From assembly GCF_904831005.1 (NCBI RefSeq), contig NZ_LR882982.1:1798001-1862000 (forward strand): 64,000 nucleotides of DNA, in the 5' to 3' direction. Of the stretch, positions 1-64,000 are shown one piece after another. Made by a program: the position numbers and the translations under genes. The stretch comes from Microbacterium hydrocarbonoxydans (GTDB lineage: Bacteria; Actinomycetota; Actinomycetes; Actinomycetales; Microbacteriaceae). How positions within the stretch are numbered: the first letter of the stretch is position 1; every line of letters starts with the position of its first letter. The notes below the pieces were generated by a model. It did no database searches and had not been told where the DNA came from. It saw only the letters and a list, made by a program, of their open reading frames with translations.

Positions 1-1074
1 GGGCTCGTCAAGGCACGCGGGATCACGACGGTCGCCGGCACGGGTCGCCTGAACCCCGACCACTCCGTGAGCGTCGGAGACGACGTCTACGTCGGCACAG
101 ACGTCATCCTCGCGACCGGCTCGTACAGCCGCACTCTTCCCGGACTCGAGATCGGCGGCCGCATCCTGACGAGCGAGCATGCGCTCGCTCTCGATGTGAT
201 CCCGGAGCGGGTCATCATTCTCGGCGGCGGGGTCATCGGCGTCGAGTTCGCGAGCGTGTGGCGCTCGTTCGGCGCCGAGGTCACGATCATCGAGGCTCTC
301 CCGCACCTGGTCCCCAATGAGGACATCGCCATGAGCAAGGGTCTGGAGCGTGCCTTCCGTCGACGCGGCATCCAGTACTCGCTCGGTGTGCGCTTCCAGA
401 GCGCGACGCAGGACGACGGCGCTGTCACGGTGACGCTCGAAGACGGGAAGCAGTTCACTGCGGACTACCTCCTCGTCGCTGTCGGGCGCGGCCCGGTGAC
501 GGCCGACCTCGGCTATGAGGAGGCGGGCGTCGCCTTGGACCGCGGCTTCGTCACCGTGGACCAGGATCTGCGCACGAGCGCAGCGGGCGTCTGGGCCGTC
601 GGCGACATCACTCCCGGCCTGCAGCTCGCGCACCGCGGGTTCCAGCAGGGCATCGCCGTCGCCGAGCGGATCGCGGGCCTCTCGCCCGCCAACATCCCCG
701 ACGTGCAGATCCCCAAGGTGACCTACTCCAGCCCCGAGGTCGCCTCGGTCGGAGTGACCGAAGAAGCGGCTGTCGCCGAGCACGGCGCGGATGCGGTCGT
801 CTCGTACGAGTACAACCTCGCGGGAAACGGCAAGAGCGAGATCATCGGCACCAGCGGTCTCGTCAAGGTCGTCCGCCTCGCAGACGGTCCCATCATCGGC
901 GTGCACATGCTCGGCGATCGAGTGGGTGAGCTCATCACCGAGGGCCAACTGGCTGTCGCGTGGGAGGCCCACCCCGAAGACATCGCACCCCTGATCCATG
1001 CGCACCCGACACAGAGCGAGGCGCTCGGAGAAGCGTTCCTCGCCCTCGCCGGAAAGCCGCTCCACACCCTCTGA
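1..1074 (+). CDS. lpdA: Dihydrolipoyl dehydrogenase (E3), 5' part missing
   Basis: Flavoprotein disulfide oxidoreductase that reoxidises the dihydrolipoyl groups of 2-oxoacid dehydrogenase complexes with NAD+. The window opens inside the gene; 357 residues are visible and the N-terminal FAD-binding Rossmann motif with the redox Cys pair lies upstream. Visible are the central NAD-binding glycine motif (GGGVIGVEFASVWRSFGAE), the second FAD motif (VWAVGDITPGLQLAHRG) and the C-terminal dimer domain with the catalytic His-Glu pair in HAHPTQSEA. It is followed 67 bases later by sucB, so E3 and E2 of the 2-oxoglutarate dehydrogenase system are encoded side by side. Family assignment is firm; which complex it serves is inferred from the neighbour. 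Confidence 0.95.
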   Translation, partial: GLVKARGITTVAGTGRLNPDHSVSVGDDVYVGTDVILATGSYSRTLPGLEIGGRILTSEHALALDVIPERVIILGGGVIGVEFASVWRSFGAEVTIIEALPHLVPNEDIAMSKGLERAFRRRGIQYSLGVRFQSATQDDGAVTVTLEDGKQFTADYLLVAVGRGPVTADLGYEEAGVALDRGFVTVDQDLRTSAAGVWAVGDITPGLQLAHRGFQQGIAVAERIAGLSPANIPDVQIPKVTYSSPEVASVGVTEEAAVAEHGADAVVSYEYNLAGNGKSEIIGTSGLVKVVRLADGPIIGVHMLGDRVGELITEGQLAVAWEAHPEDIAPLIHAHPTQSEALGEAFLALAGKPLHTL

Positions 1075-1141
1075 ACACCAACCGGTGCACAGTTCACTAA
1101 GCTAGTCACGCGTCATTTAACTTCTTGAAGGAGACTCAGTC

Positions 1142-2956
1142 ATGAGCACATCCGTCGTCCTCCCTCCTCTCGGCGAGAGCGTTACAGAGGGTACGGTCAC
1201 CCGCTGGCTCAAGCAGGTGGGAGACACCGTTCAGGCGGATGAGGGCCTGCTCGAGATCTCGACCGACAAGGTCGACACCGAGATCCCCTCCCCCGTCAGC
1301 GGTGTGATCGAGGAGATCCTGGTCGCCGAGGACGAGACCGTCGAGGTCGGAGCGCTCCTCGCACGCATCGGCGACGGCAGCGATGCGGCTCCTGCCGCAG
1401 ATGCTCCCGCGGCGGCCCCGGCCGAGCAGCAGGCGGCTCCGGCTGAGCAGGCGGCTCCGGCTGAGCAGGCGGCTCCCGCCCCCGCGCAGCCCGAGGCGGC
1501 CGCAGAAGCGCCCGCCGAGGCCCCGCAGGCCGCTCCTGCCGGCGACGCGAAGGACATCGTCCTCCCCGAGCTCGGCGAGAGCGTGACCGAGGGAACCGTC
1601 ACGCGCTGGCTGAAGCAGATCGGCGACACCGTCGAGGTCGACGAGGCACTGCTCGAGATCTCGACCGACAAGGTCGACACCGAGATCCCCTCGCCGGTCG
1701 CCGGCGTCCTGCAGGAGATCCTCGCCGCTGAAGACGAGACCGTCGCCGTCGGCGCCGTACTCGCTCGCGTCGGTTCCGGATCCGCTCCCGCCGCAGCCGC
1801 TCCAGCGGCAGACGCTCCCGCCGCAGCGGCGCCTTCCGCTCCCACCGAGACTCCTGCGTCTCCTGCTGAGGCTCCCGCCGCGCCGGCCGCAGAGGCCCCC
1901 GTGGCCCAGGAGCCGGCCGCCGAGGCTTCGGCAGCACCCGTCGCTCCCGCCCCTGCAGCCGCACCGTCGGAGCCTGCACCCGCCGCCGCATCGGCCCCCG
2001 CGTCCGAGGCATCCGCCCCGGCCACGAAGCTCAACCTGCCGACCGAGAGCGACAACCTCTACGTGACCCCGCTCGTGCGGCGTCTCGCATCGCAGCAGGG
2101 CGTCGACCTCGCCAGCGTCACCGGCACCGGTGTCGGAGGACGCATCCGCAAGGAAGACGTCCTCAAGGCTGCAGAGAGCGCGTCGTCGGCACCCGCCGCC
2201 GCTGCGGCTCCGGCCGCCCCTGCCCCGCTCGAGGTCTCGCCGCTGCGTGGCACCACGCAGCCGATGTCGCGTCTGCGCAAGGTGCTCGCGAAGCGTGCCG
2301 TCGAGTCGATGCAGCAGACCGCTCAGCTCACCACCGTGGTCGAGGTCGATGTCACCGCTCTGGCGGAGTACCGTGACAGCGTCAAGGGCTCGTTCCTCGA
2401 GAAGACGGGCGACAAGCTGTCGTTCCTGCCGTTCTTCGCGCTTGCCGCAGCGGAGGCGCTGCGCGCCTTCCCGATCGTCAACGCCACGGTCGACGGAGAG
2501 AACATCGTCTACCCGGAGTCGGAGAACGTCTCGATCGCGGTCGACACCGAGCGTGGACTGCTCACTCCGGTGCTGCGCGACGCCGCATCGAAGAACATCG
2601 CCGAGATCGCGCATGAGATCGCCGATCTCGCGGCGCGCACGCGTGACAACAAGCTGAAGCCCGATGAGCTCGCCGGTGGCACGTTCACGCTGACCAACAC
2701 CGGCTCGCGTGGCGCTCTGTTCGACACGCCGGTCGTGTTCCTGCCTCAGTCCGCCATCCTCGGCACCGGAACGGTCGTCAAGCGTCCCGGCCTCGTCAAG
2801 GTCGGCGGTGCCGATGCGATCGCCGTGCGCTCGTACGTCTACCTCGCGCTGTCGTACGACCACCGCATCATCGACGGAGCGGATGCCGCGCGCTTCCTCG
2901 GCGCCGTCAAGGCACGCCTCGAGTCGGCGCAGTTCGCCGCGCAGCTCGGAGCCTGA
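1142..2956 (+). CDS. sucB: Dihydrolipoamide succinyltransferase (E2 of 2-oxoglutarate dehydrogenase), two lipoyl domains
   Basis: E2 core enzyme that moves succinyl groups from a lipoyl arm to CoA in the TCA cycle. Order seen in the 604 residues: lipoyl domain 1 (Lys43 in STDKVDTE), an Ala/Pro/Glu linker, lipoyl domain 2 (Lys177 in the same motif), a second long Ala/Pro linker, a peripheral-subunit-binding domain ([16 protein letters not shown]) and the catalytic domain with its DHRIIDG signature. GAAGGAG at 1127-1133 fixes the ATG. The first linker contains near-exact 18-base tandem DNA repeats around 1437-1474. In some actinobacteria this type of E2 also serves pyruvate dehydrogenase, so the substrate is not settled by sequence alone. 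Confidence 0.94.
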
Positions 2957-2964
2957 GCACCGCA

Positions 2965-4503
2965 TCATGATGGCTGGTCCGCGACGTCGTAGGCGTCGCG
3001 GACCAGCCATTCGTCGTCTGCTCTGACAAGCACGAGCAAGCGCTCGCTCACCGCGAGCGCCTCCTCATCCGCTTCGACGGCAGAGGTGACCCGGACCACG
3101 GCGACATCGCCGTACTCGTCGACGAGCGTGAACTCCGACTGTGCGTCGATCACACCGAGCGAGCCGGTCGACAACAGGTCGTGCATCGCCGTGGAACCGG
3201 GGACCAGTGCCTGGAGACATGCCTCGTCCCCGGACTCGGCACAGTCGCGCATCGATGACGACAGCCGAGACGCGGCCTGCACAGGATCCTCGTGCGCTGC
3301 ATGCTCGGGCGGACCACTCGGCGCGCTCTGCGCAGGATCGTCTTCCCGAGAACCACTCCGCGCGGTCGGTGCCGGTGCCGCCGCTCCCGTGCCCTCGGGG
3401 TCGTCGGCGTTCGTCGCGACCGTCGAGTCGTGGGCGGAGGCGGACCCGTCTGCGGCAGGTGCTCCCTCTGTCGCACCTTCCGGCCAGAGAAGACCACCCG
3501 CCAGGATGATCGCAGCCGCAGCCCCGGCGACCAGGAACCGACGCCGCGAGCGTGAGGGCGCCCCCACCGCGCCCTCACGCTCGGGGTCCGCGCGTCGCGG
3601 CTCGGTGACTCGATCATGATGCCCGTTCCCGACCGCACGCGCCGCAGGAGCGAGACGGCGCATCCGATGGACCGCGGCCCGCCCCACGCCGCGCAGCGTG
3701 ACCAGCACAGTCACGAGGAACCTGTGGAGCACGGACGATCGACCGTGCATCTCATCGCCGCGTGCGGCGGCACGCACGCTCCGACGCGATTCGAGCGGCT
3801 CCGCCCGCAGGCTTCGCACCATCTCGATGTCTCGCACCCGTTCAGGCGCATGGGAGTCACGTCGCAACGGCCGCGGAGACGCGATCGCGAGCAGCTCAGC
3901 CTCCCAGAGGTGCAGCTGGCGCTGCGGGGCGCCGGGGCGCTCCGAGTCCTTTCTGAGCCCGTCTCGGATCCCCGCGAGCAGGCGCGCCAGCATGCGGTCG
4001 ACAGCTGTCCGGTGCAGCACGTCCACGAGCTTCGCCGCACTCAGCCGCGCGTCATCGCCCGCACCGATCACGAACAGCGGGCGGCCCTGGTCAGAGAGCC
4101 ACCACTCGCCCGCCTCGGTTCCCGCGGGCGAACGCCTGAGCTCGTCGAGGCCGCGGAGGAGGCTCCCGACGAGGGTGCTCACCTCACCCGCCGACAGCAG
4201 CTCCCCGACTGCCTCGCGACGGCCGAGGAAGACGGAGACCCGCTCGGTGCACCACGGCAGAAGCACGTCATGACCGTCACGGCGCCTCACCACGTCGACG
4301 GGCGCGGCGACGTGCTCGTCGCCCGCATGCGCCCATCCCGCCCATCCGCCGAGCGCGTCGGCGTCGGTCATGACCGCCACGGACTCTCGATCGCTGACGA
4401 GTGCGCCGGCGAAAGGTCCCTCGTCCTTGTCGAGAATCCGGATCACCCTGTGGGCCCCCGGAATGAGCACGACCGAATCGTGACGAGCATCCGCGCTGTT
4501 CAT
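2965..4503 (-). CDS. Single-span membrane protein with a possible degenerate kinase-like N-terminal region
   Basis: 512 residues; no confident family. The start is the ATG at 4503, preceded by AAGGATG. The cytoplasmic N-terminal part ends in an Arg-rich stretch followed by one hydrophobic segment (FLVAGAAAAIILAGGLLW, about residue 330-350). A low-complexity Ser/Ala/Pro/Asp linker and a folded extracellular C-terminal domain of about 110 residues follow. Residues about 85-160 (LSAGEVSTLVGSLLRGLDEL, then GEWWLSDQGRPLFVIG) recall the catalytic-loop region of actinobacterial pseudokinases without the catalytic HRD and DFG motifs; this is inference only. It occupies the place where lipB and lipA often stand in relatives. 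Confidence 0.6.
   Translation of the reverse strand: MNSADARHDSVVLIPGAHRVIRILDKDEGPFAGALVSDRESVAVMTDADALGGWAGWAHAGDEHVAAPVDVVRRRDGHDVLLPWCTERVSVFLGRREAVGELLSAGEVSTLVGSLLRGLDELRRSPAGTEAGEWWLSDQGRPLFVIGAGDDARLSAAKLVDVLHRTAVDRMLARLLAGIRDGLRKDSERPGAPQRQLHLWEAELLAIASPRPLRRDSHAPERVRDIEMVRSLRAEPLESRRSVRAAARGDEMHGRSSVLHRFLVTVLVTLRGVGRAAVHRMRRLAPAARAVGNGHHDRVTEPRRADPEREGAVGAPSRSRRRFLVAGAAAAIILAGGLLWPEGATEGAPAADGSASAHDSTVATNADDPEGTGAAAPAPTARSGSREDDPAQSAPSGPPEHAAHEDPVQAASRLSSSMRDCAESGDEACLQALVPGSTAMHDLLSTGSLGVIDAQSEFTLVDEYGDVAVVRVTSAVEADEEALAVSERLLVLVRADDEWLVRDAYDVADQPS
2971..3009 (+). terminator. sucB terminator hairpin, inside the end of the convergent gene
   Basis: A perfect 16-base stem (arms 2971-2986 and 2994-3009, 7-base loop) starts 14 bases after the sucB stop. 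It lies within the last codons of the convergent gene at 2965-4503, so those codons are constrained by the hairpin. No long T-run follows, which is common in high-GC actinobacteria. Confidence 0.75.
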
Positions 4504-4650
4504 GCGCTCATCCTTACGGTGCCGGCGCGCTGCGAAGCCACGTACCCGGTGATGTGCACGGATTGCCCGCGTCCCCTTCGCGGTGCAGGAGCACTCCTCT
4601 GACCGAATCCGCCTCACGCGAACGGCGTCATGAAGCCGTCGGGCAATCGG

Positions 4651-4656
4651 TAGTCT
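4651..4656 (+). promoter_or_regulatory. Leaderless-type -10 box for the DUF4191 gene
   Basis: TAGTCT followed by exactly 7 bases and the ATG at 4664. No Shine-Dalgarno sequence is present in those bases, so the transcript probably starts at the start codon. The same geometry recurs at other genes in the window. Confidence 0.55.
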
Positions 4657-4663
4657 TAGAAGC

Positions 4664-5374
4664 ATGGCAAACCGCACGCCCGCACCCGAGAAGCGTCCTG
4701 GGTTCTTCTCCCAGATCAAGTCCCTCTTCAGGTTCACCCGCGAGGTGTACCCCTGGCTTCCCTGGGCTCAGATCGCCCTGCTGGTGTTCGGTGTGCTCCT
4801 CGGCCTCATCGTCGGATACCTGCTTCCGCCGTTCCAGGTGTGGACGCTGATCCTCTGGGGCATCTCCGGCCTCATGCTCGGCGTGCTCGGAGCGATGTTC
4901 CTGATGACGCGCATGTCGACCTCGGCGATGTACCAGAAGATCGACGGAATGCCCGGCGCGACAGGACACGTGCTCAGCACCAGCCTGGGCCGCAGCTGGT
5001 CGGCATCGGAGACGCCCGTCGGGATCAACCCGAAGACGCAGGACGCCGTGTACCGCACCGTCGGCCGCGGCGGAGTGGTCGTGGTCGGTGAGGGCTCCCG
5101 CGGCCGACTGACCCGTCTGGTCAACGACGAGCGCAGCAAGGCCGCACGCGTGGCCCACGGCGTCCCGGTGACCGTGCTCTACGTCGGGCACGGCGACGAC
5201 GAGGTCGCGATCGCCGACCTCGCGAAGACGATCAAGAAGCTTCCGAAGGTGATCGACAAGGCGACCATGGCTGCCGTCATCCGGCGCATCGAGTCCGTGT
5301 CGCAGTCGATCTCGTCCCTGCCGATCCCGAAGGGCATCGACCCGACCAAGGTCCGCGCTCAGCGTCCGCGCTGA
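4664..5374 (+). CDS. DUF4191 family membrane protein
   Basis: 236 residues, of a family restricted to actinobacteria whose function is unknown. After a basic N-terminus (MANRTPAPEKRPGFFSQIK) two hydrophobic segments follow at about 28-50 and 58-78, then a cytoplasmic domain with the GRGGVVVVGEGSRGRL and VLYVGHGDDEV motifs and a basic C-terminus. In mycobacteria and relatives the gene stands between the lipA/sucB region and glnA1, as it does here. It appears leaderless, and it faces rimK across a shared terminator. Confidence 0.88.
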   Translation: MANRTPAPEKRPGFFSQIKSLFRFTREVYPWLPWAQIALLVFGVLLGLIVGYLLPPFQVWTLILWGISGLMLGVLGAMFLMTRMSTSAMYQKIDGMPGATGHVLSTSLGRSWSASETPVGINPKTQDAVYRTVGRGGVVVVGEGSRGRLTRLVNDERSKAARVAHGVPVTVLYVGHGDDEVAIADLAKTIKKLPKVIDKATMAAVIRRIESVSQSISSLPIPKGIDPTKVRAQRPR

Positions 5375-5394
5375 TCGCTCCGACCCCGCATACG

Positions 5395-5434
5395 CGAAGC
5401 GCGGCCGCTCTCCTCGGAGGGCGGCCGCGCTTCG
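5395..5434. terminator. Bidirectional terminator between DUF4191 and the RimK-like gene
   Basis: Perfect 14-base inverted repeat (CGAAGCGCGGCCGC and its complement) with a 12-base loop, between the 3' ends of two convergent genes. It can serve both strands. Confidence 0.85.
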
Positions 5435-5438
5435 TCGT

Positions 5439-6626
5439 TCACTCCGAGAGCGGCTGACGCGGAAGCCTGCGGACCTTGGCGCGGCGGCGGCGACGCTCGG
5501 GGACCATGGAGCGCATCTCGTCGAGCTTGCCAAAGCAGAACAGTCGATCGTCTGCCTCGAGCACGACATGCTTTCGCGGATTCGGGATCACCGAGACGCC
5601 GCGGTGCAGCGTCAGCACCGTGATGTCGCGCTCCCAGAGGCCCGCTTCGCCGAGCGTCTTGCCGACGAGGTCGACCGCCCCGTGCACCATGAGCTCGGCG
5701 ACGCCATAGCCCGTGGAGACCGTCAGGCGCTGCCGCACGTCGATCTCGGGGAAGGCGACCTGACCCGCGATGTAGTCGATGATCGCACCGGCCACGTCGA
5801 GCTTCGTCGCCGTCTCGATCCCCTGCAGTCCGGGCGAGGAGTTGACCTCCATCACGAGCGGGCCGTCTTCGCCTTCGAGCATGTCGACACCCGCGACGCG
5901 AAGGCCCATGATCTGCGCGGAGCGCACAGCCGCACGCTCGTACACGGGGTCGAGCTCGATCGCCTCGACCGAACCTCCGCGGTGCACGTTCGAGCGGAAC
6001 TCGTCACCGGCGGCGGAACGGCGCATGGCGGCGACCACCCGGTCGCCGACGACGAGCGCTCGGATGTCACGCCCGCGACTCTCGGAGATGAACTTCTGGA
6101 TCAGCACGTTCTGCTTGGTCGAGTGAAGCGTCTCGATGATCGCCTCGGCGACCTTCACCTGCGGGGCGAGGATCACGCCGATCCCCTGCGTCCCCTCGAG
6201 AAGCTTAATGACGACCGGCGCACCGCCGACGCGTTCGATGGCCGGACGAACGTCGGCGCGGTTGCGGACGAACGCCGTGGGTGGCATCGCGATGTTGTGC
6301 CGCGAGAGGATCTGGTTCGCCCGCAGCTTGTCGCGCGCGCTCGAGATGCCGTTCGCGGTGTTGGGGGTGTACACGTCCATCTGCTCGAACTGACGCACCA
6401 CAGCCGTGCCGAAGTACGTGATCGAGTTGCCGATGCGGGGCAGGATCGCGTCATAGTCGCTGAGCTGACGTCCGCGATAGTGCAGATCGGGTTCGTCCGC
6501 GGTGAGGTCGATCGCGAATCGCAACGTGTTGAGCACCTTGACGGTATGCCCACGCTGCAGCGCAGCCGCACGCAGTCGTTGGGTGGAGTACGCCTGCGGC
6601 GCACGGGAGAGCACTGCGATCTTCAC
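5439..6626 (-). CDS. RimK-like ATP-grasp ligase with C-terminal TrkA_C-like domain
   Basis: 395 residues, GTG start at 6626 preceded by CAGGAAA. Residues 1-290 form a RimK-type ATP-grasp enzyme: KIAVLSRAPQAYSTQRL at the start, an ATP-binding lysine in VVIKLLEGTQGIGV, and the metal-binding end of the fold in GVDMLEGEDGPLVMEVNSSPG. RimK relatives add glutamate or similar residues to protein or peptide C-termini. The last 80 residues (VGKTLGEAGLWERDITVLTLHRGVSVIPNP, then LEADDRLFCFGK) look like a TrkA_C/RCK_C regulatory domain, as in K+ transport regulators. A protease-like gene starts 25 bases away on the other strand. The acceptor substrate cannot be read from sequence. Confidence 0.85.
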   Translation of the reverse strand: MKIAVLSRAPQAYSTQRLRAAALQRGHTVKVLNTLRFAIDLTADEPDLHYRGRQLSDYDAILPRIGNSITYFGTAVVRQFEQMDVYTPNTANGISSARDKLRANQILSRHNIAMPPTAFVRNRADVRPAIERVGGAPVVIKLLEGTQGIGVILAPQVKVAEAIIETLHSTKQNVLIQKFISESRGRDIRALVVGDRVVAAMRRSAAGDEFRSNVHRGGSVEAIELDPVYERAAVRSAQIMGLRVAGVDMLEGEDGPLVMEVNSSPGLQGIETATKLDVAGAIIDYIAGQVAFPEIDVRQRLTVSTGYGVAELMVHGAVDLVGKTLGEAGLWERDITVLTLHRGVSVIPNPRKHVVLEADDRLFCFGKLDEMRSMVPERRRRRAKVRRLPRQPLSE

Positions 6627-6651
6627 GGGGATTTCCTGCCAGGATGGTCGG

Positions 6652-7131
6652 GTGAGCAAGTCATCCCATTCAAACACTCTTATCGGGTGGCGAGAATGGG
6701 TGAGCCTGCCCGATCTCGGCGTCGACTGGATCAAAGCCAAGATCGACACGGGAGCGCGCACCTCTTCACTGCATGCATTCGATATCCACGAGTTCGAGCG
6801 TGACGGCGCGTCGTGGGTGAGGTTCCAGGTCAAACCCTGGCAGGACAGCCAAGAGGATGCCGTCATCGTCGAGTCTCCGGTGCACGATCAGCGCGATGTG
6901 CGCAGCTCGTCCGGACATGCTCAGCGCCGTTACGTCGTCGAGCTGCTCATCCGGCTCTACGATCGCGAAGTGCTCGCGGAGGTGACGCTGAGCAATCGAG
7001 ACGAGATGGGATTCCGGATGCTGATCGGGCGCGAGGCCCTGCGTCAGGGATACGTCGTCGACCCCGCTCGCTCATTCGTGGGCGGACGCGCGCCGCGCGA
7101 AGCCCGCCGCCGCAATCGCGGCAAGGACTGA
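6652..7131 (+). CDS. RimB/RloA-like aspartic-type protease family protein (formerly 'ATP-dependent zinc protease')
   Basis: 159 residues, GTG start at 6652. The sequence IGWREWVSLPDLGVDWIKAK followed by DTGARTSSLHA carries the D-T-G-A active-site motif of retropepsin-like domains. The later part (RDEMGFRMLIGREAL) matches the typical end of COG4067. Family members accompany RimK-type ligases and are thought to trim or oppose the added tail. Here the partner starts 25 bases away in the opposite direction, so the two promoters must overlap or lie inside the coding regions. Confidence 0.82.
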   Translation: MSKSSHSNTLIGWREWVSLPDLGVDWIKAKIDTGARTSSLHAFDIHEFERDGASWVRFQVKPWQDSQEDAVIVESPVHDQRDVRSSSGHAQRRYVVELLIRLYDREVLAEVTLSNRDEMGFRMLIGREALRQGYVVDPARSFVGGRAPREARRRNRGKD

Positions 7132-7138
7132 GCCTGCG

Positions 7139-7239
7139 TTCCGGTCGCAGTTCGTGCCGCGCCTGCAGCAGTCGCTTGCGCTCAGGTCGCACTTCGTGCC
7201 GCCGGCTGCGTGATCGGGCGGCACGAACTGCGACCGGAA
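7139..7239. repeat. Extragenic palindromic element with a third partial copy
   Basis: A perfect 22-base inverted repeat has arms at 7139-7160 and 7218-7239. Between them, around 7184-7202, is a third copy in the same direction as the left arm, with one change in the core (GGTCGCACTTCGTGCCGC versus GGTCGCAGTTCGTGCCGC). The 57-base interior has no coding potential. It looks like a REP-type dispersed intergenic element; whether it recurs in the genome cannot be seen here. A short run of GGAGGCGGGC repeats (about 7255-7285) follows. Confidence 0.7.
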
Positions 7240-7299
7240 GGAGCGGACGCGCGACGGAGGCGGGCGGAGGCGGGCGGAGGCGGGGCGGACGCGCGGCGC

Positions 7300-7728
7300 T
7301 CAGGCGCGAATGAGAACCAGTCCCGAGGCCTTGTCGTGGAGTCCGCGTTGATCGGCATCCCAGATGACGGCGGGGATCACGACGACGATCAGGAGCGTTC
7401 GGACGATCGGTCGCCAGACACCCACCCATCCGCCCGAGAAGCGGATGACGCGCATGCCGAGGATCCGGTGCCCGGGGCTTCCGCCGGCCGTGGGGATGAA
7501 CAGGATCTGCAGCAGCGCGAAGACCGCCAGCGGAGCGAACTGGGTCAGTCCCGCCTCGGAGGGCAGGGCGAACTGATCGAAGCCCAGGAAGCCCGTCGCG
7601 ATGATCGTCGCGGCGGCGTAGTCGATGAGAAGCGCGCCGATCCGGCGCCCGGGTCGGGCGATGCTTCCGGGCCCCGCCTCCGGCATTCCGAGTCGTTCTC
7701 CGGGGTACGTGTTCACGGCATCCGTCAC
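7300..7728 (-). CDS. RDD family membrane protein
   Basis: 142 residues, GTG start at 7728. The RDD signature is present: the Arg and first Asp in RPGRRIGALLIDYAAATII and further conserved residues in RILGMRVIRFSGG. Three hydrophobic segments are visible (about 30-50, 62-82 and 105-125). RDD proteins are poorly understood; some act in ion or solute transport. The same gene stands upstream of glnA1 in mycobacteria (the Rv2219A position), so the context is conserved. It is divergent from glnA1, with the GlnR operator in between. Confidence 0.88.
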   Translation of the reverse strand: MTDAVNTYPGERLGMPEAGPGSIARPGRRIGALLIDYAAATIIATGFLGFDQFALPSEAGLTQFAPLAVFALLQILFIPTAGGSPGHRILGMRVIRFSGGWVGVWRPIVRTLLIVVVIPAVIWDADQRGLHDKASGLVLIRA

Positions 7729-7747
7729 GTCATCAGCCTACCGGCGC

Positions 7748-7785
7748 GTAACATCCCCGAAACAAAGTCGATACCGTGGGGTAAC
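7748..7785. promoter_or_regulatory. GlnR operator upstream of glnA1
   Basis: Four 5-base half-sites with exact 6-base gaps: GTAAC at 7748, GAAAC at 7759, GATAC at 7770 and GTAAC at 7781. This agrees with the published actinobacterial GlnR pattern (gTnAC-n6-GaAAC repeated). It lies 62-99 bases before the glnA1 ATG, which suits activation under nitrogen limitation. A -10 candidate is TACTGT at 7796-7801. Confidence 0.85.
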
Positions 7786-7846
7786 GCCCTGCACGTACTG
7801 TGCACAATGGCCGTGAAGCCATCGATCCGCAATCCAGGAGTCGTAC

Positions 7847-9271
7847 ATGTTCAAAGATTCGTCCGAGGTGCTCGCCTACATCAAGGAGAACGACGTCAAG
7901 TTCCTTGACATCCGATTCACCGATCTTCCTGGTGTTCAGCAGCACTTCAACATCCCCGCCTCCACCGTCGACGAGGACTTCTTCACCGACGGCCAGCTGT
8001 TCGACGGCTCTTCGATCCGCGGCTTCGCGAGCATCCATGAGTCCGACATGCAGCTCATCCCCGATGTGACGACGGCGTACATCGACCCGTTCCGCGAGGC
8101 CAGCACCCTGGTCATGATCTTCGACATCTACAACCCGCGCACGGGCGAGATCTACTCGAAGGACCCGCGTCAGGTCGCCAAGAACGCCGAGAAGTACCTC
8201 GCGTCCACCGGCATCGCGGACACCGCGTTCTTCGCCCCCGAGGCGGAGTTCTACATCTTCGACGAGGTGCGCTACTCGGTCACCGCGGGTGAGAGCTTCT
8301 ACAAGGTCGATTCCGAAGAGGCCGCGTGGAACACGGGTCGCGAGGAAGAGGGCGGGAACCTCGGCAACAAGACCCCGTACAAGGGCGGCTACTTCCCCGT
8401 CTCCCCCGTCGACAAAACCGCAGACCTGCGCGACGACATCACCCTCAAGCTCATCGATGCCGGATTCATCCTCGAGCGCTCGCACCACGAGGTCGGGACC
8501 GCCGGTCAGCAGGAGATCAACTACCGCTTCGACACGATGGTGCACGCGGCGGACGACATCCTGAAGTTCAAGTACATCGTCAAGAACACGGCTGATCTGT
8601 GGGGCAAGACGGCGACGTTCATGCCGAAGCCGCTCTACGGCGACAACGGTTCGGGAATGCACACGCACCAGTCGCTGTGGAGCGACGGCAAGCCGCTGTT
8701 CTACGACGAGGCCGGCTACGGCCAGCTCAGCGACATCGCGCGGTGGTACATCGGCGGAATCCTGGCTCACGCGCCGGCGCTGCTCGCCTTCACCAACCCG
8801 ACGCTGAACAGCTACCACCGTCTGGTCAAGGGCTTCGAGGCGCCGGTCAACCTGGTCTACTCGGCCGGCAACCGTTCCGCCGCGATCCGCATCCCGATCA
8901 CGGGCTCCAACCCGAAGGCCAAGCGCATCGAGTTCCGCGCACCGGATGCCTCGGGCAACCCGTACCTCGCGTTCGCCGCGCAGCTCATGGCCGGCCTCGA
9001 CGGCATCAAGAACCGCATCGAGCCGCACGAGCCGGTCGACAAGGACCTCTACGAGCTTCCCCCCGAGGAGGCCAAGAACATCCCGCAGGTGCCGAACTCG
9101 CTGCTGGACTCGCTCGACGCACTCCGCGACGACCACGCGTTCCTGCTCGAGGGCGGCGTCTTCACCGAGGAGCTCATCGAGACCTGGATCTCGTACAAGT
9201 ACGAGAACGAGATCCTGCCGATGGCCCAGCGCCCGCACCCGTTCGAGTTCGAGCTGTACTACGGCGTCTGA
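7847..9271 (+). CDS. glnA: Glutamine synthetase type I (GlnA1), adenylylation-regulated
   Basis: 474 residues; makes glutamine from glutamate, ammonia and ATP in the cytoplasm as a dodecamer. Motifs seen: FDGSSIRGF near residue 53, the ATP-binding [27 protein letters not shown], and Tyr402 in [10 protein letters not shown], the tyrosine that is adenylylated. The adenylyltransferase gene glnE is 3.3 kb downstream on the other strand. AGGAG at 7836-7840 sets the ATG. Transcription is probably controlled by GlnR at the upstream operator and activity by GlnE. Confidence 0.97.
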
Positions 9272-9284
9272 GCGTCGAACACTC

Positions 9285-9340
9285 CGAGCCCCGGCTCTGC
9301 CTGGCTTCTCCTTCGTGAGGACCAGGCGGGCCGGGGCTCG
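9285..9340 (+). terminator. glnA1 terminator
   Basis: Perfect outer stem CGAGCCCCGG / CCGGGGCTCG with an inner CCTGG/CCAGG stem, 13 bases after the glnA1 stop and 4 bases before the end of the convergent gene. Confidence 0.75.
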
Positions 9341-9344
9341 GTCG

Positions 9345-9818
9345 TCAGCCGACGAGCTCGCGCGGCACAGCGCCGTCGGCTACTCGTGCGGCACCAGCCC
9401 GTGTCGAGAGAACCGCGGCGGCAGCGGCGAGGACACCGGCCAGGGCGAATGCGAGCGATTGCGTGTAGCCCGTGCCCGGCGCCACATCCCAGTGGCCGCC
9501 CGCGAAACCGAGCCACAGGATGTACTCCGTCGGATAGTTCATGACGAGCACGAGGATCCCCGCGACGGCCGCCAGCGCTCGGGCCGCGCGGCCGCGCGCG
9601 ACGACGAGCGCGAGGATGCACAGGGCCAGCGCGCCGATCCAGAGCACCTGGAGCGAGGCGAGGTGTCCCGGCTGGTCCATCGTGCGAAGACACCGCTCAG
9701 TCGTCTGATCCCCCGAGCACACCGACCAGGTGGCGTGGGTCGTGAAGAATCCCATGACACCCGCGAGCAGCAGTCCGATGGCCGCCGTCCATGCTGCGAC
9801 GCTCGACATCCGTGTCAT
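9345..9818 (-). CDS. Four-helix membrane protein of unknown function
   Basis: 157 residues. The ATG at 9818 is chosen because GGGAGG lies 6 bases upstream; a longer reading would overlap the preceding acetyltransferase gene. Four hydrophobic segments can be seen, at about 5-27, 52-72, 77-97 and 112-135 (for example VLWIGALALCILALVVA). The loop after the first helix contains two Cys (VCSGDQTTERC) that may form an extracytoplasmic disulfide. No family recognised. It follows the GNAT gene by 13 bases, so they are probably cotranscribed. Confidence 0.6.
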   Translation of the reverse strand: MTRMSSVAAWTAAIGLLLAGVMGFFTTHATWSVCSGDQTTERCLRTMDQPGHLASLQVLWIGALALCILALVVARGRAARALAAVAGILVLVMNYPTEYILWLGFAGGHWDVAPGTGYTQSLAFALAGVLAAAAAVLSTRAGAARVADGAVPRELVG

Positions 9819-9831
9819 GGGTGGCCTCCCG

Positions 9832-10362
9832 CTAGGTCGTCTTCGACGCTTCACCATACCGGGGCGCCTCCAGGTCGAACACCCACTCGTTCATGGTCAG
9901 CTCAGCGCCGCGGAACGTATCGGTGATCGATCCCACCATCTCGAACCCGCTACGACGGCAGAGGGCATTCGAGCCCGGGTTCGTCACGGAGGGGAAGGCC
10001 GTGAGATGACGGCGGTCACCCCGGTAGTCACGAAGGTCGTCGATCAGCATCCGCAGTGCCCGCGATGCGACGCCGCGCCCCTGGGCCTCGGGGACCACGA
10101 ACCAGCCGGCCTCCCACGCCGGCTCATCGCGCCAGTCGGTCTTCCAGCAGCCGATCGAACCGAGCGCGCGTCGTTCGTCGCCCTCGATGACGAACATCCG
10201 CGCTGAGCCCTCGCCCCAGAGCCGCAGATACCTCTGATTTCGCTCGATCAGCTGCTGCTCGGTCTCGCTTCCGTTGAGGTGCGCCGTCATCTCGGCGGTG
10301 TTGGCCACTCGAAGCAGATCGAGGTCGTCGGCGGACCAGGGCCGGAGGATGAGCGTGTCCAT
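9832..10362 (-). CDS. GNAT family N-acetyltransferase
   Basis: 176 residues, ATG at 10362. The RimJ/RimL type of GNAT fold is visible: LILRPWSADDLDLL at the start, the acetyl-CoA loop in EAGWFVVPEAQGRGVASRAL, and NPGSNALCRRSGFEMVG near the end. The acceptor is unknown; neither a ribosomal protein nor an antibiotic can be argued. No clear Shine-Dalgarno sequence precedes the start. A small membrane protein gene follows. Confidence 0.82.
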   Translation of the reverse strand: MDTLILRPWSADDLDLLRVANTAEMTAHLNGSETEQQLIERNQRYLRLWGEGSARMFVIEGDERRALGSIGCWKTDWRDEPAWEAGWFVVPEAQGRGVASRALRMLIDDLRDYRGDRRHLTAFPSVTNPGSNALCRRSGFEMVGSITDTFRGAELTMNEWVFDLEAPRYGEASKTT

Positions 10363-10489
10363 GGACGAACCATGGCACGGGCCACGGACACCGGGAGAAA
10401 CTGCCGCCGGATCGCGCCCGTGTCGCGCTTGCATTCCCTCTGTACGACTGGTCAACTGAGGGGTCCGATCGAACACAGTGGGGGCCGCA

Positions 10490-11644
10490 ATGCGCCGCAG
10501 GCACGACAAGTCGCAGTCGAAGAGGGTCTTCACCTCGGAGACTCCGCCGGCGCAGCCCAAGACGGCGGCCGCGGCCATCGCCCGCATCAATCCGTTCATG
10601 TTCGGCCTGCTCGGTGCGCTGGGAGTCCTGGTGGCCCTGGTGCTCGGCGGCATCGTCAATCAGCTCGCGACCGTGCTGGTCTACATCGGGGTGGCGATCT
10701 TCCTCTCGCTCGGCCTCGACCCGGTCGTCAGTTTCATCGAACGCAAGCTTCCGCGCCCCGCTGCCGTCACCATCGTCGTGTCCGCGGTGATCCTCGCTTT
10801 CGCAGGCATCATCCTCGCGATCGTGCCGATCCTGGTCGAGCAGATCACGAATCTGATCGAAGACGGCCCGCAGATGGTCAAGGACATCATGGCGTCGGCC
10901 TGGTTCCAGGATCTCAACGACCAGTTCGGATCGACGTTCGAGGACGCCGCGAACGGCGTCCTGTCGTTCCTCCAGGATCCGGGCAACCTCGCCGACATCG
11001 GCGGCGGCGTCTTCGCGGTCGGAGCAGGCATCGCGGGCGGGTTCACGGGCGTGACGATCGTGCTCATCCTCACCCTCTATTTCATGGCCTCGCTGCGCAG
11101 CATCAAGGGCGTCGCGGCGCGGTTCGTGCCCGCGTACCAGCGCGACACGTTCAGCGGCCTGCTGGAAGACGTCTCGGGCGCGGTCGGCCGCTACGTGATG
11201 GGCCAGGCCAGCCTGGCGCTCATCAACGGCGTCCTCAGCCTCATCGTGCTGAGCATCATCGGAGCGCCGGTGCCGGCCCTGCTCGCCCTGATCGCGTTCA
11301 TCGGATCGTTGATCCCGCTCGTCGGAACCCTCAGCGCCTCGATCATCAACGCACTCATCTGTCTCATCGTCAGCCCGGTGACCGCGCTGATCGCCTTCGG
11401 CTACTACCTCGTCTACATGCAGATCGAGGCGTATGTGCTGTCGCCCAGGATCATGAACAAGGCCGTCGCCGTTCCCGGCGCTCTCGTGGTGATCGCGGCA
11501 GTCGCCGGCGGCGCTCTCGGAGGGATCCTCGGCGCTCTCGTCGCCATCCCGGTCGCGGCGAGCATCATCATCATCGTGCAGAAGGTCGTGTTCCCCACTC
11601 AGGACAGCAAGGTCGTGCCCCCGGGAACACTCAGCGAACGGTGA
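10490..11644 (+). CDS. AI-2E family transporter (membrane permease)
   Basis: 384 residues from the ATG at 10490 (GGGGG lies 5 bases upstream; a GTG at 10478 is possible). About eight hydrophobic segments flank a soluble central stretch (NLIEDGPQMVKDIMASAWF). The C-terminal half contains the family hallmarks ALIAFIGSLIPLVGTLSASI and the polytopic end ALVAIPVAASIIIIVQKVVF. Members include the AI-2 exporter TqsA and Na+/H+ antiporters, so the substrate is open. Its 3' end nearly touches the convergent lipid kinase gene (6-base gap). Confidence 0.85.
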   Translation: MRRRHDKSQSKRVFTSETPPAQPKTAAAAIARINPFMFGLLGALGVLVALVLGGIVNQLATVLVYIGVAIFLSLGLDPVVSFIERKLPRPAAVTIVVSAVILAFAGIILAIVPILVEQITNLIEDGPQMVKDIMASAWFQDLNDQFGSTFEDAANGVLSFLQDPGNLADIGGGVFAVGAGIAGGFTGVTIVLILTLYFMASLRSIKGVAARFVPAYQRDTFSGLLEDVSGAVGRYVMGQASLALINGVLSLIVLSIIGAPVPALLALIAFIGSLIPLVGTLSASIINALICLIVSPVTALIAFGYYLVYMQIEAYVLSPRIMNKAVAVPGALVVIAAVAGGALGGILGALVAIPVAASIIIIVQKVVFPTQDSKVVPPGTLSER

Positions 11645-11650
11645 GCGCTC

Positions 11651-12568
11651 TCAGAGGACTGTGAGCGCGCCTGCCTGCACCCGCACGAAGAACTCAGAGA
11701 CCTCTCCGACTTCTTCACCATCGATCTCGAACATCTGCGGCGAGGCGAGGGTCACGGTGATGCGTTCGGCGGCGACGTGAGTGGTCGATTCCGTGCTCAC
11801 GGCCTGGTCGACCGCGCCGAAGGCGCGACGGATCCCGTTCTCCCAGATGAAGGAGCGCACGGTGTCGAGCCACTGCAACGGACCGTCCGCGCTCACGAGC
11901 AGCATGTCGAGCTGCCCGTCGTCGATGAGAGCGTCCGGGAGCAGCCGGATACCGCCCTGCAGCATCCCGCAGTTGCCGATCAGCATCGTATGACCGCGAA
12001 GCCCCTGAGGATCGCCCTCGTCGAGCGTGAGCGTGATGTCGGTCATCTCGGTCCCCGCGAGCGCGCGGCCCATCGCCTCGACGTAGGCGATCCAGCCTGC
12101 TCTGCTCTTGAGATCGTCATCGGTCTCGACGAGCATCTGCGCATCGATGCCGAATCCGACCATGACGACGAAGGCATGCTCGGTGCCGTCGTGATCGACC
12201 CAGCCGATGTCGATCTTCCTGGGCTCCGAGTCGCGCACTCGGCGCAGCGCCGCGGGGATGTCGTTCAGAGGGATCTCGAGGTTGCGGGCCAGGAGGTTGC
12301 CGGTGCCCTGAGGGACGATGCCCAGAGCCGTGTCCGTGCCCGCGAGCGCCTCGGCGACCGCTCGCACGGTGCCGTCGCCGCCGACCGCGACCACGACATC
12401 GCACCCCGCCTCGACCGCCGCGGACGCCATCCCATGGCCGGGGTCGTCGACCGTGGTCTCCCACCACTCCGGCTCGGCATCGGGGAACGCGTCGGCCACA
12501 GCTCTGCGCAGATCGTCCCCGTCGAGTTTCGAGGGGTTCCAGATCACACCGAGCTTCGAGATCGTCAT
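11651..12568 (-). CDS. Diacylglycerol kinase family lipid kinase
   Basis: 305 residues, ATG at 12568. The DAGK catalytic domain shows VVVAVGGDGTVRAVAEAL and PQGTGNLLARNLEIP, the nucleotide-binding motifs of the YegS/BmrU/DgkB group. The C-terminal beta domain contains FGIDAQMLVETDDDLK and ends in SPQMFEIDGEEVGEV. Such enzymes phosphorylate diacylglycerol or related lipids in membrane lipid turnover. It lies 53 bases downstream of glnE on the same strand; functional linkage is doubtful. Confidence 0.87.
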   Translation of the reverse strand: MTISKLGVIWNPSKLDGDDLRRAVADAFPDAEPEWWETTVDDPGHGMASAAVEAGCDVVVAVGGDGTVRAVAEALAGTDTALGIVPQGTGNLLARNLEIPLNDIPAALRRVRDSEPRKIDIGWVDHDGTEHAFVVMVGFGIDAQMLVETDDDLKSRAGWIAYVEAMGRALAGTEMTDITLTLDEGDPQGLRGHTMLIGNCGMLQGGIRLLPDALIDDGQLDMLLVSADGPLQWLDTVRSFIWENGIRRAFGAVDQAVSTESTTHVAAERITVTLASPQMFEIDGEEVGEVSEFFVRVQAGALTVL

Positions 12569-12621
12569 GCGCTCAGCCTGTTCGACACCGGCTGAAAAGG
12601 CAAACGACGCGCCCGCGGGCA

Positions 12622-15597
12622 TCAGCCGTAGAACAGGTCCTCGAATGCTCTGCGGGCCCGTCGCGTCACGCCCAGGTAGTCGTCGTCCAACACGCTGGCC
12701 GCGCGGTCGGGATAGCCGAGCAGACGCCCCACCGCGTCGAGATCGCGCGGTTCGGTCGGCAGGATGTCGCTGGTCTTGCCCGTATACAGGGTGATGGCCG
12801 ATCGCAGGCGGCTCGAGAGCAGCCATGCGTCGCGCAGCAGCTCCGCCGACTCCGCGGGGACGAATCCGGCGTCGACTGCGGCGTCGAGGGCGCCGAGCGT
12901 CGACGTGGTGCGCAGCGCCCGCACCTCGTGCGCGTGCTGCAGTTGGAGCAGCTGCACGAGCCACTCCACGTCGCTCAGGGTGCCGGGTCCGAGCTTCAGG
13001 TGCCGTCTGGGGTCGACGCCCTGCGGCAGCCGCTCGCCTTCGACGCGCGCCTTGATCCGTTTGATCTCGCGGGTGCCCTGCAGGTCGATCGTCGCCGGAT
13101 AGCGGATGCTGTCGGCGAGGTCGGTGAACCGGGCGATGAGCTTGGCGCTGCCGGCGACTCCCCGCGCACGGAGAAGCGCCTGGGCCTCCCACGACAGCGA
13201 CCAGCGGCGGTAGTACTCGGCGTACGCGTCGAGTGTGCGGACGACGGGCCCGTTGCGCCCTTCCGGACGCAGGTCGGCGTCGAGGTCGAGCGGCACCCGA
13301 TGATCGGTGAGATGCTCGCGCAGTCCCGCGACGATGCGCGTCGCGAGCGACTGCGCCCGCTGCGGGTCGACGCCGTTCGCGTCGTAGACGTAGAGGATGT
13401 CGGCGTCGGAGCCGAATCCGAGCTCCGCTCCCCCGAAGCGCCCCATCGCGATCACGGCGAAGTCCATGGCGTCGTCCTCGTCGGGAACGATCTCACGCCG
13501 CACCGCGCGCAGCGCGGCCTGGATCGTCGCCTCGGTGATCTCGGTGAGCGATCGCGCGATCTCCTCGATCGTCAGCACGTCGAGCACTCCGCCCATCGCG
13601 GTGCGCAGCAGCTCCCGGCGCCGCAGGGCGCGCACGGCCTGCAGCGCGCCGCCGATCGACTCGTGGCGGGTCTGGATCGCCCTGGCCTCCTCATCGATCG
13701 CAGCGCCGCTCCGCGGCCGCAGGAGGTCGCTGCTGTCGAGCCACGCGACCGACTCCGGGATCCACTCCATGAGCTCGCCGACGTAGCGAGAAGACGACAG
13801 CAGCCGGGTGAGGCTCTCGGCGGCTCCTGAGGAGTCGCGCAGCATGCGCAGGAACCACGGGGTGTCGCCGAGCCGCTCGCTGATGCGGCGGAAGGCGATC
13901 AGCGCATAGTCGGGGTCGCTGCCGTCGGCGAACCATCGCACCATGACGGGCATCAGGTGCCGCTGGATCGTGGCCTTGCGACTGAGTCCCGTGGTGAGCG
14001 CACCGATGTGCCGCAGCGCGCCGGCGGGATCACGGAAGCCGATCGCCATCAGGCGGTCATGCGCCTGCGCCGTGGAGAGCGTGCGCTCTTCTTCGGGCAG
14101 AGCGGCGACCGCACTGAGCAGCGGTCGGTAGAACAGCTTGGTGTGGATGTCGCGCACTTCACGGCGCACGCTCTCCCACCGCGCCCAGATCGCCTCGCCG
14201 GAGTCTGCGAGCCCCGAGCTGCGGGCGAGCACCCGGAGTCCGGCAGGCGTCCGAGGCATCAGATGCGTGCGGCTCAGCTCTCGGAGCTGCAGCCGATGCT
14301 CCATGACCCGGAGGATGCAGTAGTCGTCGGCGAAGGTACCCGCCTCTGCTCGGCCGATGTACCCTCCCTCGACGAGCGCGTCGAGGGTCTCCAGCGTCCC
14401 CCTGGTGCGCAGGCGCGAGTCGGTGAGCCCGTGCACGAGCTGTAGCAGCTGCACGGTGAACTCGATGTCGCGAAGCCCTCCCGAACCGAGCTTCAGCTGA
14501 TACGGAGCGTCGGCAGGATCGATGTACTCCATCACACGCTCGCGCATCCTCTGCACGCTGTCGACGAAGTTCTCACGGGCGGCGCTGGAGAACACCTTGG
14601 GCTGCACGGCCGCGATGTACTCGGCACCGAGTGCGGGATCACCCGCGAGCGGTCGCGCCTTGAGCAGGGCTTGGAACTCCCAGCTCTTGGCCCAACGGTC
14701 GTAATACGCCAGATGCGAGGACAGCGACCGGACGAGCGCTCCCTGCTTGCCCTCCGGGCGCAGTGCCGCATCCACCTCCCACAGCGGGGGTTCGACCTCG
14801 ATTCCGCTGAGGCCGCGCATGGTCTCACGCGCGAGCCGGGTCGCGATGTCGATCGCCCGCGCCTCCTCGACGATCTGCTCGTCACTCGTTCCGCCCACGA
14901 AGATCACGTCCACATCGCTGACGTAGTTCAGTTCGCGCGCGCCCGCCTTGCCCATGCCGATCACCGCGAGCTGGGTCGCCGCCACCTGCTCGCGGCGCAG
15001 AGTGTCGGCCGTCTTGGTCCTCGCGACGGCGAGCGATGCCTCGAGCGCGGCGCCCGCGATGTCGGCCAGCGCCGCAGCGACATCCGGCAGTACCATCACG
15101 GGGTTGTGCGCAGCAAGGTCGAAGGCCGCGATCGCAGCGAGATTCCGTCGATATGCGACCCGCAGCGCCACCACGGCCGCATCGTCGCCCGTCGCTGCGA
15201 ATCCCTCGTGTGCTCCGACCGCGTCGAGCAGCCGACGCCTGAGCTCGTCGGCGGTGGGAAGCGCTTTGATGGGAGCCGCCAAGACGGAGATCTCGTCAGG
15301 ATGCCGCAGGAAGAAATCCGCGAACCCGCTCGAGGCGCCGAACACACGCCACGCGCTGCGACGTGCCTCGGCATCTGCGAAGAGCGCCGCGACGGGCTGT
15401 GCGTCGCGGCGAGCTGTGCGCAGCAGCCCGTCGACGGCTGCGTCGGGGTCGGCAGCCACAGCTCCGTCGAGAAGAGTCGCTCGATCGACACCGAGCAGCT
15501 CTGCCAGCTCAGCGAGGTTCGCGGCAGCCTCGCTCAGCTCGGCGAACCCGAGCCTGGCGAGTGCCGAGAGCGAGACCGAGTCGTCTGAGCGAGCCAT
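12622..15597 (-). CDS. glnE: Bifunctional glutamine synthetase adenylyltransferase / adenylyl-removase
   Basis: 991 residues, full length for the family. The N-terminal half holds the adenylyl-removing nucleotidyltransferase site (GMGKAGARELNYVSDVDVIF) and the C-terminal half the adenylyl-transferring site (AMGRFGGAELGFGSDADILY); each has the paired acidic metal ligands. It adjusts GlnA1 activity by AMP on Tyr402 (gene at 7847-9271). It starts 9 bases after glnA2 ends, so the two are an operon, as in mycobacteria, where glnE is essential. Confidence 0.96.
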   Translation of the reverse strand: MARSDDSVSLSALARLGFAELSEAAANLAELAELLGVDRATLLDGAVAADPDAAVDGLLRTARRDAQPVAALFADAEARRSAWRVFGASSGFADFFLRHPDEISVLAAPIKALPTADELRRRLLDAVGAHEGFAATGDDAAVVALRVAYRRNLAAIAAFDLAAHNPVMVLPDVAAALADIAGAALEASLAVARTKTADTLRREQVAATQLAVIGMGKAGARELNYVSDVDVIFVGGTSDEQIVEEARAIDIATRLARETMRGLSGIEVEPPLWEVDAALRPEGKQGALVRSLSSHLAYYDRWAKSWEFQALLKARPLAGDPALGAEYIAAVQPKVFSSAARENFVDSVQRMRERVMEYIDPADAPYQLKLGSGGLRDIEFTVQLLQLVHGLTDSRLRTRGTLETLDALVEGGYIGRAEAGTFADDYCILRVMEHRLQLRELSRTHLMPRTPAGLRVLARSSGLADSGEAIWARWESVRREVRDIHTKLFYRPLLSAVAALPEEERTLSTAQAHDRLMAIGFRDPAGALRHIGALTTGLSRKATIQRHLMPVMVRWFADGSDPDYALIAFRRISERLGDTPWFLRMLRDSSGAAESLTRLLSSSRYVGELMEWIPESVAWLDSSDLLRPRSGAAIDEEARAIQTRHESIGGALQAVRALRRRELLRTAMGGVLDVLTIEEIARSLTEITEATIQAALRAVRREIVPDEDDAMDFAVIAMGRFGGAELGFGSDADILYVYDANGVDPQRAQSLATRIVAGLREHLTDHRVPLDLDADLRPEGRNGPVVRTLDAYAEYYRRWSLSWEAQALLRARGVAGSAKLIARFTDLADSIRYPATIDLQGTREIKRIKARVEGERLPQGVDPRRHLKLGPGTLSDVEWLVQLLQLQHAHEVRALRTTSTLGALDAAVDAGFVPAESAELLRDAWLLSSRLRSAITLYTGKTSDILPTEPRDLDAVGRLLGYPDRAASVLDDDYLGVTRRARRAFEDLFYG

Positions 15598-15606
15598 GCC
15601 GGCGGG

Positions 15607-16950
15607 TCAGAGGAGCTCGAGGTTGTTCTTCAGCTCGAGCGGCGTGACCTGGCCGCGGTAGGCCTCCCACTCCTTGCGCTTGTTGAGCAGCACGTAGTTG
15701 AAGACCGACTCGCCCAGAGTCTCGGCGACGAGCTCGGACGTCTCCATGTACTCGAGAGCGTGATCGAGGCTGGCCGGCAGCGAGGCGTACCCGAGCGCGC
15801 GTCGTTCCGCGTCACTCAGCGACCACACGTTGTCCTCGGCCTCGGGTGGGAGCTCGTAGCCCTCCTCGATGCCCTTCAAGCCCGCTGCGAGCATGAGCGC
15901 ATAGGCGAGGTAGGGGTTGGCGGCGGAGTCGAGAGCGCGGTACTCGACCCGCGAGGATCCGCCCTTGTTCGGCTTGTACATCGGCACGCGCACGAGCGCG
16001 GAACGGTTGTTGTGTCCCCACGTCACGAAGCTCGGGGCCTCGTCGCCGCCCCAGAGCCGCTTGTACGAGTTCACGAACTGGTTCGTGACCGCCGAGATCT
16101 CGTTCGCGTGACGCAGGAGTCCGGCGATGAAGTGTCGGCCGGTCTTGGAGAGCTGGTACTTGGCGCCCTCTTCGTAGAACGCGTTGCGCTCGCCCTCGAA
16201 GAGCGACATGTGCGTGTGCATGCCGCTTCCCGGGTGGCCGCTGAGGGGCTTCGGCATGAAGGTCGCGTAGACGCCCTGCTCGATCGCGACCTCTTTGATC
16301 ACCGTGCGGAAGGTCATGACGTTGTCGGCCATGGTCAGCGCGTCCGCGTAACGGAGGTCGATCTCGTTCTGTCCCGGCCCGCCCTCGTGGTGGCTGAACT
16401 CGACAGAGATGCCGAGATCTTCGAGCATCCGCACCGAACGGCGACGGAAGTCGTGTGCCGTCCCTCCGGGCACGTTGTCGAAGTATCCGGCGGAATCCAC
16501 CGGAACCGGTCCCTCGGGGCCGAATGACGAGGATTTCAGCAGGTAGAACTCGATCTCGGGGTGCGTGTAGAACGTGAAGCCCGCGTCTGCGGCCTTCGCC
16601 AGAGTGCGCTTGAGCACGTGCCGGGGGTCGGAGACCGCGGGCCGACCGTCGGGCGTGGTGATGTCGCAGAACATCCGCGCGGTGGGGTCGATCTCACCGC
16701 GCCACGGCAGAGTCTGGAAGGTCGTCGGGTCGGGCTGCGCGAGCAGGTCGGACTCGTAGCTCCGCGTCAGGCCCTCGATGGCGGATCCGTCGAATCCGAT
16801 CCCCTCGGCGAACGCTCCCTCGACCTCGGCCGGCGCGATGGCGACGGATTTCAGGGTGCCGATGACGTCGGTGAACCAGAGGCGGACGAACTTGACGCCG
16901 CGCTCTTCGATCGTCCGGAGGACGAAATCCCTCTGCTTGTCCACGGTCAC
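15607..16950 (-). CDS. glnA2: Glutamine synthetase type I, GlnA2 subtype without the adenylylation tyrosine
   Basis: 447 residues, GTG start at 16950. The GS-I motifs are present (FDGSAIEGL, KPLSGHPGSGMHTHMSLFEG, NRSALVRVP), but the segment that holds Tyr402 in GlnA1 here reads EDNVWSLSDAERRALGY, without the adenylylation tyrosine, so GlnE should not regulate it. In actinobacteria the GlnA2 to GlnA4 paralogues have minor or different roles, and some glutamylate polyamines; the real substrate is not proven. The start overlaps the stop of the small upstream gene by 4 bases (GTGA), implying translational coupling. Confidence 0.92.
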   Translation of the reverse strand: MTVDKQRDFVLRTIEERGVKFVRLWFTDVIGTLKSVAIAPAEVEGAFAEGIGFDGSAIEGLTRSYESDLLAQPDPTTFQTLPWRGEIDPTARMFCDITTPDGRPAVSDPRHVLKRTLAKAADAGFTFYTHPEIEFYLLKSSSFGPEGPVPVDSAGYFDNVPGGTAHDFRRRSVRMLEDLGISVEFSHHEGGPGQNEIDLRYADALTMADNVMTFRTVIKEVAIEQGVYATFMPKPLSGHPGSGMHTHMSLFEGERNAFYEEGAKYQLSKTGRHFIAGLLRHANEISAVTNQFVNSYKRLWGGDEAPSFVTWGHNNRSALVRVPMYKPNKGGSSRVEYRALDSAANPYLAYALMLAAGLKGIEEGYELPPEAEDNVWSLSDAERRALGYASLPASLDHALEYMETSELVAETLGESVFNYVLLNKRKEWEAYRGQVTPLELKNNLELL

Positions 16951-17162
16951 TCAGCGCCCTTGCCGATGCCGGCGTCCCAGCCGCTCTCGGCCGCTTCCTC
17001 CTCGGCCCAGGCGCGCGAGCGCTCCTTGAGCTTCTCCGGTGCCCGAGACGCCTCGGCCTCGGTGTCGAAGGGCCCGACGCGGTCGGCAGAAGCGGAGATC
17101 ATGCCGAACTCCACCTGACCGGTCTCCAGGTTGTACCAGTACTTCTCATCGCCGTTCGACAT
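16947..17162 (-). CDS. Small SPOR-like protein upstream of glnA2
   Basis: 71 residues, ATG at 17162 after GAAGGGG. The sequence YWYNLETGQVEFGMISASAD and FDTEAEASRAPEKLKERSRAW is typical of short actinobacterial proteins often annotated as SPOR domain-containing, although there is no membrane segment and no sign of a peptidoglycan role. It is acidic and helical at the C-terminus. It overlaps glnA2 by 4 bases and is the first gene of the glnA2-glnE operon. A plausible -10 (TAGGAT on the minus strand near 17196-17201) lies upstream. Confidence 0.8.
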   Translation of the reverse strand: MSNGDEKYWYNLETGQVEFGMISASADRVGPFDTEAEASRAPEKLKERSRAWAEEEAAESGWDAGIGKGAE

Positions 17163-17219
17163 GGCCGATCCCCTTCTTCACGTGGTGTCATCGATCCTAT
17201 CGGCGCTGACGTCGGTCGC

Positions 17220-17225
17220 TAAGCT
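17220..17225 (+). promoter_or_regulatory. Leaderless-type -10 box for ppgK
   Basis: TAAGCT, 7 bases, then the ppgK ATG at 17233, without a Shine-Dalgarno sequence. Same geometry as at 4651, 22487, 24432 and 59622. Confidence 0.55.
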
Positions 17226-17232
17226 ATCGAGC

Positions 17233-17979
17233 ATGGCAAAAGCGATCGGCGTCGACATCGGCGGCACGGGTATCAAGGCAGGCATCGTCGACCTCGAGCA
17301 CGGCATCATGGCCTCGGACAGGGTACGCGTGCCCACTCCTGAGGGCGCATCTCCGCAGGACGTCCTGCAGGCGGTGCAGACGGTTCTGAAGACCCTCGAC
17401 GTGCACGACTCGACTCTGCCCCTCGGCGTGGCGTTCCCCGCCATCGTCAAGCGGGGCAAGACCCTCTCGGCAGCGAACGTCTCGAAGGAATGGCTCGACT
17501 TCGATGCCGAGCGCTTCTTCCGCGACGGACTCGGACGCAACATCGTCTTCGTGAACGATGCGGATGCCGCCGGCGTCGCGGAGGCTCGTCACGGTGCAGC
17601 CCGCGATGTGCGCGGTTTCACCCTTCTCACGACTCTCGGCACCGGGATCGGCTCCGCGTTCCTGTACGACGGCGTGCTGCTGCCGAACACCGAGCTCGGT
17701 CACCTGAACTTCGGCGAGTACGAGTCGGTCGAGACGTACGCGGCGACCTCGGCGCGCGAGCGCGAAGGCCTCAGCTGGGCCGAGTGGGCCGAGCGTCTGC
17801 AGAACTTCTACTCGCACATCGAGTTCCTCTTCAGCCCCGACCTCTTCGTGGTCGGCGGCGGCGTGTCGAAGAACGCGGGCGACTTCCTCCCGCTGCTCGA
17901 CCTGAAGACCCCGATCGTCCCGGCGATCCACCGCAACAACTCCGGCATCATCGGCGCTGCGTCGCTCGCCGGCGACTGA
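17233..17979 (+). CDS. ppgK: Polyphosphate glucokinase
   Basis: 248 residues; phosphorylates glucose with polyphosphate, and usually ATP, in the cytoplasm. It belongs to the ROK fold: the phosphate motif VDIGGTGIKAG at residues 6-16, VNDADAAGVAEA, LGTGIGSAFL, and the actinobacterial PPGK block LGHLNFGEYESVETYAA followed by WAERLQNFYSHIEFLFSPDLFVVGGGVSK. ROK zinc-binding cysteines are absent, as expected for PPGK. It is divergent from the glnA2 operon and ends in a strong terminator. Confidence 0.94.
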   Translation: MAKAIGVDIGGTGIKAGIVDLEHGIMASDRVRVPTPEGASPQDVLQAVQTVLKTLDVHDSTLPLGVAFPAIVKRGKTLSAANVSKEWLDFDAERFFRDGLGRNIVFVNDADAAGVAEARHGAARDVRGFTLLTTLGTGIGSAFLYDGVLLPNTELGHLNFGEYESVETYAATSAREREGLSWAEWAERLQNFYSHIEFLFSPDLFVVGGGVSKNAGDFLPLLDLKTPIVPAIHRNNSGIIGAASLAGD

Positions 17980-17997
17980 TCCACTCACACAGACGAT

Positions 17998-18030
17998 AAG
18001 AGGGCCCCGCCGATCCGGCGGGGCCCTCTT
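17998..18030 (+). terminator. ppgK terminator
   Basis: Perfect 15-base stem (17998-18012 with 18016-18030) with a 3-base loop, 18 bases after the ppgK stop. The 3' arm ends in CTCTT and CCTGTCC follows. Confidence 0.85.
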
Positions 18031-18107
18031 CCTGTCCGGGCACTGCCAGCCGCTCGTGCGACGCGACCTCGAGCGAAGGACACCTGAGGATCCGTGATCG
18101 ACGCCGG

Positions 18108-18205
18108 CGACAGAAAGAGCGCCCCGCGGAATCTGGGGAACTCGCGGGGCGCTCGCCAGCACGCTGGGGACATGCTGACATCGTGACGCTGAAGTCGCCG
18201 TCACG
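18108..18205 (-). ncRNA. Candidate small RNA with two C-rich-loop hairpins
   Basis: No open reading frame is evident, yet the minus strand reads like a complete small RNA gene. TATATT (18216-18211) is a good -10, putting the start near 18205. Hairpin 1 (18177-18157) has a 7-pair stem with loop UCCCCAG. Hairpin 2 (18154-18117) has a perfect 12-pair GC stem with a 14-base loop that again contains UCCCCAG, and is followed by TTTCTG, so it doubles as a terminator. Two hairpins with C-rich loops is the layout of the actinobacterial 6C RNA class; membership is an inference that needs a covariance-model search. Confidence 0.6.
18117..18154 (-). terminator. Terminator hairpin of the candidate small RNA
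   Basis: Stem GAGCGCCCCGCG / CGCGGGGCGCTC, followed on the minus strand by TTTCTGTC. It also closes the region downstream of rnpB. Confidence 0.75.
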
Positions 18206-18220
18206 CGGCCAATATATCAA

Positions 18221-18259
18221 GATTGCTAGCCAAGCAGAACACTTGCTCGGCAAAGCAAA
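18221..18259. promoter_or_regulatory. Tandem palindromic operator-like sites before the small RNA promoter
   Basis: In an AT-rich island two related palindromes stand about 20 bases apart: on the minus strand TTGCTTTGCCGAGCAA, then CTGCTTGGCTAGCAA. Each has TGCTT/AGCAA arms. The nearer one covers the -35 position relative to TATATT. This is the form of a dimeric regulator's double operator; the regulator is unknown. Confidence 0.5.
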
Positions 18260-18284
18260 TCACGCGCGGCCAGCCAGATGACGG

Positions 18285-18652
18285 AATATGCGAATGGGCC
18301 GACCTGTACGCCGGGTTCTGTTCCGGGGTTCTTCGCCCCTTCGACGGCCATCTCTCTCGGCGACACGTTGCCGTGGCACTCTAGCGGTCTACCCGAGGAC
18401 TCGGCGAGCCGCGTCAACATCCTCTGTCTGACCTTGCTCCGGACGAGGTTTACCTGGCGGGCCATGTCACCATGGCCCCCGGTGGTCTCTTACACCACCC
18501 TTTCACCCTTACCCCTTGCGGGGCGGTCTGCTCTCTGTGGCACTTTCTCGCGGATTGCTCCGGGTGGGCGTTACCCACCGTCCTGCCCTGAGGAGCCCGG
18601 ACGTTCCTCGGTGCGGTTGCCCGCCACGCGACCGTCCAGTCGACCCATTCGC
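18285..18652 (-). ncRNA. rnpB: RNase P RNA, bacterial class A
   Basis: Catalytic RNA that removes 5' leaders from pre-tRNAs. On the minus strand the hallmarks appear in order: GAGGAACGTCCGGGCTCC near the 5' end, AGAGACCACC, GGTAAACC, and ACAGAACCCGGCGTACAGG near the 3' end. The ends are set by the P1 helix: GCGAATGGGTCGAC (5', about 18652) pairs with GTCGGCCCATTCGC (3', about 18290) with one wobble. Exact termini may differ by a few bases. Its 5' end is only about 25 bases from the stop of the polymerase gene, so its promoter lies inside that gene or it is processed from a longer transcript. Confidence 0.96.
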
Positions 18653-18677
18653 AGATCCAGTCTACGACCAGGGCGCG

Positions 18678-20375
18678 CTACTTCTCGGCCGACTCCGCGA
18701 TCCGCAGATCCAGGGGGACGTCGATCGGGAAGTTTCCGAACAGGCGACGAGTGGCTACCGCCGCGGCTTCGCGAACCGCGTCCGCGGCGGCATCCGCGTG
18801 CTCCTCGGGAACATGCAGGATGACCTCGTCGTGCAGGAAGAACGCGAGGTGCGCGCGAGAGCGGAAGACACCGGATGCTGTGGCCGGTCGCTCTGCATCG
18901 GGCAGCGCCTGCAATCTGTGTCTGATCTCGGCGAGCCAGATCAGCGACCACTCGGCCGCCGTCCCCTGCACCACGAAGTTGCGGGTGAACCGGCCCCAAT
19001 CGCGTGCGCGGCGCCGCGCGAGCGCGACCGCCGCGGGATCGGCATCGGCGTCCGTGGCCGCCGCCTGCATCGCCTCCCAGTCGGTCGACGGCCGAGGCGA
19101 CGATCGCCCGAGCCAGGTCGACACGACTCCGCCGTCCTCCCCGAATCTCGCCGCCTTGTCGACGAGCGCCATCGCCCGCGGATACACCTTGCGCAGTCGA
19201 GGCACGAGTCGACCGCTGTCGCCCGTCGTGGCGCCGTACATGGCACCGAGCACCGCATACTTCGCCTCTTCGCGTGTGGCGACAGCGCCGGATTCGACCA
19301 CTCCCGCGTAGAGGTCCTTCCCCTGAGCCGCCCTCGCCATCGCCCGATCCCCGGCCATGCCGGCGAGCATGCGGGGCTCGAGCTGGGCGACGTCGGCGAC
19401 CACCAGCGTCCATCCCTCGTCAGCCCGCACCGCCGCGCGAAGAGTACGCGGCAGCTGCAGTGCGCCTCCCCCGGCAGACGCCCATCGCCCCGTGACGACG
19501 CCGCCGGTGATGTAGATCGGACGGAAGCGGCCGTCGTGCACCCACTCCGACAGCCACACCCACCCGTTGGCGCTGAGCAGTCGCGACAGCTTCTTGTAGG
19601 CAAGCAGCGGCTCGACGACCGCATGACTGTGCTGCGCGAGTTCCCAGCGGCTCGTCGACTCGACCTGGACTCCGACCCGGTGCAGAGCGCGGAGGAGCTT
19701 CGGCTGGCTCTCGAGATTCAGAGTCGGGTCGCTCAGGATCGATCTGATGCGCTCGGCCTCCGCGACCATCCGACTCGGCAGACCGCCGGCGCTCGGACGC
19801 GTGCCGAGGATCTCGGTGAGGATCTGGTCGTGCACGGCCTCGTTCCAAGGCACGCCGGCTGCGCGCATCTCCTCGGCGATCAGACCGCCCGCCGACTCAG
19901 CGGCGGTGAGCAGCGTGAGGCGTCCGTCCTTGCCGTCTCGCAGCACCCGACGCTGCTCGCGGTACTGGTCCAGAGCGTCGCTGACGGGATCCTCCGCGTC
20001 GCCGTGGCCGACGACGTCGAAGAGAGTGGGCGCGTCGTCGACGGGGTCACGCCGCACCCACGCCGACGACGGCGCCAGGGGCCGGGCGACCTTGTCGGTG
20101 TCGCGGAGAATCGCATGGCACAGCACGAGATCATGCGAGCGACCGAGCAGGACCCCGGCATCGAGCAGAAGAGGATAGATGTCACGCGCGCTTCGGATCA
20201 CCCAGCGCGGTGGATCCTGACGCTCCTGGTCCGCGACCCAGCTCGGCATCTCAGCGGTCGAGAGATCCACTCTGTGCAGCTCGGAGTCGTCTGCATCGAG
20301 CTCGATCGCCGTGTAGCCGCGTCGGCCGACGGCCAGGAGCGCGATACGGCGCTCTGTCGACGGTTTCTGCGTCAC
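18678..20375 (-). CDS. PolA-like bifunctional 3'-5' exonuclease/DNA polymerase
   Basis: 565 residues, GTG start at 20375. The C-terminal two thirds is a family A polymerase domain: motif A in VVADVAQLEPRMLAGMAGD, the O-helix region in KYAVLGAMYGAT, and motif C in FFLHDEVILHVPEE. The N-terminal part matches only weakly to a DnaQ/PolA-type 3'-5' exonuclease, and there is no 5'-3' exonuclease domain, so it is much shorter than PolA (about 880 residues). It is a second family A enzyme, typical of Microbacteriaceae; a repair role is likely but unproven. It sits between the zinc-ribbon gene and rnpB. Confidence 0.85.
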   Translation of the reverse strand: MTQKPSTERRIALLAVGRRGYTAIELDADDSELHRVDLSTAEMPSWVADQERQDPPRWVIRSARDIYPLLLDAGVLLGRSHDLVLCHAILRDTDKVARPLAPSSAWVRRDPVDDAPTLFDVVGHGDAEDPVSDALDQYREQRRVLRDGKDGRLTLLTAAESAGGLIAEEMRAAGVPWNEAVHDQILTEILGTRPSAGGLPSRMVAEAERIRSILSDPTLNLESQPKLLRALHRVGVQVESTSRWELAQHSHAVVEPLLAYKKLSRLLSANGWVWLSEWVHDGRFRPIYITGGVVTGRWASAGGGALQLPRTLRAAVRADEGWTLVVADVAQLEPRMLAGMAGDRAMARAAQGKDLYAGVVESGAVATREEAKYAVLGAMYGATTGDSGRLVPRLRKVYPRAMALVDKAARFGEDGGVVSTWLGRSSPRPSTDWEAMQAAATDADADPAAVALARRRARDWGRFTRNFVVQGTAAEWSLIWLAEIRHRLQALPDAERPATASGVFRSRAHLAFFLHDEVILHVPEEHADAAADAVREAAAVATRRLFGNFPIDVPLDLRIAESAEK

Positions 20376-20400
20376 CGCACGAGCACGCGCGGCGTGAGGG

Positions 20401-21132
20401 TCACAATCCCGATTCCTCGGTGCGCACCAGGATGCAGCCGCACTCGGGGCAGGAGACGACGGCGTCGTCGGCCGCACGACGGATGTCGTTCAGATCGGTT
20501 CCCGGCAGCAGCATGCGGCATCCCTCGCACGTGCCCCGAGTCAGAAGAGCGGCGCCCGCGCTGTTCATCGCACGACGCGTGTACTCGGCGAGAAGCGGCG
20601 CGGGAAGCGATTCCGTCACGGCTCTGCGATCGCGTGCGAGTTGTTCACCGAGCTCACTCGCAGCGGCCACACCGGCCTTCGCTTGCGCTGTGAGAGCACT
20701 GCCCTCTGCCGTGGTGACGTCGAGCAGGGCCTGCTGCGCGGCGACCGCCGCATCCGCATCCTCGACCCGCGCCATCACGGCGAGCTCGATGTCCTCGAGG
20801 TCGCTCTGGCGCTTGGCCAGGCTCGCGAGCTCGTGCTCGAGCGCCTGTGCCTCTTTGGCGTTGGTCGCCGCCGCGAGGCGCTCGGAGTCGCGCGTGCGGC
20901 GCTGCTCGACGAGAGTCACATCGGACTCGAGCCGAGTGAGCTCGGTGCGTGCGTCGTCACGGGCGCCGGTCAGCGCGGTGAGCTCACGCAGCTGCTCCTG
21001 ACGGATGGCGACGAGCTCGGTGATGCGGGCCGCCTGAGCGGGCTTGGTGCGTGCTCGCTCGGCCTGCGCGATGCGCCGGTCCAGGTCGGCGACGTCGAGC
21101 AGGATGCGCTGGTGTTCGGGGCTGGCGTTCAC
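20401..21132 (-). CDS. C4-type zinc-ribbon coiled-coil protein (CdsZ/DUF164 type)
   Basis: 243 residues. Residues 1-170 form a long antiparallel coiled coil rich in Ala, Glu, Arg and Leu; the end holds a four-Cys zinc ribbon (CEGCRMLLPG, then CPECGCILV). The family is found near nif3 and rnpB in actinobacteria, and a related Campylobacter protein binds nucleic acid or c-di-GMP-linked partners, so the role here is open. It is the first gene of a zinc-ribbon, polymerase, rnpB series on the minus strand, with 25 bases to the polymerase start. Confidence 0.88.
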   Translation of the reverse strand: MNASPEHQRILLDVADLDRRIAQAERARTKPAQAARITELVAIRQEQLRELTALTGARDDARTELTRLESDVTLVEQRRTRDSERLAAATNAKEAQALEHELASLAKRQSDLEDIELAVMARVEDADAAVAAQQALLDVTTAEGSALTAQAKAGVAAASELGEQLARDRRAVTESLPAPLLAEYTRRAMNSAGAALLTRGTCEGCRMLLPGTDLNDIRRAADDAVVSCPECGCILVRTEESGL

Positions 21133-21166
21133 GCTCTCAAATCTACCGGTTGCATTGCGGGTGCCA

Positions 21167-21589
21167 TCACCCGATCTCGCCGTCGACGTAGAACCAACGC
21201 CGATCCTCGCGCGTGAAGCGACTGCGCTCGCGCAGCGAGCCGCGCTCGCCGCCCTGCAGCCAGAAGGCCTCGAACTCGACCACGCCGTCGCTGTCGAACG
21301 GCCCTCCGCCGGTGCGGTCGATGATCACCAGCCGACGCCAGCGAAGATCGTCCTCGAGCTCGATCAGCCGGGGGCGCGTCGACGGGTGCCAGGTCGCCCG
21401 AAGATGGTCTGCGTCGTGCAGGACGAAAGCGGTGTACCTCGACCGCATGAGGCGTTCGGCGGTCGGTGCCGGCACGCCGTCGAGCAGCGGTCCGCAGCAC
21501 GAACCGAGGACGTCGCCGGAGTTGCAGGGGCAGCGGGACGAATCTTCGCGCATCCCGTCGCCCGGCGCCATGGTCTCTTCGTCGCCCAT
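21167..21589 (-). CDS. YchJ family (SEC-C/UPF0225) metal-binding protein
   Basis: 140 residues from the ATG at 21589. The N-terminal SEC-C-like metal motif reads CPCNSGDVLGSCCGPLLDG; the rest matches the YchJ fold (PTAERLMRSRYTAFVLHDADH, ATWHPSTRP, FEAFW). The function is unknown; the fold resembles NTF2. The start is chosen from a symmetrical promoter shared with the aldo-keto reductase; ATGs at 21571 and 21553 are alternatives. Confidence 0.85.
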   Translation of the reverse strand: MGDEETMAPGDGMREDSSRCPCNSGDVLGSCCGPLLDGVPAPTAERLMRSRYTAFVLHDADHLRATWHPSTRPRLIELEDDLRWRRLVIIDRTGGGPFDSDGVVEFEAFWLQGGERGSLRERSRFTREDRRWFYVDGEIG

Positions 21590-21611
21590 CGCTCCAGCGT
21601 ACGCTGACGCC
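21590..21611. promoter_or_regulatory. Symmetrical bidirectional promoter, leaderless on both sides
   Basis: Only 22 bases separate two divergent ATGs. Their centre is the palindrome AGCGTACGCT (21596-21605). On each strand it supplies TACGCT followed by 6 bases and ATG. One dyad can thus act as the -10 element for both genes. Confidence 0.6.
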
Positions 21612-22451
21612 ATGACGGCTCTTCCTCTCTTCACGGCGCACAACGGCTTCTCGCTCCCCGCACTCGGTCTCGGCACGTACGCCCTGAACGGCGATGCGGG
21701 AGCCGACGCGGTGGCCGCCGCCATCGGGTCCGGCTACCGCCTCATCGACTCCGCGTTCAACTACGAGAACGAGGGATCGGTCGGACGCGGAGTGCATGCC
21801 TCGGGCGTCGACCTGTCGGACCTCATCGTCACCACGAAGCTGCCGGGCCGCCACCACTCGCGTGAGAAAGCCCCTGCGAGCATCGAGGAGAGTCGGTCTC
21901 GGCTCGGGCTCGACGCGACCGATCTTCACCTCATCCACTGGCCCAACCCATCGCAGGACGAATACGTGCAGGCGTGGGAGTCCTTGGTCGATGCCCAGCA
22001 GCGAGGCATCGTGCGCCAGGTCGGCGTGTCGAACTTCCTGCCGGAGCACCTGGAGCGCATCGAGGGCGCCACCGGGGTGCGGCCTGTGGTCAACCAGATC
22101 GAGGTGCACCCGTACTTCCCCCAGGAGGAGCAGCTCGCGTATCACCGAGAGCACGGCATCCTCACAGAGGCCTGGAGTCCGCTGGGCCGCGCGAAGGAAC
22201 TCATGCAGGAGCCCGTGATCGCCGAGATCGCCGATGCCCACGGCATCTCCCCCGCGCAGACCGTGCTCGCCTGGCACATCGCACGTGAGACCGTCGCCAT
22301 CCCCAAAGCCTCATCGCGCGATCACCAGGAATCGAACCTCGCCGCCGCATCCGTGGTTCTCGAGGACGCCGAGGTCGCTGCGATCTCAGCGCTCGGACGA
22401 CCGGACGGCCGGCTCTTCGGCGCCGACCCCGCCACGCATGAGGAGTCCTGA
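21612..22451 (+). CDS. Aldo/keto reductase
   Basis: 279 residues, an NADPH-dependent carbonyl reductase of the bacterial 2,5-diketo-D-gluconate reductase type. Catalytic residues are visible: Asp and Tyr in LIDSAFNYENEGSVG, Lys in IVTTKLPGRHH, and His in LHLIHWPNP. VGVSNFLPEHL and PVVNQIEVHPY are typical, and the cofactor-binding end is VAIPKASSRDHQESNL. The physiological substrate is unknown. The gene looks leaderless (no Shine-Dalgarno). Confidence 0.93.
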   Translation: MTALPLFTAHNGFSLPALGLGTYALNGDAGADAVAAAIGSGYRLIDSAFNYENEGSVGRGVHASGVDLSDLIVTTKLPGRHHSREKAPASIEESRSRLGLDATDLHLIHWPNPSQDEYVQAWESLVDAQQRGIVRQVGVSNFLPEHLERIEGATGVRPVVNQIEVHPYFPQEEQLAYHREHGILTEAWSPLGRAKELMQEPVIAEIADAHGISPAQTVLAWHIARETVAIPKASSRDHQESNLAAASVVLEDAEVAAISALGRPDGRLFGADPATHEES

Positions 22452-22486
22452 GCGCTCACCGCGCCGGGCGTGATCAACAGCGCTCC

Positions 22487-22492
22487 TAGACT
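22487..22492 (+). promoter_or_regulatory. Leaderless-type -10 box
   Basis: TAGACT, 6 bases, then the ATG at 22499, without a Shine-Dalgarno sequence. Confidence 0.45.
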
Positions 22493-22498
22493 GACTGG

Positions 22499-23437
22499 AT
22501 GCTCGTCATCGCCGGCCTCCGGGTCACTCCCGCGACGGCACGCGTGTACTTCGCGGTGCAGGCGCTGGCGGGCGCCGTCTGGTGGATCGGCGTGTTCACG
22601 GCAGACCCGGTGCGCATCGCGACGCTCGGAGAACTCGCGGTCCCGGCGATCGCCGCGCTCGACATCCCCCTTTTCGTGATCGGTTCCGGCCTCGTCGCCG
22701 CGGGCGCGCGGTGGGCGCTGTGGGTCACGGTGCCGTGGACCTCGGTCGTCGCGGCCGGCATGGTCGTGTATGCGACCGCCACGACACTCGCCGGCTGGGG
22801 CGCCCTGATGATGGTGCTCGCCGCGGGGGCGAGCATCGCATGCGCCGTGGTGATCGTGTGCGGGCGCGCCCCTGTCGAGTGGCTCGTGACCGGCCCCCTG
22901 GCCTTCAGACAGGCTGCTCCGGTCGGCACCGGGCGACTCCTCGCGCGCACAGGACTTCAGACCCTCTTCTTCTGGGGCACGTTCCTCCTCGTCATTCCCC
23001 TGCTGGTGGCATTCCTGGAGGCCCGCTGGCAGTTGAGGCTCGATCTTCCCTTCGCGGTGCACGCGGCGGGCGCCGTGCTGCTGGTCGCCGCGACCGCCCT
23101 GGGAGTCCGGTCGGCCGTGTCGATGACGGTCGAGGGCGAAGGCACACCGCTGCCGTCGCAGATGGCGCGGCGTCTCGTGGTCACCGGACCGTATCGATTC
23201 GTGCGCAATCCCATGGCCGTGGCCGGCATCGCACAGGGCGTCGCCGTCGGTCTGCTGCTCGGTTCCTGGATGGTCGTCGTGTACTCGCTGTGCGGCTCAG
23301 TGCTCTGGAACTCGGTCGTGCGTCCTCTCGAGGAGCAGGACCTCGAGGAGCGCTTCGGTGCAGAGTTCGCCGACTACCGGTCGCAGGTCTCGTGCTGGGT
23401 TCCGACGATCCGGCGCGCTGCACGCTCGGCGCTCTGA
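22499..23437 (+). CDS. Membrane protein with isoprenylcysteine carboxyl methyltransferase-like C-terminus
   Basis: 312 residues, about eight hydrophobic segments. The C-terminal 110 residues match the ICMT/PEMT-like fold: VVTGPYRFVRNPMAVAGIAQ, then RPLEEQDLEERFGAEFADYR and VSCWVP, which form the S-adenosylmethionine and lipid site. Bacteria lack prenylated CAAX proteins, so the acceptor is more likely a lipid or small isoprenoid. The N-terminal half is a separate hydrophobic region of unknown role. It faces the SDR gene, with a 15-base gap between ends. Confidence 0.83.
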   Translation: MLVIAGLRVTPATARVYFAVQALAGAVWWIGVFTADPVRIATLGELAVPAIAALDIPLFVIGSGLVAAGARWALWVTVPWTSVVAAGMVVYATATTLAGWGALMMVLAAGASIACAVVIVCGRAPVEWLVTGPLAFRQAAPVGTGRLLARTGLQTLFFWGTFLLVIPLLVAFLEARWQLRLDLPFAVHAAGAVLLVAATALGVRSAVSMTVEGEGTPLPSQMARRLVVTGPYRFVRNPMAVAGIAQGVAVGLLLGSWMVVVYSLCGSVLWNSVVRPLEEQDLEERFGAEFADYRSQVSCWVPTIRRAARSAL

Positions 23438-23452
23438 CCGGTCACGCCAGGC

Positions 23453-24343
23453 TCAGAGCGCGGAGTCGACCGCGGCCTCGGGCGTGCGGTGAGTGAAGGC
23501 GAAACCGGTCTTCTCGAGCTCGGTCGGTCTGACGTCGGCGTCGGAGAGGAGAAGCGAATCGGCTGCCGCCCCGCTCAGTGCCAGACGCAGGGCGAAGCTC
23601 GGGACCGGGAGCCAGAAGGGACGACGCATGCGGTGTGCGAGTGCTCGGCCGATGCGGTTCGACGATGCCGGCGTCGGCCCGGTGAGGTTGACGGGGCCAT
23701 CGATCTGACGATCGATGACGTGGCGGATCGCATTCACCTCGTCGTCGAGTGATATCCACGGCCACATCTGCGTGCCGGGGCCGAGGGGTCCGGCGAGGCC
23801 GAAGCGGGTGAGCTGGATCAGCGGCTTGAGGACTCCTCTGCGGTGGATGATCGGCGCCGTGCGCAGCAGCGCGACCGGAGCGTGGTCGCCGGCGCGACGC
23901 GCCTCCTCCTCCCAGCGGATGCAGAGGGCCGCGAGGAACGTGTCTCCGGCCCGTGACTCCTCGGTCAGGATCTGAGCTGGCGCCGAACCGTAGTACCCGA
24001 CGGCGGATGCCGAGATCAGGGCGGGTGCGTCGGCGCCCGCACCCCGCACGGCGCTCGCGATCGTGCGAGTCGTCACCAGTCGCGAATCGACGAGCTCCCG
24101 ACGGTACCGCGGCGTCCAGGGCAATCGCCCGACGCTCGCACCGCCGAGGGCGACGACGGCTCGTGCCCCCGCGAGCACGTCAGGGTCGAGCTCTCGCTCC
24201 CCCGGCCACCACTGCACCTCGTCGCGCGTGCGCGGTGGTCGTCGGACCAGCGTCGTGACGGCGACGCCGTCTTCACGCAGCGACGATGCGAGGGTCGAGC
24301 CGATGAGACCGGAGGCCCCGCTGATGACGATGCGCTGTGCCAT
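23453..24343 (-). CDS. TIGR01777-type epimerase/SDR family protein
   Basis: 296 residues, ATG at 24343 after AGGAG. The Rossmann motif is at the N-terminus (VISGASGLIGSTLASSL); the family blocks RPPRTRDEVQWWPGERE, LISASAVGYYGS, PVALLRTAPI and the C-terminal DUF1731 region (ELEKTGFAFTHRTPEAAV) are present. The YxxxK Lys is absent, as is usual for this extended SDR subgroup. Related to YfcH and the SulA epimerase; no defined substrate. Confidence 0.9.
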   Translation of the reverse strand: MAQRIVISGASGLIGSTLASSLREDGVAVTTLVRRPPRTRDEVQWWPGERELDPDVLAGARAVVALGGASVGRLPWTPRYRRELVDSRLVTTRTIASAVRGAGADAPALISASAVGYYGSAPAQILTEESRAGDTFLAALCIRWEEEARRAGDHAPVALLRTAPIIHRRGVLKPLIQLTRFGLAGPLGPGTQMWPWISLDDEVNAIRHVIDRQIDGPVNLTGPTPASSNRIGRALAHRMRRPFWLPVPSFALRLALSGAAADSLLLSDADVRPTELEKTGFAFTHRTPEAAVDSAL

Positions 24344-24431
24344 GGCCGCTCCTGTCCGTATGTGCGTGGATAACGCGTGCTCCGAGTCTCGCACGGTCCG
24401 AAGGGACGGCGGCGATGTCGGTGCGTCCCGG

Positions 24432-24437
24432 TAGCGT
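24432..24437 (+). promoter_or_regulatory. Leaderless-type -10 box
   Basis: TAGCGT, 7 bases, then the GTG at 24445. This supports GTG 24445 over the upstream ATG 24415, which would lie ahead of the transcript start. Confidence 0.5.
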
Positions 24438-24444
24438 GCTGCGC

Positions 24445-25281
24445 GTGACCGACACGGTGCAGATCTGGTGGGCGCGGCGACAGTTCTCGAAGGGGCGTCC
24501 CGTGCCGTACGAGCGCGGCACCTACCGCTCGGAGTGGGCTGCTTATCCTGAGCTCATCCGGCAGTACCACCCTGAGCTCAACCACGGGATCGTGCTGTCT
24601 CAGGTGCCGCTCGCCGCCGACGTGCTGCTGTGCTGGGAGTGCAGAGTCGGCCACCGCTTCGCGGCGACGCCCACCGAGCAGCGGCAGCGTCCGGGCCGTG
24701 TGCGACGCCAGTCGGCCTGGTGCCCCGAATGCTCCTCGCTCGCACGTCCGCAACCGGTGATCCTCGGCGAGGCGCGAGCCGTGCCGCGACGCCCTCGGCC
24801 GCCGGCTCCTCCGCTGTGCACCAAGACTCCTCCCTTGCGCCCCGGAGAGGCGTTCCACAGCGTGTGCGCTCCTGCCCCCGCATCCGCCGCCGAGGCCCGG
24901 CTGCGCCAGATGCTGAGCGCACGGCTCTCGATCGGCGGCGACGTCAACGCGGTCAAGATCGCGCGGGCGTTCTTCCGACACACCGAGGTCTGGCCGGACA
25001 TCGTCCTCCCCGAGCTCCGCGTCGCGATCGAGTACGACACGGTGGGCAGGCACGGCCTCGAGCATGTGGGAAAGAGGCAGGACGCCGACGTCCGCAAGGA
25101 TCGTCACCTTCGGGCGGCCGGTTGGGAGGTCGTTCGCGTGCGCACCGGACGCCTGGAGCCGCTCGGGCCGCACGATCTGCAGATGCCCTCGGTGACGATG
25201 CGCGGAGTCGAACGCATCGTCGACACCCTGCGAGACATCCGCGGCGCCCTGATGGTCGACGCCTACCTCAGCCCGACGTGA
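24445..25281 (+). CDS. Zinc-ribbon protein with Vsr-like endonuclease domain
   Basis: 278 residues from GTG 24445 (ATG 24415 would add 10). Residues about 50-105 hold two Cys pairs (CWECRVGHRFAA, then CPECSS), as in the treble-clef DUF4379 type. After a Pro/Arg linker the C-terminal domain has a PD-(D/E)XK-like layout: WPDIVLPELRVAIEYDTVGR, then DADVRKDRHLRAAGWEVVRVRTG, close to very-short-patch and DUF559 nucleases. It probably recognises and nicks or cuts DNA. No methyltransferase or other restriction gene is adjacent, so it stands alone. Confidence 0.75.
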   Translation: MTDTVQIWWARRQFSKGRPVPYERGTYRSEWAAYPELIRQYHPELNHGIVLSQVPLAADVLLCWECRVGHRFAATPTEQRQRPGRVRRQSAWCPECSSLARPQPVILGEARAVPRRPRPPAPPLCTKTPPLRPGEAFHSVCAPAPASAAEARLRQMLSARLSIGGDVNAVKIARAFFRHTEVWPDIVLPELRVAIEYDTVGRHGLEHVGKRQDADVRKDRHLRAAGWEVVRVRTGRLEPLGPHDLQMPSVTMRGVERIVDTLRDIRGALMVDAYLSPT

Positions 25282-25305
25282 GGCAGGAGTGCTCGTCTTG
25301 CGAGT

Positions 25306-25674
25306 TCACGGCAGCCGCGTGCGCCTGCGGACCAGTTCCCATTCGGAGGTGCGGAAGGTGGCCGCACCTGCCGCGACGATCTGAGCGTTGAGGTGCGGTC
25401 CGAGCTCCGGTCGCATCGTGAGTCCCCCGACGACGAGGCTCGGGATCTCGCGAGCGATGCACTCGATGCTGCCGCGCACGAGCAGTTCCGCCGCCTGCTC
25501 GGGCGACGTCACCGAGCCGATGACGGTGTCATCATGCGCGAGCAGTGCCTCGCTCCAGACCCGTCGCGGCCCTTCAGGGTCGAGCGTGTAGCGCAGCATC
25601 CCCTGCGGCGCTGCTTCGACGACCAGCTCGATGGCGCCCTCGAACGGCTCCTCCACAGGCGTGCGTGCACTCAT
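25306..25674 (-). CDS. Hypothetical cytosolic protein, 122 aa
   Basis: ATG at 25674 after GGGGGA. No signal peptide or membrane segment. The sequence begins acidic (EEPFEGAIELVVEAAPQG), continues with VWSEALLAHDDTVIGSVTSPEQAAELL, and ends with an Arg-rich tail. No family recognised. It is convergent with the nuclease gene and divergent from the AAA ATPase, whose promoter lies between them. Confidence 0.6.
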   Translation of the reverse strand: MSARTPVEEPFEGAIELVVEAAPQGMLRYTLDPEGPRRVWSEALLAHDDTVIGSVTSPEQAAELLVRGSIECIAREIPSLVVGGLTMRPELGPHLNAQIVAAGAATFRTSEWELVRRRTRLP

Positions 25675-25768
25675 GACAGTCCCCCGACCGGAGCGGTCCC
25701 ACGCCGCTGTCGGCTCAGGATACTGCCAGGACGAAGTCGAATGCGCGGAGATTTCTTCGTGATCCCCC

Positions 25769-25797
25769 TTACGGATCGCCGGAACCCGTCGATAGTC
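25769..25797 (+). promoter_or_regulatory. Flagellar-type promoter before the AAA ATPase gene
   Basis: TTAC at 25769-25772, exactly 17 bases, then CGATAGTC at 25790-25797. This is the same box pair and spacing as at the flagellar operon promoters on the other strand. It lies 35 bases before the GTG start. Confidence 0.7.
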
Positions 25798-25831
25798 ATT
25801 GTGGGGAGAGGAAAGGACAGTCGGAGGACCT

Positions 25832-26920
25832 GTGGCAAGCACTTACATCGAGACCGGCGGACACGTCCGCGTCTACGACGATGCCGTCCGCACGCATCAG
25901 CGGTTCCCTCTCGGAACGTACCGCGTGCACTTCTCCTCGAAAGAGGGATTCAGCCTGATCAAGATCGACGATCTCACCGTGGGCGACGAGCGCGTCTACG
26001 GTGGTCGTGATCGCAAGGTCTCGAAGATCTTCCGCTCATACGCTCTCGCAGAACGCAGCCTCGGCGTGATGCTCTCGGGTGACAAGGGCATCGGCAAATC
26101 ACTGTTCCTGAGGATGGTCGCCGAGGCCGCGCGCGAACAGGGCCTGCCCGTCGTCGTCGTGTCGGAGGACCACGACGGGATCGTCGAGTTCCTCGACAGC
26201 CTCGACGAGTGCCTGATCGTCTTCGACGAATTCGAGAAGATCTTCCCCGCAGGTCGCCGCGGGAGCACGGACGGCGGGAATCGCCAGAATCAGTTCCTCT
26301 CACTGTTCGACGGCCTCTCAGCCGTGAAGCGCATCTACTGCCTGACGGTGAATGACGTGGCCGACGTCAGCACCTACCTGGTGAACCGACCGGGTCGGTT
26401 CCACTACCACATGCGCTTCGAGTACCCGGGACCCGACGAAGTGCGTCAGTACCTCATCGATCAGGCCCCCAACGCCCACCCCGATGAGATCGAGAACGTG
26501 GCCCTGTTCTCTCGGCGGGCCCGACTGAACTACGACCACCTGCGCGCGATCGCCTTCGAGCTGCAGCAGCCCGACTCGCTGTTCGCAGAGATCGTCGAGG
26601 ATCTCAACATCAAGTCGATCGAGCCGAGCACCTACCGCATCGAAGCGCGCTTCCCCGACGGCAAGGTCTGGTCGGACGAGGTCGAGATGAACCTGTTCGA
26701 GCGCGGAGATGTCGGCCGCACCTTCGAGCTGCGCAACGCCACGCGATCCATGTTCGTGTCGTTCACTCCGAAAGACCTCATCTTCGAGCCCGACGGTGGG
26801 ATCTTCGTTCCGATCACCCGCCTCGACATCCTCGATGACGAAGACGAGGAGCCCGAGATCTATCCGTCGTCGGTGAGCCTGACCCTCGTGGGCCAGGCGG
26901 CCTACGGGTTCGGTCTCTGA
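25832..26920 (+). CDS. AAA family ATPase, apparently of the flagellar regulon
   Basis: 362 residues, GTG start at 25832 behind GGAGG. Walker A is SGDKGIGKSLF near residue 86, Walker B is LIVFDEFEK near residue 132, a sensor-1 Asn lies in CLTVNDVADV, and RPGRFHYHMRF looks like an arginine-finger region. Residues 1-75 form a beta-rich N-terminal domain and the last 80 a second, beta-rich acidic domain (DILDDEDEEPEIYPSS). No named family recognised; the ATPase core recalls uncharacterised phage and bacterial AAA proteins. The flagellar-type promoter and the position beside the island suggest a role in flagellar assembly, placement or control. The 3' end is 12 bases from the convergent sigma gene. 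Confidence 0.75.
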   Translation: MASTYIETGGHVRVYDDAVRTHQRFPLGTYRVHFSSKEGFSLIKIDDLTVGDERVYGGRDRKVSKIFRSYALAERSLGVMLSGDKGIGKSLFLRMVAEAAREQGLPVVVVSEDHDGIVEFLDSLDECLIVFDEFEKIFPAGRRGSTDGGNRQNQFLSLFDGLSAVKRIYCLTVNDVADVSTYLVNRPGRFHYHMRFEYPGPDEVRQYLIDQAPNAHPDEIENVALFSRRARLNYDHLRAIAFELQQPDSLFAEIVEDLNIKSIEPSTYRIEARFPDGKVWSDEVEMNLFERGDVGRTFELRNATRSMFVSFTPKDLIFEPDGGIFVPITRLDILDDEDEEPEIYPSSVSLTLVGQAAYGFGL

Positions 26921-26932
26921 TCCCCTCTCGCG

Positions 26933-27739
26933 TCAGACGGCGAGAGGCAGCGGCACCAGTGCACGCGTGAGGTTGCGCCCGCCGGCGGCGACCCGCGCGA
27001 AGTACGCCTCCAGGATCGGCGTCGAGGAGCGCGACACCGCCGGGGTGCGGCTCTGACGCTCGTCGGCGTAGTGACGCTCGAGCGCGTCACGCAGCATCCG
27101 CACCCCTTCCGCGCGCTGCTGCGACACCGCGGCATGCGAGACGCCCAGTTCGACTGCCAGCTGCCCGACCGTGCGCTCCTCGAAATAGATCGCTCGGACG
27201 ATGTGGCGTCGGCGCTCCGGCAGGGCGTCGATCGCTCGATGCAGCAGCTCGTCGCGCTCGGTCGACAGCACCAGCTCGTCAGGCAGGAATCCCGGCCAGG
27301 CCAGCTCACTGGCATCGGCCGCATCGAGGCTCGTGACTGTCAGGAGCTCGGCGTCGGCCAGGCTCTCGCGCACTTCGGTGGGCTCGATGCCCATCACTGC
27401 GGCGATCTCGGCGGCGCGAGGCGTGCGCCCGAGCGATGCGCCGAGGGTCTCGCGCACCCTGGTGGTCTGCCTGGCGCGGTTCCTGACGTCTCTGGGAGCC
27501 CAGTCCATCGACCGCAGCTCATCGCGCAGCGCCCACTTCACGCGGCTGGTCGCGTACGCCGCGAACGGAACCCCGAGATCAGGGTCGAACGTGTCTGCGG
27601 CACGGATCAGCGCGAGCGATCCGGCCGATGCCAGGTCATCGCGAGACACATGGGTCAGCCGAGAGGCGAGTTGGGCGGTCGCCACCCCCACGATGTGCAG
27701 GTGATCGACGACGAGTTGGTTGCGTGCGCGCTGAGGCAT
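26933..27739 (-). CDS. FliA/WhiG-type sigma factor, left end of the flagellar island
   Basis: 268 residues, ATG at 27739 after GGAAGGGG. Region 2 is in FDPDLGVPFAAYATSRVKWALRD, followed by ELRSMDWAPRDVRNRARQ as in WhiG and FliA; region 3 is LGRTPRAAEIAAVMGIEPTEV; the region 4 helix-turn-helix is TVGQLAVELGVSHAAVSQQR. A short basic tail follows. It is one of two such sigma genes bordering the island (the other is at 55078-55935). Which of them reads the GTTAC/CGATAGT promoters is not known. No such promoter precedes this gene; CTAGCAT near 27830 is a possible ordinary -10. Confidence 0.88.
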   Translation of the reverse strand: MPQRARNQLVVDHLHIVGVATAQLASRLTHVSRDDLASAGSLALIRAADTFDPDLGVPFAAYATSRVKWALRDELRSMDWAPRDVRNRARQTTRVRETLGASLGRTPRAAEIAAVMGIEPTEVRESLADAELLTVTSLDAADASELAWPGFLPDELVLSTERDELLHRAIDALPERRRHIVRAIYFEERTVGQLAVELGVSHAAVSQQRAEGVRMLRDALERHYADERQSRTPAVSRSSTPILEAYFARVAAGGRNLTRALVPLPLAV

Positions 27740-27856
27740 TGCACATCGCCCCTTCCACTGTCAGCGCAAGCCCTCCCCAGCGGCTCACAGTGCGGCCGCA
27801 CCCCAGCGGCCAGACGTCCATTCGTCTCCATGCTAGAGCCGCCAGGGGCACGAAAG

Positions 27857-27884
27857 ATCCCCGATGGCCGAAACCACCGGGGAT
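27857..27884 (-). terminator. Terminator after the HU-like gene
   Basis: Eleven-pair stem with one wobble (27857-27867 with 27874-27884), 6-base loop, followed on the minus strand by CTTTCG. It separates the HU-like gene from the sigma gene. The remaining 117 bases to the sigma start hold only a possible ordinary promoter. Confidence 0.65.
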
Positions 27885-27910
27885 TCTCGTTTACGTTCAG
27901 ATAACGATGT

Positions 27911-28225
27911 TCACTCGTTCACCTTGACTCGACGGTTCACCTCTCGTGTCGCCGAGAACTTGAGCACTGTGTAGTCCGTGACCTCGGCCGAGTCGTCGTC
28001 TTTGGCGAACTGCACCCGATGCCCCTTGTGGGTCTGCGGGTAGAACTTGCCGAAATTGGTGAGTGTGACCGTGTTGCCCTGACTGACCAGGTCGAGCAAC
28101 TCGTCGATCATGGCGTTGTACGCGGCCTGTGCGGCGTGGACCGAGATCCCACCCCGTCGTGCGAATCGCTGTACGAACTCCCGCTTGCTCACGCGGTTGG
28201 CCTCGAGCGTCCTTGATGTGCTCAT
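27911..28225 (-). CDS. HU/IHF-family DNA-binding protein
   Basis: 104 residues, ATG at 28225. The fold is clear: helices in SKREFVQRFARRGGISVHAAQAAYNAMIDEL (shown here as the span of residues 13-43), the conserved GNTVTLTNFGKFYPQTHKGH, the arm residues and a basic C-terminal helix (KFSATREVNRRVKV). An extra 12 residues precede the usual start. HU proteins bend DNA and help form promoter complexes. It is divergent in sequence from a housekeeping HU and lies in the regulatory end of the flagellar island, so a local regulatory role is plausible. The 213-base gap upstream holds an AT-rich patch (near 28380-28395) but no clear promoter. Confidence 0.85.
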   Translation of the reverse strand: MSTSRTLEANRVSKREFVQRFARRGGISVHAAQAAYNAMIDELLDLVSQGNTVTLTNFGKFYPQTHKGHRVQFAKDDDSAEVTDYTVLKFSATREVNRRVKVNE

Positions 28226-28438
28226 CTGCTTACCGTCCCAATGGTTTCGCTCGTCACCGAGCGTCTTGCGCTGTACCCCTACCAGCGGCGCCCACGGCGC
28301 GACGACATCTGAATCTCCGTCGACGACGCCGGGATGTGCCAGTACCCCAGCCTGTGCTCTCCGAGGGTAACCCCTCTTCCTTGATATATGCAGTGAACTC
28401 GAGGATCCCCTGATCTTCGAGTTCTTCATTCCCCCGCG

Positions 28439-28951
28439 CTACTGCACCAGCACGGGCTCGTCGAGACCGGCGGCCCGCACGGAGTCGCGCGTGCGTCTGG
28501 CCAGTCGCATCGAGTCCTCGATCTGCACGAGGATCTCGCGGCCATGGGCATCGGGCCGCACGGACAGCTCGGTCGCCGAGAGGGTCTTCGTGTTCACGAC
28601 GACGGCGCCGTCGTCGATCAGCAGATCGGCCCGAACGCCGTAGACGCGTCCCACCACCTCGCCCCTCGAATCGACGAGTTCGGTCGCGTTGTCGCCCGCG
28701 GCCGTCGCGATGGACGCCAGCTGATCCGCCGTGTACGGAGCGGAATGCTCCCACCGCCCTCCGGCCGCAGCCGGCACGAGCGCGAGGTCGGTCTCGCCGG
28801 GCGCACGCCTGTCTCCGGGGTGCACACGCGCGTCGAGGTGGTGCAGGGCGACGTCGCCCTCCGTCACCACGCGCGCGTCGTACGCCACCACGACGACATT
28901 CACTCCTCGCGTCGCTCCTGCGCCGTGGATCCTGGATCGAAGATCTACCAC
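28439..28951 (-). CDS. Hypothetical protein next to fliW
   Basis: 170 residues, GTG start at 28951 with AGGAGA 7 bases upstream. No family recognised and no membrane segment. It contains VVVVAYDARVVTEGDVALHH, an Asp/Arg-rich loop and a C-terminal stretch (LIDDGAVVVNTKTLSATEL) that may be beta-rich. It is the last gene of the flgN-flgK-flgL-fliW run, 65 bases after fliW, so coexpression with late flagellar genes is expected. The gap to fliW shows nothing notable. Confidence 0.6.
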   Translation of the reverse strand: MVDLRSRIHGAGATRGVNVVVVAYDARVVTEGDVALHHLDARVHPGDRRAPGETDLALVPAAAGGRWEHSAPYTADQLASIATAAGDNATELVDSRGEVVGRVYGVRADLLIDDGAVVVNTKTLSATELSVRPDAHGREILVQIEDSMRLARRTRDSVRAAGLDEPVLVQ

Positions 28952-29016
28952 TGGGTGCTCTCCTGCCTAGAGGCGGTCACGCGTCAGCGCGGCCGCCGGG
29001 TGTCGGGCTCGTCTGA

Positions 29017-29445
29017 TCAGTCGCCGATGAGGGCACGGATCGGGTAGTCCTGATCGTCGAGGATGACCTGCGCCGCACGCCCGCTCTGCGGGTGGACGAT
29101 GACGGGTGCACGGAGGTTCAGGTACACCCCGTCGTCCGCAGGGTTGGCGACCACGAAGACACGGACGTCGTCCGCCTCGACGGCGCCGATCTCGGCGCGG
29201 TCACCCGCGGAGAGGACCGGGTCGTATCCGAAGCCCGCAGGACGCGGATCGAAGAGGAACAGCCGCAGATCCGCACCGACGGCCCTGAGGGCGTAGAGCC
29301 CGTCGGCACCCTCGAGCGGCTCGAGGCGGAAGGCCGTGTGCGGGCTCAGACCGGGCATGGGAGCGGCGAACTCGACCTCGACGGTCTGCGTCTCGGCCGA
29401 GGTCTCGGTGCGGGTCGCGGGCATCGGGGCATGGGCGGCGGTCAT
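29017..29445 (-). CDS. fliW: Flagellar assembly factor FliW
   Basis: 142 residues. The FliW barrel is recognisable from PMPGLSPHTAFRLEPLEG, the DLRLFLFDPR block and DDVRVFVVANPADDGVYLNLRAPVIV followed by RAAQVILDDQDYPIR. FliW binds flagellin and, when free, binds CsrA allosterically and stops it from repressing flagellin translation. The csrA gene is 3 kb upstream in the same strand series. It overlaps flgL by 4 bases. Confidence 0.93.
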   Translation of the reverse strand: MTAAHAPMPATRTETSAETQTVEVEFAAPMPGLSPHTAFRLEPLEGADGLYALRAVGADLRLFLFDPRPAGFGYDPVLSAGDRAEIGAVEADDVRVFVVANPADDGVYLNLRAPVIVHPQSGRAAQVILDDQDYPIRALIGD

Positions 29446-30329
29446 CGCAGGAACTCCATGAGGTTGGTCTGCAGCGACCGTGCCGTCACCTGCAGAGCGG
29501 ACTGGAAGACGAGCTCGGCGGACTCGAGGTTCACGAGCACCTCGAGGGTGTCGACGTTCTCGACCTCGGTGCGTCGAGCCTCGAGATCGATCGATGTGGA
29601 GAGATTCTGCGCCGACGCGCGTTCGATCTGCACCTGGCGCGCACCGGTGGCGCCGCGCGCCGACACCACGTCCGTGAGTCGGGCATCGATGTCATCCAGC
29701 CGGCCGCCGATGTTCGCGCCCCCGCGGAGCTCGGCGGCGATGTCGTTGAGCATGGCGAACGCGCTGTTCGCCCCCTGACCGAAGACCTGACCTCCGTCGG
29801 CGTCGACCCGCACCGTCTCGTTCTCGCTGATACGCCGCTGCACGCCGTCTCCCGGGGCACCGTTGAAGGTGAAGGTCGTGCGATCGAATGCGGCATCCGC
29901 ATCGCTCGTGCCGGCGAAGATGCTGCGTCCGAGAAGAGTGGTGTTCGCCTGAGAGAGCAGCTCCTTGCTGATCGTCTCGAGCTCCTGCGCGATCGAGTCG
30001 CGCGCCGTCGGACTCAGCGCTCCGGAGTTCGCGCCCTGGGCGACCAGATCGCGTGCGCGATTGAGCAGGTCGGTGCTGGCATCCAGCGCCGCGTCGACCG
30101 TAGTGACCCACGCCATGCCGTCGCTGAGATTGCGCGCGTACTGCGCGACGCGCGACTGCTCGCCGTGCACACCGATCGTCGTCGCCGCGGCCGCGGGGTC
30201 TTCGCTGGGCGAGCGGAACGCACGCTGCGAGGCCGCCTGGTTCTGCAGCCGCTCGCGATCGGCGAGATTCGTCTGCAACGTGCGCAGCGACTGCTGGGTC
30301 ATGGTGGTGCTGGTGATTCGCCCGATCAT
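29442..30329 (-). CDS. flgL: Flagellar hook-filament junction protein FlgL
   Basis: 295 residues, ATG at 30329. A flagellin-like N-terminal coiled coil (RITSTTMTQQSLRTLQTNLADRE) is followed by the FlgL block FRSPSEDPAAAATTI and a C-terminal helix (VNLESAELVFQSALQVTAR) typical of HAP3. It sits between the FlgK hook cap and the filament. The stop overlaps the fliW start (ATGA) and the start is 14 bases after flgK. Confidence 0.93.
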   Translation of the reverse strand: MIGRITSTTMTQQSLRTLQTNLADRERLQNQAASQRAFRSPSEDPAAAATTIGVHGEQSRVAQYARNLSDGMAWVTTVDAALDASTDLLNRARDLVAQGANSGALSPTARDSIAQELETISKELLSQANTTLLGRSIFAGTSDADAAFDRTTFTFNGAPGDGVQRRISENETVRVDADGGQVFGQGANSAFAMLNDIAAELRGGANIGGRLDDIDARLTDVVSARGATGARQVQIERASAQNLSTSIDLEARRTEVENVDTLEVLVNLESAELVFQSALQVTARSLQTNLMEFLR

Positions 30330-30343
30330 GATGACTCCCGGGG

Positions 30344-31750
30344 TCAGCGGCCGACGAGGCCGGTGCGATTGATCAGAAGGTCCAGTGCCTCGTCCATCGC
30401 GGTGAGCACTCGTGCCGCAGCCTGATAGGCCGTCTGATAGGTCAGCAGATTGACGGTCTCCTCATCGCCGTCGACGGATGCGTTCGACTGCTGGGCCGTC
30501 ACTGCGGCGACAGCACCCATATCGGCGATGTCGGCACGCTGCAGGTCTCCGGCGACCGTGACGGCGAACCCGGTCACGAAGCTCGTCCAGGTCTTGCTCG
30601 GGCCGGTCGCGGATGCACCCAGCGCGCTGATGCGATCGGCGATCGTGGTGTCCTTCGCACCCGCCCCCGGCGCCGCGAGAGCGAGGTCGTCGAGATCTGT
30701 GGGAACGACGCGAAGACCGAGTGCGGCGGGGCCGGCGGTGTCGAGCACGAAGAAGTCGCCGCCCGCCGCGCCCGACGCGGTGACACCGCTGCGATGCAGG
30801 TCGTTCACGGCTGTGGCGAGATCGGTGGCGGTGCGGTTGTACGCCGCGGCGACCGCCGCGAGGGATCCTCCGTCGATCTCCGGAGCGAGCGCGCTGATCG
30901 TGCCGCCGATCACTCCTCCGGTGACGGGGATCGGCGCTCCCGGGCGATCTGCCCATGCGACGACGATCCGTCCGGCGTCCGAGATCTCCCGCGGCCCGTC
31001 GGTGACGAGTGCGCGGCTCGAATCGCCCGACACGAGGGCGTTGCCGTCGATGCGCAGCGTGAGCGTGCCGTCCGGTTCGACGATGCCTGTGCCCCCGACC
31101 GACGTCGAGATCTGCTGCGCGAGCACGTTTCGCTGATCGATGAGCTCGTTGGCGTTGCGCCCGGAGTTCAGAGCGTCGCGGATCTTGCCGTTGAGGGCGG
31201 CGACCTGCGTCGCTGCGGAGTTCACGTCGGCGATGTCGCGATCGACCTGGCCGCGCAGATCGGTCCACTGACCGGCGATCGTCTGGTACCCGGCCGCGAT
31301 CTGCCCGATCAGCACCTGCGCGTCGGTGAGCACGACCTGAGCCGCAGCCGGATCAGGAGTGTTGGCGAGGTCGGACCATCCCGCCCAGAATCTGTTGAGA
31401 TTCGCCGCCAGACCGTCTTTGGTGGGCTCGGCCATCATGGTCTCTGCCTGCCCCGCCGCACTCGCCCTGGCCGACCAGAATCCTGCCGTCGAGAGCGCAT
31501 CGCGGACGCGGGCGTCGAGCACGTTGTCTCCGAGCCGGGCGATGCCCGTGACACTCACGCCCGCTCCCGCCCCGAACCCGGTCTTCCAGAGCCCTGAGAG
31601 TCCCGGAGCCGACACCGGCTCCTGATCCACGCGCTGACGCGTGTAGCCCGAGGTCGTCTGGTTGGCGATGTTCTGGCCCGTGACGGTCATGCCCGCGCGA
31701 GCCGCGGAGAGTGCCGATTCGGCCAGGCGGAGTCCTGAGAACGATGACAT
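30344..31750 (-). CDS. flgK: Flagellar hook-associated protein FlgK
   Basis: 468 residues, ATG at 31750 behind GAGGTGACC. The rod/hook N-terminal motif LSAARAGMTVTGQNIANQTTSGYTRQ is present (quoted here as its key residues: SALSAAR and NIANQTTSGYTRQRV); the C-terminal helix reads VNLLTYQTAYQAAARVLTAMDEALD. It joins the hook to FlgL. It starts 7 bases after flgN ends; FlgN is its chaperone. Confidence 0.93.
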   Translation of the reverse strand: MSSFSGLRLAESALSAARAGMTVTGQNIANQTTSGYTRQRVDQEPVSAPGLSGLWKTGFGAGAGVSVTGIARLGDNVLDARVRDALSTAGFWSARASAAGQAETMMAEPTKDGLAANLNRFWAGWSDLANTPDPAAAQVVLTDAQVLIGQIAAGYQTIAGQWTDLRGQVDRDIADVNSAATQVAALNGKIRDALNSGRNANELIDQRNVLAQQISTSVGGTGIVEPDGTLTLRIDGNALVSGDSSRALVTDGPREISDAGRIVVAWADRPGAPIPVTGGVIGGTISALAPEIDGGSLAAVAAAYNRTATDLATAVNDLHRSGVTASGAAGGDFFVLDTAGPAALGLRVVPTDLDDLALAAPGAGAKDTTIADRISALGASATGPSKTWTSFVTGFAVTVAGDLQRADIADMGAVAAVTAQQSNASVDGDEETVNLLTYQTAYQAAARVLTAMDEALDLLINRTGLVGR

Positions 31751-31757
31751 GGTCACC

Positions 31758-32240
31758 TCACATCCGAGTGTCGAGCAGGCGTGCGTCCGCATCGCGGACC
31801 ATGCCCCCCGCGGGGTCGTACTCGCCGGTCGGGGTGCCGAGGCCGGCGATGGTCTCCTGAGTGACGCGGATCGCGGTGCGCAGTCGCTGCTCGTTGATCT
31901 GCTTCATCTGCTGGATCTCATCCGCGAGCGCCAACATCGTGGTCAGGTGCCCGGTGAGCACCTCACGCCAGGCGTCGGTCGGCGCGGCGTCGATGAGTTC
32001 GCGCAACGAGGTGGCCTCGGGCACGCCCCACTCGTCGGCCACGGCCACCACGAGCGCATCCCGTGAGAGCGCGACGGTCGGCATCGCTGCGAGCACGCGC
32101 TCGATCTCGTTCGCGGCGTGCCGGATCCAGCGGTTGCGTCCGGTCGCGAGCAGCATCTGCTGCGCATCGAGCTTGAAGAGCAGCAGCTCGAGCATCTCTC
32201 GCTCGCGCATCAACTGCATGCTCAGGTCGTGAGCGGCCAC
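31758..32240 (-). CDS. flgN: Flagellar chaperone FlgN
   Basis: 160 residues, GTG start at 32240. All-helical; LMREREMLELLLFKLDAQQM and RWIRHAANEIERVL are typical of the FlgN family, with IQQMKQINEQRLRTAI near the C-terminus. It escorts FlgK and FlgL to the export gate. It is the first gene of flgN-flgK-flgL-fliW, with its own flagellar-type promoter upstream. Confidence 0.88.
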   Translation of the reverse strand: MAAHDLSMQLMREREMLELLLFKLDAQQMLLATGRNRWIRHAANEIERVLAAMPTVALSRDALVVAVADEWGVPEATSLRELIDAAPTDAWREVLTGHLTTMLALADEIQQMKQINEQRLRTAIRVTQETIAGLGTPTGEYDPAGGMVRDADARLLDTRM

Positions 32241-32295
32241 GGTTCGTCACCTCGTCAGTCGCGGTTCGTCCGACGGGTCATCCCGTCATGTCGAC

Positions 32296-32325
32296 GACTA
32301 TCGCGACAACACGCCCGGCAGTAAC
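32296..32325 (-). promoter_or_regulatory. Flagellar-type promoter of flgN-flgK-flgL-fliW
   Basis: Minus strand GTTAC (32325-32321), 14 bases, then TCGCGATAGTC (32306-32296). The transcript would start near 32289 and opens with a GACGGG/CCCGTC hairpin (32272-32287). Confidence 0.75.
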
Positions 32326-32358
32326 TCGTCCGGCGGCGCGGACCCCGCATGCCGCGGC

Positions 32359-32607
32359 TCAGCGGGCGTTGGCGATCTGACCGAGAGCGCCCAGCAGAGC
32401 GGCCTCCGCAGTGTCGTCGGACGACGCCTGCACCGCATCCTGGTTCGCGTCGCTGACCGCGACGACGATCTCGGCGCGGTGGATCCGCGTCTCTCTCGGA
32501 GCGTCGATGCCGATCCGCACACCGCCCGGAGTGACCGCCAGAATGGTCACCGTGATGTCGTCTCCGATCACGATGCTCTCGTTCGCGCGCCTCGTCAGTA
32601 CCAGCAT
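32359..32607 (-). CDS. csrA: Carbon storage / flagellin translation regulator CsrA
   Basis: 82 residues, ATG at 32607. Canonical start [20 protein letters not shown], then [18 protein letters not shown] with the conserved RNA-binding Arg; the C-terminal 30 residues are a family-variable acidic tail. The dimer binds GGA in hairpin loops and blocks translation. Many such hairpins precede flagellar genes in this window, and FliW is encoded downstream. Its own leader holds ACGGAGGGCGGA near the start codon and two hairpins, so autoregulation is likely. Confidence 0.94.
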
Positions 32608-32628
32608 GCTCGTCGTCCGCCCTCCGTG

Positions 32629-32657
32629 GCTTGAGCGGGTTCGCACCGCACTCAAGC
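32629..32657 (-). promoter_or_regulatory. Hairpin in the csrA leader
   Basis: GCTTGAG/CTCAAGC stem with an inner CGG/CCG pairing. On the mRNA it immediately precedes CACGGAGGG, a CsrA-type ACGGA motif about 15 bases before the csrA ATG. Confidence 0.45.
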
Positions 32658-32669
32658 AAACATACTTTA

Positions 32670-32691
32670 TTCCACTCGTAAATGAGTGGAA
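32670..32691 (-). terminator. AT-rich hairpin between flhA and csrA
   Basis: Perfect 8-base stem TTCCACTC/GAGTGGAA with loop ATTTAC, 6 bases after the flhA stop, followed by TAAAGTATG. It may be a weak terminator or processing site; it is strikingly AT-rich for this genome. Confidence 0.5.
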
Positions 32692-32697
32692 CCGGGA

Positions 32698-34764
32698 TCA
32701 GACTGATGCGCTGGGCAGCGCAGAGCGGGTCATGCGGACCACTCCGACGACATCCGTCGCCATTCCACCGGCGGCGGCCTCGTCGTAGGAGAGGACGGGC
32801 AGACCGCTGACCTGGGCGGCCACGAGCCGACGCACGGCCTGACGCAGCGAGGGTGCGCACACGAGCACCGGTTCGGGCCCGAGCTGGTCGAGGTCGGCCA
32901 CCGTGCGCCGCACGCTGTCGATCACCTGCATCGTGGCCTCGGGGGTGAGCACGATCTGAGACTGCCCGTCGATCACCCGCATGCCCTCGAGCATCTGCTG
33001 CTCGAGCATCGGATCGAACATGATCACCCGGATGCGACCGTCTTCGGCGAAGCGCGCGGCGATCGCGGGACCGAGCGCCGCCCTGGCCGCGTCGATGAGC
33101 GCCGGTGTCTCGGTGGACGTCTTGCCCCGCAGTGCCAGCGCCTCGTAGATGCGGGCCAGGTCGTTGATCGGCACGCGCTCGGCAAGAAGCCCCGCGAGGA
33201 CACGCTGGATCGCGGCGAGCGAGAGCACGGCCGGGGTGAGCTCCTCGACCGTCGTCGGACTCGTCTGCTTGAGATGCTCGGTCAACTGGCGCACGTCCTC
33301 GAGCGACAGCAGCCGATCGGCCTGTCCCTGCACGACATCGGAGAGATGGGTGATGATCACGCTCACACGGTCGATCACGGTCGCTCCCGCCATGTCCGCC
33401 GCGTGCGACATCTCGGTCGGCACCCACTTGCCCTCGAGTCCGAACACCGGGTCGACCACCGCGGTGCCGGGGAGCTGCTCGAGCCCCGTCCCGAGAGCGA
33501 GCACATGGCCGCGGGGAACCGACCCGCGGCCGACCTCGACTCCGGCGATGAGGATGGCATACGTCTGCGCCGGCAGATCGATGTTGTCGCGGGTGCGCAC
33601 GGGCGGCATCAGGATGCCGATGTCGAGTGCGAGCTTGCGCCGCAGCGACTTCACCCGGGTCAGCAGATCACCTGCTCCCCCGGATGCGAGATCGACGATG
33701 TCGGGCGAGAGGGAGATCTCGAGGGCGTGCACGCGCATCCGATCCATGAGCTCGTCCGGTCCCTCGGCCGCGGAATCGTTCGCCTCCTTCTGCAGCGCCT
33801 CGACCTCGCGCTCGGCCTCGCGCGTCTCGTTCGCCTTCACCCGCGACGTGGCGAAGAGCAGGAGCGCGCCGATGGCGAGGAAGACCACGAGAGGCATGCC
33901 CGGGATGAATCCCATGGCGATCGCCGCGAGACCCGTGATGACCAGAGCGTTGCGCGACTGCATCAACTGGCGCCCGGCCGCCTGCCCCATCTCGGACTCC
34001 GCGTTCTCGCGAGTCACGATCATGCCGGTGGAGACCGCCATGAGCAGCGCCGGGATCTGGGTGACGAGTCCGTCGCCGATCGTCAGGATGCTGTAGGTCT
34101 CGAACGCCTCGCCGACCTCCATGCCGTGCTGCAGCATGCCGATGACGATGCCGCCGATGAAGTTGATCACGACGATCACGATCCCGGCGATCGCGTCTCC
34201 CTTGACGAACTTCGACGCACCGTCCATCGCGCCGTAGAAGTCGGCCTCGGCCGCCACCTCGGCCCGGCGCTGCCGCGCCTCGGTGTCGGTGATGAGACCC
34301 GCGTTCAGATCCGCGTCGATCGCCATCTGCTTGCCCGGCATGGCATCGAGGGTGAATCGGGCGCCCACCTCGGCGACACGCTCGGCACCCTTCGTGACGA
34401 CGACGAACTGGATCACGGTGAGGATCAGGAAGATCACGGCGCCGATGACCAGCGACCCGCTGATGGTGATCTGTCCGAAGGCCTGGATCACCTGTCCCGC
34501 GTGAGCCTCGCTGAGCACGAGCCTGGTCGAGGCGACGTTCAGCCCGAGTCGGAAGAGCGTCGCCACCAGCAGGAGGCTCGGGAACACCGAGAAGTCGAGC
34601 GGCTTCTTCACGAACATCGCCGTGAGGAGGATCAGGAGTGCGAACGAGATGTTGAGCACGATCAGCACATCGAGCAGCCCCGTGGGTATCGGGACGATGA
34701 GCAGCAGGATGATGCCGACCACGCCGACCGGCACCCCGGCCTTCGACAGCAGCTGACCGATCAT
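32698..34764 (-). CDS. flhA: Flagellar export gate protein FlhA
   Basis: 688 residues, ATG at 34764. About eight N-terminal membrane helices include the FHIPEP-type block (KGAERVAEVGARFTLDAMPG followed by KQMAIDADLNAG), then a large cytosolic domain (SPDIVDLASGGAGDL onwards) that docks chaperone-substrate complexes. It forms the nonameric ring of the flagellar type III export gate. It is last in the fliP-fliQ-fliR-flhB-flhA run. Confidence 0.96.
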   Translation of the reverse strand: MIGQLLSKAGVPVGVVGIILLLIVPIPTGLLDVLIVLNISFALLILLTAMFVKKPLDFSVFPSLLLVATLFRLGLNVASTRLVLSEAHAGQVIQAFGQITISGSLVIGAVIFLILTVIQFVVVTKGAERVAEVGARFTLDAMPGKQMAIDADLNAGLITDTEARQRRAEVAAEADFYGAMDGASKFVKGDAIAGIVIVVINFIGGIVIGMLQHGMEVGEAFETYSILTIGDGLVTQIPALLMAVSTGMIVTRENAESEMGQAAGRQLMQSRNALVITGLAAIAMGFIPGMPLVVFLAIGALLLFATSRVKANETREAEREVEALQKEANDSAAEGPDELMDRMRVHALEISLSPDIVDLASGGAGDLLTRVKSLRRKLALDIGILMPPVRTRDNIDLPAQTYAILIAGVEVGRGSVPRGHVLALGTGLEQLPGTAVVDPVFGLEGKWVPTEMSHAADMAGATVIDRVSVIITHLSDVVQGQADRLLSLEDVRQLTEHLKQTSPTTVEELTPAVLSLAAIQRVLAGLLAERVPINDLARIYEALALRGKTSTETPALIDAARAALGPAIAARFAEDGRIRVIMFDPMLEQQMLEGMRVIDGQSQIVLTPEATMQVIDSVRRTVADLDQLGPEPVLVCAPSLRQAVRRLVAAQVSGLPVLSYDEAAAGGMATDVVGVVRMTRSALPSASV

Positions 34765-34837
34765 GCGGCCCTCACCTTCCCGTTCCTGTCGTCATGGATT
34801 CGTCTCCGTCGTCGCCCCGCACCTCTCGCGCGGCGAC

Positions 34838-35941
34838 TCACAGCCCGCGCTCCCGTGTGCTGGCGAACGGCATCGTATGGGTGCCTCGCGCCGACCCTCG
34901 ACGCTTCAGGTGCTCGATGAACGCGAGCACCTGAGCGACCGCGGTGAAGAGCTCTTCGGGAATCTCCCGGCCGATGTCGCAGGCGGCGTGCAGAGCCCGG
35001 GCGAGGGGGATGTCGCGGACCATGGGGACACCGGCCTCCTCCGCCCTCTCCCTGATCTTGAGCGCCACGATGCCTGCGCCCTTGGCGACCACGCGCGGTG
35101 CCGATCTGCCGGGCTCGTAGCGCAGCGCCACGGCGACGTGCGTGGGGTTCACGAGCACGACATCGCTGTCGCCGACCGCCGCGATCATGCGGTTCCGACT
35201 CATCGCCATCTGCCGGGAACGTCGCTGAGAGCGCACGAGAGGGTCGCCCTCGGTCTTCTTGTGCTCGTCCTTCGCCTCGTTCTTGGTCATGTGCGTGTGC
35301 TTGCGATTGCGGCGCATGACCACGGCGACATCGAGAGCCGCGAGGATGATGCCCACGACGACGGCGACCTGGAGCAGCGAGGCCGCTCCCCCGACTGCCT
35401 GCTCGAGCAGCCAGGTGATGTTGTGGCTGCCGCTGGCCATCAGCACCGGCACGAGCCCTGAGACCACGACCCACAGTGCCATCCCGATGGCGAGCGTCTT
35501 GAGCAGCGCCTTCGCACCCTCCCACAGAGCCTGCTTGCCGAAGACCCTCATGAGGCCTGCGGCGAGGTTGAACTGCTCCACGCGCGTGGTGACACCGCGC
35601 AGGTGGATGCCGCCCTGCGCCACGGCGGTGGCTGTCGTCGCCAGCAGAACGACGGCGAGCATCGGCAGCAGAATGCCGCCGAGCGACCCGAAGGCGGCGC
35701 CCAGAACATCCATCGCGGCGGCATCGGTGGGATGGCTCGCGACCTGGGGCACGGCGAGGAAGAGCTCGGTGAGCACCTGGGTGCTCGAACTGATCGTCGG
35801 GACGATCATCACCGCGGCCGCACCGATGCAGATCCACGCCGTGAAGTCCTGGCTGCGACCGATCTGACCTTTGCGGCGGGCCTCCTTCAGGCGCCGCTCC
35901 GTGGTCTTCTCGGTGCGTTCGCCGCTGCCTCCGTCGCTCAT
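34838..35941 (-). CDS. flhB: Flagellar export substrate-specificity switch FlhB
   Basis: 367 residues, ATG at 35941. The N-terminus GERTEKTTERRLKEARRKGQ is canonical, four membrane helices follow, and the cytosolic domain carries the autocleavage site N-P-T-H in VVLVNPTHVAVALRY. Cleavage there changes export from hook to filament proteins. A 34-residue C-terminal tail follows the conserved domain. It overlaps the fliR stop by 4 bases. Confidence 0.95.
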   Translation of the reverse strand: MSDGGSGERTEKTTERRLKEARRKGQIGRSQDFTAWICIGAAAVMIVPTISSSTQVLTELFLAVPQVASHPTDAAAMDVLGAAFGSLGGILLPMLAVVLLATTATAVAQGGIHLRGVTTRVEQFNLAAGLMRVFGKQALWEGAKALLKTLAIGMALWVVVSGLVPVLMASGSHNITWLLEQAVGGAASLLQVAVVVGIILAALDVAVVMRRNRKHTHMTKNEAKDEHKKTEGDPLVRSQRRSRQMAMSRNRMIAAVGDSDVVLVNPTHVAVALRYEPGRSAPRVVAKGAGIVALKIRERAEEAGVPMVRDIPLARALHAACDIGREIPEELFTAVAQVLAFIEHLKRRGSARGTHTMPFASTRERGL

Positions 35942-36699
35942 CGGGTCACCTCCACCAGCAGTGTGGCTGCGGTGTCGGCGATGACGGCGACGACAGCGGG
36001 CAGCGCGGCGTAGACGAAGCCGACGAGAAGCAGCGTGAGGCCGATCTTGATCGGGAACCCGAGCGCGAACGCGTTGAGCGCGGGCGCGACCCGAGACACG
36101 AGGCCCAGCCCCACATCGGCGAGGAAGAGCACGATCAGCAGTGGTCCGGCGATCTGCACGGCGCTGAGCATCATCTGCCCCGCCGCGCCGACCAGCGCGT
36201 GCGCGGGTTCGGCCAGATCGATCATCGCGGTCACCGGAACCGCGTCGAACGACCGGAACAGCCCGGCGAGCACGAGCTGGTACCCGTCGGACGCGAACAG
36301 CAGCATGATCGCCGTCATCTGGAAGAGCCTCGTGAACTGCGCGCCGTTGATCGCCATGCCCGGGTCGAACGCCTGCGCCAGCTGGAACCCGCCGAACGTG
36401 TCGACGAGGTGACCGGCGCCCTGGATCGCACTGAAGAGCACCATCACGAGGAACCCCAGCAGCGCCCCCGTGATCGCCTGCCCGACCAGCGCGAACAGGA
36501 ATCCCCCGGTGTCGAGGCGCTCGTATCCCTCGGAGATCACGGGTGAGACCGCGAGCGCGAGACCGACGCCGAGCATGGCGCGGATGCGCATGGGGATCGT
36601 GCCGTGACTGAACGGCGGCGCGATGACCAGGAAGGCCGTGATCCGCACGCAGGCGAGGGCGGTGGCCTCGAGCCAGGTGAAGTCGATGGGGATGTTCAT
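35938..36699 (-). CDS. fliR: Flagellar export gate protein FliR
   Basis: 253 residues, ATG at 36699. Polytopic; typical blocks are ACVRITAFLVIAPPFSHG and LGFLVMVLFSAIQGAGHLVD, followed by the late helices ALNAFALGFPIKIGLTLLL. It joins FliP and FliQ in the export gate. The start shares one base with the fliQ stop. Confidence 0.94.
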   Translation of the reverse strand: MNIPIDFTWLEATALACVRITAFLVIAPPFSHGTIPMRIRAMLGVGLALAVSPVISEGYERLDTGGFLFALVGQAITGALLGFLVMVLFSAIQGAGHLVDTFGGFQLAQAFDPGMAINGAQFTRLFQMTAIMLLFASDGYQLVLAGLFRSFDAVPVTAMIDLAEPAHALVGAAGQMMLSAVQIAGPLLIVLFLADVGLGLVSRVAPALNAFALGFPIKIGLTLLLVGFVYAALPAVVAVIADTAATLLVEVTR

Positions 36700-36974
36700 C
36701 AGCCGCCGTTCAACAGCGACGGGATGCGTGCGAACATCTCGTTCGTGAAGGCGATCAGCTCGGCGATCATCCACTGACCGCTCACGAGCAGCGCGATGCC
36801 GACGGCGATGAGCTTCGGCACGAACGAGATCGTCATCTCCTGCACCTGTGTGATCGACTGCAGCAGCGAGATCGCGAATCCGACGACGAGCGCCGTGATC
36901 AGCATGGGCGCGCACAGCTTCGCTCCGACGATCAGCGCGGCGGTGCCGATGTCGATGACAGCTTCGGGGGTCAT
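36699..36974 (-). CDS. fliQ: Flagellar export gate protein FliQ
   Basis: 91 residues, two membrane helices (GTAALIVGAKLCAPMLITAL and LIAVGIALLVSGQWMIAEL) with the conserved loop SITQVQEMTISFVPK. ATG at 36974, overlapping the fliP stop by 4 bases. Confidence 0.94.
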   Translation of the reverse strand: MTPEAVIDIGTAALIVGAKLCAPMLITALVVGFAISLLQSITQVQEMTISFVPKLIAVGIALLVSGQWMIAELIAFTNEMFARIPSLLNGG

Positions 36975-37822
36975 CCGCCACCCCCGCTGTACGACTGCAC
37001 GAGAGCCGTGATCACCATGCCCCACCCGTCGACGAGGAGGAACAGCAGGATCTTGAAGGGAAGCGAGATCATGACCGGCGGGAGCATCATCATGCCCATC
37101 GACATCAGCGCACTCGCCACGACCAGATCGATCACGAGGAACGGGACGAAGATGATGAAGCCGATGAGGAACGCGGCACGGAGCTCGCTGATCATGAATG
37201 CGGGCACGAGGGTCTGCAGCGGGATGCTCGCGGGATCCGTGGGGTTATCGAGCTGCGCCGCCCGGTACATGAGAGCGATGTCCTCTTCACGCGTGTACGA
37301 CAGCATCCACTGACGAAGCGGCTCCTGAGCGAGTTCGAACGCACGCCCGAAGTCGATCTGGCCCGCGGTGAAGGGGCTCACGGCGATCGTGTTGATGTCG
37401 GTCAGCACGGGCCACATGATGAACAGCGTGAGGAACAGGCTGAGGCCGGCGAGCACCTGGTTCGGCGGGATCGACGGCAGCGACAGAGCGTTCCGGGTGA
37501 GGGCGAGCACGACGAAGATCTTGGTGAAGCTCGACATCATGAGCAGCAGCGCGGGGGCGACGCTGAGGACCGTGATCCCGAGCAGCGTCATGATGCTGTC
37601 GGAGGGAGTCCCGTTGATGCCGTTGATCGTCACCCCGCTGCCGCCGCCGTCATCGACGGTCTCGGTGGGGAGGATCGGCCCGGCGGCATGAGCTGCCGAG
37701 GCGTTCAGCACCGCGACGAGCAGCACGATCGCGCACCCGATCAGGACGAGCAGCGCCGTGCGTCGAGGCGACCTGGCCCACGCGCGCGCAGGCGACGCTG
37801 TGGGGGACGCGGATGGGGGCAC
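36971..37822 (-). CDS. fliP: Flagellar export gate protein FliP
   Basis: 283 residues, GTG start at 37822 with GGAG 7 bases upstream. A cleavable signal-like segment (ALLVLIGCAIVLLVAVLNA) precedes the conserved FliP body: MSSFTKIFVVLALTRNALSL, PPNQVLAGLSLFLTLFIMWP and the final gate helices (MMMLPPVMISLPFKILLFLL). Its own flagellar-type promoter lies between fliO and fliP, so fliP heads a separate transcription unit running to flhA. Confidence 0.95.
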   Translation of the reverse strand: MPPSASPTASPARAWARSPRRTALLVLIGCAIVLLVAVLNASAAHAAGPILPTETVDDGGGSGVTINGINGTPSDSIMTLLGITVLSVAPALLLMMSSFTKIFVVLALTRNALSLPSIPPNQVLAGLSLFLTLFIMWPVLTDINTIAVSPFTAGQIDFGRAFELAQEPLRQWMLSYTREEDIALMYRAAQLDNPTDPASIPLQTLVPAFMISELRAAFLIGFIIFVPFLVIDLVVASALMSMGMMMLPPVMISLPFKILLFLLVDGWGMVITALVQSYSGGGG

Positions 37823-37870
37823 GGCGGCACTCCGAAGATGGGTGTCGTGGCCGATCCGTAGCCAGGGTGT

Positions 37871-37887
37871 CGAGCGATCCGTGCTCG
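37871..37887 (-). promoter_or_regulatory. ACGGAU-loop hairpin at the 5' end of the fliP mRNA
   Basis: Minus strand CGAGC-ACGGATC-GCTCG: five pairs with GGA exposed in the loop, a CsrA-site form. It begins within about 1-5 bases of the expected transcript start and 50 bases before the fliP start codon. Confidence 0.65.
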
Positions 37888-37892
37888 GAGAC

Positions 37893-37922
37893 GACTATCG
37901 CGACAGCGGGCGCGTGCGTAAC
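37893..37922 (-). promoter_or_regulatory. Flagellar-type promoter of fliP-fliQ-fliR-flhB-flhA
   Basis: GTTAC (37922-37918), 14 bases, TCGCGATAGTC (37903-37893). Lies in the 122-base gap between fliO and fliP. Confidence 0.78.
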
Positions 37923-37944
37923 CCGGTCGTCGCCGGATGCGCGG

Positions 37945-38394
37945 TCAGGCGACCGAGCGCAGTGCCCGATCGACGATGTCGTTCGGCGGTTCCTCAGCGG
38001 CACCGGTCGAATCGTCGCCGATCTCGTCGTCATCCAGGGGTTCCTCGTCGAGCGGCGGCGCCTCCTGCGTGTCGACGACGCTGATGCCCTGTTCCGTGAC
38101 ACCCAGCACGTAGCGGATGCCTCCGAACTCCGCCACGACGAGCTGCGCCTTGCCCCCGATTCCCGAGCGGGCCACGACGGTGATCTTCTCGGGGCGGGGG
38201 CGGCTGCCGCCGGTGGTGGCGCTCTTCACAGGACGGAACTCGGTGAGCCGCGCGAGCTTCTTCGGCATCAGCCCCGCGAGCGGGCTCGTGCCCGCGTTCT
38301 GGCTCTTCTGCAGTCGCCGGCTGAGGAAGAGGAGCAGACCGAGCACCGCCGCGAGAGCGACGACCGCACGGACTGCGACGAGCAGGTCGTCCAC
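37945..38394 (-). CDS. fliO: Flagellar export protein FliO
   Basis: 149 residues, GTG start at 38394. One N-terminal membrane helix (VRAVVALAAVLGLLLFLSRRL), then the FliO block ITVVARSGIGGKAQLVVAEF and RYVLGVTEQGISVVD, and an acidic tail. It helps assemble the FliP ring. Two bases separate it from fliN. Confidence 0.88.
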   Translation of the reverse strand: MDDLLVAVRAVVALAAVLGLLLFLSRRLQKSQNAGTSPLAGLMPKKLARLTEFRPVKSATTGGSRPRPEKITVVARSGIGGKAQLVVAEFGGIRYVLGVTEQGISVVDTQEAPPLDEEPLDDDEIGDDSTGAAEEPPNDIVDRALRSVA

Positions 38395-38396
38395 CG

Positions 38397-39053
38397 TCAG
38401 ACCGTCTCGGCGCCGTCGAGGATGCGCTCGACGCGGATCGCGAAGTCTCCCTCTGCCACGACGACTGTGCCGTGTCCGATCAGACGACCGTTGAGTTTGA
38501 TGTCGGCCGGGGAGCCCGCGGCACGGTCCAGCTCGACGACGCGCCCGGGCTCGAGCGCGAGCACGTCGCGCACCGGCATCCGCGTGCGTCCGATCTCGAC
38601 CACCAGTTCCATCTCCACTCCGGCGATCCTGCTGAGCCGCTGCGGTCCCTGCGCCTGCGTCGTGGTGCCGCCGTCGACCCGCACGGACAGACGAGCTGCC
38701 ACCGCGCCGTCGGCATCGACCAGGTCGAAGACCTGCGTGCCCGGCTGCGCGAACGTCTCTGCCGCATCGACCGGTTCGGCGGCGCTGAGAGCGCCGGCAC
38801 CGAACACGGCGGCTGCCGACTCGAAGATCGGATGCAGTCGATCGGCGAGGCGCGCCGTGGGCGAGCCGTCGTCGAGCTGCGACGGATCGACGACCTGGAT
38901 CGCGATCCGCGCACCCGGTGTGCCCGTCACGGTCACCGCGACGGCCTCGCCGGTCGCACCGGGATCGGTCGACGGCGTGGGGATCACGGGGTAGCCGAAC
39001 GGCAGCCTGCCGGCAATCGCCGCAGCGACGGCGGTCTCGTGGAAGGTGCTCAT
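38397..39053 (-). CDS. fliN: Flagellar motor switch protein FliN, with N-terminal extension
   Basis: 218 residues. The C-terminal 75 residues are the SpoA/FliN domain: VEMELVVEIGRTRMPVRDVL, LEPGRVVELDRAAG, KLNGRLIGHGTVVVAEGDFA. The first 140 residues resemble the CheC-like/FliY-type extension only loosely (TGTPGARIAIQVVDPSQL) and lack obvious phosphatase motifs. It forms the C-ring with FliM and FliG. It shares one base with the fliM stop. Confidence 0.9.
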   Translation of the reverse strand: MSTFHETAVAAAIAGRLPFGYPVIPTPSTDPGATGEAVAVTVTGTPGARIAIQVVDPSQLDDGSPTARLADRLHPIFESAAAVFGAGALSAAEPVDAAETFAQPGTQVFDLVDADGAVAARLSVRVDGGTTTQAQGPQRLSRIAGVEMELVVEIGRTRMPVRDVLALEPGRVVELDRAAGSPADIKLNGRLIGHGTVVVAEGDFAIRVERILDGAETV

Positions 39054-39973
39054 CAGTGGGTCTCCTCGGTGATGGTCGTGATCTTGCAGGTCAGGCGCGA
39101 GCCGCGGCTGCCCGGGGTCGCCCGTGCGATCGGGATCTCCCCTGCGACGAGCTCGAACGGAGCGGTCTCGGCGTGGGGAAGCCGGAGCAGATCGCCCGGC
39201 GCGAGATCGAGCACTTCGCCCGTGCCGATCGTGAGCGGCGCGAGCCGGAGCGTGAGTTCGAGCGGGGTGCTGCGCACCTGATCCAGAGTCTGCCTGGGCG
39301 TGTGCTCGGCAGACGAGTCGGTGCCGGATGCGGCGAGGCGGTCGACCACCGTGGTCGCGGGCAGCATCACGGTGGCGGTGCTCTCGGCATCGCCCAGACG
39401 CATCGTGTAGCGGGCGACGATGACGGCCGCGGCCGCGGAGATCACCTGCATGTACTGCGGGTTGTAGTGCACAGCCGTGTACTTCGGCTCACTCGGCAGA
39501 AGAGTCCCCAAGCTCGCATACAGGTGCTCGAAGGTCCCTTCCATGATGTTGCGCACGAGCGCGAGCTCGATCGGGGTGAACGTGCGCGACTCGGGTGCCG
39601 ATGTGGTCCGCCCTCCCATCATCTGCACGACCCAGAGCAGGGCGCTGTCGAGTCCGAACTGCACGACGCAGGGCTCGTCGCGGCCGTCGAAGGCTCCCGT
39701 GACCATGGCGGTCGTGCTCGGCAGCGTCTCGGCATACTCCTCGTACGAGACCAGATCGACGCTCTCCAGCGCCAGGTGCGCGCGCACCCTGACCTTCGCC
39801 GTCAATTGGGACGACCAGAGACGCGCGAACGACTCGAACGCGGCTTCCAGATGACGGGTGCTCTCCCGTCCGAGCTGCGCAGGGCGGCTGAAGTCGTAGT
39901 CGGCATACCGCGTGGCGGGCTCATCCATCCGGACGGATGCGGTCATCGGAGTCTCCTCGACTGTGCTGGTCAT
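39053..39973 (-). CDS. fliM: Flagellar motor switch protein FliM
   Basis: 306 residues, ATG at 39973. The middle domain reads YEEYAETLPSTTAMVTGAFD, GLDSALLWVVQMMGG and PIELALVRNIMEGTFEHLY; the C-terminal SpoA domain ends the protein. The N-terminus lacks an evident LSQxEIDALL CheY-binding motif, which fits the absence of chemotaxis genes here. It follows motB by 6 bases, with no fliL between them. Confidence 0.9.
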   Translation of the reverse strand: MTSTVEETPMTASVRMDEPATRYADYDFSRPAQLGRESTRHLEAAFESFARLWSSQLTAKVRVRAHLALESVDLVSYEEYAETLPSTTAMVTGAFDGRDEPCVVQFGLDSALLWVVQMMGGRTTSAPESRTFTPIELALVRNIMEGTFEHLYASLGTLLPSEPKYTAVHYNPQYMQVISAAAAVIVARYTMRLGDAESTATVMLPATTVVDRLAASGTDSSAEHTPRQTLDQVRSTPLELTLRLAPLTIGTGEVLDLAPGDLLRLPHAETAPFELVAGEIPIARATPGSRGSRLTCKITTITEETH

Positions 39974-39979
39974 GTGATG

Positions 39980-40792
39980 TCAGCTCCCCTCGGCAGCGGC
40001 CGCGATCGCCGGGATCAGCGCTCGCACCTGCTCTTCCTCGCTCGATTCGACGACGATGTCGACACGACGGTTGCCTGCGAGCGCCTCGGGGCTGTCGCCG
40101 GGAACGAGTGGTCGCGTGTCGGAGAAGGCGGTCGCCTTCACGCGAGGTCCGCCGACTCCCTCGTGCTCGACGAGGAAGCGCGCGACCTGGGTGGCTCGTC
40201 CTCCCGACAGCTCCCAGTTCGTGGGATAGGGATCGGCCGAGACGCGATGATCGGCGTGCCCCTCGACGCTCACCTGATTGCCGACCGTGATCAGCACGTC
40301 GCCGATCGCGTCGAGCACCGCATCCGCTTTGCCAGAGAGCGACGTGCTGTTGTCGCCGAAGAAGGTCTCGGCGCCGATGAGGCCGACGTTGAGTCCGCGG
40401 TCGTCGATCACGAACTCGACGGCATCCTGCAGACCCTGCACCTGCAGCGCCGCGTGCATCCGCTCCTTCAGATCTTCGAGCGACTCGTACTCGACCTCGG
40501 CGCGGGCCGTGAGGTCGACGACGCCGTCTTCGTCCTGAAGCTCGGGTGGGATCACCATCCCCTCGGCCGTGTCGGCTCCGCCCTCGGTGCTCTCCTGGCC
40601 GAATCCGGTCGCCAGGCTGTTCGCGAGGAGCTCGAACTTGGTCTTGTCCACGTTGGAGACCGCGAACAGCACGATGAACAGACACATCAGCACGGTCACC
40701 ATGTCGGCGTACGACACCGCCCAGCGCTCATCGGGCTCGTCGTGCGCTTCGTCGTCGTGGCCCCGCGAGCGCGAGCGTCGACCCGTGCTCAC
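39980..40792 (-). CDS. motB: Flagellar stator protein MotB
   Basis: 270 residues, GTG at 40792. The single membrane helix follows WAVSYADMVTVLMCLFIVLF, whose Asp is the proton-channel residue. A plug/linker region and the OmpA-like peptidoglycan-binding domain follow (VSVEGHADHRVSADPYPTNW, LSGGRATQVARFL, NRRVDIVV). It overlaps motA by 4 bases. Confidence 0.94.
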   Translation of the reverse strand: MSTGRRSRSRGHDDEAHDEPDERWAVSYADMVTVLMCLFIVLFAVSNVDKTKFELLANSLATGFGQESTEGGADTAEGMVIPPELQDEDGVVDLTARAEVEYESLEDLKERMHAALQVQGLQDAVEFVIDDRGLNVGLIGAETFFGDNSTSLSGKADAVLDAIGDVLITVGNQVSVEGHADHRVSADPYPTNWELSGGRATQVARFLVEHEGVGGPRVKATAFSDTRPLVPGDSPEALAGNRRVDIVVESSEEEQVRALIPAIAAAAEGS

Positions 40793-41580
40793 GAGGACTC
40801 CTCCGCGGACAGCCCCTTCTTCTTCCCAGCCCTGGGCTTGACGGTCGACAGTGCCTCGAGCCGCTCCTGCAGAAGGTGCGGCGCGCTGCCGGCCTGGATC
40901 GCGAGCATGCCCTCGGACACCAGCGTCATGCGCTCGAGCTCGACGGCGCCGATTCGATTGAGGCGTCCCGCGATCGGGTTCCAGATGAAGTTCGCGGAGA
41001 GGAGTCCCCACAGCGTGGCGACGAATGCGGCCGCGATCATGGGTCCGAGGTGATCGGGCTCGTCGAGCTTCTCGAGCACGTGCGTGAGCGAGACGACCGT
41101 GCCGACGATGCCGATCGTCGGCGCATAGCCGCCCAGCGAGGCGAAGAACTTCGCGGCCACGCGGGTGCGCGACGACGTCGCGGTGATCTCGTCGTCCATC
41201 GTCATGCGCAGATCCTCGGCATCGGTGCCGTCGGCGAGTGCCTGCAGGGCCTGGCGCGTGAACGCATCGGGCGCGGAGTCGACCTCCTGCTCGAGGGAGA
41301 GCAGTCCTTCGCCGCGCGCCTTCTCGGCGTATCCGACGAGGAAGGGGATCACGGCCTCCGGGGTCGCCTTGGGCCCGCGCACCATTCGTCCGAGACTCTT
41401 GACCGCGATGATCGTGTCACGCATCGTGTGGCTCGCGATGCCGACGCCGATCGTCGAGCCGAGCACGAGGATCATCGGGGCCGGGATGAGCAGCGCCTGG
41501 AAGCTCGCGCCCTCCATCGTGATCATCGCGACGAGTGCGCCGAAGGCGAGGATGACCCCGATGATGAATGCGGGATCCAT
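40789..41580 (-). CDS. motA: Flagellar stator protein MotA
   Basis: 263 residues, ATG at 41580. Four membrane helices, the cytosolic loop with basic and acidic torque residues (RGEGLLSLEQEVDSAPDAF), and the signature GGYAPTIGIVGTVVSLTHVL are present. With MotB it forms the proton-driven stator. It follows the FlbD-like gene by 2 bases. Confidence 0.95.
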   Translation of the reverse strand: MDPAFIIGVILAFGALVAMITMEGASFQALLIPAPMILVLGSTIGVGIASHTMRDTIIAVKSLGRMVRGPKATPEAVIPFLVGYAEKARGEGLLSLEQEVDSAPDAFTRQALQALADGTDAEDLRMTMDDEITATSSRTRVAAKFFASLGGYAPTIGIVGTVVSLTHVLEKLDEPDHLGPMIAAAFVATLWGLLSANFIWNPIAGRLNRIGAVELERMTLVSEGMLAIQAGSAPHLLQERLEALSTVKPRAGKKKGLSAEESS

Positions 41581-41582
41581 CG

Positions 41583-41798
41583 TCACGCCCCCGTCTGAGC
41601 GGTCATGGCCTGTGCGGCATGCAGCACGCGGGCGCGATACGACACGATGAGGTCGACGACCGCGTCCAATGCCTCGGCGACGACGTACACATGGCCGTCG
41701 ATCATGTGCAGGGTCGTGTCGGGCGATTCCTGGATGCGTTCGATCAGGTCGGGGTTGACCGCGAACCGGGTGTGGTCGAGGCGGGTGACGGTGATCAT
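41583..41798 (-). CDS. flbD: FlbD family small flagellar protein
   Basis: 71 residues: MITVTRLDHTRFAVNPDLIE, then TTLHMIDGHVYVVAEALDAV, the complete FlbD domain (PF06289), common between flgE and motA in Gram-positive flagellar clusters. Function unclear; related to a Swrd protein that supports motor torque in Bacillus. It opens the flbD-motA-motB-fliM-fliN-fliO transcript. GGAG lies 9 bases before the ATG. Confidence 0.9.
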   Translation of the reverse strand: MITVTRLDHTRFAVNPDLIERIQESPDTTLHMIDGHVYVVAEALDAVVDLIVSYRARVLHAAQAMTAQTGA

Positions 41799-41838
41799 CG
41801 GATCGTCTCCGAGCGTGGGAGGAGGGGCAAGTCCGCCC

Positions 41839-41869
41839 GACTATCGCGACGCGGGACGGCTTCGGTAAC
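41839..41869 (-). promoter_or_regulatory. Flagellar-type promoter of flbD-motA-motB-fliM-fliN-fliO
   Basis: GTTAC (41869-41865), 15 bases, TCGCGATAGTC (41849-41839). No ACGGAU hairpin follows in this leader. Confidence 0.75.
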
Positions 41870-41878
41870 CGCAAGACG

Positions 41879-41909
41879 GAAGGCCCCCCGCGATACGCGG
41901 GGGGCCTTC
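41879..41909 (-). terminator. Terminator after flgE
   Basis: Perfect 14-base stem (41879-41892 with 41896-41909) with a 3-base loop, 25 bases after the flgE stop and just upstream of the flbD promoter. It ends the fliH-to-flgE transcript. Confidence 0.85.
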
Positions 41910-41934
41910 GTCGTCACCGGGACGGATCGATGGA

Positions 41935-43101
41935 TCAGCGCTTGAGCTGCGTGAGCTCCTGAAGCACCTCGTCACTCGTCGTGATGATGCGCGCATTCGC
42001 CTGGAAGCCGCGCTGTGCGACGATCAGATTGGTGAACTCCTGCGAGAGATCGACGTTGCTCATCTCCAGCGCACCCGACACGAGGTCGCCGAAGCCCGCC
42101 TGTCCGGGCTCGCCCATGCGCGCGGCCCCCGAGTTGACCGACGGGCGGTAGGCGCTTCCGCCGGCCTTCTCGAGTCCTTCCGGGTTCGCGAAGGTCGCCA
42201 TCGCGATCTTGCCGAGGGTCTGCGTGGCTCCGTTGCTGAACGTGCCGACGATCGATCCGTCTCCGGTGATGCTGTAGGACTTGAGCGTCCCGGCGGCCGC
42301 GCCGTCCTGATCGGTGACCGCCACGGTCGACAGGGTCGCGTAGCCGGTGACGGCGCTGAGGTCGACGCTGACGCCGCCGACGGCGAGAGTGAGACCCGGA
42401 GCCGCCTGCTCGCCGTTCGTGAAGGTCAGTGCGCCGGTGGCACCGCTGGTCGGCTCCTCGACATTCCACCCGGCGGCGGTCTTCGTGAACGTCAGGCTGA
42501 GGGTCGAGGGGGTTCCCTGCGCGTCGAAGATCGTGACGTCGCGCACCAGTTCGTCGCCCACTGCGGCGGTCGAGGGCAGGTTGCCCGTGACGGTCGCCGC
42601 GCTCGTCGCCCGCGCCGGCGACACGGCGTCGAGCGGAAGCACGATGTTGCCGACCGCCTGCCCGGCGTTGACCACCCCGTTCTGCGCCGACCAGCCCTGC
42701 ACCACGGCGCCGTCAGCGGTGACCATCTTGCCCGTCGGGTCGAAGGAGAACCCTCCGGCACGGGTGTAGAGGGTCTCGCCACCCGAGCTCACGGCGAAGA
42801 ATCCGTCGCCGGAGATCATCAGGTCGCCACCGCGACCGGTCGCCTGGGCCGAGCCCTGTGCGAAGTTCGTGCGCACACCGGCCACCTGCACGCCGAGGCC
42901 GACCTGGGCCGGGTTGCGCCCGCCCACCTCGTCGTCGGGGATGCCGGGGTTGCCGATGAGCTGTGACAGCGAGTCCTGGAACAGCACCGACGAGCCCTTG
43001 AAACCTGCGGTGTTGACGTTGGCGATGTTGTTGCCCGTGACGTCGAGCATGGTCTGGTGCGAACGGAGGCCGGAGATCCCGGAGTAGAGCGAGCGGAGCA
43101 T
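41935..43101 (-). CDS. flgE: Flagellar hook protein FlgE
   Basis: 388 residues. N-terminal rod/hook motif LYSGISGLRSHQTMLDVTGN with NIANVNTAGFKGS; C-terminal SNVDLSQEFTNLIVAQRGFQ with ANARIITTSDEVLQEL. It forms the hook polymer. FlgD, its cap, is encoded immediately upstream. The Shine-Dalgarno is AGGAAG. Confidence 0.94.
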   Translation of the reverse strand: MLRSLYSGISGLRSHQTMLDVTGNNIANVNTAGFKGSSVLFQDSLSQLIGNPGIPDDEVGGRNPAQVGLGVQVAGVRTNFAQGSAQATGRGGDLMISGDGFFAVSSGGETLYTRAGGFSFDPTGKMVTADGAVVQGWSAQNGVVNAGQAVGNIVLPLDAVSPARATSAATVTGNLPSTAAVGDELVRDVTIFDAQGTPSTLSLTFTKTAAGWNVEEPTSGATGALTFTNGEQAAPGLTLAVGGVSVDLSAVTGYATLSTVAVTDQDGAAAGTLKSYSITGDGSIVGTFSNGATQTLGKIAMATFANPEGLEKAGGSAYRPSVNSGAARMGEPGQAGFGDLVSGALEMSNVDLSQEFTNLIVAQRGFQANARIITTSDEVLQELTQLKR

Positions 43102-43133
43102 GTGTGTCTCTCTTCCTGTATGGGTATGCGAGG

Positions 43134-43616
43134 TCAGGCCGCGGCGGGGGTGTCCGGCGCGGTGGGGGTCTGGGGTGATGCGGGTGTCTGCGCAGATGCG
43201 GTCCGGGTGGCGACCCCCGTGATGGCGTCGAGCGAGACGGTCTTGTCGCCGATGGTCACCTGCGGAACGGGTCCGTCGAACGAGACCTTGGTGACGATGC
43301 CGGTGACGGTCTTGCCGTCGGCGTCCTTGTAGCCGGCCTCCTGCCCGATCAGCGCGGTCGCGGCCTGCCGCATGTTGAGGGCGAACGCCTCGGTGCCGTT
43401 CTCGGTCAGCGTCGTCAGCTGCTCCATCATCGCCAGCTGGGTGGTCTGCGAGATCATCTCGTTCGTGTCCATCGGGTTCGACGGATCCTGATGCGTGAGC
43501 TGCGTCACGAGCAGCTTGAGGAACACCTCGCCGTCGAGCGTCTGCTTGCGGGCGGCAGGATCGGTCGTGCCGCTGGTGTGGATCGAGGTCGGTGCGCTCA
43601 CGGCGTCGACGGTCAT
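43134..43616 (-). CDS. flgD: Flagellar hook cap/assembly protein FlgD
   Basis: 160 residues. The conserved N-terminal region reads TLDGEVFLKLLVTQLTHQDP and NPMDTNEMISQTTQLAMMEQ; the C-terminal half is short and ends in a Thr/Pro/Ala tail, lacking the full FlgD Ig-like domain of enterics, as is usual in Gram-positives. It directs hook polymerisation. Confidence 0.92.
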   Translation of the reverse strand: MTVDAVSAPTSIHTSGTTDPAARKQTLDGEVFLKLLVTQLTHQDPSNPMDTNEMISQTTQLAMMEQLTTLTENGTEAFALNMRQAATALIGQEAGYKDADGKTVTGIVTKVSFDGPVPQVTIGDKTVSLDAITGVATRTASAQTPASPQTPTAPDTPAAA

Positions 43617-43628
43617 GGGTGTGTCCTC

Positions 43629-45095
43629 TCAGGCGAACGTGTCGAGTCCCTCGCCGACGCCGGCGCGGGTGCTGGTGGTGATCCGAATGAGGTGGGCGAG
43701 CTCGTCGCCGCGGTCCGAGCCCGGGCGGTGCCCTCGCTGCTCGGGCGCGCCGTCTCGACGGGCGCCCTGGTCACCCGTCGAGGCTTCTGCCCCGGGGTGT
43801 CCTCCTCGGGCGGAGCCCGGGTCGGCGGAGACCCCGGTGCTCACCGACAGCGTGGCGTGAGGCGACACGGCGGCCAGGTCGCGGCGCAGATCGGCGACGA
43901 TCGATTTCAGGGCGTCGCGCCCCGCATCCGTGCCTCCGATCAGCTCCACCTGCACCTCACCGGCCTGGCTGATGTGGGCACGCACCGTGACGGGGCCGAG
44001 CGAATCGGGGTTCACCGTCATGGTGAGCTGATGCGCTCCGGCGGGGCGCTGCGCGATGTTGAGCACCACCGGAGCCACCTGTGCAGCGACGGTGCGGGCG
44101 GCGTCGGGCGCGACATCGCCCGCAGCGACGACGGGAGCAGCCGGCACGACGACGGTCTGTGCGATCGCGGACAGGCCGGAGGCGGCGCCGGCTCCGGAGC
44201 CGGTCGCAGCGGTGGCAGCGGCCGGTGACACTGCGCGGTCGCCGACGGTCAGCACGGGCTCTGCGATGCCGTCGCCTTCCGCCGCCCCGGCGGAAGCCAT
44301 GATGTCTGCATACGACCCCATCGGATCGGGCAGCGAAGACAGTGTGCGCACAGGGGCTGGTGCAGGCGACTCCCCCACGGGCGGCACTCCTGCCGCCCCG
44401 GCTGCGGACGAGCCAGGTGTCGGTGCGTGAAGCGGCTGCCCGGAGTCCGCGTCGGGGGCCTGCGCGGCGGGCGCGTGCTCGGCGGCTGTCAGAGCGGCCG
44501 GCGATGAACCCTGCGGTCTCGCAGACCCTGCGAGACCCGCGGATGCGGCGGATGCTGCGGAATCAGCGAAGCTGCTCAGCGCGACGGGACTCTCGGCTGT
44601 GACGGCTGCCGGCGACGCAGACGCGGGTGCGGAAGCCGAATGCTCTGCCTCCGGGTCCGGCGATCCGACGGCCGTATCGAGGATCGCGGTCGCGGCCGCA
44701 GTGTCGGAGCGCGTCAGGATCGACGTGTCGAGCGCTGCGACGATGGCGGATGCCTCTGCAGTCTCAGCCGACTCCGCGTCGTCGGCGCCGCGCGCACCCG
44801 CACCCGCCTCGGGCACGGCGGGTGTCTCGTCGACGACGCCCAGCAGCGCCGCGGCGGCGGCGAGGTCTCTCGCACTCGCATCCGTCTGCGCCTGCGCGGG
44901 CGCGGTTGCGAGGTCGTCCTCCGCCGACGACGTCGAGCGTTCTCGGCTCGGGACGTCGGCTCCCGAGGCGAGCTCGCGCACCTGCACGATGATCTCGTCG
45001 AAGGGCGTTCCCGGCTCACTCGTCTCGCGACCCGATGTCGTGTTCGTCGCAGACGGATCTGCCGCCAGAGCGCCCAGAAGACTCACCGTCGTCAT
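43629..45095 (-). CDS. fliK: Flagellar hook-length control protein FliK
   Basis: 488 residues. A long Ala/Ser/Pro/Thr low-complexity N-terminal ruler is followed by the conserved Flg_hook C-terminal domain (RPAGAHQLTMTVNPDSLGPV, VRAHISQAGEVQVELIGG, DALKSIVADLRRDLAAV). It measures the hook and triggers the FlhB switch. It overlaps the small upstream gene by 4 bases. Confidence 0.87.
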   Translation of the reverse strand: MTTVSLLGALAADPSATNTTSGRETSEPGTPFDEIIVQVRELASGADVPSRERSTSSAEDDLATAPAQAQTDASARDLAAAAALLGVVDETPAVPEAGAGARGADDAESAETAEASAIVAALDTSILTRSDTAAATAILDTAVGSPDPEAEHSASAPASASPAAVTAESPVALSSFADSAASAASAGLAGSARPQGSSPAALTAAEHAPAAQAPDADSGQPLHAPTPGSSAAGAAGVPPVGESPAPAPVRTLSSLPDPMGSYADIMASAGAAEGDGIAEPVLTVGDRAVSPAAATAATGSGAGAASGLSAIAQTVVVPAAPVVAAGDVAPDAARTVAAQVAPVVLNIAQRPAGAHQLTMTVNPDSLGPVTVRAHISQAGEVQVELIGGTDAGRDALKSIVADLRRDLAAVSPHATLSVSTGVSADPGSARGGHPGAEASTGDQGARRDGAPEQRGHRPGSDRGDELAHLIRITTSTRAGVGEGLDTFA

Positions 45096-45502
45096 CCGAT
45101 CAGCCCCGCATACTGCTGCAGCGACGAGGCGCTGCCGGTCGTGCTGCTGCTGGCCGCGAACAGCGTCTGCAGAGCGCTCACCAGCTCGGCGGCGTCGGCG
45201 CTCGTCAGCGTCGACGCCGCTGTGGTCGTCGATGCTGTGCTCGTCGATGCTGTGGTCTCCGACCCGGCCGAGGCGTCACTGTCCGCGGCGACACGCGCCT
45301 CAGCACCCGTTGCGCCCGCGGTCGCGCCTGTGACGGCCTCCAGCAGTCCGGCGAAAGTCGATGCGGCTGCGGTCGGCGTCTCCGCATCCGCCCCGGCGGG
45401 GGCGGACACGGCCTCGACCGAGCTGCGAGCCGCAGGATCGAGGGCGACGATGCGGCTCTCGATCTCGCCGACACGGGCGATCACGCCCTCTATGCCGCTC
45501 AT
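45092..45502 (-). CDS. Small Ala/Ser/Thr-rich protein between fliJ and fliK
   Basis: 136 residues. It starts SGIEGVIARVGEIESRIVAL and continues STFAGLLEAVTGAT, which recalls the N-terminal adaptor of the flagellar transglycosylases often encoded here in other actinobacteria. No lysozyme/SLT or NlpC catalytic domain follows; the rest is low-complexity Thr/Ser/Ala and ends AAELVSALQTLFAASSS. It may be a reduced relic or a scaffold protein. It overlaps both fliJ and fliK by 4 bases, so it is tightly embedded in the operon. Confidence 0.7.
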   Translation of the reverse strand: MSGIEGVIARVGEIESRIVALDPAARSSVEAVSAPAGADAETPTAAASTFAGLLEAVTGATAGATGAEARVAADSDASAGSETTASTSTASTTTAASTLTSADAAELVSALQTLFAASSSTTGSASSLQQYAGLIG

Positions 45503-45924
45503 GCGGCACCCACCGCTCCACGACCGGCGCGTGCGACCGCGATCTCATCGAGTCTGTTCTGCTCCGCCGACAGTTCGGCACGAGCCTCCTCGACGCGGTG
45601 CGTGCTCTCCAGCCTCTCGAGGCCCTTCAGCTCGCGCCTCGCCTCGATATGCGCACCCTTCGCCTCTTCCTCCGCCGCACGGCGGAGCTCGGTGAGCGCC
45701 TGCAGGTCGCTGAGGGCGCTGCGACCGGCGGCGCGCGCGGCGGCCATCGCCAGCAACGTCGACGCATCGTTCACGTGTGCGCTGAGCTCGGCGAGGCTCG
45801 ACTGAGCATCCTGCGCCGCGGTCTCGGTCTGCACGCGCTCGGCAGTCGCGCGCGAGAGATGCTCGGCGGCGACGCGCTCCTGGGCGCCGCGCACGCGGAG
45901 CAGCCCGGCCAGAGGAAAGGTCAT
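45499..45924 (-). CDS. fliJ: Flagellar export protein FliJ
   Basis: 141 residues, almost entirely coiled coil, beginning FPLAGLLRVRGAQERVAAEH, the usual FliJ opening. It links the FliI ATPase to the FlhA gate. Overlaps fliI by 4 bases. Confidence 0.85.
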   Translation of the reverse strand: MTFPLAGLLRVRGAQERVAAEHLSRATAERVQTETAAQDAQSSLAELSAHVNDASTLLAMAAARAAGRSALSDLQALTELRRAAEEEAKGAHIEARRELKGLERLESTHRVEEARAELSAEQNRLDEIAVARAGRGAVGAA

Positions 45925-47243
45925 GGGGTGAGTCCTCCGAACTCGCTCGTGAGGGCAGCGAGTCGCTGCCAGGATTCGTCGACGGTGCTCAGATCGTCCA
46001 TCGGCTGGGTCAGGAACCGCGCGATCTCCGACTCATGCTCGATGGCGGAGTCGACGAGCGGGTTGGCACCCTGACGGTAGGCGCCGATGTCGATCAGATC
46101 GTTCGCGCTGCGGCGCGCGGCGAGCACGCTCCGCAGCATCACCGCCTGCTGACGCTGCTCGGGAGTCGTGATCTTCGAGACCACGCGCGACACGGAACCC
46201 AGAGCGTCCACGGCGGGGAAGTGCCCGCGGATCGCGAGAGATCGATCGAGCACCACGTGCCCGTCCAGGATCCCTCTCGCAGCGTCCGCGATCGGCTCGT
46301 TGTGGTCGTCGCCGTCGACGAGCACGGTGTAGAGGCCGGTGATCGACCCGGTCTCGGCGGTGCCTGCTCGTTCGAGGAGTCTCGCGAGCACCGAGAACGT
46401 CGACGGCGGATAGCCGCGCGTCGCCGGGGGTTCGCCAGCGCTGAGTCCGATCTCGCGCTGCGCCATCGCCACGCGTGTGAGCGAGTCCATCATGAGCACG
46501 ACATCGAGACCGTCGTCGCGGAACTGCTCCGCGATGCGCGTGGCGACGAAGGCCGACCGCAGACGCGCCATGGCCGGCTGATCAGAGGTCGCGACCACGA
46601 CCACCGAGCGCGCGAGACCTTCTTCCCCGAGGTCGTCCTCGAGGAACTCGCGCACCTCACGTCCGCGCTCGCCGACGAGTGCCATCACCGTGACATCGGC
46701 GGAGGATCCGCGAGCGATCATCGACATGAGCGAGGACTTGCCGACGCCCGATCCGGCGAACAGGCCCATGCGCTGACCGGAGCCGACCGGAGTCATCGTG
46801 TCGAGCACGCGCACGCCGAGACCGAGCTGACGATCGATCCGTCGTCGCGTGATGACGCTCGGGGCATCGTGATCGAGCGGCACGAGCGGTGCGGTGCTCG
46901 GCAGCGGGCCCTTGCCGTCGATCGGACGTCCGAGGCCGTCGAGAACACGCCCGAGCAGTCCCGGGCCGGTGGGCACCTGAAGCGGGGCACCGGCGTGGCG
47001 GACCCGCGCCCGCGCTGTGATGCCGTCGAGCCTGCCGAGCGGCATGCAGCGCGCCGCGGCGCCGTCGAGAGCGACGATCTCCGCCTCGACGGAACGCCCG
47101 GCTGATGTGTCGATGCGCACTCGATCGCCTACCGCGCCGGCCACGCCGCGCACCTCGACGCCGAGGCCCCGAACGGCCTGCACGACGCCGGTGTGCTGGG
47201 GACGGGCGGCGGCCATGGCTCGCGTCCACGAAGTCGTGCTCAC
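45921..47243 (-). CDS. fliI: Flagellum-specific export ATPase FliI
   Basis: 440 residues, GTG at 47243. F1-ATPase-beta-like: Walker A GLFAGSGVGKSSLMSMIARG, the conserved GERGREVREFLEDDLG, Walker B VVLMMDSLTRVAMAQREIGL, and GEPPATRGYPPSTFSVL. It powers export. It overlaps fliH by 4 bases. Confidence 0.96.
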   Translation of the reverse strand: MSTTSWTRAMAAARPQHTGVVQAVRGLGVEVRGVAGAVGDRVRIDTSAGRSVEAEIVALDGAAARCMPLGRLDGITARARVRHAGAPLQVPTGPGLLGRVLDGLGRPIDGKGPLPSTAPLVPLDHDAPSVITRRRIDRQLGLGVRVLDTMTPVGSGQRMGLFAGSGVGKSSLMSMIARGSSADVTVMALVGERGREVREFLEDDLGEEGLARSVVVVATSDQPAMARLRSAFVATRIAEQFRDDGLDVVLMMDSLTRVAMAQREIGLSAGEPPATRGYPPSTFSVLARLLERAGTAETGSITGLYTVLVDGDDHNEPIADAARGILDGHVVLDRSLAIRGHFPAVDALGSVSRVVSKITTPEQRQQAVMLRSVLAARRSANDLIDIGAYRQGANPLVDSAIEHESEIARFLTQPMDDLSTVDESWQRLAALTSEFGGLTP

Positions 47244-47878
47244 GAGATCCGCCCGTCCGGCTCGGCCTCGCGTCGAAGCTGCGCCTGCGCACGCCGCAGA
47301 GCGTGCACGATCCGGGTGTCGACCTCTCCGTCTTCGACCTCGATCAGCGCGCCGCCGGGATCCACCGCAGAGGATGCGACCACCTCGATGCCCGCCATGA
47401 GCCCTGAGAGGTCGTCGTCCGCCTCGACGACCGGCGCGTCCTGCTCGCTCAGCAGCACCCTGGTCCAGCGGTCGACCGGAGCTTCGGCGACGGCTCTGCG
47501 CACCGCGTGGGCGGCGGCACGAGCGGGGTCGGCGAGCTCGGTCCCGAGAATCGTCTCGGCGAGCTCGACCGCCAACTGCTCGATGGTCTCGGTGGCGACC
47601 GCGCGTACGCTCTCGGTCCTCGCGTCGAGCGCATCCCGGGCGGCATCGAGAGCGCGCAGCGCGGAGCCTCGCTGATGCAGATAGGTCTCGGTGAGCTCGC
47701 GCTCGCGTCTCTGGGTGAGATCCGCCTGATGCGCGGCCTCATCTCGTGCCCGTCGCACTCCCTCGGCGTAGCCGTCGGCATAGCCCCGCGCTCGGGCCTG
47801 CTCCGTCTCGGCCCGGAGGTCGAGCGGCGGCTCGCCCACGCGCGGCATCACCAGAGGAGTGAAGGCGGAATCGAGCAC
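47240..47878 (-). CDS. fliH: Flagellar export regulator FliH
   Basis: 212 residues, GTG at 47878. An N-terminal Pro-rich start, the Gly/Ala-spaced helix ARARGYADGYAEGVRRARDE, a coiled coil, and the C-terminal FliI-binding domain (ELAETILGTELADPARAAAH) identify it. The start was set downstream of the flagellar promoter at 47950, which would lie inside any longer reading. Confidence 0.85.
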   Translation of the reverse strand: MLDSAFTPLVMPRVGEPPLDLRAETEQARARGYADGYAEGVRRARDEAAHQADLTQRRERELTETYLHQRGSALRALDAARDALDARTESVRAVATETIEQLAVELAETILGTELADPARAAAHAVRRAVAEAPVDRWTRVLLSEQDAPVVEADDDLSGLMAGIEVVASSAVDPGGALIEVEDGEVDTRIVHALRRAQAQLRREAEPDGRIS

Positions 47879-47905
47879 GGTGGGCACCCCGGGGGTAGAG
47901 GGTCT

Positions 47906-47920
47906 GGCCTGTCCGTGGCC
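47906..47920 (-). promoter_or_regulatory. Second ACGGA-loop hairpin in the fliH leader
   Basis: Minus strand GGCC-ACGGACA-GGCC: four GC pairs with GGA in the loop, 9 bases after the first hairpin and 27 bases before the fliH start. Confidence 0.5.
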
Positions 47921-47928
47921 CGAAGGGC

Positions 47929-47943
47929 GAGCGATCCGTGCTC
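47929..47943 (-). promoter_or_regulatory. ACGGAU-loop hairpin at the 5' end of the fliH mRNA
   Basis: Minus strand GAGC-ACGGATC-GCTC, same loop as at fliP. It begins at about the predicted transcript start. Confidence 0.6.
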
Positions 47944-47949
47944 CCCCGG

Positions 47950-47980
47950 CACTATCGCGACATCGCGACGGTGGCGTAAC
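47950..47980 (-). promoter_or_regulatory. Flagellar-type promoter of fliH-fliI-fliJ-fliK-flgD-flgE
   Basis: GTTAC (47980-47976), 15 bases, TCGCGATAGTG (47960-47950), in the 131-base gap between fliG and fliH. Confidence 0.75.
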
Positions 47981-48009
47981 CACCGCGGCGTCTCGCACCG
48001 GCGAAGGGA

Positions 48010-49095
48010 TCACTCGATGAGCTCGTCCTCGTCCTCGCGGGAGATCGTGATCTCCTCGGACGCCTCGAGCTCGCGGATGATGCGAACGATCTCGGCCCGG
48101 GCCTCGTCGACCTGCCGCATGCGCACCGGACCGAGGACCCGTGTCTCCTCGGCCAGATTCTCCTGATTGCGCTCGGTCATGTTGGTGCGCACCTTCTCGA
48201 CGACCTGCTCGTCGGCACCCTTGAGCGCGAGAGCGAGCATGCGCAGATCGATGCCGCGGAGTACACGCTGAGCGTCGCGGTCCTCGAGGCGCGCGAAGTC
48301 GGCGAACGTGACCATGCGACTCCGGATGTCCTCAGCGAGCGCCAGATCGCGCCCTTCGAGCGACGCGAGCAGCGACTTCTCGAGAGCCGTGTCCGACCGG
48401 TTGATGATCTCGACGAGCGGCTGCACTCCCCCGATCGATTCGTGATTGTCACGCATCGCGAACACTCCCGTTCGCGAGCGCAGCGAGTCGGCGACGATCG
48501 AGATCGCCTCCTGGGTGGCGGTGCCCATGGTCGCGATCGCCTGCGCGACGTCGGTGCGCAGCGGATCCTGGAGTGCGGCGAGAACCGCCGCCGCACGATC
48601 TGCGCGCAGGTTCGCCAGCACGACCGCCACGGTGGTCGGCAGCTCCCCCTCGAGGATCGTCGCGAGCTGCGCGGGATCCGCCGCGTTCAGAAAGTCGAAC
48701 GACACCGAGCCCTGCGACATCACGCGGCCCACCATGCCCACGGCCTTCTCGCGCCCGAAGGCGGTCTCCAGCAGTCCGGTGGCCAGCTCCTGTCCGCCTC
48801 TCGACGGCACGGAGCCCCCGGTGGCGATGCGACGGAACTCCCCGAGCGCGCGGGCCGTGGATGCGACATCCACGCCGCCGAGCTGAGTGAGCTCGGCAGC
48901 CAGCATCTCGGAGCGCTCCTCGCCCAGATGCCGCAGAACCTCGGCACCCGCGGCGCGGTCCATGTTCATGAGCACGATCGCCGCCTTGCGCAGCCCGCTC
49001 ATGGAGTGTTCGGCTGCCGCCGATGCGGTCACCACGGCGGTCGACACCTCGACGGTATCGGCCTGCGCGTCGAGCAGTTCGGTCAGAGCGCTCAT
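48010..49095 (-). CDS. fliG: Flagellar motor switch protein FliG
   Basis: 361 residues, ATG at 49095, overlapping fliF by 4 bases. N-terminal domain LRKAAIVLMNMDRAAGAEVL; middle domain FDFLNAADPAQLATILEGEL; the torque helix region EDRDAQRVLRGIDLRMLALA in the C-terminal domain. The middle-domain EHPQ motif that contacts FliM reads ELPT here, and the tail after VRRI-like helices is acidic. Family clear. Confidence 0.93.
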   Translation of the reverse strand: MSALTELLDAQADTVEVSTAVVTASAAAEHSMSGLRKAAIVLMNMDRAAGAEVLRHLGEERSEMLAAELTQLGGVDVASTARALGEFRRIATGGSVPSRGGQELATGLLETAFGREKAVGMVGRVMSQGSVSFDFLNAADPAQLATILEGELPTTVAVVLANLRADRAAAVLAALQDPLRTDVAQAIATMGTATQEAISIVADSLRSRTGVFAMRDNHESIGGVQPLVEIINRSDTALEKSLLASLEGRDLALAEDIRSRMVTFADFARLEDRDAQRVLRGIDLRMLALALKGADEQVVEKVRTNMTERNQENLAEETRVLGPVRMRQVDEARAEIVRIIRELEASEEITISREDEDELIE

Positions 49096-50738
49096 ACCCT
49101 CGCCTCGTCCATCAGGCTGGCCAGGGCGACCGCGATCGCCTCGGGCTCGCGCTTCGCCAGATCGTCGATCTCACGGCGACGACGTTCGACGAGCATCTGG
49201 TCGGGCTCGCGCTCGTCGTCGAGGTCGGGATCGACGTCGGCCGAGGGCAGGAGCGTGGTCGGTGCGGGCAGCGGGATCGCATCGGCGTCCTTCAGCCCGC
49301 GGAGTGACTTCAGCTTCTGCTCCTCGCTCTCGGTCACGGTCGCGAAGTACTCGATCGGGCCGTCCTCGGTGTACATGACGCGGCGCTTGAGCTTGCGCCG
49401 CACGGCCAGGAAGACCACCAGGATGATCACGGCGAGAAGAATGGATCCGCCGATGATCGCTGCGCGCAGCAGCTCCTGCTGCATCTGAGCGGCCTGCTCG
49501 GCTTCCGCCGCCTGCAGAGCGGTCTGAGCGGCGGTCGCGCCGGTCTCGCTGAACTCGACGAACTCCACGGCGATCGCGTCGCCGCGCTCGAGATCGATCC
49601 CCGCGGCCGAGGCCACCAGCGTCTCGACCTGTGCGGCGGTCACCCCCGTGACAGCACCGCGGTTGAGGGCGATGCTCACGGTCTGGCGGGTGACCTCTCC
49701 GGCGGGCGTGACGGTCTTCTCGGTCGACTTGTTGACCGCGTTGTCGCGCGAGGTCTCCTCGAACTCGTACGCGCCGTCGCCGGCAGCTCCGTTCGGCACG
49801 GCGATGTTGTCGGGACCCAGCACTCCGGTGCCGCCGGCCTGGCCGCCCGTGTACGTCTCGGTCTTGGTCTGCTCCGACGCACTGAGTGCGCCTTCCGGTG
49901 CGGAGTACGTCTCGTCCATGCGCTCGGACGTCGAGTTCGCGACGTCTGCAGAGACCGTCACCGTGGCGTTGCCGGGACCCACGATCGTCTCGAGCATCGC
50001 GCTCACCGACGCTGCGACCTTGGCCTCGTGCTCGGTGGCCTGCTTGGAGGAGGTGCCCGTGAGACCCGCGCCGACCGCCGAGAGCACCGCGCCGTTCTGG
50101 TCCGTGACCGCGACGTCCTCCGGAGTCATCCCGGGCACCGCCGCGCTGGTGAGGTGCACGATCGCCTCGATCTTCTCGTCGCTCAGCGTCGACCCATTGC
50201 GGGTCTTCACGAACACGGATGCCGTCGGGCTCTGGCGCTCCGAGACGAACACGCTCTCCTCTGGGATGGCCAGCTGCACGGAGGCTGCGCTGATGCCGTC
50301 CATCGATCCGATCGTGCTCGCCAGCTCCCCCTCGATGGCGCGCTTGTACGTCACGGACTGCTGGAACTCGCTCGCGGTCACGCCCATCTTGTCGAGCAGC
50401 GTGTAGCCCTCGCTCGAGTCGCCGGGCAGCCCGGCCGATGCGGCGGCGAGACGCTGCGCGTACACCTGATCGTCGGGCACGAGGATCGTCGCACCGCCCT
50501 CGGCGAGCTCGTATGAGACCCCGGCGGTCTTGAGCTGGTCGACGACCGCCGAGGCGTCCCCCGCACTCAGACCGGTGAACAGCGGACTCATCTGCGGTCG
50601 CGCGAGCCAGGAGCCGAGTGCGATCGCCCCCATGACCAGGAGCGCCACACCGATGAGGGCGATGGTGCGCTGGGCGAGGGTGAAGCCTGAGACGACCTGC
50701 TTCGCGCGGTCGAAGTATCCCGTGAGCATCTTCGGCAT
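49092..50738 (-). CDS. fliF: Flagellar MS-ring protein FliF
   Basis: 548 residues, ATG at 50738. Two membrane helices bracket a large periplasm-side region: TIALIGVALLVMGAIALGSW near residue 25 and IIGGSILLAVIILVVFLAVR near residue 440. The YscJ-like block (LFTGLSAGDASAVVDQLKTA, GVSYELAEGGATILVPDD) and the FliF C-terminal domain with the FliG-binding tail are visible. It founds basal-body assembly. Confidence 0.95.
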   Translation of the reverse strand: MPKMLTGYFDRAKQVVSGFTLAQRTIALIGVALLVMGAIALGSWLARPQMSPLFTGLSAGDASAVVDQLKTAGVSYELAEGGATILVPDDQVYAQRLAAASAGLPGDSSEGYTLLDKMGVTASEFQQSVTYKRAIEGELASTIGSMDGISAASVQLAIPEESVFVSERQSPTASVFVKTRNGSTLSDEKIEAIVHLTSAAVPGMTPEDVAVTDQNGAVLSAVGAGLTGTSSKQATEHEAKVAASVSAMLETIVGPGNATVTVSADVANSTSERMDETYSAPEGALSASEQTKTETYTGGQAGGTGVLGPDNIAVPNGAAGDGAYEFEETSRDNAVNKSTEKTVTPAGEVTRQTVSIALNRGAVTGVTAAQVETLVASAAGIDLERGDAIAVEFVEFSETGATAAQTALQAAEAEQAAQMQQELLRAAIIGGSILLAVIILVVFLAVRRKLKRRVMYTEDGPIEYFATVTESEEQKLKSLRGLKDADAIPLPAPTTLLPSADVDPDLDDEREPDQMLVERRRREIDDLAKREPEAIAVALASLMDEARV

Positions 50739-50741
50739 CGC

Positions 50742-51059
50742 TTAGGCCTGCATCCTCATGATCTCGTTGAAGGCGGAGACGCTCCGGTCGCGCACCGCGA
50801 CGACCAGATCGAGTGTGACCGAGGCGCGCGACGAGGCGATCATCGCCTGGTGGATGTCCTGCAGATCACCCGTGACCGCCTGCACGGCGAGCTCGTTCGA
50901 CGAGGCCTGCAGCTGCTGCAGATTCTCCATGGCTCCGGTCATGGAGTTCGCGAAGGCCCCGCCGCCTGTGCCGGCAGCGGCGGTGGTGTCGCCCTCGAAG
51001 CTGAGCGCCGAGAGCGGGCTCACCCCCGCGGCCGAGATTCCCTCGATCGGGGTGCTCAT
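50742..51059 (-). CDS. fliE: Flagellar rod-MS-ring junction protein FliE
   Basis: 105 residues, ATG at 51059, sharing one base with the flgC stop. Helical C-terminus typical of FliE: NELAVQAVTGDLQDIHQAMI and SRASVTLDLVVAVRDRSVSA with FNEIMRMQ. Confidence 0.92.
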   Translation of the reverse strand: MSTPIEGISAAGVSPLSALSFEGDTTAAAGTGGGAFANSMTGAMENLQQLQASSNELAVQAVTGDLQDIHQAMIASSRASVTLDLVVAVRDRSVSAFNEIMRMQA

Positions 51060-51451
51060 CAGTTGCGTCCGATCTGCAGGGCTGCCTCGTACGTCGTCTT
51101 GGCTCGATCGACCACCGCGGCGTTCGCCTCGTAGCCTCGCTGCGCGACGATGAGCATGCTCATCTGATCGCCGAGTTCGACGTTCGGATACTGCACGTAC
51201 CCGTCGGCGTCGGCATAGGGGTGTTCGGGGTCGTGCACGCGCTTGGCCTCGGCCTCGGATTCCGCGACCCCCGTGACGTAGACGCCGGGGCTCTCGGTGC
51301 CCGCCTGCACGGTGATGAGCTTCTCGCGGAACGCCTCTTCGCCCGCGGGCGTCGCGGTGTTCGCATTGGCGATGTTGTCGCTCAGCGCGTCGAGCCACTT
51401 GCGGTGCGCGGTGAGGCCGGTGCCGGCGATGCCGATGGCGTCGAACGTCAT
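51059..51451 (-). CDS. flgC: Flagellar proximal rod protein FlgC
   Basis: 130 residues, ATG at 51451. FDAIGIAGTGLTAHRKWLDA with LSDNIANANTATPAGEEAFR is the rod motif; the C-terminal MSMLIVAQRGYEANAAVVDR is canonical. Overlaps flgB by 4 bases. Confidence 0.93.
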   Translation of the reverse strand: MTFDAIGIAGTGLTAHRKWLDALSDNIANANTATPAGEEAFREKLITVQAGTESPGVYVTGVAESEAEAKRVHDPEHPYADADGYVQYPNVELGDQMSMLIVAQRGYEANAAVVDRAKTTYEAALQIGRN

Positions 51452-51795
51452 GCCGTGGCCTGACCGATCGCCTTGGAGATCGAGGCCGCCTGACCGCCGA
51501 TGGCCTGGCTCGCGAACTGGAAGCGCAGCACGGTGTCGATGTTCGACAGCGTCTCGGTGTCGAGGTTCACGTTGTTGCCGTTGATGCGCGTCGGCTCCAG
51601 CGACCGCTCGACCGTGGGTGCGACGGCGCCCGATCCGGCCGAGACGGCGGAGCGGAGCTCGTCTTCGAACTGCACGCGCTTGGCCTGGTAACCGGGCGTG
51701 TTGACGTTGGCGATGTTCTCTGCGATCGAACGCTGGCGCAGCGCCAGACCGTCGAGCGCGCTGATCAGCGCGGAAGAGGTAACGGATTCGAGCAC
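51448..51795 (-). CDS. flgB: Flagellar proximal rod protein FlgB
   Basis: 115 residues, GTG start at 51795 behind CGGAG. LDGLALRQRSIAENIANVNT then PGYQAKRVQFEDELRSA is the FlgB signature. First gene of the flgB-flgC-fliE-fliF-fliG unit. Confidence 0.93.
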   Translation of the reverse strand: MLESVTSSALISALDGLALRQRSIAENIANVNTPGYQAKRVQFEDELRSAVSAGSGAVAPTVERSLEPTRINGNNVNLDTETLSNIDTVLRFQFASQAIGGQAASISKAIGQATA

Positions 51796-51843
51796 GGGGG
51801 CACTCCGGACGTTGATGGAGAAGCCGATCCCTGGCCAATCGTC

Positions 51844-51858
51844 GAGCTATCCGTGCTC
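51844..51858 (-). promoter_or_regulatory. ACGGAU-loop hairpin at the 5' end of the flgB mRNA
   Basis: Minus strand GAGC-ACGGATA-GCTC with an added wobble pair below. It starts at about the predicted transcript start, 48 bases before the flgB GTG. Confidence 0.6.
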
Positions 51859-51864
51859 AGGTGC

Positions 51865-51894
51865 GACTATCGCGACACGCGGCGCGGGCGTAAC
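51865..51894 (-). promoter_or_regulatory. Flagellar-type promoter of flgB-flgC-fliE-fliF-fliG
   Basis: GTTAC (51894-51890), 14 bases, TCGCGATAGTC (51875-51865). Confidence 0.78.
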
Positions 51895-51903
51895 CCGGCC
51901 CGC

Positions 51904-52182
51904 TCAGCCTTCGACGTCGAGATATGCCGGGGTGTCGGTGGGACTCGTCGGCACACGGCGCAGCGCTGCGATCTCGCGTGCCACGTTGGCACGTGAGGCC
52001 ATGAGGCCGCCGATCATCAGCTGCTGCCGCGCGCGCACCGCCTCGGCCCGCTCACGCAGCTGCTCGGGAACCGGACCTGACGGCCGCTCGAAGTCGGCGG
52101 GGGTCATCTGATCGTCTGCGGCATCGAGGGCGCGCTCGAACTGGTCGAGCACCGCCAGCCAGGCTGCGAGGTTGTCGGGCAC
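51904..52182 (-). CDS. Small helical protein after fliS, FliT-like by position
   Basis: 92 residues, GTG at 52182. Helical and charged (WLAVLDQFERALDAADDQMT; EQLRERAEAVRARQQLMIGG). The fliD-fliS-X order is where fliT stands in many bacteria, and the size fits a FliT-type export chaperone, but the sequence alone does not prove it. It starts 6 bases after fliS. Confidence 0.65.
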   Translation of the reverse strand: MPDNLAAWLAVLDQFERALDAADDQMTPADFERPSGPVPEQLRERAEAVRARQQLMIGGLMASRANVAREIAALRRVPTSPTDTPAYLDVEG

Positions 52183-52188
52183 GGGAGA

Positions 52189-52602
52189 TCAGGCCGTGGC
52201 CGAGCCGACGGCCTGAGACGCCTCGGCGGTCGCCGCAGCGGCCTCGCGCCAGGCCTCACGCAGAGGGGCGACGATCTCGCGGCACTCCGCCGTGATCGCG
52301 CGGTCGCGCTCGATGTTCGCGGCGATCAGGCGCCCGGTGAGATACGTGTACACGCCGCGCAGGTCATCCGCACCGTCCCAGACGTCGGTGAGCGACCCGC
52401 TCAGCTCGGCGACGATCCACTGCGCGTGCGTCAGGTGCGTGCCCGCCGCGGCCCAGTCGCCAGCATCCTGCGAGACGCCGGCGCGGTCGACATCGACCAG
52501 GAGCCGGTCGTAGAGGAGCACCAGCAGGCGTTCGGGCGAGGCCGACGCGACCTGCTGCTCGAGATACTGCTGCTTGGCACGGTCGAGAGAGGTGATGGGC
52601 AT
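52189..52602 (-). CDS. fliS: Flagellin export chaperone FliS
   Basis: 137 residues from the ATG at 52602, chosen because GGAG lies 8-11 bases upstream (ATG 52617 would add 5). YLEQQVASASPERLLVLLYD is the FliS signature, followed by helices with HAQWIVAELSGSLTD and VYTYLTGRLIAANIERDR. It keeps flagellin unfolded for export. Confidence 0.9.
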   Translation of the reverse strand: MPITSLDRAKQQYLEQQVASASPERLLVLLYDRLLVDVDRAGVSQDAGDWAAAGTHLTHAQWIVAELSGSLTDVWDGADDLRGVYTYLTGRLIAANIERDRAITAECREIVAPLREAWREAAAATAEASQAVGSATA

Positions 52603-52641
52603 GAGTGCGGACTCCAATGCGGATTCGGGTGTGCTGTCGGC

Positions 52642-54009
52642 TCAGGACGACGAGGAGTTGGGCGTCATCGCCGCGAGCTGACCCGTGAGCCAGCTGGACT
52701 GGGACTGCAGCTTCGACAGCTGCACCTCGAGCTGTGCGTAGGTGCGCTCGAGCGTGGCCCGACGCTGCTCGAGCCTGATGTCCCACCGCTCGACCTGCGT
52801 CTTGAGCGTCTTGACCTCGGTCTCCTGACCGGTGATGCGTGCCGTGAGCAGCCCGTCGTACTTGTCGGAGTACTGGGTGGTCACTGCGTGGAGCCTGCCG
52901 GCGACGGACGAGAACAGCTCCTGCGTCGCCTCAGGGTCGTCGGCGACGGCCGCCGCGAACTTCTCGGCATCGAACGAGAGCACGCCCTTCTCGTTGATCG
53001 TGATGCCGATCGTCGAGGGCGAGATGCCGTTGATCGGATGCTGCACCGCGTTGGCCAGCGCCCCCCGCAGGTTGCGCACGGTGCTGTCCCCCGTGAAGAC
53101 CCCCAGCGTCGTCGCTTCTCCGACTCCCCCGACCGTCGCCTTCGAACCGTTGTCGATCCGCGTCAGCAGTGCCGCGATCTCCTTCACGAACGACTCGGCC
53201 GTGGTCGTCTGCTTCTTCTGGTCGCGCGCGACCGTGATGGTGACGGGGTCGGTGCTGGGCTTCGTGATCGTGACGTCGATGCCCTCCCCCACGCTGATCG
53301 TGTTGCTGGCGCTGGTCAGAGCCTGCTCGGCTGCCGTGCCGGCGAAGAGACGCACCCTCGCGTCCGCACCCTGAGTGATCAGGGCGGCCCCGGGTTCTGC
53401 GCCGAGGTCGCTCGCGGTTCCCGCAGCGAGTTCCGCCGCACTGCCGCGATGGATCGTGAACTCGCCCGCGGCGCCGGTCTCGATCGAGGTCAGCTGGATG
53501 CGCGAGAGCGGCTTGCCGTCTGCGTCGGTCCCGGCAGGGACCACTGTCGCCGTGACGCCGGCTTTGGCGTTGTTGATGGCCTTCGCGAGATCCTGCGGAC
53601 CCGCACCGGTCGGGGTGATCTCGACGGGTTCGCCGTCGGTGCCCACCACGGTGAAGGTGCCGCCCCACGCCGAGGCGCCTGCGGCGGCGGTCACGACGGA
53701 GTGTGCGGTGGCGACGGCGTCGACGACGATGTCGGTCGAGAAGGCGGTGGCCGTGGCCCCGGCAGTGACTGTGACGCTCTCTGACGAGGATGCGGCGGTG
53801 AACGAGGCCAGAGATGTGGGACCTGCCGCGGTCTTGGCCTTGGCGACCAGGTCCTGCAGCGTCGTGTTCAGCGACTGCAGATTCGTGATGATCGAGTTGC
53901 GATCGGCGATCTTGTTGGTGATCAGCGTCTTGGGGATCGCCGACACGTCCATCAGCGCCTTGATGAGCTCTTCGGTCTTGAGCCCTGATACGAGTCCGTC
54001 GAGTTTCAT
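52642..54009 (-). CDS. fliD: Flagellar filament cap protein FliD
   Basis: 455 residues, ATG at 54009. N-terminal LDGLVSGLKTEELIKALMDV with NLQSLNTTLQDLVAKAK is canonical; the middle has FLG-hook-IN-like repeats (SNTISVGEGIDVTITKPS), and the C-terminal coiled coil ends WLTGQLAAMTPNS. It caps the growing filament. Confidence 0.93.
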   Translation of the reverse strand: MKLDGLVSGLKTEELIKALMDVSAIPKTLITNKIADRNSIITNLQSLNTTLQDLVAKAKTAAGPTSLASFTAASSSESVTVTAGATATAFSTDIVVDAVATAHSVVTAAAGASAWGGTFTVVGTDGEPVEITPTGAGPQDLAKAINNAKAGVTATVVPAGTDADGKPLSRIQLTSIETGAAGEFTIHRGSAAELAAGTASDLGAEPGAALITQGADARVRLFAGTAAEQALTSASNTISVGEGIDVTITKPSTDPVTITVARDQKKQTTTAESFVKEIAALLTRIDNGSKATVGGVGEATTLGVFTGDSTVRNLRGALANAVQHPINGISPSTIGITINEKGVLSFDAEKFAAAVADDPEATQELFSSVAGRLHAVTTQYSDKYDGLLTARITGQETEVKTLKTQVERWDIRLEQRRATLERTYAQLEVQLSKLQSQSSWLTGQLAAMTPNSSSS

Positions 54010-54053
54010 CCCGGTCGTCTTCCGTGCGATGCGGTCAAGGTGTCCTACAGGAA

Positions 54054-54087
54054 GGCGCCCGAACGGAGGTGACTCCGCCCGGGCGCC
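54054..54087 (-). terminator. Terminator after fliC
   Basis: GGCGCCCG stem, 2x2 internal loop, CGGAG/CTCCG stem and a 4-base loop, followed on the minus strand by TTCCTGT. Lies in the 101-base gap between fliC and fliD, so fliC probably has a separate abundant transcript. Confidence 0.75.
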
Positions 54088-54110
54088 CCGTGCGCCTCAG
54101 GCGCAGCGGC

Positions 54111-54971
54111 TCAACGGAGCAGCTGCAGGACGCCCTGGCCCGACTGGTTGGCCTGCGCGAGCATGGCGGTGCCGGCCTGCTGCAGGATGTTCGAGGCGGT
54201 GTACTTGACCATCTCGGCAGCCATGTCGGTGTCGGCGATGCGGCTCTTCGCAGCGGCCAGGTTCTCGGCCGAGACCTGCAGCGAGTTGATCGTCGACTCG
54301 AAGCGGTTCTGCACCGCACCGAGGTCGGCGCGGGCCGACGAGACGCTCTTGATGGCGGTGTCGACCGTGGTGATGGTGGCAGCCGCCACCGTCGGGTCGG
54401 CGAAGCCGTCGGTCGTCACGATGTCGGTGCGCAGCTGCGTGGCGAGATCCTTGATGTTCGCGCTGCTCAGGTCGACGGTGATCTGGCTGGATGCAGAACC
54501 GTCGGCGCCCACCTGGAAGCTGAGGGTGCCGTTGCCGGTGGCTCCGGCGGTACCGTCGAGCAGCTGGATGCCGTTGAAGTTGGCGCTGTCGGCGATGCGC
54601 TCGAGCTCGTCGACCAGCTGCGTCACCTCGGTGGTGATCGCGGTGCGCGAGTCGGCGTTGTTCGAGTCGTTACCGGCCTGGACGGCGAGGTCACGCACGC
54701 GCTGCAGGATCGAGTGGACCTCGGTGAGCGCGCCTTCTGCGGTCTGGATGACCGAGATGCCGTCCTGAGCGTTGCGGGCTGCGACGTTCAGGCCGTTGAC
54801 CTGCGAACGCAGACCCTCGGAGATGGCGAGACCGGCGGCGTCATCGGCTGCGCGGTTGATGCGCAGACCGCTCGAGAGCTTCTCGAGCGACTTCGAGACG
54901 TCGTTCTGGTTGACGGACAGGTTGCGGTACGCGTTGAGTGCACCGACGTTGGTTGCGATCTGAAGACCCAT
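54111..54971 (-). CDS. fliC: Flagellin FliC
   Basis: 286 residues, ATG at 54971 with GGAGGA 7 bases upstream. The N-terminal D0/D1 helices (IATNVGALNAYRNLSVNQND, SLEKLSSGLRINRAADDAAG) and the C-terminal D1/D0 (LGAVQNRFESTINSLQVSAE, ASNILQQAGTAMLAQANQSG) are well conserved; the central domain is short, so the filament surface should be simple. Expression is likely set by the flagellar sigma factor and by CsrA at two leader sites. Confidence 0.97.
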   Translation of the reverse strand: MGLQIATNVGALNAYRNLSVNQNDVSKSLEKLSSGLRINRAADDAAGLAISEGLRSQVNGLNVAARNAQDGISVIQTAEGALTEVHSILQRVRDLAVQAGNDSNNADSRTAITTEVTQLVDELERIADSANFNGIQLLDGTAGATGNGTLSFQVGADGSASSQITVDLSSANIKDLATQLRTDIVTTDGFADPTVAAATITTVDTAIKSVSSARADLGAVQNRFESTINSLQVSAENLAAAKSRIADTDMAAEMVKYTASNILQQAGTAMLAQANQSGQGVLQLLR

Positions 54972-55003
54972 GAGAATTCCTCCGTGGTTATGGGGTTGGA
55001 CGC

Positions 55004-55021
55004 GGGCCCATCCGTGGGCCC
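55004..55021 (-). promoter_or_regulatory. ACGGAU-loop hairpin in the fliC leader
   Basis: GGGCCC-ACGGAT-GGGCCC: six GC pairs and a hexaloop with GGA, starting about 3 bases after the predicted transcript start. A second ACGGAGG overlaps the Shine-Dalgarno 33 bases further on. Confidence 0.7.
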
Positions 55022-55029
55022 GTACTCCC

Positions 55030-55059
55030 CACATTCGCGACGTGCGGATCGGCCGTAAC
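55030..55059 (-). promoter_or_regulatory. Flagellar-type promoter of fliC, variant -10
   Basis: GTTAC (55059-55055), 14 bases, TCGCGAATGT (55040-55031). The -10 box differs from the other copies (CGAATGT for CGATAGT) while the -35 box and spacing are the same. Confidence 0.7.
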
Positions 55060-55077
55060 CGCCGCGCGGGGGAATTC

Positions 55078-55935
55078 TCAGACTGCCGCGAGCAGCCGCT
55101 CGGAGGCAGGTGGCCCGACCGGTGCCGGCATGCCGAACAGCGCTTCGAAGAACTCCGACTTGGCCTTGGTGGAGCGGTCACCGCCTGTGCCGTCCTCCCA
55201 GGCCTGCATCGCCTCGCGCATCAGTACGAGAGCCTTCGATCGCAGCTTCGAGACGTAGGCGTGGCTCACCGCGAGTTCTTCCGCGATGTCCTTGACCATG
55301 CGATCCTCGAGATAGATGCCGCGAACCACGTTCCGCATCGCTTCCGGCAGCGCCTCGATGACCCGCGCGAGCATCGTGCGCAGCTCGGATCGTTCGACCG
55401 CGTGCTCGGGCAGGATCACGCTGTCGGTGAGGTCAGCCGCCTGACGCCCGGTCTCCACGTCGAAGTGCTCCTCGAAGCTGGTGGCGGTGCGCACCATCTC
55501 GTCGAGCTTCTGCATCTCCACCACTGCGGCGATGTCGAGGCCCGACTCCTTCGCCAGCTCGGCAGTCGTGGCCGGGCGACCGGTTCGCGCCGACACGGTC
55601 TCGCCCGCGAGACGCACGCGCTCGATCTTGTCGCGGCTGCGTTCGCCTGCGGGGTCTGCCCGGCGCATCTCAGACAGCATCGCCCAGTTGATCTGCCCAC
55701 TCGCGAACGCGCCGAAGGGGATGCCGCGCGAGGCGTCATACGACAGGGCGGCCCGTGCGAGCCCCAGCCGTGCGGCCGAGAGCAGGTCGTCGAGATCGAC
55801 ATGCGTCGCAGACCTCGCCTTCTCGACCGCCAGGAAGGTGGCGAGCGGCATATTGTCGCGAGCGAGCTTCTCGGGCGTCGGAAGGGAATCGCCGCCGGTG
55901 CTGTGATCAGCAGAAACAGCAGAATTACTCAGCAA
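55078..55935 (-). CDS. FliA/WhiG-like sigma factor, right end of the flagellar island
   Basis: 285 residues, TTG start at 55935 supported by GGAG 6-9 bases upstream and the lack of another good start. Region 2 is YDASRGIPFGAFASGQINWA, region 3 RTGRPATTAELAKESGLDIA, and the region 4 helix-turn-helix MVKDIAEELAVSHAYVSKLR. It differs from the sigma gene at 26933-27739 in lacking the WhiG-type DELRSMDW block. It lies just upstream of fliC in the same direction. The best candidate for the sigma that reads the GTTAC/CGATAGT promoters, but not proven. Confidence 0.85.
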   Translation of the reverse strand: MLSNSAVSADHSTGGDSLPTPEKLARDNMPLATFLAVEKARSATHVDLDDLLSAARLGLARAALSYDASRGIPFGAFASGQINWAMLSEMRRADPAGERSRDKIERVRLAGETVSARTGRPATTAELAKESGLDIAAVVEMQKLDEMVRTATSFEEHFDVETGRQAADLTDSVILPEHAVERSELRTMLARVIEALPEAMRNVVRGIYLEDRMVKDIAEELAVSHAYVSKLRSKALVLMREAMQAWEDGTGGDRSTKAKSEFFEALFGMPAPVGPPASERLLAAV

Positions 55936-55961
55936 TGCGACTCCGTGGCTAGATCATCTGT

Positions 55962-56002
55962 TTTATGAGGAAACTAGCACATACGGCACGTTTATGAGTA
56001 AA
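55962..56002. promoter_or_regulatory. Paired 12-base operator-like repeats at the sigma gene promoter
   Basis: TTTATGAGGAAA (55962-55973) and TTTATGAGTAAA (55991-56002), 29 bases apart in direct orientation, in an AT-rich patch. Between them on the minus strand TAGTTT (55976-55971) can act as a -10 for the sigma gene. The rest of the 214-base gap to the catalase gene shows no other clear element. Confidence 0.5.
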
Positions 56003-56149
56003 AAATGTGTGTTTGCTTGCACTCTGCTGAGCGTGTGCGGGGCGTCGCCGGATTATCCTCGCGACCCCGCGAGATGTGAAGCCCTTATTCCGTCGAGGGG
56101 AGAGCGGGTCTCATGGGGCATCCAACGAGATCCGATCAGAGAGGCAGTC

Positions 56150-57031
56150 ATGTTCTTCCATCGACAGGAACTTCAGTTCAACGCCACACCCGAGGCCCCC
56201 GATGCCGTCTATGCCCGCAAGCTCCAGGAGGTCCTGGGTGGCCAGTACGGTGAGATCACCGTCGCGCTGCAGTACCAGTTCCAGGCGTGGAACATGCACA
56301 TCCCGGGCAAGTACCGCGATCTGGTCTTCGGCATCGGCGCCGAAGAGATGGGTCACGTCGAGATGCTCGCGATCATGATCGCCCAGCTGCTCGAGAAGTC
56401 GCCGCTGGGGATCACCGAGGACGCTGTGCAGGACGACCCGACCGTCGCGGCGATCATCGGAGGCACCGACGTGCAGCAGGGAATCGTCGCCGGCGCCGGA
56501 GCACGTCCCGTCGACAGCAACGGCAACCCGTGGCAGGGCTCGTACATCACGTCGAGCGGCAATCTGCTCGCCGACTTCACCGCCAACGCGAATGCCGAGA
56601 TGCAGGGTCGCGTGCAGGTCGCCCGGCTCTACCACATGACCGATGACCACGGAGTCCGCGACCTGCTGGGCTTCCTGCTCGCGAGAGACACCATGCACCA
56701 GAATCAGTGGCTCGCCGCGGTGGAGGAGCTGAAGGCGGAGGGTGCCGAGACCCTCCCCGTGCCGAGCAACTTCCCGCTTTCGAAGGAGCACCGCGACGTC
56801 TCTTACCAGTACCTGAACTTCAGCGACGGCCCCGCCGCCGCCGACGGGAGCTGGGCGAGCGGTCCCACACCCGACGGACACGGTGAGTTCAGCTACCACG
56901 AAGGCCCGACCACCACGGCCACGATGCCTCCTCCCACCCACCCCGATTCGCGCTTCTACGGAACGACCGAACTGCCCAACGTCGTCGAGAAGGTGGCGGG
57001 CACGGTGCAGGACGTCACGAAGACCGAGTAG
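56150..57031 (+). CDS. Manganese (di-Mn) catalase
   Basis: 293 residues, ATG at 56150 after AGAGAGG. Decomposes hydrogen peroxide in the cytoplasm with a dimanganese centre. Ferritin-like ligands are visible: Glu in GQYGEITVALQYQFQAW, then GAEEMGHVEMLAIMIAQLL with Glu and His, NANAEMQGRVQVARLYHMTD and LARDTMHQNQWLAAVEEL. The C-terminal extension is typical of actinobacterial forms. A stress operon with the following dehydrogenase is plausible. Confidence 0.94.
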   Translation: MFFHRQELQFNATPEAPDAVYARKLQEVLGGQYGEITVALQYQFQAWNMHIPGKYRDLVFGIGAEEMGHVEMLAIMIAQLLEKSPLGITEDAVQDDPTVAAIIGGTDVQQGIVAGAGARPVDSNGNPWQGSYITSSGNLLADFTANANAEMQGRVQVARLYHMTDDHGVRDLLGFLLARDTMHQNQWLAAVEELKAEGAETLPVPSNFPLSKEHRDVSYQYLNFSDGPAAADGSWASGPTPDGHGEFSYHEGPTTTATMPPPTHPDSRFYGTTELPNVVEKVAGTVQDVTKTE

Positions 57032-57048
57032 ACGGCGCTCTGCGGCGT

Positions 57049-57087
57049 CCGGTCGGGATCGGTGCTGTGGGGCCCGATCCCGACCGG
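57049..57087 (+). terminator. Hairpin between the catalase and dehydrogenase genes
   Basis: Perfect 13-base stem (57049-57061 with 57075-57087) and a 13-base loop, 17 bases after the catalase stop. It may end or attenuate the catalase transcript. Confidence 0.65.
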
Positions 57088-57122
57088 CTGAGCAGACGAG
57101 CGTCGACGAGACAGGAGACCTG

Positions 57123-58271
57123 ATGAGAGCGATGACCTACCGAGGCCCCTACAAGGTCCGGGTCGAGGAGAAGCCCGAGCCGCGCGTCCGGCATCCGAAC
57201 GATGCGATCGTCCGAGTGACCAGGGCGGCGATCTGCGGATCCGATCTGCATCTGTTCCACGGCATGATGCCCGACACGCGCATCGGCCATACCTTCGGGC
57301 ACGAGATCGTGGGGGTCGTCGAAGAGGTGGGTCCCTCGGTGCAGACGCTGCAGCGCGGAGACCGCGTCATGGTGCCCTTCAACATCTACTGCGGCTCGTG
57401 TTACTTCTGCAGTCGAGGTCTCTTCTCGAACTGTCACAACGTGAATCCGAATGCGACGGCGGTCGGCGGGATCTACGGCTATTCGCACAGCACCGGAGGA
57501 TATGACGGCGGCCAGGCGGAGTTCGTGCGCGTGCCGTTCGCGGATGTGGGCCCCTCGGTCATCCCCGACTGGTTGAGCTCCGAAGATGCGCTGCTGCTGA
57601 CCGACGCGTTCTCCACCGGCTACTTCGGCGCTCAGCTCGGCGAGATCGCTCCCCTCGACACGGTCGTCGTCTTCGGCGCGGGCCCGGTGGGTCTCGCGGC
57701 CGCCCGCTCGGCCTGGTTCCTCGGTGCGGGCCGGGTGATCGTCGTGGATCACATCGACTACCGACTGCAGAAGGCGCGCACGTTCGCGCACGCCGAGACC
57801 ATCCATCTGTCCGAGGTGCCCGACATCGTTCTCGCGCTCAAGAAGGCCACCGGCCACCTGGGAGCCGATGTCGTGATCGATGCCGTGGGAGCCGAGGCAG
57901 ACGGCAGCGTGGTGCAGCACCTCACCGGGGCGAAGCTGAAACTCCAGGGCGGTTCGCCGGTCGCCCTCAACTGGGCGATCGACTCGGCGCGCAAAGGCGG
58001 CACGGTCTCGGTGATCGGCGCCTACGGCCCGCTCACCTCGGCGGTGCGCATGGGCGATGTCGTGAACAAGGGGCTCACCCTCCGAGCGAACCAGGCTCCG
58101 GTCAAGCGACAGTGGCCACGTCTGCTCGAGCACATCCGCGAAGGCCATGTGCGCCCGTCCGAGCTTCTCACCCACCGGTTCCCCCTGGAGCACATCGCGG
58201 AGGCCTATCACGTGTTCTCCGCCAAGCTGGATGACTGCGTGAAACCGCTCGTGGTCGTCGGAGAGGAGTGA
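57123..58271 (+). CDS. Zinc-dependent alcohol dehydrogenase, glutathione-independent formaldehyde dehydrogenase type
   Basis: 382 residues, ATG at 57123 after AGGAGA. MDR fold: catalytic zinc ligands in CGSDLHLFHG and GHTFGHEIVG, the structural-zinc Cys cluster CGSCYFCSRGLFSNC, and the NAD motif VFGAGPVGLAAARSAWFLGA. Length and the GGIYGYSHSTGGYDGGQAE block suit the formaldehyde dehydrogenase-like branch; the substrate is not proven. The following gene overlaps or abuts its stop. Confidence 0.9.
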   Translation: MRAMTYRGPYKVRVEEKPEPRVRHPNDAIVRVTRAAICGSDLHLFHGMMPDTRIGHTFGHEIVGVVEEVGPSVQTLQRGDRVMVPFNIYCGSCYFCSRGLFSNCHNVNPNATAVGGIYGYSHSTGGYDGGQAEFVRVPFADVGPSVIPDWLSSEDALLLTDAFSTGYFGAQLGEIAPLDTVVVFGAGPVGLAAARSAWFLGAGRVIVVDHIDYRLQKARTFAHAETIHLSEVPDIVLALKKATGHLGADVVIDAVGAEADGSVVQHLTGAKLKLQGGSPVALNWAIDSARKGGTVSVIGAYGPLTSAVRMGDVVNKGLTLRANQAPVKRQWPRLLEHIREGHVRPSELLTHRFPLEHIAEAYHVFSAKLDDCVKPLVVVGEE

Positions 58272-58273
58272 TC

Positions 58274-58840
58274 ATGCCGTACACGTCCGAGCGCCCTGGC
58301 ATCGCGCCGTCCGAAGACGAGCTCCGCGAGCGGATCCCCGGTTGGGGCGCCGACCTCGCCCCTGAGCATCGACGGACCTGGGACCAGCGTCACGACATCG
58401 ACGACACCGGCGCCCGGTGGTCCTTCCCCGAGCGTCAGGATGAGGATCCCCGGCGCGAGAGATCGATCGAGCATGCGATGCTTCCGCCCGTCTTCGGAAC
58501 GGCTCAGCCGTTGCACGGCGCCTCCGGCGTCATCCGTCGATTCGCGTACGACCGGTTCAGCGAGACCAAGAACACCCGGTGGCTGCTGCTCGTGCTCGGC
58601 GACCGGGTCGATGCGGTCACCGCCCATGTCGCGTCGCTCTTCACGGGCCGCCCCGACGATCCCGTGACTCTGACCGGCGTCACGGCTGAGCCTCGTCACC
58701 GCCCGATCGCCTCGAGGTTCGGACGCGGGCGACTCGATCTCCGGCACACTTGGCTCGATCCGGTCATCGTCGTCGGTCCATGGGTGCTCGCAGCCGTGTC
58801 GATCGCGGCGGCAGCACGCCGGATAGCGCGACGGCGCTGA
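58274..58840 (+). CDS. Hypothetical protein with C-terminal membrane anchor
   Basis: 188 residues from ATG 58274 (AGGAG 5 bases upstream lies in the end of the dehydrogenase gene; GTG 58268 is an alternative). Polar, charged N-terminal region (SEDELRERIPGWGADLAPEH) and one C-terminal hydrophobic helix (LDPVIVVGPWVLAAVSIAAA) with a basic end, so it is probably tail-anchored facing the cytoplasm. No family recognised. Coupled to the dehydrogenase. Confidence 0.65.
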   Translation: MPYTSERPGIAPSEDELRERIPGWGADLAPEHRRTWDQRHDIDDTGARWSFPERQDEDPRRERSIEHAMLPPVFGTAQPLHGASGVIRRFAYDRFSETKNTRWLLLVLGDRVDAVTAHVASLFTGRPDDPVTLTGVTAEPRHRPIASRFGRGRLDLRHTWLDPVIVVGPWVLAAVSIAAAARRIARRR

Positions 58841-58862
58841 CCACCGGCTCACTGCCCTGCTG

Positions 58863-59615
58863 TCAGTGGGCGCCGCGCCGCGCGGCCTGCTGCACGGCGC
58901 GCTCTGCGCCGTCGCGCCATGGTCGGCCGTGCCCCGGAAGGACGAGGCGCGCCGATGTCTGCGCAAGAGCATCGAGAGACGAGAGCGCTCTCTCCGCATC
59001 CGCCGTCGCGGCCGTCGCGACGATCTGAGGACCCGACTCCCCCGTGTAGGGATCGAGAGTCACCAGCGCGTCGCCCGAGAGCAGCACCCCCTGCTCCTCG
59101 AAGAAGAAGGCGCAGTGGCCCTCGGTGTGGCCGGGTGTCCAGACGGCCACGGGCGAGCCCGGCACGTCGACCGGCCGGCCGTGGTGGACGCGCCCGAGAG
59201 CGTCCACACCACGCACGCCGAGCGCGCCATGAACGGCCATCCGCGCGATCACGGGGATGCCCCGAGGGTGGGCGAGCAGATAGGGCAGGCGAGGACTCGC
59301 CGGTCGGTAGCTGTACGGATGCCGGGCCAGATGCGCGTCCGCGGCATGCACGAACACCTTCGCTCCGTGTGCGCGGATGCCCGAGGCGACGCCCACGTGA
59401 TCGAAGTGACCGTGTGTCAGGACGATCGCATCGATGTCGCCTTCGGACGCTCCCAGATGCGAGAGAAGCGCTCGCAGCGGACGCCGCGTTCCAGGAATCC
59501 CCGCATCGACCAGGGTGAGCCCGTCGGGCGTCGCGATCAGATAGCAGTTCACGTCTGCGACCGCCAGGCAGAAGAAACCCGGTGCGACCTCGCTGAAGGA
59601 TCGAGAGTGGTTCAT
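58863..59615 (-). CDS. MBL fold metallo-hydrolase
   Basis: 250 residues. Metal ligands: THGHFDHVG (H-x-H-x-D-H), a later His in TPGHTEGHCAFF, Asp in LSGDALVTLD and His in VLPGHGRPW. Glyoxalase II/lactonase-like. The substrate is unknown. The start appears leaderless (next entry). Confidence 0.9.
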   Translation of the reverse strand: MNHSRSFSEVAPGFFCLAVADVNCYLIATPDGLTLVDAGIPGTRRPLRALLSHLGASEGDIDAIVLTHGHFDHVGVASGIRAHGAKVFVHAADAHLARHPYSYRPASPRLPYLLAHPRGIPVIARMAVHGALGVRGVDALGRVHHGRPVDVPGSPVAVWTPGHTEGHCAFFFEEQGVLLSGDALVTLDPYTGESGPQIVATAATADAERALSSLDALAQTSARLVLPGHGRPWRDGAERAVQQAARRGAH

Positions 59616-59621
59616 GCCGCC

Positions 59622-59627
59622 ACGGTA
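59622..59627 (-). promoter_or_regulatory. Leaderless-type -10 box of the MBL hydrolase gene
   Basis: Minus strand TACCGT, 6 bases, then the ATG at 59615. Confidence 0.45.
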
Positions 59628-59685
59628 CGAATCCCTCCGAACATCCGAGACGGTCTTGACATCTGCCGATGCGAAGCCCCGGAGT

Positions 59686-60423
59686 TCACGCCCGGAGCCG
59701 GTCGCCCCATTCCCGAATCGCGGTCGCCACCTCCTCGGGCGCAGATCTCTGCACGACGTGGTGCCTGCCGGGGATCGTGATGAGCCCGACCTCGCGGCCT
59801 CTCGCCGCGAGGCGAGCGCACCACGCCGCGCCGGCGACGGGATCCTTCGCGCCGCGCATGACGAGCAGAGGCACCCTGAGGCTCCGCACCGCGTCTTCGA
59901 TCCGGTAGCTCAGCATGTGCGCGGCCTGCCGGAGGTACCAGCGGGGGCCGCACCGCAGATAGTCGGTGAAGACGATGAAGTTCGTCGCCGGGGTCTCGCC
60001 GAGAGTGTCGCGAGCGAGCGCGAGGGCCTGCGCAGAGAGCGTTCGACGGGCGTCGTCGACGACCGGTCCGATCGCGATCACTCCGGCGACCCGCGCGGGA
60101 TGGCGAGTCGCCGTCTCGACGGCCCACTGGGCGCCCATGGAGTGACCGACGAGCACCACCCTGTCGTCGGTGATCGCGGACAGGACCTCGGCGAGGCACT
60201 CGGCCATCTCCTCGATCGTCACGGTCCGAGGGGGCTTGGCAAGGCCTCCGAACCCGGGCAGGTCGAGCGAGACGACACGCGCAGAAGGAGCGAGCGCACG
60301 GTGCAGTCGCGCGAGATAGCGGTGTGACATCCCGATGCCGTGGATCAGCACGATCGTGTCGGCGGCGTCACGGGCGCCGCTCTCGATCGCGCGGAACTGC
60401 ATGCCGCGCACGGTCAGCATCAT
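59686..60423 (-). CDS. Alpha/beta hydrolase
   Basis: 245 residues from ATG 60423 (GGGGAGG about 9 bases upstream; ATG 60432 abuts that box too closely). Oxyanion-hole HGIG in IVLIHGIGMSHRYLARLH, nucleophile elbow GHSMG, acid in MRGAKDPVAG and the final catalytic His in PGRHHVVQ. No lid or substrate clue. It ends 70 bases before the MBL hydrolase gene on the same strand; that gap holds the MBL promoter only. Confidence 0.88.
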   Translation of the reverse strand: MMLTVRGMQFRAIESGARDAADTIVLIHGIGMSHRYLARLHRALAPSARVVSLDLPGFGGLAKPPRTVTIEEMAECLAEVLSAITDDRVVLVGHSMGAQWAVETATRHPARVAGVIAIGPVVDDARRTLSAQALALARDTLGETPATNFIVFTDYLRCGPRWYLRQAAHMLSYRIEDAVRSLRVPLLVMRGAKDPVAGAAWCARLAARGREVGLITIPGRHHVVQRSAPEEVATAIREWGDRLRA

Positions 60424-60484
60424 GCCGACCATCCTCCCCTGCGTCGGTCACCGCCGACAGCTGCGACACCGCGTCCGCCCGCCC

Positions 60485-60490
60485 TACAAT
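60485..60490 (+). promoter_or_regulatory. -10 box for the sulfite-oxidase-like operon
   Basis: TACAAT, a near-consensus -10, with TGCGAC 17 bases upstream as a weak -35. The leader of about 90 bases contains an 8-pair hairpin (CCGCCCGA/TCGGGTGG, about 60537-60556). Confidence 0.5.
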
Positions 60491-60587
60491 CGGTGCGAGA
60501 CGGTGCGTGCCCGATTTCGACACGTGCAGGACGCATCCGCCCGATCGATCGGGTGGAATGGGCTCGACCCCAGGAAAGAAGGCGATC

Positions 60588-61178
60588 ATGGCTGTGATCT
60601 CCCGCGGCTTCGGTGCACGGCGACGCGAATCGAATGACCGACTCCCCCCGGGCCAGTACCTCACCGAGGACTTCCCGGTGCTCTCTGCCGGACCCACCCC
60701 TCACGTCTCGACCGACACCTGGGAGTTCGCAGTCGTGGGCCTCGACGGCATCCGCCGCACCTGGTCGTGGGACGACCTGCAGGAGCTGCCGATCGACACG
60801 ATCACCACCGACATCCACTGCGTGACCCGGTGGTCAAAGCTCGGCACGCAGTGGCGCGGAGTCTCGCTCGATCATCTGCTGCAGGATGCCGGAGACGGCG
60901 ACTTCACCCGAGTCTTCTCCTACGGCGGGTACACAACCAACGTTCCCCGTGCCGACCTCACCGGCGGCAAGGCCTGGATCGCCTTCGAGTTCGAGGGCGA
61001 GCCGCTCGCAGCGGAGCACGGCGGACCCGCGCGACTCCTCGTCCCCCACCTCTACTTCTGGAAGTCCGCGAAGTGGGTTCACGGTCTGGATCTGCTGCAG
61101 GACAACGAGCCCGGATTCTGGGAGCAGAACGGCTACAACATGTACGGCGACCCCTGGAAAGAAGAGCGTTACTGGTGA
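60588..61178 (+). CDS. Sulfite oxidase-like molybdopterin oxidoreductase
   Basis: 196 residues, ATG at 60588 after AAGAAGG. The molybdopterin domain of the SUOX/MsrP type: the Mo-ligand Cys in ITTDIHCVTRWSKLGTQWRG, VFSYGGYTTNVP, and HLYFWKSAKWVHGLDLLQDN near the end. There is no twin-arginine signal and no dimerisation domain, so it is a small cytosolic member. It is coupled by GTGA overlap to an FAD reductase, which probably supplies or removes electrons. Confidence 0.9.
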   Translation: MAVISRGFGARRRESNDRLPPGQYLTEDFPVLSAGPTPHVSTDTWEFAVVGLDGIRRTWSWDDLQELPIDTITTDIHCVTRWSKLGTQWRGVSLDHLLQDAGDGDFTRVFSYGGYTTNVPRADLTGGKAWIAFEFEGEPLAAEHGGPARLLVPHLYFWKSAKWVHGLDLLQDNEPGFWEQNGYNMYGDPWKEERYW

Positions 61179-61897
61179 CCTCGTCACCGTGGCACCGTGC
61201 CAGAGTCGACAGCGTCCGCCCGGCCACGGCTCACGGCCGCGTCCTGTCGTTGCGCGTCGACGGGTGGCCGGGGAACCTGGCCGGTCAGCATGTCGACGTG
61301 CGTCTGACTGCGGAAGACGGGTACCAGGCGGTGCGGTCGTATTCGCTCGCGTCTTCCGGTGACGGCGACGTGCTCGAGCTCGCGGTCGACGAGGTTCCCG
61401 ACGGCGAGGTCTCTCCCTACCTGGTGGAGGACGTTCGCCCGGGCGACGAGCTGGAGGTGCGCGGTCCGATCGGCGCGTACTTCGTGTGGACGCCCGAGCA
61501 GACCGAGCCCGTGCAGCTCATCGCGGGCGGATCGGGGATCGTCCCGCTCCTCGCGATGGCTCGGGAACACGCGCGCGTGGCCGGATCGGCACCCATGCGG
61601 ATGCTGTACGCGGTGCGCTCGGCGGATGACGCGTTCTACGCCGATGAGCTCCGCGGCATCGTCGATGATGCGTTCGCCCTCGACTGGGCGTACAGCCGCT
61701 CGGCCCCCGAAGGCTCCGCGCGACCGGCCGGAAGGGTGGATGCGGCGACGATCGAGGCATCTGTCATCCCCGCCTCTGAGCACCCTTCCGTCTACGTCTG
61801 CGGCCCCACCGGTTTCGTCGAAGCGGTCGCAGATCTGCTCGTCGCGGCCGGGCATACGCCGGGCCGCATCCGCACCGAGCGCTTCGGAGGTGCCTGA
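61175..61897 (+). CDS. Ferredoxin reductase-like FAD/NAD(P)-binding oxidoreductase
   Basis: 240 residues, GTG at 61175 overlapping the previous stop by 4 bases. FNR fold: FAD motif RSYSLASSGDGDVLELAV, NAD(P) motif LIAGGSGIVPLLAMAREH, and the C-terminal YVCGPTGFVEAVADLLV. No 2Fe-2S domain follows. Likely redox partner of the molybdoenzyme. Confidence 0.9.
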   Translation: MTSSPWHRARVDSVRPATAHGRVLSLRVDGWPGNLAGQHVDVRLTAEDGYQAVRSYSLASSGDGDVLELAVDEVPDGEVSPYLVEDVRPGDELEVRGPIGAYFVWTPEQTEPVQLIAGGSGIVPLLAMAREHARVAGSAPMRMLYAVRSADDAFYADELRGIVDDAFALDWAYSRSAPEGSARPAGRVDAATIEASVIPASEHPSVYVCGPTGFVEAVADLLVAAGHTPGRIRTERFGGA

Positions 61898-62181
61898 TGC
61901 ACGCCCACCCCGGTCACCACACGAGACTCGACGGCAACGCCGCCGGCGGGATGCTGCTCGAACTGTTCGGCAGAGACATGACCACCGCTCGAGGCACCTG
62001 TGCGCACTGCGAGCGAGAGGCCGAACTCGGCGACGCCGTCGCAGAGCTCGATCCGGCGGGAGTGATCCTGCTCTGCCGCGGATGCGGTCGCACGCTGCTG
62101 ACGTGTCTTCACCTCGATGGGCGATACACCCTCGATATCGGCGCGCTGGCGCGCTTGCACTGGCCGACTGTCAGCGACTGA
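61897..62181 (+). CDS. DUF6510 family zinc-ribbon protein
   Basis: 94 residues, start sharing one base with the previous stop. Two Cys pairs (CAHCERE and CRGCGRT) with the family start LDGNAAGGMLLELFGRDMTT. Found as third gene of this operon type in many actinobacteria; its function is unknown. It may bind zinc or help assemble the partners. Confidence 0.85.
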   Translation: MHAHPGHHTRLDGNAAGGMLLELFGRDMTTARGTCAHCEREAELGDAVAELDPAGVILLCRGCGRTLLTCLHLDGRYTLDIGALARLHWPTVSD

Positions 62182-62204
62182 CTCCGGCCTGCATGACGCC
62201 TCCG

Positions 62205-62546
62205 CTAGGTCAGCTCGGAATCGTACTCACCGAGCGCGCGCGGAATGTCCGACATCTCGAACGCGGCGGTCGCGGTCGGCGTCAGCGCGTGCGCGCGTGC
62301 CATGATCGCATCGGCAGCGTCCACGTCGTCGATCTGAGGTGAGAGATCCGCGTGGATCACCGCGATGGGCAGCGTGGCGCTGAGCGCCAGACGAAGAGAC
62401 GAGGCTCCTCCCGAAGGCCCGACGACCGGGATATCGATGACATCCGATCGTCGCTCCTCCGCCAGCAGCATCCAGTACTCGAGTACCGCGTCAGCGGTCG
62501 CGTCTCCGGTCAGGTAGGTGCCGACCGGAGTGATGAGGGACTTCAT
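62205..62546 (-). CDS. Hypothetical protein, 113 aa
   Basis: ATG at 62546 after GGGAG. No membrane segment; MKSLITPVGTYLTGDATADA and EYWMLLAEERRSDVIDIPVV begin a mixed alpha/beta protein, followed by SLRLALSATLPIAVIHAD. No family assigned. Upstream is a 102-base gap with nothing clear. Confidence 0.6.
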   Translation of the reverse strand: MKSLITPVGTYLTGDATADAVLEYWMLLAEERRSDVIDIPVVGPSGGASSLRLALSATLPIAVIHADLSPQIDDVDAADAIMARAHALTPTATAAFEMSDIPRALGEYDSELT

Positions 62547-62648
62547 GATCACTCCCGGAACTGTGGACGGTTGCATATCGCTACCGGGTCCGGGGCAGCC
62601 ATCTCACGCTAGGCCTGTTCTCTCGAGAGGTCGACCCCCCTTGCATTT

Positions 62649-63377
62649 TCAGGACTCCGGTGATCCGAGCGTGATCTCGCGCTGGACGATCCGCTCAGCC
62701 ACCTCGCTCAGGCGAAGGCCGCGACTGCGGGCGAAGGTGCGCATGAGGGTGAAGGCGTCGGGGATCGACACACCAGCCGTGAACGAGACGACGCCCTTCG
62801 CCTGCTCGATCATGACGCGGCTGTTCAGCGCGGTCTGCAGCTGAGACGACAGCGACTCCTGCTCGCGAAGGCTTCGCTCGTGCAGGATCCCGATGGTGGC
62901 GACGTCAGCGAATGCTCGAGCCGCGGAGAGGTCTTCTGCGGGTGGGGATCCGGCTTCCGAACGCAGCAGATTCAGGGTGCCGATGGTCGTGTTCCGCAGC
63001 GTCATCGGTATCGCCTCGATGGCCGCGAATCCGTTCTCGAGCGCGGCCTGGCGAAAGAGCGGCCAGTTGCGGGAGTCCGACGCGATGTCCGGCACCGACA
63101 CCGCGGAACCCGTGAGGAAGCACTCGATGCAGGGCCCCGCCTCAGCGCCGAGCTGCATCACCTCGACGAGCTCGGTCGCCTCGCTCGTCGACGCGATGAG
63201 TTCGAGATCGCCGGCAGGGTCGGCGAGGAGGATGCCGGCGTCACTCGCGTCGAGAAGCTCCTGACACGCGTCGACGAGGGTCTGCAGCAGGTCGACGACG
63301 TCATAGTCGTCGACCATCGTGTCTGCCAGTGTCGCGAAGAGCTGCAGCAGCCGCGCCTCGCGTGTCGCCGCGGTCAT
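62649..63377 (-). CDS. GAF and ANTAR domain regulator
   Basis: 242 residues. GAF domain: LLDASDAGILLADPAGDLEL, GPCIECFLTGSAVSV and NTTIGTLNLLR. C-terminal ANTAR RNA-binding domain: LNSRVMIEQAKGVVSFTAGV and AFTLMRTFARSRGLRLSEVA. ANTAR proteins act as antiterminators at paired-hairpin RNAs. It overlaps the upstream paralogue by 4 bases. Confidence 0.92.
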   Translation of the reverse strand: MTAATREARLLQLFATLADTMVDDYDVVDLLQTLVDACQELLDASDAGILLADPAGDLELIASTSEATELVEVMQLGAEAGPCIECFLTGSAVSVPDIASDSRNWPLFRQAALENGFAAIEAIPMTLRNTTIGTLNLLRSEAGSPPAEDLSAARAFADVATIGILHERSLREQESLSSQLQTALNSRVMIEQAKGVVSFTAGVSIPDAFTLMRTFARSRGLRLSEVAERIVQREITLGSPES

Positions 63378-64000
63378 GATCCCGCCTCGATCCCGCCCGA
63401 CGTGCGAGAGAAACGGAGAGTGCCGTCGACCACCGCCTGAGCGACCTCCATCACGCGCTGCCCGGTCGAGAATGCCCGCGCCTGGAGCATGAGCAGCGCG
63501 TCATCCGGACCGATGTCGAGCTGAGCGAGAACGATCCCCGTGGCCTGATGAACCGTGCGTCGGGAGTAGGTCCCCGTCTGCGCGTCGTGGTCTGCGAAGC
63601 CCGCCAGCGCATCGCGAAGAACATGCCGGCTCACGACCTCGGCCATGGCTCTCGCCTGTGTGCATTCTCGCGGGCTGAGAGTGACGGGCTCAGCCGAGTA
63701 GAGGTCGACCGCGCCCATCTTGATCTCACCGACCGTCAGTGGGAAGGCGAACATCGACGCGACCTCGACGTCGTCCTCCACGGCCGCGACGAACGCCGGC
63801 CATCGAGCGACTCCGCGACGCCGGAAGTCCGGCTCGAGCACAGCGGCGGAGGTGCGCATGGCCTCCCAGCAGGGTCCTTCGCCGAGGTCGAACTGCAGTT
63901 CGTCGAGACGTGCAGCCACGTCATCCGTGGCGGAGATCGTCTCGCTGCCGAGAACATCCCCCACCGTCGAGACCGCGGCACCCGTGACCGGGAACCGCTC
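63374..64000 (-). CDS. GAF and ANTAR domain regulator, 5' end beyond the window
   Basis: 208 residues visible; the reading frame continues beyond the right edge (VTGAAVSTVGDVLGSETISA is an internal GAF stretch). GAF: FDLGEGPCWEAMRTSAAVLE and FAFPLTVGEIKMGAVDLYSA. ANTAR: HQATGIVLAQLDIGPDDALL. A tandem paralogue of the following gene, likely cotranscribed and possibly forming heterodimers. Confidence 0.9.
   Translation of the reverse strand, partial: ERFPVTGAAVSTVGDVLGSETISATDDVAARLDELQFDLGEGPCWEAMRTSAAVLEPDFRRRGVARWPAFVAAVEDDVEVASMFAFPLTVGEIKMGAVDLYSAEPVTLSPRECTQARAMAEVVSRHVLRDALAGFADHDAQTGTYSRRTVHQATGIVLAQLDIGPDDALLMLQARAFSTGQRVMEVAQAVVDGTLRFSRTSGGIEAGS

Follow-up and report, generated by a model that had tools for sequence, protein, structure and literature searches.

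Hairpins that present A-N-GGA in their loops stand in the leaders of two flagellar mRNAs of the class Actinomycetes, that of the flagellin gene fliC and that of flgB, the head of the rod and MS-ring operon. We consider it reasonably probable that these hairpins are binding sites of the CsrA protein encoded in the same flagellar island, within a flagellar RNA regulon of the class; judged by their sequence, the leaders themselves are very likely to be bound by CsrA. A preliminary description of one locus had predicted CsrA-type sites on flagellin and basal-body mRNAs and had named conservation of the loops in relatives as a test. Conservation proved deep: 82/83 genomes carry one or more GGA-loop hairpins in the flgB leader, and 74/74 fliC leaders have an ANGGA site that can fold into a hexaloop hairpin, which speaks for such sites.

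Hairpins, promoters, and copied leaders in the window

The window is the whole stretch of DNA that was analyzed, 64,000 nucleotides from Microbacterium hydrocarbonoxydans. The genes that matter here are as follows.

29017..29445, minus strand: fliW, proposed CsrA antagonist (PF02623, 3.5e-18)
32359..32607, minus strand: csrA, 82 aa, proposed binding protein (PF02599, E 1.3e-22, single hit in genome)
36971..37822, minus strand: fliP, heads the export-gate operon running towards csrA
47240..47878, minus strand: fliH, heads the export and hook operon
51448..51795, minus strand: flgB, heads the rod and MS-ring operon
54111..54971, minus strand: fliC, flagellin
55078..55935, minus strand: FliA-type sigma factor, adjoining fliC upstream (Sigma70 r2, r3, r4)

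The sites and shapes in their leaders are listed next.

55004..55021, minus strand: fliC leader hairpin GGGCCC[ACGGAU]GGGCCC, proposed high-affinity CsrA site 1
54981..54985, minus strand: fliC Shine-Dalgarno ACGGA, proposed CsrA site 2 (start codon at 54971)
51844..51858, minus strand: flgB leader hairpin 1, GAGC[ACGGAUA]GCUC
51822..51836, minus strand: flgB leader hairpin 2, GGCC[AGGGAUC]GGCU, aligned across 37 genomes
47929..47943, minus strand: fliH leader hairpin 1, GAGC[ACGGAUC]GCUC
47906..47920, minus strand: fliH leader hairpin 2, GGCC[ACGGACA]GGCC
41825..41838, minus strand: flbD leader, weak hairpin GGGC[GGACUU]GCCC, doubtful site
37871..37887, minus strand: fliP leader hairpin 1, CGAGC[ACGGAUC]GCUCG
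37849..37863, minus strand: fliP leader hairpin 2, GGCU[ACGGAUC]GGCC

All five hairpins first reported were located on the minus strand exactly where the preliminary description had placed them, and csrA and fliW, recognized by their PF02599 and PF02623 matches, lie in the same island as it had said. Its picture of one loop on different stems holds for fliC against the rest, but in flgB, fliH, and fliP the stem GAGC/GCUC of hairpin 1 is shared. Likewise, the second hairpin that it had noticed at fliH is present, but is not limited to that gene, as flgB and fliP have one too. The loops measure 7 nt at flgB, fliH, and fliP, and the 6-nt ACGGAU occurs at fliC only. The 7-nt loops were counted against the CsrA reading, given that RsmE affinity is tenfold lower with two nucleotides inserted between hexaloop and stem (PMC4005645; this and the other papers cited by PMC number are drawn on in excerpt).

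Aligned pairwise, the three leaders with GAGC stems are identical at 70/96, 75/99, and 70/96 positions (73-76%), with z scores of 11.7, 15.5, and 11.1 against 60 single-base shuffles. On this alignment, the flgB, fliH, and fliP leaders are paralogous, all three being copies of a single cassette of promoter and leader. The window therefore offers two independent cases and not the four originally proposed, although hairpins do stand at all four mRNAs. When the 3.72-Mb genome was searched with a covariance model built on the two flgB hairpins (150 of the 4090 candidates from the first look were scored), the flgB, fliH, and fliP leaders had E values between 4e-12 and 8e-12, and the next-best match had E 0.02.

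Sigma-28-like promoters sit just upstream of the hairpins:

55031..55059, minus strand: fliC promoter, GTTAC-N13-GTCGCGAATGT
51866..51894, minus strand: flgB promoter, GTTAC-N13-GTCGCGATAGT
47951..47980, minus strand: fliH promoter, GTTAC-N14-GTCGCGATAGT
37894..37922, minus strand: fliP promoter, GTTAC-N13-GTCGCGATAGT

Since these promoters lie upstream at a fixed distance, the predicted transcript starts are not 3' of the hairpins, a point on which the first proposal had depended. The flbD and flgN genes also have promoters of this type, and no GGA loop was present in the flgN leader. One promoter type is common to an early gene (flgB) and a late one (fliC). The hexamer ACGGAT by itself shows no enrichment across the window (42 observed, 39.4 expected), so that hairpin and position carry the case. 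Rfam covariance models found nothing up to E 1 between window positions 27000 and 57000, and in nine relatives' loci the lone match to a known RNA family, an implausible microRNA below the gathering score, was rejected.

Conservation at fliC and flgB

The 39 relatives in the family were hand-chosen from 114 other csrA-positive genomes, mostly one per genus and with long contigs; of the 40 family genomes, three (G031, G035, G379) yielded no flgB and four no fliC start. From 48 further flagellates, the class set for flgB took 46 (G264 and G437, which have no FliE, were left out) and that for fliC 38, omitting eight with weak hook-protein-like flagellin hits and two without hits. Within the family, csrA occurs in 115/398 genomes, and all 115 bear fliP. 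It was also found in 43/48 of the flagellates beyond the family; the five without it (G264, G299, G388, G420, G437) have fragmented or incomplete genomes and so cannot serve as a negative control, and G264 is also without FliE and flagellin hits. FliW was detected in 80/80 flagellated actinobacteria and FlgM in 0/80, while the search controls gave signal. In 40 CsrA proteins, residues L4 and R6 are present in 40/40 and R44 in 38/40, all three being found in the CsrA of the window. These proteins are 76-127 aa long with a long C-terminus, the part that contacts FliW in Bacillus (PMC7652899).

At fliC, the site picked was the best-pairing ANGGA between -90 and -28, and 54/74 leaders hold exactly one ANGGA between -85 and -28. 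A strict hairpin, defined as four unbroken Watson-Crick pairs, forms in 55/74. Stem covariation was 0.457 versus 0.148 (sd 0.016), with double changes in 7/8 pairs, one pick (G008) having been replaced by hand beforehand; the arms vary jointly in many ways around an unchanged, non-palindromic ANGGA. An ANGGA also lies no more than 22 nt from the fliC start in 36/36 family and 33/38 class genes, the figure for other genes being 94/929, and the spacing from loop to Shine-Dalgarno GGA is 23-44 nt in 69 leaders. The covariation that the preliminary description had expected around a fixed loop is therefore strong at fliC, but within the family it is weak at flgB, where double changes are absent from hairpin 2.

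Two or more GGA-loop hairpins stand in the flgB leader of 68/83 genomes, compared with a mean of 1.54 and a maximum of 4 in 50 shuffle sets, and GGA ranks first among the 64 possible loop triplets; G427 is the sole genome of the 83 with no GGA hairpin there. The GAGC/GCUC arms of hairpin 1 are retained in 73/83, beyond what pairing needs. Between families, the arms of hairpin 2 differ (GGCC, CGCC, GCCG, GCCA) and its loop ranges from 5 to 8 nt. In the family, the distance from -10 to the first GGA is tight (sd 1.1, range 16-19; promoter found in 35/37), and the two GGAs are 21-28 nt apart in 37/37 leaders (two hairpin pairs, G072 and G076, were set by hand). The second GGA keeps a much less constant distance from the start (sd 5.8, range 33-60, median 41), and at class level the sd of this distance is 14.3, part of which reflects annotation, as start codons are uncurated. 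An ANGGA in the Shine-Dalgarno region is found in 6/37 family and 12/46 class leaders. Taken with the promoter positions, this arrangement points to a pair of flgB sites that occupy the mRNA's 5' end, away from the Shine-Dalgarno.

Folded as free RNAs, whole leaders show no excess stability over shuffles (z -0.21 to 0.43). By partition function, pair probability exceeds 0.5 in 44/57 cases at fliC, and at flgB in 38/72 for hairpin 1 and 26/72 for hairpin 2. The minimum-energy fold of the window's flgB leader leaves out its hairpins, and the pair probability of its own hairpin 2 is 0.0.

Other flagellar leaders and wider scans

Counted without preselection in 189 leaders of six flagellar genes, the commonest loop starts were ACGGA (56), ATGGA (22), and CAGGA (9); the second loop base may be A, C, G, or T, and A-N-GGA is constant. 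Fourteen control patterns for the loop were all but absent from flgB and fliC, apart from small counts: AGGNA (8/37) and TNCCT (3) at flgB, and TNCCT (3), ANGGG (2), and TNGGA (2) in 36 fliC leaders. The flbD leaders hold a strict ANGGA hairpin in 8/40 and CNGGA in 8/40, and the remaining flagellar genes hold 0-2 strict ANGGA hairpins each. An ANGGA stands at the Shine-Dalgarno of csrA itself in only 5/40.

An ancient origin of the fliH and fliP leaders was rejected, as 1/22 and 1/20 family starts were positive, both of them the window's own. The fliH copy was present in 19/80 named loci (the best 80 of 190 matches), all within the 27 nearest to the window; model R1 had been trained on 37 sequences, some of them among the 80 loci so scored. 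The fliH and fliP sites are accordingly young, limited to part of Microbacterium.

Across the phylum, the flgB model matched 42/296 genomes at E <=0.01, with no match in the class flagellates G427 and G445. Of the 29 relatives' loci that were read, four stand among flagellar genes, upstream of flhB (G980, G912, G892) or between fliN and fliP (G852). The remainder, including the best one (G905, 3.6e-5), look chance-like and were rejected as true sites, so the E-values of the scan are over-optimistic. Any extension of the leaders outside the class would draw on gene context alone.

Proposed control by CsrA and its alternatives

Flagellar order is usually ascribed to sigma-28 and its exported inhibitor FlgM. 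Here, all main flagellar operons would use the same sigma-28-like promoter, with ordering added on the RNA. The A-N-GGA loops match the A(N)GGAX consensus of CsrA and RsmE, and the site spacings at flgB and fliC fall within the bridging range of CsrA, which is 10-63 nt between sites and best above 18 (PMC7652899). At fliC, a CsrA dimer on the hexaloop hairpin would bridge to the Shine-Dalgarno ANGGA about 30 nt downstream and block ribosomes, and FliW, freed by flagellin export, would strip CsrA off the mRNA; by analogy with Bacillus hag, repression of fliC by CsrA is probable. At flgB, and in its fliH and fliP copies, a single dimer would clamp both hairpins, 21-28 nt apart. Such a clamp would lie at the extreme 5' end, away from the Shine-Dalgarno, and most likely would shield that end, stabilizing the basal-body mRNA, as in the E. 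coli flhDC leader, where CsrA guards the 5' end from RNase E (PMC7652899). We regard the chances that CsrA stabilizes rather than represses flgB as evenly balanced, and binding is better supported than the sign of its effect there. The full scheme, in which one CsrA silences flagellin mRNA and protects basal-body mRNA, FliW flips both, one sigma factor suffices with no FlgM, and cassette copying adds operons (fliH and fliP in Microbacterium), is put forward tentatively. If CsrA does mark the two mRNAs and its effects on them are opposite, one RNA-binding protein takes the place of a checkpoint in transcription. The two leaders are compact (~60 nt) and deeply conserved, and the copies at fliH and fliP would be a case of a regulatory RNA cassette that spreads by duplication within one gene cluster. 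The leader data suggest that flagellated actinobacteria control flagellum building at the RNA level.

It is possible, though we doubt it, that CsrA represses flgB, fliH, and fliP too, by blocking ribosome approach or destabilizing the mRNA, as a global brake released by FliW. Repression is the commonest CsrA outcome (PMC7652899), the second GGA of flgB precedes the start codon by only about 41 nt in most of the family, and csrA of the window is downstream of the fliP leader, so that a brake would give feedback; however, the spacing of the flgB sites is fixed to the promoter and not to the start codon, and the flgB Shine-Dalgarno seldom holds an ANGGA. That the flgB-type leaders serve as CsrA sponges, setting a threshold for fliC while hardly affecting how they themselves are translated, is unlikely. 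The flaA mRNA itself titrates CsrA in C. jejuni (PMC4894983), each transcript offers two sites, and the cassette has multiplied in Microbacterium, but from the RsmE data the 7-nt loops should bind CsrA more weakly than the fliC hexaloop, and basal-body mRNAs are expected to be scarcer than flagellin mRNA. Very improbable is a role as DNA operators, with a transcription factor on a palindrome just 3' of the promoter: a fixed distance from -10, weak RNA folding, and GAGC-GCTC arms kept like a read-out DNA site would suit it, but a protein that recognizes the arms should tolerate neither their joint changes at fliC, where ANGGA stays, nor the variation between families in the arms and loop size of flgB hairpin 2. 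Hardly credible are plain 5' stabilizer stem-loops with no protein partner, which would fit the placement at the predicted 5' end but would not preserve a loop in which GGA tops every triplet.

The proposed CsrA control has partial counterparts elsewhere. In Bacillus subtilis, csrA and fliW also lie beside flagellar genes, and hag, like fliC here, has an upstream GGA site and a second at the Shine-Dalgarno (PMC7652899). Unlike that system, the Actinomycetes have a class-wide second candidate target, the flgB operon with its two-hairpin leader, and FlgM was not detected (0/80). The E. coli flhDC mRNA resembles what is proposed for flgB in having two CsrA sites near the 5' end, off the Shine-Dalgarno, and in starting flagellum building (PMC7652899), but the target here would be the rod and MS-ring operon itself and no master regulator, and carries two regular hairpins; stabilization is proposed by analogy only. 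In Campylobacter jejuni, flaA carries two stem-loops with ANGGA, one of which covers the ribosome site, with compensatory changes in relatives, and several further flagellar mRNAs are CsrA-bound; in contrast, flgB showed no enrichment with CsrA there (1.6-fold), and several CsrA-bound, low-affinity flagellar mRNAs were unresponsive to csrA deletion (excerpts of PMC4894983). Our search of open-licence papers found none that describes a CsrA leader for flgB in actinobacteria. A 2008 proposal for Kineococcus radiotolerans had already pointed out csrA in motility islands of actinobacteria, had noted a 9/12 match of the flagellin Shine-Dalgarno region to hag BS2, and had proposed hag-like control; as excerpted, it describes neither a hairpin nor any leader, that of flgB included, and offers no comparative test (PMC2587704). 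Finally, the RsmE-bound stem-loop at the ribosome site of Pseudomonas hcnA is not flagellar, and the flgB, fliH, and fliP loops are one nucleotide longer than its loop, but its ACGGAU hexaloop is identical to that of fliC here (PMC4005645).

Promoters and hairpin leaders of the flagellar island

The window belongs to a 3.72-Mb single-contig genome, and its best FliF matches in named genomes are from Microbacterium, up to 97% identical (among 80 loci, the best of 190 matches). The flagellar genes are arranged as follows.

Minus strand, start of the island: FliA-type sigma factor, fliC, fliD, fliS, then flgB-flgC-fliE-fliF-fliG
Minus strand, after fliG: fliH-fliI-fliJ-...-fliK-flgD-flgE
Minus strand, after flgE: flbD-motA-motB-...-fliM-fliN-fliO, then fliP-fliR-flhB-flhA-csrA
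Minus strand, end of the island: flgN-flgK-flgL-fliW

Six island promoters, which we take to be akin to sigma-28 promoters, share GTTAC-N13/14-GTCGCGATAGT, with GTCGCGAATGT in the fliC variant. Exact matches with N13 spacing number four genome-wide, all inside the island (fliC, flgB, fliP, and flgN), while the fliH and flbD promoters have N14 spacing. Transcripts from promoters of this kind are expected to start about 7 nt past the -10 element, and by this rule the first hairpin of the flgB-type leader (hairpin 1) would begin at approximately +1. The flgN operon (32297-32325 and downstream) has the same promoter type, and its leader folds as GACGGG-ATGA-CCCGTC, with a loop lacking GGA; genome G762 has a similar hairpin, GACGGGCAATCCCGTC, in its flgN leader. 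Besides the FliA-type sigma factor adjoining fliC, the window encodes another, with sigma-70 regions 2, 3, and 4, just past fliW (26933-27739).

The preliminary description placed CsrA-type hairpins, with differing stems, on the fliC, flgB, fliH, and fliP mRNAs. Inspection of the window sequence confirmed their positions, with two hairpins per leader at flgB, fliH, and fliP, and a single one at fliC plus the Shine-Dalgarno sequence ACGGAGG. The stems, however, do not all differ: the first stems are identical among flgB, fliH, and fliP. Their promoter-leader units share 73-76% of 96-99 aligned bases (z 11-15; all other pairs among the six promoters, z ≤6) and are most readily explained as copies of a single cassette. 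Among named loci (the best 80 of 190 matches), 19/80 have the fliH copy, every one within the 27 nearest relatives; the fliP copy is present in G762, and none was seen in genomes G164 or G769. Given these restricted distributions, the putative ancestral targets are flgB and fliC.

Conservation of the flgB and fliC leaders

In all 37 genomes of the Microbacteriaceae set (36 relatives and the window), a hairpin bearing the CsrA loop motif ANGGA on four unbroken Watson-Crick pairs (the strict rule) lies upstream of flgB. Other flagellar genes yielded 0-2 such hairpins each, save fliC (25/36) and flbD (8/40). The wider set of 83 flgB leaders added 46 genomes picked by fliP and fliE searches, 42 of these outside the family; at least one GGA-loop hairpin was found in 82/83, the single exception being G427, and at least two in 68/83. 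In 50 sets of approximately dinucleotide-shuffled leaders the corresponding counts averaged 14.3 and 1.54 and never exceeded 21 and 4. The two hairpins are spaced 19-31 nt apart in 74/83. A covariance model built from the 37 family leaders recovered the flgB leader in 79 of 80 named fliF loci (the best 80 of 190 matches); the 80th, L285, has just 209 bases of upstream sequence.

Hairpin 1 is GAGC[..GGA..]GCTC in 73/83 genomes, its arms being kept beyond what base pairing alone requires. Hairpin 2 stems vary between groups (GGCC/GGCC in 38 of the 74 paired leaders, GCCG/CGGC in 11, CGCC/GGCG in 8, GCCA/TGGC in 6, the rest in fewer), and all four letters occur at loop base N. For the flgB stems, covariation within the family was modest (0.134 vs 0.090, sd 0.010), and hairpin 2 had no double change.

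For fliC, all 74 leaders (36 family, 38 others) have an ANGGA near -48 capable of forming a hexaloop hairpin. Of its seven closest pairs, all are Watson-Crick in 15 leaders, six in 34, five in 21, and four in 4; under the strict rule GGA is looped in 55/74, the top score among all triplets. Stem covariation was strong (0.457 vs 0.148 shuffled, sd 0.016), with double changes in 7/8 pairs (39/500 shuffles reach 7). Paired cells made up 84.3%, compared with 64.2% when shuffled, a percentage favored because sites were picked for pairing among ANGGA matches. Counting against the hairpins, leader folding was no better than that of shuffled sequences. Predicted pair probability was high for fliC, exceeding 0.5 in 44/57 leaders, and middling for the two flgB hairpins, at 38/72 and 26/72; for flgB hairpin 2 of the window itself, no unaided folding is predicted.

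Two layouts and their predicted effects

At fliC, a second ANGGA lies at the Shine-Dalgarno sequence in 36/36 family and 33/38 other leaders, versus 94/929 other gene starts; across 69 leaders, its median separation from the GGA of the loop is 30 nt. This is the layout of hag, a hairpin site with a second ANGGA over the Shine-Dalgarno. The flgB leader instead resembles flhDC, with sites tied to the promoter and a Shine-Dalgarno mostly free of ANGGA (present in 6/37 family and 12/46 class leaders). The spacing between the -10 element and the sites is tight (family sd 1.1). The spacing down to the start codon varies more, with sd 5.8 in the family and sd 14.3 in the class, where uncurated start codons account for part of the spread. 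Intermediate between the two is flbD, with a Shine-Dalgarno ANGGA in 20/40 and a strict upstream hairpin in few. From the differing layouts we infer that CsrA would act oppositely, repressing fliC and clamping the 5' end at flgB, the sign at flgB being the weakest point.

The ACGGAU hexaloop is that of the solved RsmE structure, and 7-nt loops should be weaker CsrA binders than hexaloops, judging from that report (PMC4005645). According to sections of a C. jejuni study (PMC4894983), CsrA-bound flagellar mRNAs apart from flaA were unchanged by csrA deletion, and flgB mRNA was not enriched with CsrA. The fliC half was anticipated by a 2008 proposal (PMC2587704) that CsrA controls flagellin in the actinobacterium Kineococcus, made on the strength of a single Shine-Dalgarno match. 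Searches among open-licence papers turned up no description of the double-hairpin leader of flgB, its conservation across the class, or its copies at fliH and fliP, and no Rfam family was found to match the leaders of the window and the relatives' loci.

CsrA, FliW, FlgM, and other lineages

The csrA gene is the sole PF02599 match in the genome. In the family, csrA occurs in 115/398 genomes and fliP in 118/398, including every csrA genome; the three with fliP and without csrA are 63%, 68%, and 95% complete. Of 48 further flagellates, 43 have csrA, the missing cases being fragmented or incomplete genomes. Among 40 CsrA proteins, L4 and R6 are invariant and R44, an RNA-binding residue (PMC7652899, in part), is present in 38. 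FliW was found in 80/80 flagellated genomes tested. FlgM (PF04316) was detected in 0/80 flagellated class genomes, although FliA-type promoters and sigma factors are present in them. As a control, the search recovered FlgM from three known genomes, E. coli and B. subtilis among them; a highly divergent FlgM could escape it.

In the window lineage csrA (32359-32607) is downstream of the fliP leader (37871-37887), so it may belong to an operon headed by CsrA-type hairpins, making a feedback loop possible. Its Shine-Dalgarno region reads GCC[ACGGAG]GGC. Between flhA and csrA (32608-32697) lies an A+T-rich stretch with the palindrome TTCCACTC...GAGTGGAA, which may be a sign of a separate csrA promoter.

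Matches of the covariance model in other classes are mostly chance; 4 of 29 relatives' loci examined fall among flagellar genes, which suggests, without proving, that other lineages place the same kind of leader before other flagellar operons. In those loci (L229, L232, L236, and L250), double GGA hairpins near base 1500 precede flhB in three genomes; in the fourth they fall between fliN and fliP.
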